This document shows, piece by piece, positions 1-37,625 of a DNA stretch of 37,625 nucleotides. Under the pieces are notes generated by a model. It was given only the letters and a program-made list of their open reading frames with translations. It did no database searches and was not told the DNA's origin. Each line of letters starts with the position of its first letter. Positions within the stretch are counted from its first letter, which is position 1. This DNA comes from a virus: IMG/VR virus record IMGVR_UViG_3300035698_005070, positions 1 through 37,625 of that record; one strand, written 5' to 3'. The position numbers were made by a program, and so were the translations under genes.

Positions 1-177
1 ATGGGACGGCCCTGTTAGGGTGGTCCTGTTAGGAATTGGTTAGATGTTAGGCCGGTTTTTTTCGGGGTGGGGGACCATGGAAAAAAATTATCATAACATT
101 TTAATCTCAAAATCCCCTATACAAAAATTATCGTCCCATGGGAAGACACCCCCAATCTGTTAAATATTGGAGCGTAT
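1..177. other. left-edge non-coding stretch
   Basis: No convincing reading frame is visible on either strand. It contains a short repeated cctgttagg, a T-rich run near 55-61 after a GC-rich patch (possible terminator of an upstream gene outside the window), and a late promoter just before the first gene. Confidence 0.5.
160..166 (+). promoter_or_regulatory. T4-type late promoter
   Basis: TTAAATA, a variant of the T4 late -10 box TATAAATA, lies 11 bases before the ATG at 178. A GGAG at 169-172 could act as a ribosome binding site, which is unusual in this window. Confidence 0.6.
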
Positions 178-438
178 ATGAAATCATTTAATAATTTTTT
201 GTTGGAAAAATCCCAGAGTGTTCTTGAAACCCTTGGCAAATATGATAAACCAAATACTTTTGTGTCCTTTACAAATGACCTCAAATCTAAGGGCGAAGAA
301 CATTCGCAGAAAAAACTCGGTATAAATCCTACCAATAACTACAATACTCCCACGGGTATCTATTCATATCCTATCAAAGAAATGCTACCTACATTTGCAA
401 CAGAAACGATGTTCGCAACTGGAAGACCAATTGTGTGA
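178..438 (+). CDS. 5' part of a TGA-interrupted gene with capsid-targeting-like leader
   Basis: The 86-residue product starts MKSFNNFLLE, which resembles the cleavable capsid-targeting leader of T4 internal head proteins (LxE cleavage site). No named domain is recognised. The frame stops at TGA 436-438 but continues in the same frame, without another stop, through 1695. The sequence around the stop (RPIV-stop-IFEP) reads naturally with tryptophan there, so this and the next entry are probably one gene of about 505 codons. It follows a late promoter and GGAG, so it is likely a late, possibly packaged protein; that role is inference. Confidence 0.7.
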   Translation: MKSFNNFLLEKSQSVLETLGKYDKPNTFVSFTNDLKSKGEEHSQKKLGINPTNNYNTPTGIYSYPIKEMLPTFATETMFATGRPIV

Positions 439-510
439 ATATTTGAACCTAAAAATCTAGAAAGACTTGCCTATGGGTCTACGTATAGAGAAAAAAATCT
501 TCTTAAGGAT

Positions 511-1695
511 TTGGATATGTTGGATGATATTTTTCCCATGTATGATATTCTAGGACTTCTTGAATCCATTCCTAATCAATATAAAAAGAATGCTCTTCAA
601 AAATACTGGTCCATTACTCGGATCTTGGCCATGAAGATTGCGGAAAAGAGACATCTCAGCAATCGTTATGTTCATGTGTGGGCATATATTATTAATAAGA
701 CATATGACGGGGTTATAGACGATTTGGGGGAAAAGATAATTCACCCATCTGAACCATATCAGGCAGTCTTCTTTAATAGGTCTCATATTAAAGTTCTTGA
801 TCATATTGACAGGACTCTCCATAAATCCTCATCATGGGATGAGGATAAGATTGAATCACGCGCTGTCATTATGCCTAAAATTATGGAGTTCCTTAACAAC
901 GGGAAGGATATACCGGAGGCTCTGAAAATTAAGGTTGTAGAACTGGGACTAGATCCTTATTACCAACAACTTAATAATATACGTAACTTTGAAGAACCCC
1001 CAAGTTGGACAAGTGACTCCAAAACGTGGAATATGTTTTTGAATAGTCCCAACTATGTTCCGGGGAAGTTTATTTTTTATGATCTTTCTTATTCTATAAT
1101 AGAAAAATTGGACCGTGCTCCATATAACCAATCAGTAAAATTGTGGGTGGGACAAGACATGGAGAACTCCAATCATCCTTCTTATGTTACTCTTATTAAT
1201 AACTATAAACTCAATTCTAATACCTATTGGTCGTTTTTTAATATGTTCATGTACTTAAAGATGCACACCAAACCATATACTAATATAGATAAATACCCCA
1301 ACTTCGTATTGAAGAATATTAATAATCTCGATCCATATATTAAATCCAATAATACACTTATGCATATTATCGCCACGGATTATTTTGAGTTTCCCTATTG
1401 GTCATCCTCCGAACCCAATAGTACCTTCTTTAAGGCACTTCCAACATTTCTAAAAATGAGTAACATGCAAGGGCATGATCCCCAAAACATTAAGTTGCGA
1501 AATGCCATAATTACACGTCTTGGAAAGATGTATACGTCTAGTAGTGGCCTCTTTCTTAAAAACCACTGGACAAATAAATTAACGGCCATTATCATACAGT
1601 CATACAAGTGGGGATATGTTGACAAGGACTTTTTAAAGGTATTTTCTGACATGGGGATAGCCGACAGGCAGAAATTTGATAAGTATATCGCTTAA
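511..1695 (+). CDS. 3' part of the TGA-interrupted gene; large protein of unknown function
   Basis: This 394-residue frame opens at ATG 511 but is in phase with the gene starting at 178. Coding-like sequence fills the gap between TGA 438 and this ATG (IFEPKNLERLAYGS and so on). No promoter or ribosome site precedes ATG 511, so independent expression looks unlikely. The product is rich in Asn, Tyr and Trp, with no recognised catalytic motif, signal peptide or membrane segment. It ends with TAA just before the late promoter of the next gene. I cannot assign a function. Confidence 0.75.
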   Translation: MDMLDDIFPMYDILGLLESIPNQYKKNALQKYWSITRILAMKIAEKRHLSNRYVHVWAYIINKTYDGVIDDLGEKIIHPSEPYQAVFFNRSHIKVLDHIDRTLHKSSSWDEDKIESRAVIMPKIMEFLNNGKDIPEALKIKVVELGLDPYYQQLNNIRNFEEPPSWTSDSKTWNMFLNSPNYVPGKFIFYDLSYSIIEKLDRAPYNQSVKLWVGQDMENSNHPSYVTLINNYKLNSNTYWSFFNMFMYLKMHTKPYTNIDKYPNFVLKNINNLDPYIKSNNTLMHIIATDYFEFPYWSSSEPNSTFFKALPTFLKMSNMQGHDPQNIKLRNAIITRLGKMYTSSSGLFLKNHWTNKLTAIIIQSYKWGYVDKDFLKVFSDMGIADRQKFDKYIA

Positions 1696-1698
1696 ATA
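1692..1698 (+). promoter_or_regulatory. T4-type late promoter
   Basis: TTAAATACTA overlaps the TAA of the preceding gene and lies 11 bases before the ATG at 1710. Confidence 0.6.
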
Positions 1699-1709
1699 CT
1701 ACCATATAT

Positions 1710-2174
1710 ATGAAATCATTTAATACATTTTATAATCGGGTCATCCTTGAGGCGGGAAAGAGGGAAAGACTCTACAGGTATCTTCCAATGTTTCAGAAAT
1801 CGATTCAAGCTGACCCCACGGAGGAGAATCGATTTAAACTGGTTATTAATAGGGCAATCTCAGTATTTAAAAGGGATGATCTTCTCATATTGTTTCTCAA
1901 GTTTTATAGAGAGGACTATAATAGATTTAAAATGGAGGATGCTTTTACCCGAGCACTGACAATTCTTCAAGCCTTTCAGGATACTTTTGCAAATGCCATT
2001 CCCCAGATTGATAATTATAGAGTACAACCAGATGACACTCTTCGGGGAGTAGCTGCAAAGTTTAATGCTTTTCGGAGGGAATATAGTCCTACTAATTGGA
2101 TTGATATTACAGAGGATAATACTTCCTATCAATTCCTCACTTTTCCCGATGGGTTCTCTTGGTTTGATTTATAA
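1710..2174 (+). CDS. 5' part of a frameshifted gene with capsid-targeting-like leader
   Basis: The product starts MKSFNTFYNRVILE, the second MKSFN leader in the window, with an ILE cleavage-type site. 154 residues are read before TAA at 2172. The C-terminal sequence (FLTFPDGFSWFDL) leads directly, after a -1 shift, into the frame at 2180-2578. I recall that this combination, aromatic segment then C..EA.AMSHCGN then DTILSLR, occurs as one polypeptide in large-phage proteins of unknown function. Together with the next entry the gene would be about 289 residues. Confidence 0.7.
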   Translation: MKSFNTFYNRVILEAGKRERLYRYLPMFQKSIQADPTEENRFKLVINRAISVFKRDDLLILFLKFYREDYNRFKMEDAFTRALTILQAFQDTFANAIPQIDNYRVQPDDTLRGVAAKFNAFRREYSPTNWIDITEDNTSYQFLTFPDGFSWFDL

Positions 2175-2177
2175 ATA
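2170..2177 (+). promoter_or_regulatory. T4 late-promoter consensus at the frame break
   Basis: TATAAATACTAT matches the T4 late consensus exactly, two bases before ATG 2180. It sits where the preceding frame ends, so it could drive a separate downstream gene or be a chance match inside a frameshifted gene. Confidence 0.4.
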
Positions 2178-2179
2178 CT

Positions 2180-2578
2180 ATGGACTGTTCTAAAGAGGCA
2201 ACAGCAATGAGTCACTGCGGGAATTCTGGACAGGAGAATATAGGGGACACCATTTTATCTCTGCGGAAAGTAAAAAAATCAAAGGGTAAAACATGGGCTC
2301 GACCATCCCTTACTTTTATTTTGGATAAGGACCATGATCTTGGGGAGATGCGGGGCCGTGCCAATACAATGCCAAAAGTACAATACCACCCCCACATTAT
2401 GGCTTTGCTGCTTTATAAGGAACCATCTGGGGAATATTTGGTTCGGACAATAACTGGGATTAATTATTCTCAAGATAGGACATTTAATATCTCGCAATTA
2501 TCTCCCAAATATCAGAAGATGCTTCAGGAGAAGAGACCGGAACTTTTTACTCAGAATAAGTCTTTCCGTCAAACTTGA
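2180..2578 (+). CDS. 3' part of the frameshifted gene; AMSHCGN/DTILSLR protein
   Basis: The 132 residues carry a Cys/His motif (CSKEATAMSHCGNSG) followed by GDTILSLRK, a strand with LTFI, and LGEMRGRAN. No enzyme family can be named with confidence. It is one base out of phase with 1710-2174. A missing T in the TTT at 2168-2170 or a -1 ribosomal shift at GAT-TTA-TAA would join them as ...WFDxINTMDCSKEA. Its TGA lies inside the convergent minus-strand gene, giving a 32-base tail-to-tail overlap. Confidence 0.7.
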   Translation: MDCSKEATAMSHCGNSGQENIGDTILSLRKVKKSKGKTWARPSLTFILDKDHDLGEMRGRANTMPKVQYHPHIMALLLYKEPSGEYLVRTITGINYSQDRTFNISQLSPKYQKMLQEKRPELFTQNKSFRQT

Positions 2579-2996
2579 CACCCTCCAGATCATATAGATC
2601 CTTGCAAAAACTTACGAATCGCTTCTGGGAAGTAGTAGATGTGTCTTCCCTATATCCTGTATTATAATATACATTATGTCCTCCCCCAATTGCTACCCGG
2701 ATATACCCATTTCGAAACATCTCTTTATATACCCCATTATAGTCTGGATATTCTTGTCCCCGGTCTTTTAGGTATTTGTTGGCCCTAGAGATAATATCTG
2801 ATGCCCCTTCATCATGTCCATAAAATGGGACCTCTAAAAAATTACCACTCCGGTCCACCCAGAATCCATATGGCTTTTTATCTGGTAGATCTTGGACACT
2901 CGTTGACATCCTCTTTACCTTGGCAGGTATTTCGTCAAGGACGCCCTCTTCCAAAAGGAATTGTCCCATTCTTTCATATAGTTCATTGAATAACAT
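2547..2996 (-). CDS. small paralogue A with capsid-targeting-like leader
   Basis: Start chosen at MLFNELY (2996), four bases after the TAA of the upstream paralogue; a Met six codons earlier lies inside that gene. The leader MLFNELYERMGQFLLE ends in an LLE cleavage-type site. The body has PYGFWVDRSGNF and a C-terminal SFCKDLYDL, both shared with the neighbouring gene at 3001-3441, so this is a tandem duplication. Function unknown. The leader, and transcription from the shared late promoter at 3450, suggest a virion-packaged protein (inference). Confidence 0.8.
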   Translation of the reverse strand: MLFNELYERMGQFLLEEGVLDEIPAKVKRMSTSVQDLPDKKPYGFWVDRSGNFLEVPFYGHDEGASDIISRANKYLKDRGQEYPDYNGVYKEMFRNGYIRVAIGGGHNVYYNTGYREDTSTTSQKRFVSFCKDLYDLEGVKFDGKTYSE

Positions 2997-3000
2997 AATT

Positions 3001-3441
3001 TTAATTGAATACATCTGATTGTAATACTTCTCTCATATCATATAATTCCTTACAGAAGTTTAGGAATTTTGATTGGCTTTGGGTGGCTTTTTTTGCCTTC
3101 CTTCCAGTATTATACAAAATAGCCCCATTTCTACAGACGACTCTAATCCAATTATTCTGATACATTTCTGAATATGGGGATGGATTTGGCGCATAATGAA
3201 TGCCCCGATCATTGTAATATTTCTGGGATCTCGCAATTATGGCTTCTGCTCTTGGTGAGTGGCCCATCATAGGCACTGGAGTGAAGTTCCCAGAATGATC
3301 TACCCAGAATCCATATGGTGGATCATCTGGGATATCTTGAATACTTATAGATACCTTCAAAAGCTTTCTTGGAACATCTCCCAACATGCCTTCCAAAAGG
3401 TATTCTTCCATGTATTGTCTATAAAGTTTTTCGAATAACAT
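3001..3441 (-). CDS. small paralogue B with capsid-targeting-like leader
   Basis: 146 residues starting MLFEKLYRQYMEEYLLE, with LLE then Gly as a likely prohead-protease site. It shares SIQDIPDDPPYGFWVDHSGNF and FCKELYDM blocks with the gene downstream. It is preceded by AAAAGG and a late promoter, TTAAATATT, a few bases from its ATG. It is the first gene of a two-gene late unit. No catalytic motif is recognised. Confidence 0.82.
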   Translation of the reverse strand: MLFEKLYRQYMEEYLLEGMLGDVPRKLLKVSISIQDIPDDPPYGFWVDHSGNFTPVPMMGHSPRAEAIIARSQKYYNDRGIHYAPNPSPYSEMYQNNWIRVVCRNGAILYNTGRKAKKATQSQSKFLNFCKELYDMREVLQSDVFN

Positions 3442-3449
3442 CCTTTTAA

Positions 3450-3473
3450 TATTTAATCTCAGAAGATTAAATA
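3450..3473. promoter_or_regulatory. palindromic divergent late promoter pair
   Basis: TATTTAATCT-caga-AGATTAAATA is a perfect 10-base inverted repeat. The left arm read on the minus strand is TTAAATA, facing 3441; the right arm is TTAAATA on the plus strand, facing 3482. Two late promoters are therefore built back to back. Confidence 0.65.
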
Positions 3474-3481
3474 TCCCTACA

Positions 3482-4219
3482 ATGTATATTTCACGTTTTA
3501 AGATTGGGGACCTCTACAACAATATGCTTCTGAATGAGGTTCATGCTCAACATGTGTCGAATGTCATGAATTTCCTTCGGGACAACCCCCAAGGAACATC
3601 ATTTGATAATATATTTGGACCTAATAAGAACCGCATCATTATTCCCATAACGGATTCCCATATTTATAAGGAGCTTCTTGCGGCCATCAGACACATCCCA
3701 AACTTTAAGAAGTTTGACCCAAACACCGGAGAGGTTATCCGGGAAATCAGAATCGATCCAAAATATGGGAAAGGAGATCACAAAGAACAGAAGATCAAAT
3801 TGGGGAAGGCCATTCAAAGTCTGAAAATCTCATCCTCAGACAAGAAGAGATTTCTGGGGTGGTATGCCAAATATAATTCGTATATTTCAGATATGGACAA
3901 ACTGGAGAATTATTCCATAGTTCTTTCTCGGAATCCTATTGATGTTCTTCGAATGGGGGAGATTGGTAATTCTGGTCATTGCCACCAACAGGGAAACGAT
4001 TTTTTTCATTGTGCAATTCAGGAGGCAAAGACGGGGGGTCCAATTGCCTTTGTTGTTTATACCGATCAATTGGAGACCATATCAGAAGAAGATTTCCAAA
4101 CAGAGGAGATCTTCAACGACCGGGATCGGGGGGGGGGGTCATTGACGCAATATCCCGTATTCGGATTCGTAAGTTCTTTGATATCACTGACGATCAGGAC
4201 ATTGCGATTCCCGAAATGA
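3482..4219 (+). CDS. 5' part of a G-run-frameshifted large gene with leader
   Basis: Starts MYISRFKIGDLYNNMLLNE, with an LNE cleavage-type site, after late promoter 3467-3473. Coding sense lasts to about residue 215. The segment SRNPIDVLRM...SGHCHQQGNDFFHCA...GPIAFVVY looks conserved and catalytic-like (Cys/His), but I cannot name the family. At the G run 4128-4138 the sensible frame moves by one base into the next entry. The residues after the run here are out of frame. The full product would be about 681 residues. Confidence 0.75.
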   Translation: MYISRFKIGDLYNNMLLNEVHAQHVSNVMNFLRDNPQGTSFDNIFGPNKNRIIIPITDSHIYKELLAAIRHIPNFKKFDPNTGEVIREIRIDPKYGKGDHKEQKIKLGKAIQSLKISSSDKKRFLGWYAKYNSYISDMDKLENYSIVLSRNPIDVLRMGEIGNSGHCHQQGNDFFHCAIQEAKTGGPIAFVVYTDQLETISEEDFQTEEIFNDRDRGGGSLTQYPVFGFVSSLISLTIRTLRFPK

Positions 4220-5526
4220 AAGTCTATGGTAATACTGTTCCCGGTTTCTATGAGAGTATTAAGAACTATCTAAGGCGTAAACAAAATCTCAGTATCCCAG
4301 ATATGATTTCCAAATATGAGCACAATGAACTGACTAAGACCGGGGGGTCCGCCTCCGACACCGATGATTCCTCTCTCTTTGACGAATACTTTGACACCAC
4401 CGATTTTCCCGCTTGGGATCTGGAACACCGGGATTCAGACGAACAAGAAAATCTATATGGGGTCATGGAAGAAGAACTTCAGGCCATTGATCAGCTCTAT
4501 ACCAATAGATTAAAATATTCATCTGTGGGGTATTATTTGTATGAGGATGACATAGATGGCATTCCCCATTATTCTGCACGCGCAGAAATCACCATTGATT
4601 TGGGAGATGCTGACCTCTCTGAAGTCGAAGAAGAACTTGACCCACATACCATTCAACAATTGGAGAGATTCACAACCGATCCGACTGCCCCCCAGTGGAC
4701 AAGACGTGTTCCCAATGAAATGGGAACACGAGAACTCACCCTCCAATACAAAAAATTCTTAGAATTAATTGAAAAGAACACACATCTTATGTATATTGTC
4801 AAAATGGAAGTAGATGTTCATTCTGGGACAATAACATTCGGGATCAACAGTGACGGAACATCAGATGAAGAGATCGCATCAGATGACGTAGATGATTATG
4901 ACACTATGTATCGAGATATGGTAGACCTCGAAAAACACTATAATGAGATTCGTTTTGGTGTTTTTCAAGCCCTCATCGAAGTTGGACTTGTTCCTTCGGA
5001 TAACATACCAAATGTGGAAAGTTCCATTGATAATCTAAAAACATTTACCTATGACGCGGGAGATAACTCATTTTCCACTACTACAGTTATCGGCAATATT
5101 TCATCAGAGTCTGATCTGGCGTTTAACTCTACCAATTCCGCGATGTTCAAAAACCGTTTCGAACATGCTCTCTATAAGTATCTTGAATACTATTATAAGG
5201 CCCCTGTCACTGACGAACATCCAGAGTTTGAGGGATTTGGGGAGTCAACAGAACAAATAAATATGCGGGGAGCATATAATATTTCTATATCGCTGGACAT
5301 TGCTTTCTCAGATGTTATTACTATAGATCGTAAAATACTGGAAGCAGTCGTAAAAATATATCCGGAACTCTATAGTACCAAGGGATGGAATGTTGTAGCC
5401 TTTCTTGATGCCAATTATGATGATGTGATTGGCATCATGCGCACTATCGTCGCCATCCCATATCTGGGACTTCGGACACAACAGGCACAGAATCTAGAAA
5501 AAGTATATGGTAGATTCTTTACTTGA
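4138..5526 (+). CDS. 3' part of the G-run-frameshifted large gene
   Basis: After the 11-G run the coding frame continues from GTC-ATT-GAC (VIDAISRIRIRKFFDI) for 462 residues. An independent start could be ATG 4216, but no promoter or ribosome site precedes it. The product is acidic and Tyr-rich, without recognised motifs or membrane segments. It ends with TGA, overlapping the end of the convergent metalloprotease gene by 8 bases. Either one more G, two fewer Gs, or a -1 ribosomal shift on the G run would restore the full frame. Confidence 0.75.
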   Translation, partial: VIDAISRIRIRKFFDITDDQDIAIPEMKVYGNTVPGFYESIKNYLRRKQNLSIPDMISKYEHNELTKTGGSASDTDDSSLFDEYFDTTDFPAWDLEHRDSDEQENLYGVMEEELQAIDQLYTNRLKYSSVGYYLYEDDIDGIPHYSARAEITIDLGDADLSEVEEELDPHTIQQLERFTTDPTAPQWTRRVPNEMGTRELTLQYKKFLELIEKNTHLMYIVKMEVDVHSGTITFGINSDGTSDEEIASDDVDDYDTMYRDMVDLEKHYNEIRFGVFQALIEVGLVPSDNIPNVESSIDNLKTFTYDAGDNSFSTTTVIGNISSESDLAFNSTNSAMFKNRFEHALYKYLEYYYKAPVTDEHPEFEGFGESTEQINMRGAYNISISLDIAFSDVITIDRKILEAVVKIYPELYSTKGWNVVAFLDANYDDVIGIMRTIVAIPYLGLRTQQAQNLEKVYGRFFT

Positions 5527-6643
5527 GATGTTTTCTCTGAGTTCTATTTGGTAGCTCCCGTTGTCCTGTTGTTGCCATGATCTCAAGTATTCTTTTCTTA
5601 TGGTATGGTTCCAATTTTGCGAATCTTTCCATCCCAGTTGCCCACATTTCTTTATGGTTTATCATCCCATAGCCAGATACCCATTTGACTAATCGAGACA
5701 ATTCATGTCCCACTTCTCGCTTATTCATTGTGAAGGACGTTTCAGTCTTTGCTCTCTCCTCCATTTGTGCTCTATACTCGTCCTCTGCTTTTTTAATGCT
5801 TATTTCAAATGCCCGCTGTTTTAATTCCGGAGATTGCGCTTCCATATTCAGATAATGGAAGATCAGTCCCTGTATATTATATGCCACATGTGTCTTATAT
5901 GATCCAAGGTTGAGATCAACCTTTAGGTCTTTTTCAAGATAATCTAATCTCTTCGAGACAAATATTTGAACTTTCTTTTTAGAATAATTCTCATAAGTTA
6001 ATAGAGTTTGAAATAGATGGCGCATATCAGCGAAGAACTTCGTAATGTGTTTTTGAAAGTCTGGGACCATTTTTGACTTATGTAATAACTCTTCTTGGGA
6101 ATCATAGATATTGTCATAGTATTTCTTCACAGCATCTCTAAAGCCCTGTGAATTATTATTCATCCAGATGTGTCCCCATTCGTGGACAATTGTTTCTGTG
6201 AGTCTTTCTCCAATTATTTTGGTTTCTTTTCCCTTTGTTCTATTAACCGCGAGATCCACTATTTTAGTATAGGGCAATCCAATATGTGGAGTACTATATC
6301 TTTTTCCTGATGCGCTTAGTTTCGTGCCATCTGGATTTCCATAGGCATATCCCTGCACATTCTCAGTATCTCCTTTTTGCCGTCTATCATTTCGAAAGTC
6401 TCGGAAGACCACATTCACATGCTGTGTGGGAAATCCAATCTTATGAATCTCTTTTCGAGCATTGGCGAATGCCTTATAGATTTCATCTTCCGATAACATC
6501 CACATCATTCGAATGTCCTTTTTGCTTCTCCATAATTCCGAGTCCACGAATATAGAGAACATTGGCACATCATCAATATGTGTGTTCTCTCCCAGATCCC
6601 GGAATCTAGCTTCCATTAAGTTTGTTAGTTCTTCAAAGTTCAT
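5519..6643 (-). CDS. zinc metalloprotease-like protein (HEWGH)
   Basis: 374 residues with VHEWGHIWMNN; residues 154-158 are the HExxH zinc-binding and catalytic motif, followed by DAVKKYYD. This fits a gluzincin-like endopeptidase, but I cannot place the third ligand or the exact family. The N-terminus MNFEELTNLME offers an LME prohead-protease-type site, so it may be a packaged protease (inference). There is no signal peptide. It is transcribed divergently from 6683 behind an AATAAATA box and ends TAA, overlapping the preceding gene's stop by 8 bases. Confidence 0.8.
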   Translation of the reverse strand: MNFEELTNLMEARFRDLGENTHIDDVPMFSIFVDSELWRSKKDIRMMWMLSEDEIYKAFANARKEIHKIGFPTQHVNVVFRDFRNDRRQKGDTENVQGYAYGNPDGTKLSASGKRYSTPHIGLPYTKIVDLAVNRTKGKETKIIGERLTETIVHEWGHIWMNNNSQGFRDAVKKYYDNIYDSQEELLHKSKMVPDFQKHITKFFADMRHLFQTLLTYENYSKKKVQIFVSKRLDYLEKDLKVDLNLGSYKTHVAYNIQGLIFHYLNMEAQSPELKQRAFEISIKKAEDEYRAQMEERAKTETSFTMNKREVGHELSRLVKWVSGYGMINHKEMWATGMERFAKLEPYHKKRILEIMATTGQRELPNRTQRKHLK

Positions 6644-6662
6644 AATATTGTGCTTATAATAA

Positions 6663-6675
6663 TATTTATTAAATA
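6663..6675. promoter_or_regulatory. overlapping divergent late promoters
   Basis: TATTTATTAAATA gives ATAAATA on the minus strand (toward 6643) and TTAAATA on the plus strand (toward ATG 6683, 7 bases further on). Confidence 0.5.
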
Positions 6676-6682
6676 TACCTAT

Positions 6683-6871
6683 ATGAAATCATTTAATGAC
6701 TTTTTTAAAAAGGTGGACGATAATATCAAATATGACCCAGAACAATTGGAAATGGGCATCAAGGTTGAACACGAACATACAACCAATGTGGACATTGCTG
6801 AAGTAATTGCGAAGCATCATTTGGCGGAAGACCCGGAATATTATTCCAAGCTAAAGACTTTAAACCTATAA
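6683..6871 (+). CDS. small MKSFNDF-leader protein
   Basis: Start set at MKSFNDFFKK, which matches the leaders at 178 and 1710; upstream in-frame Mets fall inside the promoter. 62 residues, charged, containing DPEQLEMGIKVEHEHTTN. This pattern is reminiscent of phage proteins annotated only as conserved (with D/E-H repeats). No clear LxE site follows the leader within 20 residues. Ends TAATAA. Function unknown. Confidence 0.7.
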   Translation: MKSFNDFFKKVDDNIKYDPEQLEMGIKVEHEHTTNVDIAEVIAKHHLAEDPEYYSKLKTLNL

Positions 6872-6903
6872 TAAATAATGCGCATAAGCTAAATATATAA
6901 GCA

Positions 6904-7101
6904 ATGATTATACGCGAAAGTTTAAATTCGGTTCGTCTATGCTGTGGCAAAAGGGGCTGTCCCGTTGTTACAGATCTTGGAGACGGCATGGTTGAGATAA
7001 CAGATGATGATGGTAACAAGATCAAAGTCAAAAAAGAAGAAGCCCAATTAATTTCAGATGGAGTTAAGACGCTAAACGGGGAAAAATTGCTTTTAGGTTA
7101 A
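6904..7101 (+). CDS. small acidic protein of unknown function
   Basis: 65 residues: an N-terminal CCGKRGCPVV cluster, then VEITDDDGNKIKVKKEEA, likely a small beta-rich domain. CTAAATATATAAGCA upstream supplies a late-type box. Eight bases separate it from the membrane protein downstream. No family recognised. Confidence 0.7.
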   Translation: MIIRESLNSVRLCCGKRGCPVVTDLGDGMVEITDDDGNKIKVKKEEAQLISDGVKTLNGEKLLLG

Positions 7102-7108
7102 TTTAACT

Positions 7109-7384
7109 ATGGATAGTCTGATATTAATTGGTATATGTTTCGTATTAAAATACGGTAGTATATTAAACTTCATCAGAAAGCCCCTAACGAAATATAAGTT
7201 TTTCAAAGAATTATTTTCATGTACACTCTGTCTCGGTTTTCACATAGGCTTTTGGATAGCGATCTTTTCTGGCGCACCCTCACTCTTGGCTGTCTTGCAG
7301 TTAGCATTCTTCTCTTCGGCCATATGCTGGTTAGCTGATCATTTTATAATGGTCTGCCAAACATACATCTATGGTCGCGACTGA
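7109..7384 (+). CDS. small integral membrane protein
   Basis: 91 residues with hydrophobic stretches at about 3-20, 40-57 and 60-80, separated by short charged loops, and a Cys pair plus Gly-Phe-x2-Gly-Phe-Trp (FSCTLCLGFHIGFW). This resembles small phage/bacterial inner-membrane proteins with a CxxCxGFW signature, whose role is unknown. It ends TGA, converging on the CCA-enzyme gene with a 16-base overlap. Confidence 0.75.
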   Translation: MDSLILIGICFVLKYGSILNFIRKPLTKYKFFKELFSCTLCLGFHIGFWIAIFSGAPSLLAVLQLAFFSSAICWLADHFIMVCQTYIYGRD

Positions 7385-8346
7385 GAGACCATCTGCTTCG
7401 CTTTTTTGTACACCATTTGTTCGGTGACATCTTTTTGCGCCAATAATAGTTCAGCGGCCCAGTCCTGAAGCTTAGGTAAAACGATACCAATTTGTTTCCG
7501 GTCTTGTTGCAGTTGTGGAAACCATTCCATAAGTCTATTTCCATCTATGAGGGCCGCAATCTGTTTCTTCAGGGCATTAGCTCCACCGGGAATAGTATTC
7601 AATTTAGCTTCGGCTCTTTCGATCTTGGCCTCAAACTCCGCAGGATCGAACATTCCCGGTCCTCTTGATGCTTCGTCGCAATAGGATACAGCTTTCACAA
7701 GATCCCAAGAAGGATCGTGGATCAATTTCCGAAGGGTTTTCACCTTCAGATTATCGAGATTATGTATGTGCATATGTCTCTCCACAGCTTTTAGAATATT
7801 GCTCTTGTCATTTGGTCCTAGATTAGAAAAACGTAGTCTCTTGAAGATTTCTTGAACAATCGGAACCCCGGCGGATTCATGTCCATGATAATTACTATAT
7901 CCTCTCTTGTTGGTTCCTCTCGTCGTGGCCTTTCCAATGTCATGAAACATCACTGCTAAGTTTACAATAGGATCATTATATGGTGAAACCTTGAGACATT
8001 CATGGATGTGTCCAAGAACTTGGGAATCTCCTTCTGGATGATGGAGAGGGTCATGGTCGAATCCTTCCATTGATGTAAACTCAGGAAGAATATTATCTAG
8101 GATTCCCGCTTCTTGTAATTTATATAAGAAGTTTGACAGAGTTCTACCAGACTTGGCGGCTTTATAAAACTCTTGGGCAATACTCTCCTGTGATATCAGA
8201 GCAGGATTCAACAATAATCCCTTGAGTTCTTTTGCAGCACTTAGAGTGTTTGGCTCAATTTCAAAGTCCATCTTCGCTGCAAATCGAAATACCCTAAGCA
8301 CTCTAGTTGCGTCCTCCTTAAAGCGTTTCTTGGCATCCCCAACTGC
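7369..8346 (-). CDS. CCA-adding enzyme / poly(A) polymerase-like, C-terminal part with HD domain
   Basis: After the frame break at 8346-8349 the product continues AVGDAKKRFKEDATRVLRVFRFAAKM, the RNA-binding neck of class II tRNA nucleotidyltransferases. It is followed by an HD phosphohydrolase-like domain (HHPEGDSQVLGHIHECL, MFHDIGKATT, NYHGHESAG). This domain order matches bacterial multifunctional CCA proteins. It ends in TAG. With the preceding part it makes about 498 residues after removing one base. It would repair or add CCA tails, relevant because most tRNAs here lack an encoded CCA. Confidence 0.8.
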   Translation of the reverse strand, partial: AVGDAKKRFKEDATRVLRVFRFAAKMDFEIEPNTLSAAKELKGLLLNPALISQESIAQEFYKAAKSGRTLSNFLYKLQEAGILDNILPEFTSMEGFDHDPLHHPEGDSQVLGHIHECLKVSPYNDPIVNLAVMFHDIGKATTRGTNKRGYSNYHGHESAGVPIVQEIFKRLRFSNLGPNDKSNILKAVERHMHIHNLDNLKVKTLRKLIHDPSWDLVKAVSYCDEASRGPGMFDPAEFEAKIERAEAKLNTIPGGANALKKQIAALIDGNRLMEWFPQLQQDRKQIGIVLPKLQDWAAELLLAQKDVTEQMVYKKAKQMVSQSRP

Positions 8347-8866
8347 CCCGTATGACTTTGTTCTGCAAGTCCTCCAGACCCCCTTGGAAGTCCACAATGC
8401 GCCCTCTATAATCCAGGCCGAAGCTATTGATCGTGATGTCCCGACGCTTAGTGTCCGTTTCAAAACTATCCACCTCTGTTGAGACGTTTGATTGTCTTCC
8501 CATTTGACTTTGGGCATCCTCTCGGAACTTGGCAAGATCATATGTATAGTTATTGAAGAGGATCGTATAGACTGGCTGGGAGTCATTCTTTGAGATGTTC
8601 CTAAGTTCAAAATGTTCCGATAAATCTTCAAATGAAATGTTGGTTGCCATATCAACATCATCAATGTCATTTCCCATTAAGAGGTCTCGGGAAACGCCCC
8701 CAACAATATAGATCTCGCCCTCTGGGTATAGAGAACCAATCTTCTCCATTAATTCGAGGGCAACTCGCAATTCTTCAGAAGATGCAATTGCTTTTTCCCA
8801 TTTTTCGGAAAAGTCATCGACATTATAATTTACATTTTCGACGAAGAAGTTTTTGAATAATTTCAT
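8318..8866 (-). CDS. CCA-adding enzyme-like, N-terminal nucleotidyltransferase part
   Basis: Residues 55-72 (VGGVSRDLLMGNDIDDVD) give the GG and metal-binding DxD signature of the Pol beta superfamily; RRDITINSFG at 141-150 is the next class II motif. Sensible coding ends near 8347; the last residues to TAA 8318 are out of frame because of one extra base in the CCCC run at 8346-8349 (GGGG on the coding strand). The N-terminus MKLFKNFFVE resembles the packaging leaders seen elsewhere. ATGA overlaps the stop of the upstream RlpA-like gene. Confidence 0.82.
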   Translation of the reverse strand: MKLFKNFFVENVNYNVDDFSEKWEKAIASSEELRVALELMEKIGSLYPEGEIYIVGGVSRDLLMGNDIDDVDMATNISFEDLSEHFELRNISKNDSQPVYTILFNNYTYDLAKFREDAQSQMGRQSNVSTEVDSFETDTKRRDITINSFGLDYRGRIVDFQGGLEDLQNKVIRGSWGCQETL

Positions 8867-9258
8867 TGTGGTTTATATAGTATAGTATAATTTAATCTCA
8901 CGACCCCATCTTCCACGAAGTCCAACTTTCTTGCCATACCCTTTGAGAGGTCAAACTCTCGCCCTTTGATATATGGGCCTCGATCTTTCACGATTCCTAC
9001 GTGTTCTTTTCCATTTTTCGAATTAGTAAACTTGACTTTAGTTCCAAATGGAAGATGTTTATGGGCAATAATATTTGTGTCATTTCCAAATTTAGCCCCA
9101 CTTGCGGTCACGGTTCCTCCATTACTTCGAACAGAATACCAAGATACTTTTGCTTGTTGGACCTTTACAATTTTTGGCTTTTGAACGTCCTGTCGTTCTT
9201 CAAATTTTCCATTAGAAAAGCAGAATATGCCAGCGATAATTAATAGCAGTGTAGTCAT
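8863..9258 (-). CDS. RlpA-like double-psi beta-barrel protein, exported
   Basis: 131 residues: an N-terminal hydrophobic signal-like segment (MTTLLLIIAGIFCFSNG), then KVSWYSVRSNGG, TASGAKF, AHKHLPFGTKVKF and VKDRGPY, the consecutive blocks of RlpA/DPBB proteins. Bacterial RlpA is a lytic transglycosylase acting on denuded peptidoglycan, so a periplasmic cell-wall role is likely. A late promoter (CTAAATA) lies 6 bases upstream of the ATG. It overlaps the CCA-enzyme start by 4 bases. Confidence 0.8.
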   Translation of the reverse strand: MTTLLLIIAGIFCFSNGKFEERQDVQKPKIVKVQQAKVSWYSVRSNGGTVTASGAKFGNDTNIIAHKHLPFGTKVKFTNSKNGKEHVGIVKDRGPYIKGREFDLSKGMARKLDFVEDGVVRLNYTILYKPQ

Positions 9259-9264
9259 AGATTT

Positions 9265-9286
9265 TATTTAGAAAAAGTGTTAAATA
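9265..9286. promoter_or_regulatory. divergent late promoters
   Basis: TATTTAG (minus-strand CTAAATA, toward 9258) and TTAAATATTATT on the plus strand at 9280 (toward the lysis genes) are back to back. Confidence 0.6.
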
Positions 9287-9306
9287 TTATTACACAATCC
9301 AAGAAA

Positions 9307-9645
9307 ATGGAAAAACAAATAATGGAAAATAGAGAGACCCCCAATACGAGATGGGTTATAAGAATAGGGACATTTACCATGTCAGTTGCAATCATGGTTT
9401 CTTCTTGGTTTTTAAACCAAGCCTGGGGCCGAATTGGCACTATTGAAACTTCTGTACATGAATTACAATTAACTGCGGCCTCTACTTCCGGTAATAAGTT
9501 TACGAGTGGGGATTGGGTAAAAAGTAAAACTGTTTTAGATACAGAGAGATTGGCCCTAGATCGTAGACTCATAAGAGTAGAAGAAACAATACCTATTATT
9601 AAAGAATCCTTGGAGGATATTAAAGACATGTTGAGAACACATTAA
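9307..9645 (+). CDS. single-span membrane protein with periplasmic coiled coil, lysis region
   Basis: Start set at MEKQIMENRE, after late promoter 9280-9286. 112 residues: short cytoplasmic N-terminus, one membrane segment (TFTMSVAIMVSSWFL, about 22-38), then a helical charged tail (RRLIRVEETIPIIKESLEDI). This type II topology next to lysis genes fits an i-spanin-like or holin-accessory protein; assignment uncertain. It ends TAA one base before the next ATG. Confidence 0.65.
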   Translation: MEKQIMENRETPNTRWVIRIGTFTMSVAIMVSSWFLNQAWGRIGTIETSVHELQLTAASTSGNKFTSGDWVKSKTVLDTERLALDRRLIRVEETIPIIKESLEDIKDMLRTH

Positions 9646-9646
9646 A

Positions 9647-10336
9647 ATGAACACATTAAAAATATTGATTGTATGTTTGGGGCTTGTAAGTTGTGCCACG
9701 GATGTAACTCCGTCTTTTACAGCGTTACCCCAACCCCCAAAAATTGAAACGGTTGTTCCAAATGTTTTAAAGGTTGATGAAACTGTAGATAAATCAATTG
9801 AGAAATCCAAAGAATTGGAAGCCCAACTGAAGACAAACAAGCAAATAATTTTAGAACAAAAGATCGCTCTTGAAAAAGCGTCCAAAGATGTAGAGAAAAT
9901 AAGAGATAGGATTCTTGCAAATGAGGCAATAACCGAAATCGACGCTCTTAATCTTTTGGATCAATTGGATAAGATTGGAAAACGAAATCTGTTTCTAGAA
10001 ACACAAAACGAGATCTTAGAGAAAACTAGAGAAGAACAAGCGGTCCTATTGGACGACGCTAAAACTGAACTGGACACTACCTTAATACGAATCATCCAAA
10101 AGGAAGAAGAGGCAATGGCTCTGAGAACTCAAAATGAATATTTGAGAACAGTCGCAGAGAAAAAAAGCACAGAAGTCACAGACTTACAAAAACAATTAAC
10201 TAAGTCTAAGGAGAAAGCAGCGACAGCGGGAGTATATCGAAATTGGATCATTGGGCTCGTATCATTATTTGTATTGTGGACAATTATAAAAAATATATTG
10301 ATGATGTACAACCCCTTAGCTAGTTTTAGAGTATGA
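9647..10336 (+). CDS. candidate unimolecular spanin: lipoprotein with C-terminal membrane segment
   Basis: 229 residues. The N-terminus has a lipoprotein signal with lipobox LVSC (Cys16). Residues about 40-185 are a long coiled coil (repeated EKSKELEAQL-type heptads). The C-terminus has one membrane segment (WIIGLVSLFVLWTII) before a short tail. Outer-membrane lipid anchor plus coiled coil plus inner-membrane span is the plan of T1-type u-spanins, though this is longer than T1 gp11. It overlaps the holin-like gene by 4 bases (ATGA). Role in outer-membrane disruption is inferred from architecture and neighbours. Confidence 0.65.
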   Translation: MNTLKILIVCLGLVSCATDVTPSFTALPQPPKIETVVPNVLKVDETVDKSIEKSKELEAQLKTNKQIILEQKIALEKASKDVEKIRDRILANEAITEIDALNLLDQLDKIGKRNLFLETQNEILEKTREEQAVLLDDAKTELDTTLIRIIQKEEEAMALRTQNEYLRTVAEKKSTEVTDLQKQLTKSKEKAATAGVYRNWIIGLVSLFVLWTIIKNILMMYNPLASFRV

Positions 10337-10599
10337 AAAAAAATTCATTAGATAAGCAGACCTTTATGTCTGGAGTGCGGCAAAAATGGTTTGCCATTTT
10401 GCTCGCATATAGTTTTATAATTCTCGGAGCTAACATTGTCTATGACGTAGATCCTATACCATTTATGAATTTCGCCTTGGTCGGTGGATCAGTTTTTATT
10501 GTAGGGTCTTCCATAGATTCAGCTTTAAAAATCAAAGCGGAAGACAATAAGCAAAATAATAATCCCCCAGCGGAAGATCCCATAGATCCCGATAGTTAA
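10333..10599 (+). CDS. holin-like small membrane protein
   Basis: 88 residues with two hydrophobic segments (FAILLAYSFIILGANIV and FMNFALVGGSVFIVGSS), a basic N-terminus and a highly charged, Asn/Pro-rich C-terminus. Size, topology and position between the spanin candidate and the hydrolase fit a class II holin. Translationally coupled to the upstream gene through ATGA. Confidence 0.65.
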   Translation: MKKNSLDKQTFMSGVRQKWFAILLAYSFIILGANIVYDVDPIPFMNFALVGGSVFIVGSSIDSALKIKAEDNKQNNNPPAEDPIDPDS

Positions 10600-10602
10600 A
10601 TA
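10596..10602 (+). promoter_or_regulatory. late promoter before endolysin
   Basis: TTAAATAGAAGTAT, overlapping the previous stop codon, 7 bases before ATG 10610. Confidence 0.5.
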
Positions 10603-10609
10603 GAAGTAT

Positions 10610-11146
10610 ATGAAAGACGAAACAGTGAAATATTTACAGCGGGCGATTGAAGTTTACGATGATGGAGATATTGGACCGATCACAAGAAAGGCATTATTTA
10701 ATAAACTATTAAAGATTGCCAAGAACGAACTGGGAGTTTCCGAAATCGGACACACCAATTCTGGCAAAAGAGTCGAGGAATATCAAGCATCCACATCGTA
10801 TGATAATACAAACTGGCCATGGTGTGCAGCCTTCATTTGTTTTATCTTCAAGGAAGCAAAAATTTTTACAGAAGACGATAGACCAAAAACACCCGCAGCA
10901 TATGGATTTGAAGGATGGGCCGATAGTCTTGGTATAAGAGTTATTAGAAATCCCGACACTATTCGAAAAGGAGATATTGTCATATACAGCTTTAGCCATA
11001 TTGGTATTGCTTCTTCTAAGTCTAGATCGAATAATGCCTTCAAAGCAATCGAAGGTAATACGAATCGTTCTGGTAGTAGAGAAGGGGGAAGTGTTCTTGA
11101 GAAGACAAGGCGGGAATCCGTTGTGCGATCTGTTGTTCGTTTTTGA
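10610..11146 (+). CDS. endolysin, CHAP/NlpC-like cysteine peptidase
   Basis: 178 residues. Residues about 6-32 (YLQRAIEVYDDGDIGPITRK) look like a shortened peptidoglycan-binding repeat. The catalytic part follows: WPWCAAF (Cys72), GDIVIYSFSHIGIA (His130) and AIEGN (148-150), the Cys-His-polar order of CHAP-type amidase/endopeptidases. No signal peptide, so release would depend on the holin. It is the last gene of the lysis set. Its TGA touches the discriminator base of the convergent tRNA-Cys. Confidence 0.8.
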   Translation: MKDETVKYLQRAIEVYDDGDIGPITRKALFNKLLKIAKNELGVSEIGHTNSGKRVEEYQASTSYDNTNWPWCAAFICFIFKEAKIFTEDDRPKTPAAYGFEGWADSLGIRVIRNPDTIRKGDIVIYSFSHIGIASSKSRSNNAFKAIEGNTNRSGSREGGSVLEKTRRESVVRSVVRF

Positions 11147-11216
11147 GCTGTGTGACGGGATCGAACCGCCGAAAAGAGATTTGCAGTCCCTTGCATTACC
11201 ATTCTGCCAACACAGC
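11146..11216 (-). tRNA. tRNA-Cys (GCA)
   Basis: Acceptor GCTGTGT/ACACAGC, anticodon loop CTGCAAA, discriminator U as expected for Cys. No encoded CCA. Its anticodon arm is the same as that of the suppressor tRNA at 17574 except for two anticodon bases. Confidence 0.9.
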
Positions 11217-11262
11217 ATTTGGAATTAAAAAGCGTGTTATTACACCAAAGACTCTAAGGGTC

Positions 11263-11391
11263 TTAATACACATCCAGTTCTTTTTCAGTGTCACTATAGA
11301 ACTGTTACATCAACTGGGCCAAGACGACCAAATTTTTCTTTGGCTTCGTATCGTTCTTTCTAGGCTTTAATGGTTTATGGGGCTTGTTCAT
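11263..11391 (-). pseudogene. small broken reading frame between tRNAs
   Basis: Three frame segments read like one 42-residue basic protein: MNKPHKPLKPR, then KERYEAKEKFGRLGPVDVTV in the next frame, then YSDTEKELDVY-stop in the first frame again. Joining them needs one added A in the AAA near 11355 and one removed base near 11300. There is no Shine-Dalgarno; it starts immediately after tRNA-Val. Could be a real small gene with two sequence errors, or a decayed one. Confidence 0.4.
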
Positions 11392-11394
11392 ATG

Positions 11395-11465
11395 TAGAAG
11401 ATGAGGGATTCGAACCCCCGAGAATAGGGTGTAGACCTATCATGTTACCGTTACATCAATCTTCC
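11395..11465 (-). tRNA. tRNA-Val (TAC), C33 variant
   Basis: Acceptor GGAAGAT/ATCTTCT, D stem ATGT/ACAT, anticodon stem ATAGG/CCTAT with loop TCTACAC. Anticodon TAC, but position 33 is C instead of the nearly invariant U. T loop TTCGAAT is normal. Confidence 0.75.
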
Positions 11466-11471
11466 TTGTGG

Positions 11472-11560
11472 CGGAAGTAGTAGGATTCGAACCCACGGGA
11501 AGCGTCAACCTCCTTCCGATTTCAAATCGGACGCCTTAAACCGGACTCAGCCATACTTCC
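11472..11560 (-). tRNA. tRNA-Ser (TGA)
   Basis: Acceptor GGAAGTA/TACTTCC, anticodon loop TTTGAAA, long variable arm, G discriminator; CCA is encoded at 11469-11471. Confidence 0.9.
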
Positions 11561-11566
11561 TATTAT

Positions 11567-11920
11567 TCATTTAGCTTCTTTTAACATCTGTCTGAGCCAT
11601 GGTTTCACATGGACCCCTCTCATATCTAAAATCTCTATATACCTTATGAGGAAAGGTTTGTAATTGCTATAAGCATCGATTTCTTCATACAAACATCCAA
11701 AGGCTGGTCTCTCTTCCGTATATTCTATTTCCGCATCAATCTCCTTTCGCATTTCTTGACAGTCATTACAGGTTTTGAAAGTTGCCCATCTACCATCCCA
11801 TAGTCCTGTGAAAACGTGATACACTTCTCTATAGAGAATTGTTCCTCCGCATTCACAACATTTATGGGGTTTCCTTGAAAGTCTCGTTTCGCTTCTACTT
11901 ACATCAGGCCAGTTATCCAT
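11567..11920 (-). CDS. small zinc-ribbon-like protein
   Basis: 117 residues with KCCECGGTI and KTCNDCQEM (two CxxC pairs separated by about 30 residues, GLWDGRWATF between), a treble-clef/zinc-ribbon pattern seen in small phage proteins of unknown role. The C-terminus is helical and charged. Behind an AT-rich promoter (TATAAT at 11930-11935), with ATG only about 10 bases from the -10 box. Confidence 0.75.
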   Translation of the reverse strand: MDNWPDVSRSETRLSRKPHKCCECGGTILYREVYHVFTGLWDGRWATFKTCNDCQEMRKEIDAEIEYTEERPAFGCLYEEIDAYSNYKPFLIRYIEILDMRGVHVKPWLRQMLKEAK

Positions 11921-11929
11921 TGTTCGTAT

Positions 11930-11957
11930 ATTATATTTCGGTTTTAATCAATTGATT
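11930..11957 (-). promoter_or_regulatory. sigma70-type promoter, AT-rich variant
   Basis: On the minus strand, AATCAA, 16 bases (containing GATTAAAACCGAAA), TATAAT. A near-identical block (ATTAAAACTGAAATATAAT) precedes tRNA-Lys at 15962. The -35 element is weak. Confidence 0.5.
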
Positions 11958-11962
11958 TTCTG

Positions 11963-12034
11963 TAGAGGGAGAGGTATTCGAAACCTCTCCTGAAGATTCA
12001 AAATCTTCCGTGCTAGCCATTACACTACCCCTCA
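11963..12034 (-). tRNA. tRNA-Gln (TTG)
   Basis: Anticodon stem GAAGA/TCTTC with loop TTTTGAA, T stem GAGGT/ACCTC, acceptor TGAGGGG opposite TCCCTCT with an unpaired 1:72 end, as tolerated for Gln. No CCA encoded. Confidence 0.85.
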
Positions 12035-12041
12035 ATTAAAG

Positions 12042-12113
12042 TTGGACTAGACAGGATCGAACTGTCGTAGGAGGAATCACAGTCCTCGGCTTTACCACTA
12101 AGCTATAGTCCAC
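12042..12113 (-). tRNA. tRNA-His (GTG)
   Basis: Acceptor TGGACTA/TAGTCCA, anticodon loop CTGTGAT. A G at the -1 position is present, but the opposing discriminator is A, not the usual C. Confidence 0.85.
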
Positions 12114-12116
12114 ATT

Positions 12117-12431
12117 TCATAAAGTATATATATTTATTTTCGGTCCCTCTGCCCCACACTCACAAGTCAATCTATAACAATATTCCAACCATGAAGAACT
12201 ATCATCATACAGTTTCATAACGGTCATTAGTCCTCCTTTACAAAATGGACATTTACGTTCCATCTTTTTAAACTTTCTTTTACGATACTCGTCTTCAAGC
12301 TTTTGTAGGGAACCCCCTACCCCACCCCGTCTAAGATGTTTAATAGCATTTTTTATACGGAGAGTCGTCATTTCGATAATTGGAATGAATGTCCCATCCT
12401 TACATTTCCACATTGTTGCGTAATCATACAT
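12117..12431 (-). CDS. small protein with C-terminal zinc ribbon
   Basis: 104 residues from MYDYATMWK; a longer frame upstream is excluded because it runs through tRNA-Asp. A basic helix (KLEDEYRKRKFKKM) precedes CPFCKGG and, 29 residues later, CECGAEG, two pairs of a zinc ribbon. Function unknown. Ends TGA four bases after tRNA-His's 5' end on the same strand, so it lies directly upstream of that tRNA. Confidence 0.65.
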   Translation of the reverse strand: MYDYATMWKCKDGTFIPIIEMTTLRIKNAIKHLRRGGVGGSLQKLEDEYRKRKFKKMERKCPFCKGGLMTVMKLYDDSSSWLEYCYRLTCECGAEGPKINIYTL

Positions 12432-12439
12432 AATAAATG

Positions 12440-12511
12440 CGGAACGTAGGAGAATTGAACTCCTGTAGCCCGCTCGACAGGCGGGTGTAATGACCATTAT
12501 ACTAACGTTCC
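12440..12511 (-). tRNA. tRNA-Asp (GTC)
   Basis: Acceptor GGAACGT/ACGTTCC, anticodon stem CCCGC/GCGGG with loop CTGTCGA, G discriminator (Asp identity). Confidence 0.9.
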
Positions 12512-12515
12512 TTTG

Positions 12516-12588
12516 TGGAAGTGACAGAACTCGAATCTGCAACTTTTTGCTTGCAAAGCAAATGCTCTACCAATTGAGCTACACCCCC
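12516..12588 (-). tRNA. tRNA-Ala (TGC)
   Basis: Acceptor GGGGGTG/CACTTCC includes the G3:U70 wobble pair that defines Ala; anticodon loop TTTGCAA. Confidence 0.9.
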
Positions 12589-12591
12589 TTA

Positions 12592-12777
12592 TTATTCCCT
12601 ATCTATTAAAATTAGTTCCATTGTTACTTTTCGTTTCGAATGAAGCTTCCAAATATTATAGTATTGAGATGCGTCTCTGTTAGACGCTATTTCCGATATA
12701 CGACAAGGTTTTGATTTTCTTAAAATTTCTCCCGTCTTAGTATCACTATATACCCACTGTGCCAATTTATTTTTCAT
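12592..12777 (-). CDS. small basic protein of unknown function
   Basis: 61 residues (MKNKLAQWVYSDTKTGEILR...), basic, no motif recognised. A late-type box (ATAAATA at 12784-12790) lies 6 bases upstream of ATG. Stop is TAATAA, three bases before tRNA-Ala. Confidence 0.65.
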   Translation of the reverse strand: MKNKLAQWVYSDTKTGEILRKSKPCRISEIASNRDASQYYNIWKLHSKRKVTMELILIDRE

Positions 12778-12791
12778 AATCTTTATTTATG

Positions 12792-12873
12792 TGAGGATGG
12801 AGGGACTCGAACCCCCACTCCTTACGGAACCAGATCCTAAATCTGGCGTGGCTACCAATTACACCACATCCCC
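12792..12873 (-). tRNA. tRNA-Leu (TAG)
   Basis: Anticodon stem CCAGA/TCTGG with loop TTTAGGA, variable arm with stem TTCC..GGAG, acceptor GGGGATG/CATCCTC. Its first 15 bases are also the end of the upstream protein gene. Confidence 0.9.
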
Positions 12874-13263
12874 AATTTCATCTAATATTTTTTGATCTAC
12901 AATTAACAAAGTACACTCAAAACAATCGCCCTCCAGAATATCATATACGAACTTTGATCTTCTACAAAGGCGTCTAAATGCTAGTAACTTCACCAGAGAT
13001 TGCAACCCCTCAAAAATTGTGTCACAACGCCAAACACTCACATCAAAGTGATCATTTTTCCACGCTGGATATTTACCATCATGACGACTACTCACTAATG
13101 TTCTATCAAAGTAAACACAATAGGGAATCTTAACTGTCCATTTTATCCCCAAGACCCCATCAGTAGATCGGTATTGATGTTCTTTAACATCCAGATCTAA
13201 ATTGTGTCTCTCTAGAAAATCCGATAAGTTCTCTCTTTTTAATCTTTCAAGGTTGATGATCAT
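12859..13263 (-). CDS. hypothetical protein whose 3' end overlaps tRNA-Leu
   Basis: 134 residues, mixed alpha/beta, with FDVSVWRCDTIFEGLQ and a C-terminal ECTLLIVDQKIL. No family recognised. Its last codons and TAA lie within the 5' acceptor/D region of tRNA-Leu (12859-12873). Start ATG overlaps the stop of the preceding gene. Confidence 0.75.
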   Translation of the reverse strand: MIINLERLKRENLSDFLERHNLDLDVKEHQYRSTDGVLGIKWTVKIPYCVYFDRTLVSSRHDGKYPAWKNDHFDVSVWRCDTIFEGLQSLVKLLAFRRLCRRSKFVYDILEGDCFECTLLIVDQKILDEIGDVV

Positions 13264-13444
13264 AATTTTCCACGATCTCTTTTTTACAACTCTTCAATTG
13301 TTCGATTAACTCAGTTACTTGATCTATTGTGCATACTCTAAATTCATAGCTAAAATCATCTGCATTTATGAGCGTGAAGTAGATTCCCTTTTCTACGACA
13401 TCGCCATCTCGGTCATATCTATCGATTGTAAACATTGTCTTCAT
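13247..13444 (-). CDS. small hypothetical protein
   Basis: 65 residues (MKTMFTIDRYDRDGDVVEKGIYFTL...), predicted as a beta sheet plus helix. Overlaps both neighbours (13-17 bases downstream, ATGA upstream), so it is translationally coupled in a compact minus-strand run. Function unknown. Confidence 0.7.
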   Translation of the reverse strand: MKTMFTIDRYDRDGDVVEKGIYFTLINADDFSYEFRVCTIDQVTELIEQLKSCKKEIVENYDHQP

Positions 13445-13803
13445 ACTAACGTCCAGTTATTGTCCTTATCTCGAATAAAATAATCTTTCATTGCTTGGCA
13501 GCGAAATGTCTGGAAGGGCTCAAATAATACTGCTATCTGCGTTATGGTGCCATCATGGTTGCCGTAAAATACCACAGCAATATTCCCGTCGATCATTTCA
13601 AATGTATACTCCATTAACCCCTCTAAGCTTCGAATTTGTGGTATAAACCTTTTTAAGAAGTTGGGATAATTCTTAAAAAGAATCTCAAATTCTTCTAATC
13701 TTGATGCAACATATTCATACTTGTCTTTGTCTAAAGGAGTCACTAATTGTGAAGTGTAATCCAAAATACATTTCCATTTTTCTACTAATGTTTCTTCTTT
13801 CAT
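13441..13803 (-). CDS. protein with gp23-propeptide-like N-terminus
   Basis: 120 residues. Residues 7-20, VEKWKCILDYTSQL, match the N-terminal propeptide of the major capsid protein in this window (VNKWKGILDYTSKD) nearly residue for residue; similarity continues weakly to about residue 37. The rest (GLMEYTFEMIDGNIAVVFYGNHDGT...) is unrelated to capsid and not recognised. The gp23 propeptide interacts with the scaffold, so this protein may use the same signal to enter the prohead (inference). No late promoter is visible before it. Confidence 0.75.
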   Translation of the reverse strand: MKEETLVEKWKCILDYTSQLVTPLDKDKYEYVASRLEEFEILFKNYPNFLKRFIPQIRSLEGLMEYTFEMIDGNIAVVFYGNHDGTITQIAVLFEPFQTFRCQAMKDYFIRDKDNNWTLV

Positions 13804-13867
13804 AATGTTGTGTTCTCAACTGGTTAGATCTCCTGATAACAATACCATTGAAGTCCTATCATTGTAT

Positions 13868-14182
13868 CTATTGTATCTTCTCTTGCTCATAAAGCACCTC
13901 TACACACCTCCACATGTTAATATCCCACCATTTGTTATAGTATTTTTCAACACGTTCTATCTTTAGTATTTGAGCGTCATCGCTTAGATATTCCGCAGGT
14001 GTTATCGCTTTCTGACTGGTCCGTCCCAGACTCATCTCTATGAAATCACCATCTATTTCAAATACATCAGATTTGAAACTATACGTTCCACAACCCCCAC
14101 TAATATTTTGTGTTCTTTCAACATGTTTAATGTTTGAATGGTCCCCTTTACATATTTCTAAAATTTCTTCTCTTGTCTTCAT
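13868..14182 (-). CDS. hypothetical protein
   Basis: 104 residues with an N-terminal helix (MKTREEILEICKG) and a Trp-rich end (YYNKWWDINMWRCVEVLY). No recognised family. Ends in TAG, one of few amber stops in the window. Leader is AT-rich (AACATAACATT before ATG) without Shine-Dalgarno. Confidence 0.7.
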   Translation of the reverse strand: MKTREEILEICKGDHSNIKHVERTQNISGGCGTYSFKSDVFEIDGDFIEMSLGRTSQKAITPAEYLSDDAQILKIERVEKYYNKWWDINMWRCVEVLYEQEKIQ

Positions 14183-14198
14183 AATGTTATGTTGAAGG

Positions 14199-14272
14199 AG
14201 CCGTGAGAGGGGATCGAACCCCCAACCCTCTGATTACAAATCAGACGCTCTACCAATTATAGCTATCACGGC
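14199..14272 (-). tRNA. tRNA-Thr (TGT)
   Basis: Acceptor GCCGTGA/TCACGGC, anticodon loop TTTGTAA with stem TCTGA/TCAGA, T loop TTCGATC. Discriminator U. Confidence 0.9.
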
Positions 14273-14278
14273 AAATGG

Positions 14279-14350
14279 TACGGGTAGTCAGAATCGAACT
14301 GACATCTCAAGTTTGGAAGACTCAAGTATTAACCATTATACGATACCCGC
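14279..14350 (-). tRNA. tRNA-Gly (TCC)
   Basis: Acceptor GCGGGTA/TACCCGT, anticodon loop CTTCCAA flanked by a stem with two G:U pairs; CCA encoded at 14276-14278. Confidence 0.88.
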
Positions 14351-14361
14351 ATTGAAAATTT

Positions 14362-14389
14362 ATTATACACCATCATTGCGCGTTGTCAA
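14362..14389 (-). promoter_or_regulatory. consensus sigma70 promoter for tRNA-Gly/Thr
   Basis: TTGACA, 16 bases, TATAAT on the minus strand, both hexamers perfect. It lies inside the 3' end of the DNA glycosylase-like gene and points at tRNA-Gly. Confidence 0.85.
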
Positions 14390-14996
14390 GCGATTCTCCG
14401 AAAAATTCGGGACCTTTAACATCTACATCCAATCGACCAGAATATCTCATCCATAGCATCAGATCAATATCTGCAACTGTCATATGTGGATAGTCTACCT
14501 GTGAACGATATAAGAACGTTTTCTCAAGTTTCAAATACTCTTTTTGGTTTGTGGGGGTTTGGGATGGGGCGTCATCATATCCAATCTCCTTGAGATATTT
14601 GAGAATATGACAATCTAAAACAGCGCACTTGCAATCTGGTCTGGTATGCAATACAAAGAATCTCGCAGTCTTTGGGCCAATCCCAAAGACACCCATCAGA
14701 TCATCCAGAGATGCGGTTCTTAGATCGAGTTCCAGAGATTGTAAGATCAATTTAGTCAAGCGACTATACTGACCAATCTTCGCAACAAGGAGAGCATTAT
14801 GAATCCCAGTTTCTCCAAGTTCTTCTAGATATTCAAATGGGGTCTTACCCTTTCCTTTATAGAGAAGTCTTGCAAGACATTTACTAGCATAGTCACTATT
14901 CTTTCCAGCGCAAAATGCACCAAATAACCAGAAGGCTTGAAGTTGCGAATCTGTGCGGGAAAAGTCTGTGATGTTTTTCGGATCAATCGTGTTCAT
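14373..14996 (-). CDS. HhH-GPD DNA glycosylase / endonuclease III-like protein
   Basis: 207 residues. The core LMGVFGIGPKTARFFVLHTR is a helix-hairpin-helix (GIGPKTA), followed by CAVLDCHILKYL, where the Asp occupies the catalytic position of HhH-GPD glycosylases (usual pattern VDTHV). No FeS Cys cluster is seen at the C-terminus. A role in base excision or DNA modification is likely but the substrate is unknown. Start overlaps the end of the small gene upstream. Confidence 0.7.
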   Translation of the reverse strand: MNTIDPKNITDFSRTDSQLQAFWLFGAFCAGKNSDYASKCLARLLYKGKGKTPFEYLEELGETGIHNALLVAKIGQYSRLTKLILQSLELDLRTASLDDLMGVFGIGPKTARFFVLHTRPDCKCAVLDCHILKYLKEIGYDDAPSQTPTNQKEYLKLEKTFLYRSQVDYPHMTVADIDLMLWMRYSGRLDVDVKGPEFFGESLDNAQ

Positions 14997-15150
14997 ATGA
15001 TTTATTCGGCTTATCTAAATCGGCCTGTAATCGTTTAATCTTGTCTGTGTCTAATTCATCTTGAGCACATTTTATAAATTCGGGAGATCGTGGACTATTT
15101 ATAAAGTCCTCCATCATTTTTTTAGATCTTGCTCGGGGTCTATTGTCCAT
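14983..15150 (-). CDS. 55-residue hypothetical protein
   Basis: Reads MDNRPRARSKKMMEDFINSP...KSYEHD-stop; amphipathic, highly charged. It fills the gap between the HNH gene and the glycosylase-like gene and overlaps the start of the latter by 14 bases. No family recognised. Charge pattern and tight packing support a real gene. Confidence 0.6.
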   Translation of the reverse strand: MDNRPRARSKKMMEDFINSPRSPEFIKCAQDELDTDKIKRLQADLDKPNKSYEHD

Positions 15151-15163
15151 TTACATTTAAGTT

Positions 15164-15814
15164 TCATAATTTTACATACTCTAGTTCTGTTGTGAATTCA
15201 GCATCAAAATCTTCATTTTGGATTATTCTTTTAGCTTTATCATAATTATTTCCCTTTGCAGCTAATTCAAAAAACAATAATGCTTGTCTTATATTCCCCA
15301 ATTCTTTATATTTTATATAGAAAAGATTAGAGGGGGGAAATTTACTTTTTCTTTTGTTTCTACCTCTAAAGGTGTTCGTTTGTGCGTGACAATTTGGACA
15401 GAGAGCTTCTAAATTTTCTCGGGAATCATTTTTACTATTCCCATCTATGTGGTCGATTTCTAAGGGAATTTTAGACCACATCCATTCCGACAATTTACAT
15501 TTATTGCAATGATAATCTTGATCGAAAATAATTTTAATCCGTTTATAATCCCACGACATATCTTCAAATTTTTTATTTTGTACTTTTTCTTTGAGGGATT
15601 TTTTCTTATAAATTCTAGTGTTTGGATACTTTTTACCCAACGCCCCCCAAGTTCCCTCTAGGGCATACTTTTCTTTTAATATTTGAGAATGGGTTTCATA
15701 AAATCCAGTTTCGACTCTGGCTAAGTTTGAACATGTAGTCGAACAAAATCTAGTTTTCTTATTTGCCCATTTGGAGGTTATTTCCTTTTCACAATATTCA
15801 CATTTTTTGTCCAT
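15164..15814 (-). CDS. HNH homing endonuclease A
   Basis: 216 residues. Two N-terminal zinc-ribbon-like Cys pairs (CEYCEKEI, FCSTTCSN). The HNH core: CNKCKLSEWMWSKIPLEIDH (His), IDGNSKNDSRENLEALCPNC (Asn and Cys pair) and HAQTNT. A C-terminal helical segment may bind DNA. Free-standing phage homing nuclease, located among tRNA genes, a usual site for such elements. Promoter not evident. Confidence 0.85.
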   Translation of the reverse strand: MDKKCEYCEKEITSKWANKKTRFCSTTCSNLARVETGFYETHSQILKEKYALEGTWGALGKKYPNTRIYKKKSLKEKVQNKKFEDMSWDYKRIKIIFDQDYHCNKCKLSEWMWSKIPLEIDHIDGNSKNDSRENLEALCPNCHAQTNTFRGRNKRKSKFPPSNLFYIKYKELGNIRQALLFFELAAKGNNYDKAKRIIQNEDFDAEFTTELEYVKL

Positions 15815-15877
15815 ATAATTATTTAGTCATCGAACCGCCAATGTAAACAGTTAAATTAAAATATATTATATTTTTGG

Positions 15878-15950
15878 TGAAGGCGACAGAACTTGAATCT
15901 GTAACTTATTCCTTAAAAGGGAAGTATTCTACCAATTGAATTACGCCTCC
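15878..15950 (-). tRNA. tRNA-Lys (TTT)
   Basis: Acceptor GGAGGCG/CGCCTTC, anticodon loop CTTTTAA (stem of four pairs plus one mismatch), A discriminator; CCA encoded at 15875-15877. Confidence 0.85.
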
Positions 15951-15961
15951 ATTGTGCTATA

Positions 15962-15989
15962 ATTATATTTCAGTTTTAATTAATTGAAT
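15962..15989 (-). promoter_or_regulatory. AT-rich sigma70-type promoter before tRNA-Lys
   Basis: ATTCAA, 16 bases, TATAAT on the minus strand; body ATTAAAACTGAAA is nearly the same as in the promoter at 11930. Confidence 0.5.
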
Positions 15990-15990
15990 G

Positions 15991-16064
15991 TCTGGTATGC
16001 TAGATTTGAACTAGCGGTCTCCTGAATCCAAATCAGGCGCGATACCAAGCTTCGCCAATACCAG
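15991..16064 (-). tRNA. tRNA-Pro (TGG), copy 1
   Basis: Acceptor CTGGTAT/ATACCAG with the C1:G72 pair typical of Pro, anticodon loop TTTGGAT with stem CCTGA/TCAGG. Confidence 0.88.
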
Positions 16065-16080
16065 TTATGTTTTTCATATG

Positions 16081-16124
16081 CTCCCAAAATAGGACTTGAA
16101 CCTATAACCTAGTGATTAACTGTG
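16081..16124 (-). pseudogene. 3'-half tRNA remnant (Asn-like)
   Basis: Acceptor 3' strand TTTGGGA plus G, a perfect T arm (ATAGG, loop TTCAAGT, CCTAT), a variable loop and a GTTAATC stretch resembling an Asn anticodon region. No 5' half (TCCCAAA) exists upstream; instead the sequence is the 3' end of a protein gene. Confidence 0.6.
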
Positions 16125-16279
16125 ATAAAATTGGTGTCTATATCCCCATCGTGTAGATATTCAAATGCGTCCAACAATTCTTTTTTGTCTTCTTCCCTCT
16201 CTACGATTATTTTAAATTTGACCCATGGAAAATCTGGTTCGTTTATCATATCTTTTGGGTAGTCGCTGTATTGTTTCAT
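16109..16279 (-). CDS. 56-residue protein ending inside a tRNA remnant
   Basis: MKQYSDYPKDMINEP...VKFKIIVEREEDKKELLDAFEYL...TVNH-stop: a small alpha/beta protein with strong coding character. It starts shortly after tRNA-Pro copy 2 (weak TATAAAA box) and its final codons (ACA GTT AAT CAC TAG) lie in the Asn-like tRNA remnant. Function unknown. Confidence 0.65.
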   Translation of the reverse strand: MKQYSDYPKDMINEPDFPWVKFKIIVEREEDKKELLDAFEYLHDGDIDTNFITVNH

Positions 16280-16305
16280 ATTTTTATAAGGTTCATAATT
16301 TATGG

Positions 16306-16377
16306 TCTACCGCTAGGAACTCGAATCCTACTGATCTAACTCCCAAAGTTAGCGCCTCACCTGTCAGCCTGCGGAAG
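16306..16377 (-). tRNA. tRNA-Pro (TGG), copy 2
   Basis: Anticodon stem CTAAC/GTTAG with loop TTTGGGA; acceptor CTTCCGC/GCGGTAG has one U:U mismatch; CCA encoded at 16303-16305. Same anticodon as copy 1 but very different body. Confidence 0.8.
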
Positions 16378-16418
16378 ATTTTGTTTTACATTAACACACT
16401 TTGTTATTAAATAAAATC

Positions 16419-17036
16419 ATGAGTAAAAGTTCAGAAGCAGTTAAAAGATGGAGAAAAAATACTAAAGGGAAGATAATTCAAGGTATGGGCAATGAGTGTC
16501 AAATATGTGGATATGCTGAGTGTCCTGACGCTTTAGAACTACACCACTTAGACTCTAATTTGAAAGAACTTAGCTTTGGGGCGGTGACAGCAAATCCTCA
16601 AGCATGGGAAAGTAAAATAGTTCCAGAATTAAAAAAATGTATATTATTATGTGCCAATTGCCACAGAGAATATCATGCAGGATATGCTGAAATTCCATGT
16701 AGTTTTCAAAGATTTGACGAATCTAAAATATCTATTCAATTTCAATCAGAAATGTATGATCTTTGCCCGGTTTGTGGGGAAAAGAAAGCAAAAATTAATA
16801 AATATTGTTCTACTCGATGTAGTAGTAAGATCACTTGTAATGCGGGAAAAACATATGATATTGATGATGATATTTTAATAGAGATGGTGAATAATAAAAT
16901 GGCCCGAAAAGATATTGCGAAGTATTTTGGGTGTGGTGGCGACGTTATAAGAAGAAGGAAAGATATATTAGGATTAACTAAGAAGAGGAGAAAGAAGGCA
17001 CACACGCTTGGGGTCGAACCAAGTTCAACGGAGTAA
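16419..17036 (+). CDS. HNH homing endonuclease B, opposite strand
   Basis: 205 residues from MSKSSEAVKRW. CQICGYAECPDALELHHLD and CILLCANCHREYH give the HNH/zinc core (ELHHLD and NCHREYH). It continues with a second Cys set (CPVCGEKK, YCSTRC) and a C-terminal helix-turn-helix-like part (ARKDIAKYFGCGGDVIRRRK). Only plus-strand gene in the tRNA cluster. Its last 13 codons are antisense to the 3' half of tRNA-Asn, so its end was probably set by insertion next to that tRNA. Confidence 0.85.
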   Translation: MSKSSEAVKRWRKNTKGKIIQGMGNECQICGYAECPDALELHHLDSNLKELSFGAVTANPQAWESKIVPELKKCILLCANCHREYHAGYAEIPCSFQRFDESKISIQFQSEMYDLCPVCGEKKAKINKYCSTRCSSKITCNAGKTYDIDDDILIEMVNNKMARKDIAKYFGCGGDVIRRRKDILGLTKKRRKKAHTLGVEPSSTE

Positions 17037-17074
17037 CAATCCGCCCGCCCAGCCGGTGGTGCGTTCATGTGTGT
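16999..17074 (-). tRNA. tRNA-Asn (GTT)
   Basis: Anticodon stem GCGGA/TCCGT with loop TTGTTAC, T arm CTTGG/CCAAG, acceptor ACACACA/CGTGTGT with a weak 7:66 pair, G discriminator as for Asn. The D region is longer and more GC-rich than usual, so folding there is uncertain. Confidence 0.75.
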
Positions 17075-17078
17075 TATT

Positions 17079-17219
17079 TTATATGCCAACCATTAAAGGA
17101 CTAGTGACCTCACCACTAATCTCCGTCTTCGTCGGATCACGGAATGCCCACTGTTGAATTACTTCTCAGGGAGATCACCGAGCATAGGTTTCATCGGAGT
17201 ATGTAGATATTCTCGACAT
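17079..17219 (-). pseudogene. 46-codon frame with two in-frame TGA codons
   Basis: From ATG 17219: MSRISTYSDETYAR-TGA-SP-TGA-EVIQQWAFRDPTK...PLMVGI-stop. The sequence beyond both TGAs looks strongly coding, and Trp would fit at both sites. TGG is also used for Trp in the same frame. Either a decayed/miscalled gene or UGA readthrough. Confidence 0.45.
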
Positions 17220-17251
17220 ATAAAAATTTTTCTTGTTTTTCTTTCATAAAG

Positions 17252-17282
17252 TGCGGTGAACGGGATTTAAACCCGTGTATCT
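17252..17282 (-). repeat. 3'-tRNA remnant, partial copy of the suppressor tRNA end
   Basis: T arm and acceptor 3' strand (ACGGG, loop TTTAAAT, CCCGT, TCACCGC) match the corresponding end of tRNA-Sup (17574-17604) at about 26 of 30 bases. The 5' half is missing. Confidence 0.65.
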
Positions 17283-17569
17283 GAATGTTTATAATTTCGT
17301 ATGAACTCTTCCTTCTTTGGAAGTTTAGCAATTTTCCAAAGATATGATTGTATCGCATAGACGGCCTGACACAAATCACATTGTGTCCCGTCTTCCAATT
17401 CACCATAACAACCATTACAGGAATTATTACCACACTTCACACATTTCAAATATGCTTTTTCACATGTGTTACAATAACCCCAACTTAAGTCAGATTGGAT
17501 GTAGTTATCAACAAATCTTTCATCTACGTTCAGTATTTCATCAAGGAAATCTCTGGTGTCTTTATCCAT
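17267..17569 (-). CDS. Cys-rich zinc-binding protein between tRNA repeats
   Basis: 100 residues from MDKDTRDFLDE. WGYCNTCEKAYLKCVKCG, SCNGC and CDLC provide four Cys pairs, probably two zinc knuckles. Start lies immediately after tRNA-Sup; the last codons (SDTRV-stop) run into the duplicated tRNA 3' end. The gene is thus bracketed by a complete tRNA and a copy of that tRNA's 3' end. Function unknown. Confidence 0.7.
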   Translation of the reverse strand: MDKDTRDFLDEILNVDERFVDNYIQSDLSWGYCNTCEKAYLKCVKCGNNSCNGCYGELEDGTQCDLCQAVYAIQSYLWKIAKLPKKEEFIRNYKHSDTRV

Positions 17570-17573
17570 ACGG

Positions 17574-17647
17574 TGCGGGGAACGGGAATCGAACCCGTGT
17601 ATCAGAGATTTAGAGTCCCTTGCTTCACCATTTTTAGCTATCCCCGC
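17574..17647 (-). tRNA. amber suppressor tRNA (CTA)
   Basis: Acceptor GCGGGGA/TCCCCGC, D arm GCT..AGC, anticodon stem AGGGA/TCTCT with 7-base loop CTCTAAA, hence anticodon CUA reading UAG, with U33 and A37 both normal. T arm ACGGG/CCCGT, loop TTCGATT. Short variable loop, A discriminator; followed by CCG, so CCA must be added. Charging amino acid unknown. The anticodon arm equals that of tRNA-Cys (11146) outside the anticodon. Confidence 0.88.
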
Positions 17648-17651
17648 ATTT

Positions 17652-17670
17652 CGGTGGCCCCGTGCCACCG
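17652..17670. other. GC-rich hairpin upstream of tRNA-Sup
   Basis: CGGTGGC, loop of five, GCCACCG, a perfect 7-pair stem just 5' of the tRNA in the same transcript. Possibly a processing or stability element; no T run follows. Confidence 0.5.
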
Positions 17671-17702
17671 TAGGTCGTCCTCACCTTTCAACCTCCAACT
17701 TT

Positions 17703-18056
17703 TTACATTATATCAGAACTGAGCCAATTGTCAATCTCGTCGTCGAAATTAATTTTCTGAAAGGAAAACTTAGTTGCCAGACGCTTGATCTCTTTTACAA
17801 TTTTGTCCCACTTTCGAATCTCCCAATATGAGAGACTCTTAGTGGGTTTCTCAATTCTTCTATAAGGAACGCCTCTCATAAATCCATATGATAGTTGTAT
17901 TGCTCTCGCAGCATCCCTAACATTATGGGTTCTATGGTCTCGAAGATTCCAAAATTCTGGATCGCTTAATACGATCTTTCTTTTGGACTTTATCTTAGAC
18001 TCTTCAAATCTGATAAATCTAGCTTCTTGTGCCAGTTCCTTTATTCTCACTCGCAT
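17703..18056 (-). CDS. hypothetical basic protein
   Basis: 117 residues from MRVRIKELAQEARFIRFEE; it contains NLRDHRTHNVRDAARAIQLSYGFMRGVPYRRIE. This RDHR...R.AAR...LAYGFLRG pattern is familiar from small phage/plasmid proteins of unknown function. An in-phase extension upstream to ATG 18119 exists if one TAG is read through (see findings). Its 3' end contains the promoter for tRNA-Sup. Confidence 0.75.
   Translation of the reverse strand: MRVRIKELAQEARFIRFEESKIKSKRKIVLSDPEFWNLRDHRTHNVRDAARAIQLSYGFMRGVPYRRIEKPTKSLSYWEIRKWDKIVKEIKRLATKFSFQKINFDDEIDNWLSSDIM
17707..17734 (-). promoter_or_regulatory. consensus sigma70 promoter for tRNA-Sup
   Basis: TTGACA, 16 bases, TATAAT on the minus strand, both perfect, inside the end of the gene 17703-18056. 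Confidence 0.85.
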
Positions 18057-18081
18057 TCCAGAAAGGAATACATTATCTTTT

Positions 18082-18101
18082 GCTGATGTTCCGGCATCAG
18101 C
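18082..18101. other. hairpin in the leader of gene 17703-18056
   Basis: GCTGATG, loop of six, CATCAGC: perfect 7-pair stem between the preceding gene's stop and ATG 18056. Not followed by T run; could be regulatory. Confidence 0.45.
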
Positions 18102-18115
18102 TACCTACGTGTTTT

Positions 18116-18460
18116 TCATACAGATTTTTTATATCTCATGGCAGATTTTTTAGGAGTCGAACTATCCAAATTTACCGATATATAATTATCACGTATTTTG
18201 GTTACGTCCCAGCCCCAGTTTTTTAAAATTTCCATTGTAATACCAGCATGTATTGAATTATGGGTGTTCTCCACAAGAAATGTGTAATTCAATACATCTA
18301 CTCCCAAATCTTTAGCAAACATGAATTCCTCGTCATATTTGTGACATCGGCTCGCAACTATCCATAAGTAAAATCGATCATCGGGAGTGTGTAGTGTATA
18401 GATATCGTCTCTATAAGTATTTGATACTATGTCTATTTGTTTCTCCTTTGTATCTTTCAT
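18116..18460 (-). CDS. hypothetical protein
   Basis: 114 residues (MKDTKEKQIDIVSNTYRDDI...), alpha/beta, with FYLWIVASRCHKYDEEF and NTHNSIHAGITMEIL. No family recognised. Overlaps the 2H phosphoesterase gene by 4 bases (ATGA) and so is probably co-translated with it. Confidence 0.72.
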   Translation of the reverse strand: MKDTKEKQIDIVSNTYRDDIYTLHTPDDRFYLWIVASRCHKYDEEFMFAKDLGVDVLNYTFLVENTHNSIHAGITMEILKNWGWDVTKIRDNYISVNLDSSTPKKSAMRYKKSV

Positions 18461-18993
18461 ACAGAGTATTTTGTCTTTTTACTATCGGCATTCGAGAAGA
18501 TGATCGTATTTGACGTTTTGGCCTTATTAAAGATTTTCGATTTATGTTTAATATACTTCTTTCCCGTGCCCGGATTCAAGTATGCCACAGTTAGATGTGG
18601 TTTATATTCAGGATAATTGTTGGTGAAATCTAATGTCTGTGTGCATTCTTTGTTCCATTTCCTAAGATCCTTAGACTTGACCGTGCATTTTAGAACATCG
18701 TAATCATCGGTTTCAAACAATGACAACCCAGTTAGTTCATATTCCATCGGCTCAAATTCTATTTCCTCTTTAACCGCATCTGGATTTTGTTCGTGGATAC
18801 CATATAGAATCGTGATGTGGAACTCTTTCTCTAAACCAGATCCGTCCTCATCATATAAGTCCTCTTTGTCAATCTCGGATTGAATCGCTTTGATATCTTT
18901 CCCAAGATCCTTACAGTCTAACATCAGACACGAATAAGATCTCTTCTTCGAGTTCTCCAAGAGCATTTGAAAGTATTCCAAAAATGGTTTCAT
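18457..18993 (-). CDS. 2H phosphoesterase-like protein with packaging-type leader
   Basis: 178 residues. Two HxT motifs of the 2H (LigT/2'-5' RNA ligase) superfamily: EFHITILYGIH (59-61) and YKPHLTVAYL (132-134). Phage members include Acb1, which degrades CBASS cyclic nucleotides; other members process RNA ends. The leader MKPFLEYFQMLLE looks like a capsid-targeting peptide, and TTAAATA lies 6 bases before ATG, so expression is probably late. An injected counter-defence enzyme is plausible but inferred. Confidence 0.78.
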   Translation of the reverse strand: MKPFLEYFQMLLENSKKRSYSCLMLDCKDLGKDIKAIQSEIDKEDLYDEDGSGLEKEFHITILYGIHEQNPDAVKEEIEFEPMEYELTGLSLFETDDYDVLKCTVKSKDLRKWNKECTQTLDFTNNYPEYKPHLTVAYLNPGTGKKYIKHKSKIFNKAKTSNTIIFSNADSKKTKYSV

Positions 18994-18999
18994 ATTCTT

Positions 19000-19006
19000 T
19001 ATTTAA
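19000..19006 (-). promoter_or_regulatory. late promoter before 2H phosphoesterase
   Basis: Minus-strand TTAAATA, then AAGAAT, then ATG 18993; directly abuts the encoded CCA of tRNA-Tyr. Confidence 0.6.
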
Positions 19007-19009
19007 TGG

Positions 19010-19093
19010 TGCGAGCCAAGAGATTCGAACTCTTTGAGCCCGAAGGCAGTAGGGTTACAGCCTACCCCACTACACCGTCAGTGGAGGACTCGC
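19010..19093 (-). tRNA. tRNA-Tyr (GTA)
   Basis: Acceptor GCGAGTC/GGCTCGC, anticodon stem GTAGG/CCTAC with loop CTGTAAC, long variable arm as in bacterial Tyr, CCA encoded at 19007-19009. Confidence 0.92.
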
Positions 19094-19388
19094 ATTCTTT
19101 TTCAATAAATTGTATTAATTCTTTTCTCGAAAACCATAAGTATTGTTCCGAGATCCCAAACAAGGCACATAATTTAACGCCCTCAATTTTGGAATGGATG
19201 TCTGGGTCTTTGTTCCGTAGAGCGTTGAAATCATTTATGAGAAACTTGGCATATTTGGAACAATTGACGGTGATTGGCATCTTCGCGGAGATGTCTTCAA
19301 AGAAGATGCCAATCTTAAACTCCTTTTCATCTCTGAAGGACGCGATGATTGTCATATCATCATAGATTGATTTAATCTTATCTTTCAT
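19062..19388 (-). CDS. hypothetical protein overlapping tRNA-Tyr
   Basis: 108 residues (MKDKIKSIYDDMTIIASF...), alpha/beta with ITVNCSKYAKFLINDF. Its last 10 codons and TAG lie in the 5' part of tRNA-Tyr (19062-19093). Function unknown. Starts overlapping the end of the MazG-like gene. Confidence 0.75.
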   Translation of the reverse strand: MKDKIKSIYDDMTIIASFRDEKEFKIGIFFEDISAKMPITVNCSKYAKFLINDFNALRNKDPDIHSKIEGVKLCALFGISEQYLWFSRKELIQFIEKECESSTDGVVG

Positions 19389-19704
19389 CTCCTGATCCTG
19401 CGATCACATCACGTTCTTTTCGACTATTGAGTTTATCAATATTCATTTGGCAGATTTCCTCTAGCGTATATCCAAGATCATTTGCCAATGCCGCGCAATA
19501 CCAAAGACAATCTCCGGTTTCTTTTGCAAGTTCTTTTTTCTTTTCGTCTGTATAGACGCCCTCATTATCGCGCATTACTTTTTTTACTTTACCCGCGACT
19601 TCTCCTGCTTCTGATGCAAGCCCTAAAGTTGGGTAAGTGATCTTGTTTCCTGCGTCATAAACCGCCGTAGCGATTGCCATCTTTTGGTATGTGTTTACTG
19701 TCAT
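19378..19704 (-). CDS. MazG-like nucleotide pyrophosphohydrolase
   Basis: 108 residues. YPTLGLASEAGEVAGKVKKVMRD and ELAKETGDCLWYCAALANDLG give the ExxE and ExxD metal-binding helices of the all-alpha NTP pyrophosphatase fold, then LEEICQMNIDKLNSRKER. Full domain length for single-domain phage MazG proteins. Would hydrolyse (d)NTPs or related alarmones to monophosphates; exact substrate unknown. Overlaps its neighbours by a few bases. Confidence 0.85.
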   Translation of the reverse strand: MTVNTYQKMAIATAVYDAGNKITYPTLGLASEAGEVAGKVKKVMRDNEGVYTDEKKKELAKETGDCLWYCAALANDLGYTLEEICQMNIDKLNSRKERDVIAGSGDER

Positions 19705-19934
19705 TTTTTGTTTATTGTTTCGAAAAGTTCATCAACTTCTCCATGACGAGAAGGATCTAATTTTGATTTTACCATATTTATTATCTTTGTTCTGATTTCT
19801 TTATTGTTGAATTTTTGTTTAAGAGGGTTTTCTAATTCTAGAACGTCGCCAATTAAATCTTCATCACCATCCACAATATAACATTTTGGTTGAAATGTAT
19901 ATGCATCTACGCATTTTATTAATTTTAGCTTCAT
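19701..19934 (-). CDS. small hypothetical protein
   Basis: 77 residues (MKLKLIKCVDAYTFQPKCYIV...), an N-terminal beta hairpin then charged helices. Coupled to both neighbours through 4-base overlaps (ATGA). Its helical C-terminus (KLDPSRHGEVDELFETI) resembles the end of the upstream gene (SEVDTLLDNF), hinting at distant paralogy. Confidence 0.68.
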   Translation of the reverse strand: MKLKLIKCVDAYTFQPKCYIVDGDEDLIGDVLELENPLKQKFNNKEIRTKIINMVKSKLDPSRHGEVDELFETINKK

Positions 19935-20176
19935 GATTCTTTATAAAAATTGTCTAAGAGTGTGTCTACTTCTGATTCCAAGGTTGGATCAGCCAACTCA
20001 TATTTCACAGCCGCCTTAACTTCTTCGATTGCTTCTTCGCGTGTCATCTTAACAGAAACCATGATATTGTCAACCACGTCTGATTCAAATCTCGCGAATT
20101 GCTGTCCATCTTTTCGAAAGACAATTCGAAATCTTTCGAATGTCCCTTCAATTAATTCTTTTTCTATAGTAATCAT
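19931..20176 (-). CDS. small acidic hypothetical protein
   Basis: 81 residues (MITIEKELIEGTFERFRIVF...), beta-rich start and acidic helical end. Coupled to the next gene by ATGA. No family recognised. Confidence 0.68.
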   Translation of the reverse strand: MITIEKELIEGTFERFRIVFRKDGQQFARFESDVVDNIMVSVKMTREEAIEEVKAAVKYELADPTLESEVDTLLDNFYKES

Positions 20177-20403
20177 CTTTTTTACATAAAATTTCTACAA
20201 ATTCTCCAAATTGGAATTGAATTGCCTTTTTTAATGCATCCTCCAGTCTGTCATTTTTCTTCTATAATAGCTTTACAAGCATCCCGTAAGTCAATTGTTG
20301 TCTGATTGCAGAGGGAACCAGAATCTATTGTATCGTCTGTAAGCATTTTTAATGCTTTTTTTAGGAGCATATTTTCTCCCTTAAAATATATTGTATTATT
20401 CAT
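20148..20403 (-). pseudogene. small gene with one-base frame break
   Basis: From ATG 20403: MNNTIYFKGENMLLKKALKM...DACKAIIEEK, TGA at 20251. Removing one A from the AAAAA before it continues as NDRLEDALKKAIQFQFGEFV to TGA at 20148, giving 84 residues that look coding throughout. The extended end overlaps the next gene by 29 bases. As read, only 50 residues (20251-20403) are open. Confidence 0.5.
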
Positions 20404-20407
20404 AGTG

Positions 20408-20578
20408 TTAATTGAAAATGTATGTGCATTTAAATCTCAGAGGGTGGTCGGTCTTTGCAATTCTTCTCGATTTGATCAGGCAAGACCCAAATCCGATTAT
20501 ATATTTAAAAATAAAATCAGAACATTGCATCGGGAGTTCCTCTTCTAAAATTTGAAAAGTGTGTGTGAATGTTTTCAT
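20408..20578 (-). CDS. 56-residue protein with packaging-type leader
   Basis: MKTFTHTFQILE followed by EELPMQCSDF; the leader closely resembles T4 internal-protein leaders (MKTxxxF...xE). The body is short and basic (KSRRIAKTDHPLRFKC). It starts 11 bases after tRNA-fMet behind TTAAACAC. Function unknown; may be a small internal head protein. Confidence 0.55.
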   Translation of the reverse strand: MKTFTHTFQILEEELPMQCSDFIFKYIIGFGSCLIKSRRIAKTDHPLRFKCTYIFN

Positions 20579-20588
20579 GTGTTTAATG

Positions 20589-20662
20589 TTGCGGGGATGG
20601 GATTTGAACCCACATGCCTGACGTTATGAGCGTCCCTACTTACCAGTCGTAATCACCCCGCG
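20589..20662 (-). tRNA. initiator tRNA-fMet (CAT)
   Basis: 5' CGCGGGGTG and 3' CCCCGCAA give the unpaired C1:A72 end that marks bacterial initiator tRNAs; anticodon loop CTCATAA. The anticodon stem (GACG/CGTC) lacks the usual three G:C pairs. No full CCA encoded. Confidence 0.8.
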
Positions 20663-20670
20663 ATTATATG

Positions 20671-20743
20671 TACACCTACGGGGACTTGAACCCACGATCT
20701 GATGGTTGAAAACCATCTGTCCTTACCTTTAGACGATAAGTGC
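20671..20743 (-). tRNA. tRNA-Glu (TTC)
   Basis: Anticodon stem GATGG/CCATC with loop TTTTCAA, acceptor GCACTTA/TAGGTGT. The T stem has two mismatches at its base, so it may be somewhat degenerate. Confidence 0.78.
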
Positions 20744-20753
20744 TTTCACCCGT

Positions 20754-20781
20754 ATTATACACGGGTTTTAATCAATGTCAA
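20754..20781 (-). promoter_or_regulatory. consensus sigma70 promoter for tRNA-Glu/fMet
   Basis: TTGACA, 16 bases (TTGATTAAAACCCGTG), TATAAT on the minus strand, about 10 bases before tRNA-Glu. Confidence 0.88.
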
Positions 20782-20845
20782 TATTTTTATTAATCTTTCA
20801 TCACAATTCAAGTTTTTCTGGCAAACTTCGTTTCACCATCTCAAA

Positions 20846-20877
20846 GTTAAAGGCTCCGTTTTATTGGAGCCTTAATC
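20846..20877. terminator. rho-independent terminator, possibly bidirectional
   Basis: AAGGCTCC, loop GTTTTATT, GGAGCCTT (8 pairs, extended by TTAA/TTAA). Lies between the VWA gene and the tRNA-Glu promoter, so it insulates the two minus-strand units. Confidence 0.7.
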
Positions 20878-20888
20878 TTATTTCGGTT

Positions 20889-20970
20889 TTAATCAAACAA
20901 AATCGCTCCGTCAACATTCCATCTCTGGATTGCAGGCATCATAGAGTCCGTGCTGTTTTGTGAAGTACAT
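20889..20970 (-). pseudogene. very small broken reading frame
   Basis: MYFTKQH from ATG 20970, then, after dropping one G from the GG, DSMMPAIQRWNVDGAILFD-stop. A CTAAATA box precedes it. Only 26 residues; could be coincidence. Confidence 0.3.
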
Positions 20971-20983
20971 TTTGTAAAGTTAT

Positions 20984-21646
20984 TTAGCCTTTAAGTGTTT
21001 CTTTTTTGTCTTCGTTGAGAATTTCTCTGTCTTCATCAGAGAAGGTAGCCATTGCAGTATACTCTTCTACAGTGCTTGCGCATCTCATACCGGTAAGTTT
21101 ATTGGATTGTAGACCGACTGTAGCACTATACTTATCAGTGGAATACGTTGAGGTGCTATCCGGGGAGAATCCCCAGGTCTGGGCTTCATTCACTGCCTCT
21201 AAGGTAGCCCCAAGGAACATAAACTGCCAAGCATATTTTTCGGTTTGCTCGGTGATCATTTTCTTAATGGCATCCTTGGTAAACTCTTTGGACGCATTCT
21301 CTTGCCCGTCGGTTTGTACCATCATAATCACTTTATCGGGACGATCCTTCTTCTTAAGTTTCGCAAGTTCTTCTCCAACAGTGGAGATTGTCTTACCAAT
21401 AGCATCCAAAAGCGCAGTCATTCCTCTGGGAGATACTCTTAGTTCTTCGTCAACCTCTTGAATATCCGTGAAGTCTTCAAGTAATTCATAATCAGTATCA
21501 AAAGCCGCGACAGTAAAAGTACATTTACCATCTAATGCTTTGTTGTCTTTTATTAATTGTTTATATCCGCCAACAACGTCCTTCCAACCAGTGAACATTG
21601 AGCCGCTTCTGTCTATTACCATCGCTATGTGTGTATAATCATTCAT
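20984..21646 (-). CDS. von Willebrand factor A domain protein
   Basis: 220 residues: one VWA domain. MIDAS residues DRSGSM (12-17), the Thr in RGMTALLDAIG, and VQTDGQEN are all present, so metal-dependent adhesion should be intact. No signal peptide, so it is cytoplasmic. Phage VWA proteins of this type have no established role; there is no neighbouring MoxR-type ATPase in the window. Driven by a perfect sigma70 promoter and closed by the terminator at 20846. Confidence 0.85.
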   Translation of the reverse strand: MNDYTHIAMVIDRSGSMFTGWKDVVGGYKQLIKDNKALDGKCTFTVAAFDTDYELLEDFTDIQEVDEELRVSPRGMTALLDAIGKTISTVGEELAKLKKKDRPDKVIMMVQTDGQENASKEFTKDAIKKMITEQTEKYAWQFMFLGATLEAVNEAQTWGFSPDSTSTYSTDKYSATVGLQSNKLTGMRCASTVEEYTAMATFSDEDREILNEDKKETLKG

Positions 21647-21655
21647 GTCAAATGG

Positions 21656-21683
21656 ATTATAACACCGAACTTGGCGTTGTCAA
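21656..21683 (-). promoter_or_regulatory. consensus sigma70 promoter for the VWA gene
   Basis: TTGACA, 16 bases, TATAAT on the minus strand; its start TTGACAACGC is shared with the tRNA-Gly promoter at 14362. Confidence 0.88.
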
Positions 21684-21686
21684 GCT

Positions 21687-21983
21687 TCAATCGTCAGAAA
21701 ATTTTTCATCCGTGAATTCCCCGTATTGTGCTAAAATTGGTTGAATTCTTTGTGCTAGATCTTCCAAATCTTTAATTGGATTCATGTCCACACCCTCGGC
21801 AGAAATATTTATTTTTTGTCTTGTTTGATTATAATAATTAATAACACCCTGTAGACAATATTCAATAACGGATGTGGCATCTTCTACTCTACGTTCAGCC
21901 TCTCGCATCATTTGGGATTTTGGAGGACCAGATTTATTTAATTGAATATCTTCGTATAGTTCTTGTATTTTTGTCAGGTTCAT
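21687..21983 (-). CDS. small protein with ELYE leader
   Basis: 98 residues starting MNLTKIQELYED, an LYE prohead-protease-type site within the first 11 residues. Mostly helical (REAERRVEDATSVIEYCLQGVINYY). Function unknown. Its leader sequence TTCAAAATT-ATGAA is duplicated upstream of the gene at 22222. Confidence 0.7.
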   Translation of the reverse strand: MNLTKIQELYEDIQLNKSGPPKSQMMREAERRVEDATSVIEYCLQGVINYYNQTRQKINISAEGVDMNPIKDLEDLAQRIQPILAQYGEFTDEKFSDD

Positions 21984-22030
21984 AATTTTGAAGCGTTATT
22001 TTTTGTCAATTCCGAGAATTTCATCTCTAT

Positions 22031-22222
22031 TCACTGTATGGTACCGAGTTGCCCCATGACCACACCTCTGTAAAGTGTACCGTTGATTTTAAACCTTAAG
22101 GTATCCCCATATGTTATACCTTTAGATTTTTTGGGTTCTTCTTTAAAATTATACTCTTGTATAGTATTAGGAGTTTGATACATACCATCGTACAATAAAT
22201 TTAGGTTATCAATGTCATTCAT
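22031..22222 (-). CDS. small hypothetical protein
   Basis: 63 residues (MNDIDNLNLLYDGMYQTP...GDTLRFKINGTLYRGVVMGQ). The end looks like a small beta barrel. ATG overlaps the previous stop. After its TGA the frame stays open for 17 codons to the next gene's ATGA, which may be chance. Confidence 0.65.
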   Translation of the reverse strand: MNDIDNLNLLYDGMYQTPNTIQEYNFKEEPKKSKGITYGDTLRFKINGTLYRGVVMGQLGTIQ

Positions 22223-22548
22223 AATTTTGAAATATTATTTTTTAAAGATTTGAGGGCGAATAAGGCAGAGCTATCAGAATCTGACAATTTCTGGATCTCA
22301 TAATCAATCAATTTCAAAACAGAATTAGATGGCACTGTAGAGACCTCCTCTTGCTCGTAGGGCATCTGGTTGGAGTTTGCGCCACTGATGTTGTAAGTGG
22401 AGTCCTGCGGCGCTCCAAAGGGCTGTGCGCGACGCATACGGATGCTGTCCTTTGTTTCTGATGCTGTTGGAACCCCTTGGACTGTGGGGGCATTATACCT
22501 ACCCGGATTCCATCCCTCATAAAGTTCTCCAAGTTCTTGTATCCACAT
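22219..22548 (-). CDS. hypothetical protein with ELYE leader
   Basis: 109 residues from MWIQELGELYEG, chosen because TAAATA-N5-ATG matches the spacing seen at other late genes; an alternative ATG is at 22563. The leader has an LYE site. The body is low-complexity and Ser/Asn-rich, with a helical end. Possibly a minor internal or virion protein; unproven. Confidence 0.68.
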   Translation of the reverse strand: MWIQELGELYEGWNPGRYNAPTVQGVPTASETKDSIRMRRAQPFGAPQDSTYNISGANSNQMPYEQEEVSTVPSNSVLKLIDYEIQKLSDSDSSALFALKSLKNNISKL

Positions 22549-22553
22549 ATTAC

Positions 22554-22560
22554 TATTTAG
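22554..22560 (-). promoter_or_regulatory. late promoter
   Basis: CTAAATAGTAAT immediately before ATG 22548 (5-base spacing). Confidence 0.55.
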
Positions 22561-22638
22561 CATCTATTTATTCATTCTGTCTATTTTTACGGGGCTATTG
22601 TAAATGATTTTCAAAAACCTAAATAGTAACTCAGGTGA

Positions 22639-22666
22639 TTGACTTTTCCCGTTTCTATGGTTTAAT
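22639..22666 (+). promoter_or_regulatory. sigma70-type promoter for RNR/ClpP unit
   Basis: TTGACT, 16 bases, TTTAAT, with the -10 box only 5 bases before ATG 22672; the leader must be very short. Confidence 0.65.
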
Positions 22667-22671
22667 TGAGG

Positions 22672-24678
22672 ATGCCGATTGCTGAAAACTTAAAATTTAT
22701 GACTATTAATGAGTATAATTCCACCTATTGTTTTTCTGACATTTTAACCCAAGACTTCCTAATCCCATATATGATACAACACCCCAAGTGGGGATATAAT
22801 GGATTAGGATTTATTGTGTACAAACGAACGTATGCCAGAGAGATCGTAAAAGGAGAAGTGGTGGAGGAGTGGTGGCAGACAGTTGCTCGATGTGTAAATG
22901 GAGCGCAAAAAATTGGAGCCGACTATACGAAGGTGGAAGCAGAGAGGCTGTTCCACTTGGTCTTCAATCTGAAGTGTAATTTCGCGGGAAGGATGTTGTG
23001 GCAATTGGGGACATCTACTGTTGATCGTTTTGGACTTGCGAGTTTGGTAAATTGCTGGTTCATCGCAATGAGAGAACCGGAAGATTTCTGTTTCTTATTT
23101 GAACACTTGATGTTGGGCGGCGGCGTTGGGTTCTCTGTAAAGCGAGAAGACATACACGAACTTCCCCGAACTAAAAAAGATGTGGAAATTACACATTTTG
23201 ATACCAAGGATGCAGATTTCATTGTGCCCGATACCAGACAGGGGTGGGTCGAACTTTTGAGAAAAGTATTACAAGCATTTTTTACGGATGGTAAGTCATT
23301 TACATATTCGACAATCTTAGTAAGAGGCGCAGGGGAACCAATTAATGGATTTGGGGGAACGGCTTCCGGTCCTCCAATTTTGATTGAAGGCATTGAAGGT
23401 ATTGTGCAGGTCCTTCAAAAGAGGGAAGGTAAGAAATTGAGATCTGTGGATGTTCTCGATATTAATAATATTATTGGGTCTGTCGTTGTCGCAGGAAATA
23501 TTCGAAGATCTGCGGAAGTCGCAATTGGAGATCCTGATGATTTTCTATTCCTTCGTGCTAAAAATTGGACCGATGGAGATATTCCGAATTGGAGATCTAT
23601 GTCGAATAATAGTATCTATGCTGATACATATAAACATATCAGTGAGGAGATTTGGAATAATGGTTATATCGTAGACAAGAAAACAGACAAGGCTAAGGGC
23701 GAACCCTATGGATTTATCAATCTTCCCCTTTGCAAGAAGTATGGAAGACTTGGGGAAGAACGGGTAGACAATTGTGAGGGTGGAAATCCATGCATGGAAG
23801 TCACATTGGCGGATGGAGAAGCATGTAACTTGGCAGAACTATATCTGAATAATATTAGCTCAAAGGGGGAATTATTGGAATGTGCCAGGTTGTTATACAA
23901 AACCCAGAAAGCCGTTTGGGAATTACCCGCCCTATATGAAAAGACCGAAAAAATTGGTAAAAAGAATCGTAGGATCGGTCTTGGGGTGACTGGGGTGTGC
24001 CAATCTTTAGATAAATTAGATTGGCTCGATGAGTGCTATTCAAAACTTAGAGAATACGATAAAGAATGGTCGGCCCAAAAGGGATGGCCAGAAAGCATTA
24101 AATTAACTACAGTCAAACCAAGCGGGACTTTATCCTTATTAGGGGGGGCAACTCCCGGTGTGCATCCTGCATATTCTCAATATTATATTCGTCGCATTCG
24201 AATGAGGTCAAATGATACTTTGGTGAAGGTGTGTAGAGACGTTGGGTATAAGACGGAATATGTTCGCAAGCTTGATGGGACGGAGGATTATTCAACTATT
24301 AGTGTTGAGTTCCCTTGTGATGCAGGATCAGATGTGATTACTGTAAAGGACATGACGGCAGTTTCCCAATTGGAACTCGTCAAGAAACTTCAAACCGTTT
24401 GGTCTGATAATTCGGTATCTGTTACTGTTTATTATTACCCGGAAGAATTGGAAGAGATCAAGGAGTGGCTCAAGGAGAATTATAAATCGTCCTCGAAAAC
24501 TCTGAGTTTTCTTCTGCATTCGAAACATGGTTTTCATCAAGCACCATACGAAGAGATCGACGAAAAGACATACCAAAAATTAATTAAAAAAATCAAACCC
24601 ATTAACGGGAATGCTACATTCACACCGGAGATGCTTGATGGTCTAGAATGTGAAGGTGGTGCATGTCCCTTAAGATAA
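22672..24678 (+). CDS. nrdJ: class II (adenosylcobalamin-dependent) ribonucleotide reductase, RTPR type
   Basis: 668 residues from ATG 22672 (a TTG start 6 bases earlier is less likely). Cys128 in NCWFIA and Cys385 in GEACNLAEL form the redox pair; Cys374 and Glu376 in NPCMEVT are the thiyl-radical Cys and Glu, with the same 11-residue spacing to Cys385 as in the Lactobacillus leichmannii enzyme. The C-terminal CEGGAC is the swinging dithiol arm. Length and motifs fit the monomeric RTPR group. It makes deoxynucleotides for phage replication using B12, without oxygen. Confidence 0.93.
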   Translation: MPIAENLKFMTINEYNSTYCFSDILTQDFLIPYMIQHPKWGYNGLGFIVYKRTYAREIVKGEVVEEWWQTVARCVNGAQKIGADYTKVEAERLFHLVFNLKCNFAGRMLWQLGTSTVDRFGLASLVNCWFIAMREPEDFCFLFEHLMLGGGVGFSVKREDIHELPRTKKDVEITHFDTKDADFIVPDTRQGWVELLRKVLQAFFTDGKSFTYSTILVRGAGEPINGFGGTASGPPILIEGIEGIVQVLQKREGKKLRSVDVLDINNIIGSVVVAGNIRRSAEVAIGDPDDFLFLRAKNWTDGDIPNWRSMSNNSIYADTYKHISEEIWNNGYIVDKKTDKAKGEPYGFINLPLCKKYGRLGEERVDNCEGGNPCMEVTLADGEACNLAELYLNNISSKGELLECARLLYKTQKAVWELPALYEKTEKIGKKNRRIGLGVTGVCQSLDKLDWLDECYSKLREYDKEWSAQKGWPESIKLTTVKPSGTLSLLGGATPGVHPAYSQYYIRRIRMRSNDTLVKVCRDVGYKTEYVRKLDGTEDYSTISVEFPCDAGSDVITVKDMTAVSQLELVKKLQTVWSDNSVSVTVYYYPEELEEIKEWLKENYKSSSKTLSFLLHSKHGFHQAPYEEIDEKTYQKLIKKIKPINGNATFTPEMLDGLECEGGACPLR

Positions 24679-24682
24679 CTTT

Positions 24683-25336
24683 ATGTATAACTGGAAAAAA
24701 ACAAGAAAGAGATGTTCGGAAGAGTCCGATGAGCCGCAAGAAGCACCACAAATTCAACCTCTACTCATTAATATGGGGGGTGATAATCAACCCGCATCCG
24801 CAGATATACGAGTAGTTGAAAATAAAATATTCTTCTATGGTGATGTAGACACAGGATCGATGTTGGAACTCAATAGACTACTGGTGAAAGTAGATATCAA
24901 ATTACAGAATACTCGAAACATTCTGGGAGATGATTATGATCCAACCATCCATTTACATGTCAGCACATATGGAGGACTTATATATGAAGCTCTAGCATGT
25001 GTGGATACAATTAGAAATCTAAAAACTAAGGTCTACACGTATGCAGATGGAAATGTCGCATCCGCTGGAACTTTAATCACCGCCGTTGGAAAGAAAAGGT
25101 TTGTGGGCTATCACGCACACATGCTGATCCACCAATTGAGTTCATTTATGGGAGGCAAGTTTGTTGAGATAGAAGATGACTACCAAAATCTTGATAGGCT
25201 GATGAAAACCCTCAAGGAATTCTACAAGAAGTATACCAAGATTCCAATGAAGAAGTTAGACGAGATCCTAAAGCACGACCTCTGGCTCAATGCAGATGAA
25301 TGTGTTCAATATGGATTAGTTGACGAGATTCGTTAA
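24683..25336 (+). CDS. ClpP-like serine protease
   Basis: 217 residues. Oxyanion-hole STYGG (94-98), nucleophile Ser127 in GNVASAGT, His150 in HMLIHQL, then an acidic residue around 165, and the C-terminal AxECVQYGLVDEI typical of ClpP. The 40-residue N-terminal extension is charged. It follows RNR by 4 bases in one operon. Role in phage unknown: protein turnover, or processing of head proteins in parallel with gp21. Confidence 0.87.
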   Translation: MYNWKKTRKRCSEESDEPQEAPQIQPLLINMGGDNQPASADIRVVENKIFFYGDVDTGSMLELNRLLVKVDIKLQNTRNILGDDYDPTIHLHVSTYGGLIYEALACVDTIRNLKTKVYTYADGNVASAGTLITAVGKKRFVGYHAHMLIHQLSSFMGGKFVEIEDDYQNLDRLMKTLKEFYKKYTKIPMKKLDEILKHDLWLNADECVQYGLVDEIR

Positions 25337-26928
25337 ATCTGATACTCAAGGGGATATTTACGTTCGTGCTTTTGTGGCAATGCTTGGGAAATGTTATTAT
25401 GAACATTAATTTTCTCGCTTGCCGCAAGATTGCGAACGTCTTTGTTTCCTTTAGTGAGTCTCGTTGCAATTCCATTGTGGTGGTGGGAATGCGGATAATT
25501 CAGAATTAGATCGTCTGATGCCAGAGCATACACGGGATAAAACTTCCCCCCGATCTGGCATTCACCAATCACCAAGGTCCGAGGAGTGTCTGTGGCGAAC
25601 TTACCCAAAACAATCGTATCCTCTGTCTGGTGGACTTCCAGAGGCGCTGTGATGTGCTGCACGTATAATTCACCCTCAATGGACGCACCACCCCCAACAA
25701 TCAGATTATTTTTAACGCCGAGAGAGGACTCTGCATATATCTGACGATTAGATCTGAATGTTATGGTCTTTAGGCTCTGAAATTCAACTGAACTCTCAGA
25801 TGCAATTTGGATACCGTGGGAGGCATTTAGATTGATTGCCTTGAACCCACCCTTTAGAATCGTCCCCCCAAGTTCCATGGTCCCCGTGGTCTTGAGTTGT
25901 ATTCCGCCCGATCCTACAGTCCGGGAATATCGATTACTTACAACTTTATCATCACTCCCTCCGGGGAAGTTTGTGCTATTGTCTATTTCTTCGATGTGTG
26001 GAATAGCATCATGATTTTTATACGTCCCGACTTCAGATACCAACATTTCAAATGGCTGAGATCTGCCCTCTGGGTCTATTTTAATGGATGGATAATCATT
26101 GAAGACCAGTCCAATTTGTTCAAATTTATCTCTCTTAATGATGGAGATCTCATCACCACCATTCCCCATCTGTTGCTCAATAGCATTTAATTCTTCTTGC
26201 TTTGCTAATAATATCTCATCAATAGATTGAGCTTCTTCATTTGGAGTCCAAGTTCCTTGTTCTGTAGCAGCATTTAGAGTGGGTCCATATTTTAAGACTC
26301 CCGGTGCATTTGATCCAGTTTCTCCTGCTGATTGTTTAATATCTTGTTCTCTAAGATATCGTTCTGTGGCGACCGTTGATTTACCTCTATCGGGAACGTT
26401 TACATAAGATGTAACTTCGTCGGTTCCTTTTGTTCTCTTGGGAGTTCCATTATATCCATTAAAATCATTTTCAACAGTATATACTTTTTGATTCGCTATG
26501 ACTGGATTATCTGATCTGGTTCCCTCCAGAGGTGTCTCTTTTCCATTTGGAAATCCATCCCCCCCTCTATTGAGTTTAAATAGAGAATTGGACAAGGCCA
26601 CAGATTCATAAGTGTCCTTCCAGAGATTTGCCATATCTATTTGGCTTTGCCCAAGAAATCCCTTAAAAATGTAAGAGTTTTCTCCCACTCTCTGGGTATG
26701 GTTCTTTCTAACGAATGTGGTCTTGTCATTCCCCGCTGTTTCAAATACATCATGGACTACATTCGTCTGTTTGTTATTTGTTGCCAGTTCAGAATTAGTG
26801 ACATTGGTAAGAGAAATATTAGAACCACTTCTTTGGGATAATTTGACTTTCTCCTGTTCTGTGGAGTTATCAATATCAATTGATCCTCCTCTTTGGTTTA
26901 TGATAGTTTTATTACGATAGAATGACAT
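25333..26928 (-). CDS. baseplate central spike protein (gp5 C-terminal-like)
   Basis: 531 residues. The C-terminal half has repeated beta-strand units (GGIQLKTTGTMELGGTI, INLNASHGIQIAS) typical of trimeric beta-helix spikes, then HSHHHNG near residue 483, similar to the metal-binding HxH at the tip of P2 gpV-type spikes. The N-terminal part contains RVGENSYIF and Asn/Thr-rich repeats. Lies directly downstream of the OB-fold hub gene, with which it probably forms the membrane-puncturing device. Confidence 0.7.
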   Translation of the reverse strand: MSFYRNKTIINQRGGSIDIDNSTEQEKVKLSQRSGSNISLTNVTNSELATNNKQTNVVHDVFETAGNDKTTFVRKNHTQRVGENSYIFKGFLGQSQIDMANLWKDTYESVALSNSLFKLNRGGDGFPNGKETPLEGTRSDNPVIANQKVYTVENDFNGYNGTPKRTKGTDEVTSYVNVPDRGKSTVATERYLREQDIKQSAGETGSNAPGVLKYGPTLNAATEQGTWTPNEEAQSIDEILLAKQEELNAIEQQMGNGGDEISIIKRDKFEQIGLVFNDYPSIKIDPEGRSQPFEMLVSEVGTYKNHDAIPHIEEIDNSTNFPGGSDDKVVSNRYSRTVGSGGIQLKTTGTMELGGTILKGGFKAINLNASHGIQIASESSVEFQSLKTITFRSNRQIYAESSLGVKNNLIVGGGASIEGELYVQHITAPLEVHQTEDTIVLGKFATDTPRTLVIGECQIGGKFYPVYALASDDLILNYPHSHHHNGIATRLTKGNKDVRNLAASEKINVHNNISQALPQKHERKYPLEYQI

Positions 26929-26933
26929 ATATT

Positions 26934-27671
26934 TTAATTTTCAAAGTCTGTGGGGTATTTTGGCCCAATTTTCTTCTCATTGTCCGTGTCGTCCAGTATT
27001 GTCAGACTCCGGAAGTCGTGCATGACACCGAAATAAACGGGGAAATTTAAGTCTCCTTCATAATGGAACACCCAAACCTTTGATCCAACCTCTGGGACAC
27101 CATAGACGCCCTTGGACATATTGACATGGTTGGATGGGCGATAGGAGAACGCATAGGGATTACACTTCACAGAGAAATTATCCAGAGGTTGTCCAAAGGC
27201 ATCTCCCAGAACGGTTCCTTCATTTTCATATAGGAATGATGGTGAGAATGATCCTTCTTGTAATGTTGGGGGTGTCTTATCATTTGTTTGAAAACCATCC
27301 ACATAATTACAATCTGAGATTGTTGAGATTTCCCCATCCTTGAAGAATCGGAAGTTTCCGGACTCACCAAAAAGAGGAGAACACTGTTCTGCCCATGGAA
27401 TCATCTTACAAATCTCATCAAACAATTTTACATCTTCAAATGTCCCTGTAGTGTCGTCGGGAGTTGGATTTGTATTCGATCCCGGCGATTTTAAAGTCCA
27501 CTGATCGAAATCTTTAATCCAATCATCGTATGGTTGGTTTGTGAGTTCCGGAATATACACCTTGACTCTATGTAATTTATTTGGATCATTGTTCTTAACG
27601 ACAATTCCCCGGTAGAATGAATTGTCCACCCGTTGGTGTTCTTGTCCTGATCCTGATCCTCTAATAAACAT
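26934..27671 (-). CDS. baseplate hub OB-fold protein (gp5 N-terminal-like)
   Basis: 245 residues. FYRGIVVKNNDPNKLHRVKV is the start of the gp5/VgrG OB-fold; GVPEVGSKVWVFHYEGDLNF and VYFGVMHDF are its C-terminal strands. There is no lysozyme domain, so the T4 gp5 functions seem divided between this protein and the next gene. A late promoter lies 6 bases before ATG. Confidence 0.78.
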   Translation of the reverse strand: MFIRGSGSGQEHQRVDNSFYRGIVVKNNDPNKLHRVKVYIPELTNQPYDDWIKDFDQWTLKSPGSNTNPTPDDTTGTFEDVKLFDEICKMIPWAEQCSPLFGESGNFRFFKDGEISTISDCNYVDGFQTNDKTPPTLQEGSFSPSFLYENEGTVLGDAFGQPLDNFSVKCNPYAFSYRPSNHVNMSKGVYGVPEVGSKVWVFHYEGDLNFPVYFGVMHDFRSLTILDDTDNEKKIGPKYPTDFEN

Positions 27672-27677
27672 TAAAAT

Positions 27678-27684
27678 TATTTAA
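27678..27684 (-). promoter_or_regulatory. late promoter before hub gene
   Basis: Minus-strand TTAAATAATTTTA then ATG 27671. Confidence 0.6.
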
Positions 27685-27697
27685 TCTCTCAACAAAG

Positions 27698-27731
27698 AAA
27701 TCAACCTCCATTCTTGGAGGTTGATTTTTCA
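27698..27731. terminator. strong rho-independent terminator
   Basis: AAATCAACCTCC, loop ATTCTT, GGAGGTTGATTT: perfect 12-pair stem, T run on the plus side and TTTCTTT on the minus side. It would end transcription coming from 27762. Confidence 0.8.
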
Positions 27732-27761
27732 TGAACAACAAAACGACGTTACATAGAAAAA

Positions 27762-28220
27762 TTAAATGTATCCAAGGTGCCATAATCTCCTTTGATTTGG
27801 ATTCGACACTTGAGTAGTGATAGAGATCGAAGAAGAGGGAACTGTAGCCACAGAAGAAAGATATGTGAAGACATTATAATTTCTGAGATTATTAACAGGA
27901 ACTTGGACAACTGCGAACTCTGAGTTTTGCATTTGGGATGGGATTGTGAATACCGATCCCTTTATTGTAACATTTGTAACTGAATACGCATTTAGTTTAA
28001 AGGAAGATAAGAGATTGCTGGCAACGGACACAGAAATTGGATTGAATGTAATACCCGCATCATAAGTAGAAAGAGAAACAACTACAACGTTTTGTTCTCT
28101 AAATACAACAGAATCACCGGAAAGAAAGCTTACTGCGGTTCCAGACAGGGAAGTTCCAATGAGAGGGGGATTCCCGGTTTTTTGTGCCGAAAGGAGAATA
28201 GTATCGAATGTATATGGCAT
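27762..28220 (-). CDS. virion protein candidate between gp23 and baseplate genes
   Basis: 152 residues, Ser/Thr/Val-rich beta-sandwich-like sequence (GTAVSFLSGDSVVFREQNVVVVSLS), no Cys, no signal. Position just after gp23 and its own late promoter suggest a structural protein, perhaps head decoration; unproven. Confidence 0.65.
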   Translation of the reverse strand: MPYTFDTILLSAQKTGNPPLIGTSLSGTAVSFLSGDSVVFREQNVVVVSLSTYDAGITFNPISVSVASNLLSSFKLNAYSVTNVTIKGSVFTIPSQMQNSEFAVVQVPVNNLRNYNVFTYLSSVATVPSSSISITTQVSNPNQRRLWHLGYI

Positions 28221-28225
28221 ATTAG

Positions 28226-28232
28226 TATTTAG
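28226..28232 (-). promoter_or_regulatory. late promoter
   Basis: CTAAATACTAAT directly followed by ATG 28220 (5-base spacing). Confidence 0.6.
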
Positions 28233-28312
28233 TAAATGAGTTTGATAATTTCAGAGTTGGCCATATACTTATTTACCATACGCGCCAAAGATGTCAATGA
28301 AAATATAAAAGG

Positions 28313-28346
28313 AAGAACCGGAGGATCTTCGGTTCCCCCGGTTCTA
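28313..28346 (-). terminator. terminator after gp23
   Basis: AGAACCGG ... CCGGTTCT hairpin followed on the minus strand by TCCTTTTATATTTT, 40 bases past the gp23 stop. Confidence 0.7.
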
Positions 28347-28383
28347 AATTGTTCTAATTGGTTGATTTACAACGAGTTACAGA

Positions 28384-29871
28384 TCAGAGATATACACTAA
28401 CCGAACCAGGTGTAAATGCCGCACCAAGACCTTTTACGATAATTAAATGGTAATAAAGATTTGCACCGAAAATATTGTTCACGATACCATAACGGGTCAT
28501 AAGACCAACGCGAGGTGTGAAGTTGACCGGATCGATAGCGCGTTGCACCATGATCGGAATATACGGACAATAGATAATACCTGTATCATAATATTCAGAA
28601 CCTTTGAATCCCATAAGCGCATATTCAACAGGCTCCGTTTTTGTCGAAGCATAGTGATTAGGCGAATAGTTTGAGTTCTGAACTTCAGTTCTGGTGTCAC
28701 GGTAAACCGTGAAGCGAGCGCCTACAGTTCCTACCTTCGATACACCAACAGATGCGGTCGAGACCGTTCCATTGATTTCGAAAACTTTGAAGTCGGGAAG
28801 CATTTCGAGGATGGTGCAAACACGCGGAGTGGCGATAATAAAATTAGCGGCACCTCTACGGTTACGAGCGGCCATACGACCTGATTCGACTAGAAGTTTT
28901 TGGTAGAAAGTAATATTGCGTTCCGCAGTCCAACGACCATCAGCACTAACAGGACTCCATAAGGAGAAACCTGGCCCTATACCCGCATTGAATGCAACTT
29001 GGATCATTCTGATCACAACCTCGCGGTCGATTTCAGCTTGGATCTCGTAAGACATTGAGTTAGTAAGCTCGCCATCGATGTCGATGCCTTGCATATTCTT
29101 AATATCTTGTTCCATTTCAATACTCCATCTTGTGGCGATTCTGCGTGTTCCAGCTTCGACAGAAGTTTTTTCAAACTTCATTTCGATTTGCGGGAACCTA
29201 CCGGTATTTTCGTAGTTAGCAAGAAGGGTGGCTACGCCGCGATCTTCTTCTGCGAAATCCCAATGTTCGGAATTACCATACAAGCTCACAGACGATGCAC
29301 CAGTAAACCGAGTATCAAGTAATTGATATCCCAATTCAGTGGAGAGCGCAGCAGCAGTAGTGGGCCCACTTCCAGAATACTTGGCTTTGCCATTTGGATT
29401 CCAAGTCGGGCCGGTTGTGCCTACAGTATAATCGCCAACGTGATCTGTTTCGTTCAATAGGGTTTCGTTTTGGTAATGATAACGCAGAGCGAAAGCAAGA
29501 CCAACAGGTCCACCCATAGGTTGAACACCACAGATTTCGTTTGTGATGAGTTCAGGGAAAGTACGTCTAATCATAGGAATCAGGATCTTAGGAAGGCGAG
29601 AGTCGCCAGCAGCATAGTTGTCACCTTGGGAAATCCCTTGTGGCGAACCTGTGTTCGACGCAAAAGTACCAAAGAGACCACCAGACGAAGCAGCATTTCC
29701 AGCTTCTTCCAAACACCATTTCTCTTGATTTTCCAAAAGCATCGCAGTAGTGCGGTAAACGTGTTCGTTTTGGATTTCTGCAACATCTTTCGACGTGTAG
29801 TCCAAAATTCCCTTCCATTTATTCACAATAGCATTGACCTTATTTGGATCATTATTTTGAGGAGTTTTCAT
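28384..29871 (-). CDS. 23: major capsid protein gp23
   Basis: 495 residues. The N-terminal propeptide contains VNKWKGILDYTSKD and LLENQEKW, matching the T4 gp23 pattern (NKWKPLLEG ... IFENQEKD), with LEE/LLE cleavage sites near 45-56. Body blocks PKILIPMIRRTFPELITNEI, GVQPMGGPVGLAFALRY, and WSIEMEQDIKNMQGIDID are gp23 signatures. The mature form builds the capsid hexamers. It ends TGA before a terminator. No TATAAATA lies close to ATG, so transcription may come from upstream. Confidence 0.95.
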   Translation of the reverse strand: MKTPQNNDPNKVNAIVNKWKGILDYTSKDVAEIQNEHVYRTTAMLLENQEKWCLEEAGNAASSGGLFGTFASNTGSPQGISQGDNYAAGDSRLPKILIPMIRRTFPELITNEICGVQPMGGPVGLAFALRYHYQNETLLNETDHVGDYTVGTTGPTWNPNGKAKYSGSGPTTAAALSTELGYQLLDTRFTGASSVSLYGNSEHWDFAEEDRGVATLLANYENTGRFPQIEMKFEKTSVEAGTRRIATRWSIEMEQDIKNMQGIDIDGELTNSMSYEIQAEIDREVVIRMIQVAFNAGIGPGFSLWSPVSADGRWTAERNITFYQKLLVESGRMAARNRRGAANFIIATPRVCTILEMLPDFKVFEINGTVSTASVGVSKVGTVGARFTVYRDTRTEVQNSNYSPNHYASTKTEPVEYALMGFKGSEYYDTGIIYCPYIPIMVQRAIDPVNFTPRVGLMTRYGIVNNIFGANLYYHLIIVKGLGAAFTPGSVSVYL

Positions 29872-29940
29872 ATATGATAGTTTTTCTTTCTATATTTGTT
29901 TCAGGCTACTAGAGCCTCATTGTTCTTGGTGAAATCTATT

Positions 29941-30822
29941 TTACCGGGTGCCTTTTGCTTTTTTAAGAGCGTCAAGATACATGGCAGTATGATCGTCAGT
30001 ATCTTTATTTACCTTCTCCGTAACAACTTTTTGGTTTGGTACGACATCTGGCTTAACTTTACGACTATTTAGAGCGTCTTCTTTGAGAACTTCCAACTTG
30101 GTCTTCTCTTGCTTATCGAAGAGGCGAAGAGTGTAGTCGAAGTTTTCTTCGATGAATTGTAGTGATTTGTCTCCAAGAGCTTTCTTGAGGAACTTACGTC
30201 TGGCCTCAGACAACTTGGAAGTCTTATTTTCCAGAACCATCGAAATTTCAGTCTTCTGGTTTTCTTCATATAGAAGTTTGAATTGCTTCTTAAGTACGGT
30301 GTTCTCTTTCTTGAGAGAGGTGATAGTGTTATTGCCATCGACAACCGCAGATTGGATTGACCCATTGATAAGAGCAGAATCTACGGCCAAGACTTGTCTC
30401 AGATTTTCAAGAACTTTAAAGGCACTCTTATTCTTAACGGCTTGGGCAATATCATCTTTGTCAACGGACTCAACTAGATACTCATCGAGATAAGCGCTTA
30501 CCGAATTGACCATTTGCTTTTTGAACTTATCAGCATCCGAAACATTTGCGCGTTCATATAGGCGGACAAGTTTAATCAATTGGGAAGTATTTTTCTTATC
30601 AATTGCTTCCACTAATTGCTTCAGCTTCCCAGTTCTATCTTTATCTAGAGTGGTTAGCAATGTTCCCAATTTGGTAGCATATAGTTCATCTTGTTCCAGT
30701 AAAGCGGCTTCAAGAGTCAAATCTACTTTTTCAGTAAATGCGGTTTCGATTGCGTCGAGAGTTTCTTCAGTTAGAAGATTTTGAACTTCTTCGGAAAACA
30801 GATTTTTTAGATTTTTCTTCAT
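29941..30822 (-). CDS. 22: prohead core scaffold gp22
   Basis: 293 residues from MKKNLKNLFSEEV (a longer frame upstream runs into the previous gene). Highly helical, Lys/Glu-rich, with LLTEE sites suitable for prohead-protease destruction. GVLENKTSKLSEARRKFLK-like and EEVQNLLTEE segments match gp22 of T4-type phages. Lies between the core protein and gp23 as in T4. Starts 4 bases after the previous stop. Confidence 0.9.
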   Translation of the reverse strand: MKKNLKNLFSEEVQNLLTEETLDAIETAFTEKVDLTLEAALLEQDELYATKLGTLLTTLDKDRTGKLKQLVEAIDKKNTSQLIKLVRLYERANVSDADKFKKQMVNSVSAYLDEYLVESVDKDDIAQAVKNKSAFKVLENLRQVLAVDSALINGSIQSAVVDGNNTITSLKKENTVLKKQFKLLYEENQKTEISMVLENKTSKLSEARRKFLKKALGDKSLQFIEENFDYTLRLFDKQEKTKLEVLKEDALNSRKVKPDVVPNQKVVTEKVNKDTDDHTAMYLDALKKAKGTR

Positions 30823-30826
30823 GATT

Positions 30827-31255
30827 TTAGAATAATGGTGTTGTAAGTTCTTGTTCAATCTTTGCTTGAAGTTTGGACTCAACCGCGCTATGTAAATATT
30901 TATCCGCAGAGGCGTAGTTTTTTAATAAAAGACACTCTATAAACTTAGAAATATCAGTGTTCTCTTTTACTTCATCTTTTCTATCGTAAGCTCCCTTTCC
31001 TTTTTTGGGCTTTTCTGATTTTGTGGGTGGTGCCCAATGCTTTCTCCCCTTGCTTTTTGGTCCAGCACATTCAAATTTACCGTCTTTTTTGATCTTCTTG
31101 GCAACAGACTGCTCATCTTCTTCCCCCTCCGAAGGTTCATCTTCTTCTTCCCCATCGGGTAGATCAGTATTTTCCTCCGAACTTTCATCCTTTTCTTTCT
31201 TGGTGCCTTTTTTCGGCCCGAAGAATTTTTTTTGTTTGTCTGTTAGCTTTGCCAT
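30827..31255 (-). CDS. acidic prohead core protein (gp67/68-like)
   Basis: 142 residues: an acidic tract (EENTDLPDGEEEDEPSEGEE), a basic stretch (GPKSKGRKHWAPP), then FIECLLLKNYASADKYLHSA. The last part resembles the short helical domain of T4-type core proteins. Order gp21-like, this, gp22, gp23 agrees with T4's 67-68-21-22-23 block with local rearrangement. Late promoter GATAAATACTATT abuts its ATG. Confidence 0.7.
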   Translation of the reverse strand: MAKLTDKQKKFFGPKKGTKKEKDESSEENTDLPDGEEEDEPSEGEEDEQSVAKKIKKDGKFECAGPKSKGRKHWAPPTKSEKPKKGKGAYDRKDEVKENTDISKFIECLLLKNYASADKYLHSAVESKLQAKIEQELTTPLF

Positions 31256-31260
31256 AATAG

Positions 31261-31268
31261 TATTTATC
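31261..31268 (-). promoter_or_regulatory. late promoter abutting an ATG
   Basis: GATAAATA-CTATT-ATG on the minus strand. By T4 rules transcription would begin at or next to the ATG. Confidence 0.7.
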
Positions 31269-31932
31269 CTAACTTGTTAATAAAAAGGATAACCTGTTCC
31301 CTTAAAAATTGATTTACGTCTTTCTTTGGAAGTTTAGATATAGTTTTCTCGAAATTGTCATATAATTCTTCGTATTCGCCATTACCATCAAGAACATATG
31401 TCTTAGATTCAAGGATACCATTAACGAAAGCTTTTGGATAACTGGGATCTGCGACGGTATCAATGGCAACCAGATACATATTCTCCACTAAGTTATAGTC
31501 GTTCTGTTCTTTTAATGATCCCAATGCTCTAGTTGACATACCAACTTTAACCCCATCATTTATCAATGCTCTTAGGATTTGCCCAGATGGTGTCGATAAG
31601 ATTTTACTCTTACCATAGAAAAAATTATTGTCTTCTTTTAGTTCTACAATAAGATGACACGCCCGTTCCAAATTAACATCGGGACTAGATGGGTGGTTCA
31701 ATTCTCCCATTGCCCGACCCGGAACGACCATCTCTTTAATGTATCGAGAGACATCCTTTCGGGTATTTTCCATATCATAATATCTCCCATTTTTATTCCT
31801 CTCATTGCAACCAATATATGGCCCCTTAACATAAAGTGTGCTTTGGTTTTTGAGATTAGACTGTTCTTCAATAATTTCAAAACTATCAAAATTATCAGGG
31901 TTCTCGGAAATTAACTTTAGTTTAAGCGCCAT
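31264..31932 (-). CDS. 21: prohead core protease gp21
   Basis: 222 residues. Catalytic His80 in GELNHPSSP and Ser133 in VGMSTRALGS, the T4 gp21/herpes assemblin-like pair; an Asp in the AIDTVADPSYP region. Cleaves scaffold and leader peptides after (L/I)xE. Followed by the core protein; a TATAAATA box stands 5 bases before its ATG. Confidence 0.93.
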   Translation of the reverse strand: MALKLKLISENPDNFDSFEIIEEQSNLKNQSTLYVKGPYIGCNERNKNGRYYDMENTRKDVSRYIKEMVVPGRAMGELNHPSSPDVNLERACHLIVELKEDNNFFYGKSKILSTPSGQILRALINDGVKVGMSTRALGSLKEQNDYNLVENMYLVAIDTVADPSYPKAFVNGILESKTYVLDGNGEYEELYDNFEKTISKLPKKDVNQFLREQVILFINKLG

Positions 31933-31937
31933 ATGTA

Positions 31938-31945
31938 TATTTATA
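31938..31945 (-). promoter_or_regulatory. perfect late promoter abutting the gp21 ATG
   Basis: TATAAATA-TACAT-ATG on the minus strand, exact consensus with 5-base spacing. Confidence 0.75.
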
Positions 31946-31953
31946 CAATCAAA

Positions 31954-32436
31954 CTATAATTTTAAGGGAACTGCTTCGAATCCGTTCTTTTCTGTGAACC
32001 CCAGAACCAAAAACTCTAGCTTGTTATTCTTACAAAACTCAATAGCAGATTTCCACTTACAAGTATTTGTAATATACGTCACTTGCTCATATAATAATGT
32101 GGCCTTTCTCTTTCCCTTTTTCTTTTGAGGTTCTATAGTATCTTTGAGGGGTTTGATTTCTATCAAATATTTTTTAGTGGTAGTCCCTTCTTGGATCTCC
32201 ACATAATTGTCCACATAATATTTTCGCATTTTCTTCGTAACTGTGTCGTAATAAGGAACAATAATATCCTCCGAACTCCATTTGAGCACTTTCTCATTGA
32301 GATCGCAGAAGGCAAAGAATCTCTTTTCAATAGAACTCCGGAAGATTGGCGCTTCTCGTCCAATGTATTTATCCGGATATTTTGGAATATAATATCCTTG
32401 ATGAAATCTCGGGTTTTTTTTGAGTCCTAATCCCAT
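31954..32436 (-). CDS. 4: head completion protein gp4-like (TnsA-type nuclease fold)
   Basis: 160 residues. FHQGYYIPKYPDKYIGREAP, IFRSSIEKRFFAFCDLN, and KYLIEIKPLKDT follow the T4 gp4 head-completion pattern; E in SSIEKR, and the E-x-K of IEIKP, are the expected nuclease residues. Acts on filled heads before tail joining. TAG stop, in phase with the gp21 ATG 21 bases later. Confidence 0.85.
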   Translation of the reverse strand: MGLGLKKNPRFHQGYYIPKYPDKYIGREAPIFRSSIEKRFFAFCDLNEKVLKWSSEDIIVPYYDTVTKKMRKYYVDNYVEIQEGTTTKKYLIEIKPLKDTIEPQKKKGKRKATLLYEQVTYITNTCKWKSAIEFCKNNKLEFLVLGFTEKNGFEAVPLKL

Positions 32437-32437
32437 C

Positions 32438-32737
32438 TTACTCTATACTAACCGTAATACTATCTTCGAGGTTTGCTTCCATCATTTGCTTTGTCGCATT
32501 AAGAGTAGCCATGGTTTCTCTATCTAATTTTCTTTTAATTGGATTTGTTATTTCGATCTTTAGAATTCGGAAGGCCCATCGAGTCAAAAACTCATCTATT
32601 GTCACGGGATTCGGAATATTGGTAATTTCTTCTCCCCCCATTTCGTCGCCTGTGACGAACATCGTCCAACCTAATTCTGTAGCTAAAAGTAATAGATTTT
32701 CGTCCGTGTCTGTGTATGTTACTGTTACTGTTTTCAT
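32438..32737 (-). CDS. small virion-region protein
   Basis: 99 residues, MKTVTVTYTDTDENLLLLATELGW ... DEFLTRWAFRILKIEI; alpha/beta, resembling small proteins encoded among tail/adhesin genes of other phages. Function unknown. Starts 4 bases after the previous frame's stop, with AATAAAAAT before ATG. Confidence 0.68.
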   Translation of the reverse strand: MKTVTVTYTDTDENLLLLATELGWTMFVTGDEMGGEEITNIPNPVTIDEFLTRWAFRILKIEITNPIKRKLDRETMATLNATKQMMEANLEDSITVSIE

Positions 32738-32741
32738 ATTT

Positions 32742-33035
32742 TTATTCGTAAATTATTGTAAAGTCTCCTTCAGCACTCGTAGTAATGGTCAACCCATTTG
32801 AAAATGGACAATTATAAGCTATAACAAATGGAGACAAGACTTTTGTTTCAACTCTGAATAGTGCAATTGTCGGAGCCACTGCCGTAGTATTATCATAAAT
32901 GGATAGGGTACAATCAGCTTCTGGATTATTAATAACAACACTATGTAATATTCCTGCCCCATATTTGAGATTATATGTGGTGGTTCCCGCAGTTGATGGG
33001 AGATGGGCATATGTTGGATTTGTTTTTAACTCTCT
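32742..33035 (-). CDS. beta-rich domain in phase with the upstream gene, no ATG
   Basis: 97 codons open from immediately after TAA 33036-33038 to TAA 32742: LKTNPTYAHLPSTAG ... SVVINNPEADCTLSIYDNT ... GLTITTSAEGDFTIIYE. Strong coding character and a fold seen in small phage virion proteins. There is no ATG, GTG or TTG near its start, so it is either read through from the upstream gene, started unconventionally, or its start was lost to an error. Confidence 0.6.
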   Translation of the reverse strand, partial: RELKTNPTYAHLPSTAGTTTYNLKYGAGILHSVVINNPEADCTLSIYDNTTAVAPTIALFRVETKVLSPFVIAYNCPFSNGLTITTSAEGDFTIIYE

Positions 33036-34106
33036 TTATCTTGCGATATAAGTTCCATCACATTCAAGTTCAATGTCAGTTATCCCTGATGTCTTAACAT
33101 TCTCCATGGTTATTGGGAGAGTCTGAGTATCTGACAAATGGGGTGTTTTTTCCGAGTGTAATCTAATATCATCCACATACCATACTGCCGCAAGGGGAGT
33201 ATATTCAATTCCAAATTTATAATGAGTTCCCGGAACGGGCATCCAAGAGTTTCCTAGATTTCCATTGAAAGCTCCTGAATTGATAAGAGCATCCACAGAG
33301 GCTTTTCGAGTTCCCAAATTAAATTGTGCTCCGCTTAATTGGATGAAATATCCATTGTCCGTATCGTATGCTCCAATTTGTCTTATGTTGCCAACAGTTC
33401 CAACGGTTTCAAAATTGGTTGACGCATTGAAAATCATCGCAGAACCCGGAACAAATCTACCTCTTCGAACACTAACATATGATGCGGAACCCGCAGGTGC
33501 TGCAGTTGTGGTTATATGAACAGCACCACCTGATTGAGTTATGGTTCCATCTGCTACTGACGAAGTCCAGAAATTGGTATCTAATGTAGTATTATCAAAC
33601 GCAGTTCCCACCAACCTGTTGACAGTGCTCACATTTAATTCACTTGTTGGATTTACCCATACATGTCTTCCAGTATTTTCATCTCCTCTTATTGATGTGA
33701 CAACTTGTAGGTTGCCATAGTTGCTTAATGTTCTCGGTAGGGGGTCAGCAATTGGGCAGAGAACCCCCTGTAATCTAAACTCAGTTGTTGGAATAATCCC
33801 AACATTTGTGACCCGTATTCTCCAATATGAATTTAGGGCTTGGATGGTTCCCCCTGTTCCTCCCTTAGCATAATAATAATTAACGGAATCAGAGATGTCC
33901 CAAGTGCCATCAAGACCATCTGGAGATTGTTCAATATATATCAAACAGTTTTGAGTAGTCTTTAAGGACCATTGTAATCCAACAACCCCCAATGTAGATG
34001 ATGCTGTTCCCACAAAAGATGATAAAGAATCAAGGTTAGTGGTAGACGAGTTATTTGGATCGTCCTGTACGTTCTGTGTGATTGAGATGTCTTCGAAGCG
34101 GCTCAT
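33036..34106 (-). CDS. virion adhesin-region protein
   Basis: 356 residues, beta-rich: WSLKTTQNCLIYIEQSPDG-like N-terminal domain, YWRIRVTNVG, then a concanavalin/LamG-like middle (FNASTNFETVGTVGN ... DTDNGYFIQLSG ... KFGIEYTPLAAVWYVDD). Probably a tail or baseplate-associated carbohydrate-binding protein. Ends TAA, but the frame stays open for 97 further codons. Confidence 0.7.
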   Translation of the reverse strand: MSRFEDISITQNVQDDPNNSSTTNLDSLSSFVGTASSTLGVVGLQWSLKTTQNCLIYIEQSPDGLDGTWDISDSVNYYYAKGGTGGTIQALNSYWRIRVTNVGIIPTTEFRLQGVLCPIADPLPRTLSNYGNLQVVTSIRGDENTGRHVWVNPTSELNVSTVNRLVGTAFDNTTLDTNFWTSSVADGTITQSGGAVHITTTAAPAGSASYVSVRRGRFVPGSAMIFNASTNFETVGTVGNIRQIGAYDTDNGYFIQLSGAQFNLGTRKASVDALINSGAFNGNLGNSWMPVPGTHYKFGIEYTPLAAVWYVDDIRLHSEKTPHLSDTQTLPITMENVKTSGITDIELECDGTYIAR

Positions 34107-34131
34107 ATTTTATTATAATGTTATTTAATGT

Positions 34132-36423
34132 TTAAAACCATCCATCAGTGGTTTCGTATACCAACACAATTACTGTGCCAGCATTGGCGGTTTTTGATGC
34201 GTTCGCACCAGTTAATAATTCAGTGCCATTTGGGGCGATGGTTAGTGTCCCTGTTCCACTGTTAATAATGCGGAAGGTCTGTCCATCAACACCAGCGGGT
34301 AGAGTTACAGTGAAGTCTCCTGCGGTAGTATTACAGTAGATATTATCATCTGATGTGAGGATTGAGTAAGTTGTAGTAACTCTTGTGGTGGCGCGGATAC
34401 GACCGGCGGTGGATGATAAGGTTCCGCTGGCGAGAATATCAACAGAATAAATTTTTCTCCAATGTCTATTGGATAACCCTAGATCCTTTGCGTTATGGGT
34501 TGATGGGTAAAGGTCTACGTGTGAATAATTTCCAGACCCTCCCCCAACTGTAAATTGATCGACTCCTGCTTTCTTTACTATAGTAGCGAATGGAACATTT
34601 ATTATCGAGTTCGCTGCTGCTTTAAACTCTATTGATAAATCCGCTCCGTTTGAAAAAGTAAATTCTGCTCCAGAACCAACAGCGTCAACCGACACACCAC
34701 CAGTGGAATTAACTGTAGTTGACATGTAATTCGTGGCGTCATATCCGAGACGTAATTGTTCGGTGGTGGATTCGGCATGGAGTTGAGCGAATGGGATAAT
34801 TGTCCCAACGCCAACCTTTCCACCTCCACCAAGAGCAAGGATTTGGTTGGCGGGAGTCGCATCAAATTTACCATAAATTAAAGCAGATGTTCTTCCGAGA
34901 GCTTCGGAGGTTCTGTCACCATAGCTGTCTATGATTAAAGTGTCGCTACCTGTTTCGTCATAACCAGCATTATACCCCAAGAATACATTATTACTACCAG
35001 CTAAATATCTGCCTGCGAATCTCCCTAAAAGAGTGTTGTTTGATAAAGCTCCCACAATATGACTGTATCCTGCACCACTACCAATCATTGTATTGTTACC
35101 ACCAGTATTTGTATTACCTTCGCCATAACCAGCGTATGAACCAAAAAAGGCGTTGTAGCTACCTGTACTCCTGTACCCAGCTATACTTCCGAAGAATACA
35201 TTGTTAATGCTTGTGGTAATATTATAACCAGCAGATGTCCCCAAAGCAGTATTGCTATGTCCCGTAGTTAATGAATATAGTGCCCTTTTACCAATAATTG
35301 TGTTTGAATGACCACCACTATCCGCTACCAATGGGGAGGCCTCTTGACCAAATATAGTATTAAACTCCCCCAAGAACATTGCAGTCGCACCATCTATTAG
35401 TATTTGACTGTTTGTTGTATTAGGTGTTCTGAATTTGTTATCTGCTCCGAGGCTTGCGTCTGCAATATTATCAGTGTATTCCGTTGTAGTGTTATCTGCA
35501 ATAGTAGCTAACAAGTAAAAGAATTTAAATGCCTGTCCTGCCTGACTCCTATATAGTTTTCTTCCTGTAACTCTATAATCTGTTGATACTGGGAAAGTAA
35601 CAGTAACTTGTTTGTGGGTTGCGTCAGTTGTGACCAATGAAGCTGCCCCTCTTTTCATTTCGGTTTCACCTAACGCAGTTGTATAGGTATATCCATAATA
35701 GTGCGTGCCTTCATCGACATTCCCTGTATCTGTAATCAGAGCAGTTGTTAAGTAATCGTCCACCGCAACAAACGATAGGTTTATACCGACATCACTTTGG
35801 ATATAATTAGCAGCCGTCGTTCCTGCTACGTGCAATGATGTCGCTGGTACAATTGTCCCAATCCCCACATACCCATTCGTAGTATCAACAGTCACAACGT
35901 CAGTTATGCCATCGGCCTTAAGGATTTGGAGAGCCGATAATGAATCAGACGGCGGATAAATCTTAGATGTGATTATTTCATTGGCAGTGATATTCCCATC
36001 CGTCGTAATATCTCCGGTAGTTGATAAATTATCTACCGTAACATCTCCTGTTACGACGCCCCCAGATAATGGTAGATATGTTGATGGGATTGTAATACCT
36101 ATGAATGTATCAATTTCAGCATGGGTATTTGTTCCTATATCTGATAGACTTGTATGAGATTTGGTTGTCAGGTCTGCGATATCAGAAGTCGTCTTATCAA
36201 CTTCATCCCAAAGAATACCAAAATATTCATTTGCTGATATAGATCCAGTGATTACAACATCGCCTGTAACAATTCCGCCAGATAGATCCAAGTAATTTGA
36301 ATATGTTTCGGGTAGATTTAAATACTCGTTGGCAGATATAGAGCCAGCTATAGTAGTATTGCCAGATACATTAAGATTTCCCCCAATATCGGCGGATGTT
36401 AAAGTTTTAAAGGTTGTTAGCAT
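34132..36423 (-). CDS. long tail fiber with Asn-Thr-x-x-Gly repeats
   Basis: 763 residues. The N-terminal part has repeated ISANEYL / LSGGxVTGDVxI units; VGIGTIVPATSLHVAG and VGVGTIIPFAQLHAES flank the middle, as in bacteriophage fibers. Residues about 375-480 are imperfect repeats of GxxNTxxGxxAGY (see findings). The C-terminus is a beta-rich cap (FTVTLPAGVDGQTFRIIN). Likely a trimeric host-range fiber. Leader is long and lacks a clear late box near ATG. Confidence 0.8.
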   Translation of the reverse strand: MLTTFKTLTSADIGGNLNVSGNTTIAGSISANEYLNLPETYSNYLDLSGGIVTGDVVITGSISANEYFGILWDEVDKTTSDIADLTTKSHTSLSDIGTNTHAEIDTFIGITIPSTYLPLSGGVVTGDVTVDNLSTTGDITTDGNITANEIITSKIYPPSDSLSALQILKADGITDVVTVDTTNGYVGIGTIVPATSLHVAGTTAANYIQSDVGINLSFVAVDDYLTTALITDTGNVDEGTHYYGYTYTTALGETEMKRGAASLVTTDATHKQVTVTFPVSTDYRVTGRKLYRSQAGQAFKFFYLLATIADNTTTEYTDNIADASLGADNKFRTPNTTNSQILIDGATAMFLGEFNTIFGQEASPLVADSGGHSNTIIGKRALYSLTTGHSNTALGTSAGYNITTSINNVFFGSIAGYRSTGSYNAFFGSYAGYGEGNTNTGGNNTMIGSGAGYSHIVGALSNNTLLGRFAGRYLAGSNNVFLGYNAGYDETGSDTLIIDSYGDRTSEALGRTSALIYGKFDATPANQILALGGGGKVGVGTIIPFAQLHAESTTEQLRLGYDATNYMSTTVNSTGGVSVDAVGSGAEFTFSNGADLSIEFKAAANSIINVPFATIVKKAGVDQFTVGGGSGNYSHVDLYPSTHNAKDLGLSNRHWRKIYSVDILASGTLSSTAGRIRATTRVTTTYSILTSDDNIYCNTTAGDFTVTLPAGVDGQTFRIINSGTGTLTIAPNGTELLTGANASKTANAGTVIVLVYETTDGWF

Positions 36424-36455
36424 GATATATCTTTTTAGGGAATGTCTTATTATAT

Positions 36456-36923
36456 TTACAGCACAGTTTCAACGACTGGCAGATCCTTACCCAATACAAG
36501 ATTAGCTCTTACCGACACCAAATCTTCATATTTCATGTCTTGATTGGTGTGAGCATTTGTACCAATGAAAATTCTACCGTCAGCCTCATAGAATCTATGA
36601 TTAGATCTTTTCCACTCTGTCCAAGTCATTATTCTTGGGAGTTCTCCGTCAATGTTTGTCATTACGCCAAAAGCGTTATCATCATCTTTTGATTCGATTT
36701 CAATGAAGGCGGGATAATTTTCAATTGAGACTCCTTTTGAAATTAATAAGTCTGCGATATTGAGATCTGCTAATTCATTTGGGACCACATAGGAGGTTGT
36801 ATTTTCATTGGTCGAGCATAAGATGCCAAGTGCCCCAACAATAGATCCTGCGAATCCTGTTAGGATCTCATCGAAGGCTGGCTTTAGGGGGTTTAATGTG
36901 TCGGTTAATCCTGTTATTTTCAT
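36456..36923 (-). CDS. hypothetical virion-region protein
   Basis: 155 residues from MKITGLTDTLNPLK, four bases after the stop of the upstream adhesin. Alpha/beta (FAGSIVGALGILCSTNENTT, YPAFIEIESKDDDNAFG). No family recognised; position suggests a fiber or adhesin accessory protein. Confidence 0.68.
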   Translation of the reverse strand: MKITGLTDTLNPLKPAFDEILTGFAGSIVGALGILCSTNENTTSYVVPNELADLNIADLLISKGVSIENYPAFIEIESKDDDNAFGVMTNIDGELPRIMTWTEWKRSNHRFYEADGRIFIGTNAHTNQDMKYEDLVSVRANLVLGKDLPVVETVL

Positions 36924-36927
36924 GTGA

Positions 36928-37625
36928 TTAGTTTTCTGTGTAGGTGTTTGCTTTCGATAGATCTGAACCACTTAAGGCCCCAGAGTAGATTAAGAATCTA
37001 TCATTTGATGTGGTGCTCGCTTGACGGTAAAAGGCGTAGTCGTAGGTGTCCCATCCGGTGTCCGCATCAAACTCAAATGCCGTGAAGTCGGTTGATGCCG
37101 CGAGGTGAGCGAGTTCGGGAGGAACCGTCCCACCAACGGCGATGTTCTTAAAGTCGAAAGTAGACTCGGCATCGTTGTGGCCGATGACGGCGGGGTTGTC
37201 GCTGATCTTGGTGTAGTCCGCAATGGCGGGTGTGATCTTGCTTCCGTCGTCGTTGTAGGGGACTCGGATGATTTCCAAGTGCGTTGCATCGTCGTCGTAT
37301 AGCTCGAAACCCTTGGAGATGTTGTAACCCCAAACGTCCTGCGTGGATACGGTAGGAGCGCCGATGATGCTGCCGTGGTTTCCATTTATATGATCGTAGG
37401 TGGTAGTGCTGTCGACGTGACCTTCTCCAAGTGCATACCCTGCCACCTTACGAGCGCCGACCGTTCCTTCTGTGCCGTTGTGAATTGCGAGCATTTCCTC
37501 TGGCGTGAGGATGACCGTATCATAGATCCTGGCGTCGAAGATTTGCCCGTTAAAAAAGTTCAGAGGACTGCCGCCGTTAAGACTACCTCCGAGGGTTACT
37601 GGTATTTCCTCACTATGCAACACGG
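36928..37625 (-). CDS. LamG/concanavalin-like adhesin, 5' end outside the window
   Basis: At least 231 residues; the first in-window Met is not a start, the frame runs off the right edge. FNGQIFDARIYDTVILTPEEM followed by LAIHNG is the typical end of a LamG-type jelly roll. The following part (AGYALGEGHVDSTTTYDHIN ...) looks like a ligand-binding extension. The DNA here is visibly more GC-rich (GC-ending codons such as GCC, GTC, GAC) than the rest of the window. Confidence 0.75.
   Translation of the reverse strand, partial: VLHSEEIPVTLGGSLNGGSPLNFFNGQIFDARIYDTVILTPEEMLAIHNGTEGTVGARKVAGYALGEGHVDSTTTYDHINGNHGSIIGAPTVSTQDVWGYNISKGFELYDDDATHLEIIRVPYNDDGSKITPAIADYTKISDNPAVIGHNDAESTFDFKNIAVGGTVPPELAHLAASTDFTAFEFDADTGWDTYDYAFYRQASTTSNDRFLIYSGALSGSDLSKANTYTEN

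What the first reader, a model, noticed from the sequence alone, without database searches (positions are those of the whole stretch)
178..22548. Family of proteins with capsid-targeting-like leaders (candidate injected effectors)
At least eleven otherwise unrelated proteins start with a short amphipathic leader ending in a gp21-type site: MKSFNNFLLE (178), MKSFNTFYNRVILE (1710), MLFNELYERMGQFLLE (2996), MLFEKLYRQYMEEYLLE (3441), MYISRFKIGDLYNNM then LLNE (3482), MNFEELTNLME (6643), MKLFKNFFVE (8866), MKPFLEYFQMLLE (18993), MKTFTHTFQILE (20578), MNLTKIQELYE (21983), MWIQELGELYE (22548). T4 internal proteins and Alt carry comparable leaders (MKTxxxF...xE) removed by gp21. Many of these genes have late promoters. 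The set includes a metalloprotease, a nucleotidyltransferase-HD protein and a 2H phosphoesterase, so the phage may package and inject an enzyme cocktail.
Basis: partly seen in the sequence, partly recalled or inferred. Interest (0 to 1): 0.82.

Follow-up and report, generated by a model that had tools for sequence, protein, structure and literature searches.

The report
Capsid-targeting leaders on phage enzymes
This uncultured T4-like phage, and its relatives, put the same kind of short removable address tag that T4 uses to pack proteins into its head onto a varied set of enzymes, so these enzymes are probably carried in the virus and delivered into the bacterium with the DNA.

Summary
The observation largely holds. 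A hydrophobic leader followed by [LIFYVM]xE is several-fold commoner than chance in the window (11 vs 1-2 expected) and in eight related contigs. The leaders use T4's capsid-targeting spacing (aromatic at 4, hydrophobic at 7-8, Glu at 10 or later). A profile built without T4 ranks T4's three internal proteins 2nd, 6th and 7th of 889 T4 starts. The glutamate is specific (Asp is not enriched) and fits the clade's own gp21 site in gp23 ([LIVFYM]xE|[ASGT]). In several families leader length varies while the E| boundary stays fixed. Some homologues outside the clade start where the predicted mature protein starts. Leader genes carry the late-promoter motif more often (odds ratio 9).

Corrections: 2996 and 3441 are paralogues. 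20578 is probably an over-call. 3482, 21983 and 22548 have the site but a non-canonical leader. Four of the genes are interrupted in this contig.

Best reading: T4-type capsid targeting, extended to enzymes (CCA-adding NTase-HD, Acb1-like phosphoesterase, putative metalloproteases, ART-PolyVal). Packaging is well supported by sequence. Injection and effector roles are inferred; no virion proteomics was available.

The parts
178..207 (+). Leader MKSFNNFLLE| of the 178 gene. Exact T4 spacing (F4, F7, L8, E10). The gene has an in-frame TGA at 436-438 and continues in the same frame to 1695.
   Evidence: 36% identity over 240 aligned positions to a 1054-aa protein in G003 (MPRFEDIFEVICE|RNQ)
160..166 (+). 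TTAAATA late-promoter-like element upstream of 178
1710..1751 (+). Leader MKSFNTFYNRVILE|AGK. The orthologue in G003 is a 592-aa protein with MLTFSKFYQIYLHVLEE|G; the window copy is frameshifted (1710-2174 / 2180-2578) and truncated.
1692..1698 (+). TTAAATA late-promoter-like element upstream of 1710
2949..2996 (-). Leader MLFNELYERMGQFLLE|EG of the PYGFW-domain protein 2547-2996 (paralogue of 3001-3441)
3391..3441 (-). Leader MLFEKLYRQYMEEYLLE|GM of the PYGFW-domain protein 3001-3441. AlphaFold2 gives residues 1-16 pLDDT <50; most of the rest is 70-90.
3450..3456 (-). TTAAATA element for 3441, in a divergent pair with the element for 3482
3482..3538 (+). Non-canonical leader MYISRFKIGDLYNNMLLNE|VHA of a 691-692-aa protein family (frameshifted here near 4141-4159). 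Orthologues keep [LI]xE (ARLIRE|MDER, NMILKE|MDER).
3467..3473 (+). TTAAATA element for 3482
6611..6643 (-). Leader MNFEELTNLME|ARF of the HEWGH putative metalloprotease 5519-6643. M1, F3 and E11 are invariant in four homologues while leader length varies.
6683..6712 (+). No cleavage site here; relatives have MKSFKEFYLSE and MKKFSDFFDE.
6669..6675 (+). TTAAATA element upstream of 6683
8837..8866 (-). Leader MKLFKNFFVE|NVN of the tRNA nucleotidyltransferase-HD protein. E10 is present in four of six intact orthologues; G011 and G013 differ. Gene frameshifted between 8318-8866 and 7369-8670.
18955..18993 (-). Leader MKPFLEYFQMLLE|NSKK of the Acb1-like 2H phosphoesterase 18457-18993. G002 orthologue is MINFKDYFDLVFE|NSKP. 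Both HxT motifs (HIT, HLT) present.
19000..19006 (-). TTAAATA late-promoter-like element upstream of 18993
20543..20578 (-).
21951..21983 (-). Non-canonical leader MNLTKIQELYE|D of 21687-21983; G011 relative MDNYFKDLSMIYE|N
22516..22548 (-). Non-canonical leader MWIQELGELYE|GW of 22219-22548. Relatives keep E|[GS]W across an indel (LYE|GW, LYTE|GW, IYSE|GW, LYAE|SW).
31264..31932 (-). gp21-type prohead protease; its own N-terminus ends a short stretch with ISE at residue 10 (MALKLKLISE)
29941..30822 (-). gp22-like scaffold, assigned by position between gp21 and gp23; no family hit; N-terminus MKKNLKNLFSEE
28384..29871 (-). gp23 major capsid protein; aligned maturation site CLEE|AGN after residue 56

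Best explanation
These are T4-type capsid-targeting sequences. They are late-expressed N-terminal propeptides of 9-20 residues that recruit a cargo protein into the prohead core. The gp21 protease then cuts after [LIFYVM]-x-E, leaving the mature cargo free in the DNA-filled head. Shown by sequence: the leader consensus with T4 spacing, the Glu-specific site, agreement with the clade's own gp23 site, fixed cleavage boundaries, leaderless homologues elsewhere, and late-promoter association. Inferred: actual packaging and cleavage, ejection into the host with the DNA, and early-infection roles. Those proposed roles are tRNA 3'-end repair for the CCA-adding NTase-HD, cyclic-nucleotide degradation for the Acb1-like phosphoesterase, host-protein modification for ART-PolyVal, and host-protein cleavage for the putative metalloproteases.
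For: [LI]xE peaks at residues 10 and 11 of 1914 relatives' proteins (51 and 40 vs 25 expected). T4-spacing regex: 20 vs 0.9 (shuffled) or 1.3 (body) in relatives. Non-seed proteins with a matching targeting half have the site in 34 of 41, vs 30% background; Asp is not enriched (0.20 vs 0.29); p = 5e-12. No excess further downstream. The profile ranks T4 ipI, ipII and ipIII 2nd, 6th and 7th of 889 T4 starts. 41 distinct gp23 rows align at [LIVFYM]xE|[ASGT], allowing for gapped rows. Boundaries fixed with variable leaders: E|YRH, E|NSK, E|[AG]-metalloprotease, E|[GS]W. Acb1-like homologues of a Maribacter phage and one huge phage start where the window's mature protein would start; phiM12 NTase starts directly at its domain. 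TTAAATA/TATAAATA upstream of 25/56 leader vs 143/1805 other genes, p = 7e-13; TAAATA before 36/38 gp21 and 33/34 gp5-like genes, TTAAATA/TATAAATA before 0/37 early replication genes. AlphaFold2 leaves residues 1-16 of 3001-3441 below pLDDT 50. Literature: CTS residues 4/7 target and 8/10 process (PMC9026906); T4 Ip1-3 are injected anti-restriction proteins (PMC12373910).
Against: No virion proteomics was available for any member of this clade. The site motif alone is common by chance. Some leader families (Zn_protease-like, MSKFL) occur in nearly all relatives and could be structural. Four leader genes are interrupted in this contig. P1' is often Lys, Asn or Glu, less typical than the Ala/Ser seen in gp23. 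Not every gp21 of the clade keeps the N-terminal LxE. Promoter and leader counts include orthologues, so they are not fully independent.
Confidence: 0.83

Rival explanations
1. The leaders are real capsid-targeting propeptides, but most cargo are head, core or assembly proteins that act in the producing cell or in the particle and are not host-directed effectors.
For: The Zn_protease-like (MRSFKQYFVE|) and MSKFL families are present in nearly all relatives and lie in one block of leader genes. The 22548 family is small and broadly conserved. T4 core and shell proteins are themselves cut by gp21.
Against: Canonical leaders also sit on patchily distributed enzymes with no obvious assembly role: Acb1-like phosphoesterase, ART-PolyVal, NUDIX fusion, and on NTase-HD. 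In T4, leader-bearing internal proteins and Alt are ejected.
Confidence: 0.2
2. The N-terminal similarity is not a targeting signal but a by-product of start-region constraints (A-rich codons after ATG, common Lys/Phe/Glu, amphipathic first helices) plus a site that is frequent by chance.
Against: Glu but not Asp is enriched at the predicted position, the excess ends after residue 20, boundaries are fixed while leaders change length, T4 internal proteins are recovered by a T4-free profile, and late promoters are enriched.
Confidence: 0.05
3. The leaders are amphipathic helices that bind membranes or another phage complex, and the Glu site is not cleaved.
For: Leader hydrophobic moments are higher than body segments (mean 0.46 in the window, 0.38 in relatives, vs 0.29).
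Against: Does not explain the Glu specificity or the match to the gp23 maturation site of the same phages.
Confidence: 0.05

Closest known systems
T4 internal proteins IPI, IPII, IPIII with capsid targeting sequence (MKTYQEFIAE / MKTFKEF)
   Same: Leader length, aromatic/hydrophobic spacing at 4, 7 and 8, Glu site at 10, unrelated mature domains behind one leader type; found by a profile built from this clade (PMC9026906, PMC3012670)
   Different: T4 IPs are small anti-restriction proteins (PMC12373910); here cargo includes enzymes of about 500 aa or more, and leader lengths vary from 9 to about 20
T4 Alt, injected ADP-ribosyltransferase with leader MELITELFDE
   Same: Packaged and injected enzyme with a short propeptide; a relative of the window carries an ART-PolyVal protein with a leader
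   Different: Alt's leader does not match the MK.F..F profile (rank 48); ART-PolyVal is a different ART family assignment
Propeptides of phiKZ/SPN3US inner-body and ejection proteins
   Same: Ejection proteins cut by a prohead protease after x-x-E, with shared N-termini on diverged paralogues (PMC5694885)
   Different: Mostly propeptides over 100 residues and S/A-x-E or A-x-E sites; not T4-type short leaders
Acb1 anti-CBASS phosphoesterase (T4 57B)
   Same: 2H family with two HxT motifs; Pfam Acb1 6e-9, PDB Acb1 9q2g 5e-4
   Different: T4 57B and the Maribacter phage homologue lack the leader-plus-site arrangement
Phage CCA-adding tRNA nucleotidyltransferases (e.g. Sinorhizobium phage phiM12)
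   Same: PolyA_pol head and HD domains
   Different: phiM12 enzyme starts at the catalytic domain; the clade's version adds a leader and about 40 residues

Membership tests
T4-type capsid targeting sequence (CTS) | N-terminal leader of about 10-20 residues with aromatic/hydrophobic residues at 4 and 7 | tested here: met
   Five window proteins rank 1-5 of 196 starts with a leave-window-out profile; 20 vs about 1 in relatives. Not met in this register by 2996, 3441, 3482, 6643, 21983, 22548.
T4-type capsid targeting sequence (CTS) | gp21 site hydrophobic-x-E at the leader end | tested here: met
   34 of 41 non-seed leaders vs 30% background, Glu-specific; same as clade gp23 site. 6683 lacks it.
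T4-type capsid targeting sequence (CTS) | One leader type on unrelated mature domains | tested here: met
   13 multi-member clusters plus 19 singletons at a loose cut-off, a few of them spurious, with different families behind similar leaders
T4-type capsid targeting sequence (CTS) | A gp21-type prohead protease and T4-type capsid protein in the same phage | tested here: met
   gp21 (phrog_207, 3e-54), gp23 (phrog_138, 1e-78)
T4-type capsid targeting sequence (CTS) | Leader is necessary and sufficient for packaging and is removed | not testable with these tools
   Needs virion mass spectrometry or reporter fusions
T4-type injected internal proteins | Late expression | tested here: met
   Late-promoter motif odds ratio 9.4 over other genes, calibrated on gp21/gp5-like vs replication genes; promoter activity itself not measured
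T4-type injected internal proteins | Ejected into the host with the DNA | not testable with these tools
   No infection or proteomic data for this clade
Acb1 (anti-CBASS) | 2H phosphoesterase family with two HxT motifs | tested here: met
   Pfam Acb1 above cut-off; HIT and HLT in sequence
Acb1 (anti-CBASS) | Degrades CBASS cyclic nucleotides | not testable with these tools
   Biochemistry needed; 2_5_RNA_ligase2 also matches (1.6e-8)
CCA-adding tRNA nucleotidyltransferase | PolyA_pol head plus HD domain | tested here: met
   intact in relatives, frameshifted in the window
Zinc metalloprotease (5519-6643) | HExxH motif conserved | tested here: met
   HEWGH/HEWAH conserved in four homologues
Zinc metalloprotease (5519-6643) | Known protease family or fold | tested here: inconclusive
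   No Pfam/PHROG hit; low-confidence model, no PDB match at E<=0.001

The most novel reading that the evidence does not exclude
A whole clade of uncultured T4-superfamily phages uses T4-style capsid targeting as a general enzyme-delivery system. Each virion would carry a changeable set of enzymes (CCA-adding tRNA repair, an Acb1-like phosphoesterase, ARTs, metalloproteases, a NUDIX fusion) that act before any phage gene is expressed. The same leader device may also exist in a huge phage (MKLKKYKQFIKE| on an Acb1-like protein).
Probability: 0.6. Interest if true: 0.78.

Novelty: new variant of a known kind. Interest (0 to 1): 0.64.

Why it matters
What phages inject besides DNA is poorly known, and even in T4 two of the three internal proteins (Ip2, Ip3) were only recently tied to defence inhibition. 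A leader profile that works across a distant clade gives a sequence-only way to predict injected proteins in uncultured phages. If right, it predicts that tRNA-repair and cyclic-nucleotide-degrading enzymes can arrive pre-made, at the moment host defences fire.

Tried and rejected
The LxE site alone as evidence: rejected, about 8 of 51 by chance. 20578 as a leader: rejected on its G011 homologue. Fold searches for function of the PYGFW domain and the metalloprotease: no PDB match at E<=0.001; viral library best E 1.6e-3 to an unnamed protein. PADLOC: only HD-domain cross-matches to Cas3. A protein-kinase reading of G011 L122 14910-15641 stayed unsupported (no Pfam hit, best PDB E 0.08). A check of the first 50 kb of cyanophage S-SM1 found no clear leader of this type; its virion protein list is in a supplement I could not open. 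The phiM9 and phiM12 papers were not held. The programmed-frameshift reading of the split genes was not pursued: relatives have single ORFs, so contig error or decay is simpler.
Full report
What the window is. The window is a 37.6-kb IMG/VR virus record of a T4-superfamily myovirus. It has gp23, a gp21-type protease, a gp4-type head-closure protein and a scaffold-position gene, with 16 tRNAs. Its gp23 is at best about 33% identical to annotated phages, mainly cyanophages, and 70-82% identical to many other uncultured contigs, apart from one 100% copy. I fetched six near-complete relatives (G003, G005, G007, G011, G013, G015) and two shorter ones (G001, G002) in pieces.

Is the pattern more than chance? 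The site alone is weak: 17 of 51 window proteins against about 8 expected. The leader-plus-site pattern is strong: 11 against 2.0 (shuffled) and 1.2 (body), 0 of 1000 each. In 1914 relatives' proteins, [LI]xE peaks at residues 10 and 11, the position of the T4 site. The exact T4 spacing occurs 20 times against about 1. A profile of positions 2-7 was then tested against the site, which it does not see. Its seeds were chosen with Glu at 10, so I report non-seeds: 34 of 41 have [LIFMVY]xE at 9-20, against 30% background (p = 5e-12). Asp shows no excess, and no excess appears in later windows. The same kind of profile, trained without T4, puts T4 ipI, ipII and ipIII at ranks 2, 6 and 7 of 889 T4 ATG starts.

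Does the site fit the phage's own protease? The gp23 maturation region of 41 distinct sequences aligns at [LIVFYM]xE|[ASGT], allowing for gapped rows. This defines the clade's specificity without using leaders and allows Phe and Tyr at P3, as in FVE and FKE leaders. The cleavage position itself is assigned by alignment and motif, not measured. Most gp21 N-termini carry LI[AS]E near residue 10, but some do not.

Do leaders behave as removable modules? Yes in several families. NTase-HD: MKLFKNFFVE|, MIPFKKFFFE|, MKTFSKFFKE|, MITFSKFFKE|, MITFSKFFQE|; the G011 and G013 copies differ. YRH family: 10, 15 and 17-residue leaders before a constant E|YRH. Acb1-like: MKPFLEYFQMLLE|NSKK and MINFKDYFDLVFE|NSKP. 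Metalloprotease: M, F and E invariant with 11-14-residue leaders. 22548 family: E|[GS]W across an indel. Homologues outside the clade can lack leaders: phiM12 NTase begins MIKYLVGG, and a Maribacter phage and one huge-phage Acb1-like protein begin where the window's mature protein would begin (MSDSKNNRRFGCLMLD, MASEDNRKFEYGC). In the AlphaFold2 model of 3001-3441, residues 1-16 are below pLDDT 50 and most of the rest is 70-90. The metalloprotease model is poor overall, so its low leader confidence says little.

Expression. TTAAATA or TATAAATA lies within 45 bases upstream of 25 of 56 leader genes and 143 of 1805 others (odds ratio 9.4, p = 7e-13); reversed or rearranged control motifs are rare in both sets. 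Calibration: TAAATA precedes 36 of 38 gp21 and 33 of 34 gp5-like genes, while TTAAATA/TATAAATA precedes 0 of 37 replication genes. gp23 lacks it (1 of 34), as expected if it is transcribed with the scaffold gene. In the window TTAAATA precedes 178, 1710, 3441, 3482, 6683 and 18993. Orthologues are counted separately, so p-values are somewhat optimistic.

What is the cargo? NTase-HD: PolyA_pol 4e-25, solved CCA-adding enzymes 3e-28 for an intact relative. Acb1-like 2H phosphoesterase: Pfam 6e-9, PDB Acb1 5e-4, two HxT motifs. HEWxH putative metalloprotease: motif only. In relatives: ART-PolyVal 1.4e-12, NUDIX fused to the PYGFW domain, Zn_protease PF05618 3e-11, DUF5661. A Peptidase_M90 match is below cut-off. 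Other apparent ART-like or kinase-like proteins had no supporting hit.

How it most likely works. A late gene makes a cargo with a leader; residues 4 and 7 recruit it to the core; gp21 cuts after Glu; the cargo stays in the head and leaves with the DNA. The targeting and processing roles of residues 4/7 and 8/10 are established for T4 IPIII (PMC9026906), and ejection is established for T4 IPs and Alt. For this clade, packaging is inferred from sequence, and ejection and function are inferred by analogy.

Novelty. Finding internal proteins by their leader is an old idea in T-even phages (PMC12373910, citing 1994 work), and a review already suggests that CTSs let T4-like phages pack various proteins (PMC9026906). 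What I did not find described is this device on a CCA-adding enzyme, an Acb1-like enzyme, ART-PolyVal or HEWxH proteins, in a clade this distant. Only open-licence papers could be searched, so this is a limited claim. I file it as a new variant of a known kind.

Noticed in passing
L157:18966-19130 (T4 gene 61.1): T4 61.1 begins MKTFKEFIKE|D and is the best match in T4 to the leader profile, above the known internal proteins; it may be an unrecognised packaged protein.
   Followed up: no
L164:283-900 (huge phage LR745206): A huge-phage Acb1-like homologue starts MKLKKYKQFIKE|SINGHKYGC, a T4-like leader in a 635-kb phage.
   Followed up: partly
window 17572-17647: ARAGORN calls a tRNA with anticodon CTA (labelled Pyl), a possible amber suppressor; TAG is a rare stop in the relatives.
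   Followed up: no
window 436-438, 2171-2186, 4141-4159, 8327-8406: Four genes in the first 9 kb are interrupted although relatives have single ORFs, suggesting contig errors or local gene decay.
   Followed up: partly
window 3442-3481 and 6644-6682: Leader genes 3441/3482 and 6643/6683 are divergent pairs sharing a short intergenic stretch; between 3441 and 3482 late-promoter-like TTAAATA elements face both ways.
   Followed up: partly
L109:1227-2072 and L091:18373-19209: The PYGFW domain of the window's paralogues is fused to a NUDIX-type domain in two relatives.
   Followed up: partly
window 24683-25336: A ClpP-like/head-maturation-protease-type gene lies next to the ribonucleotide-reductase-like gene although the phage also has a gp21-type protease.
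   Followed up: no
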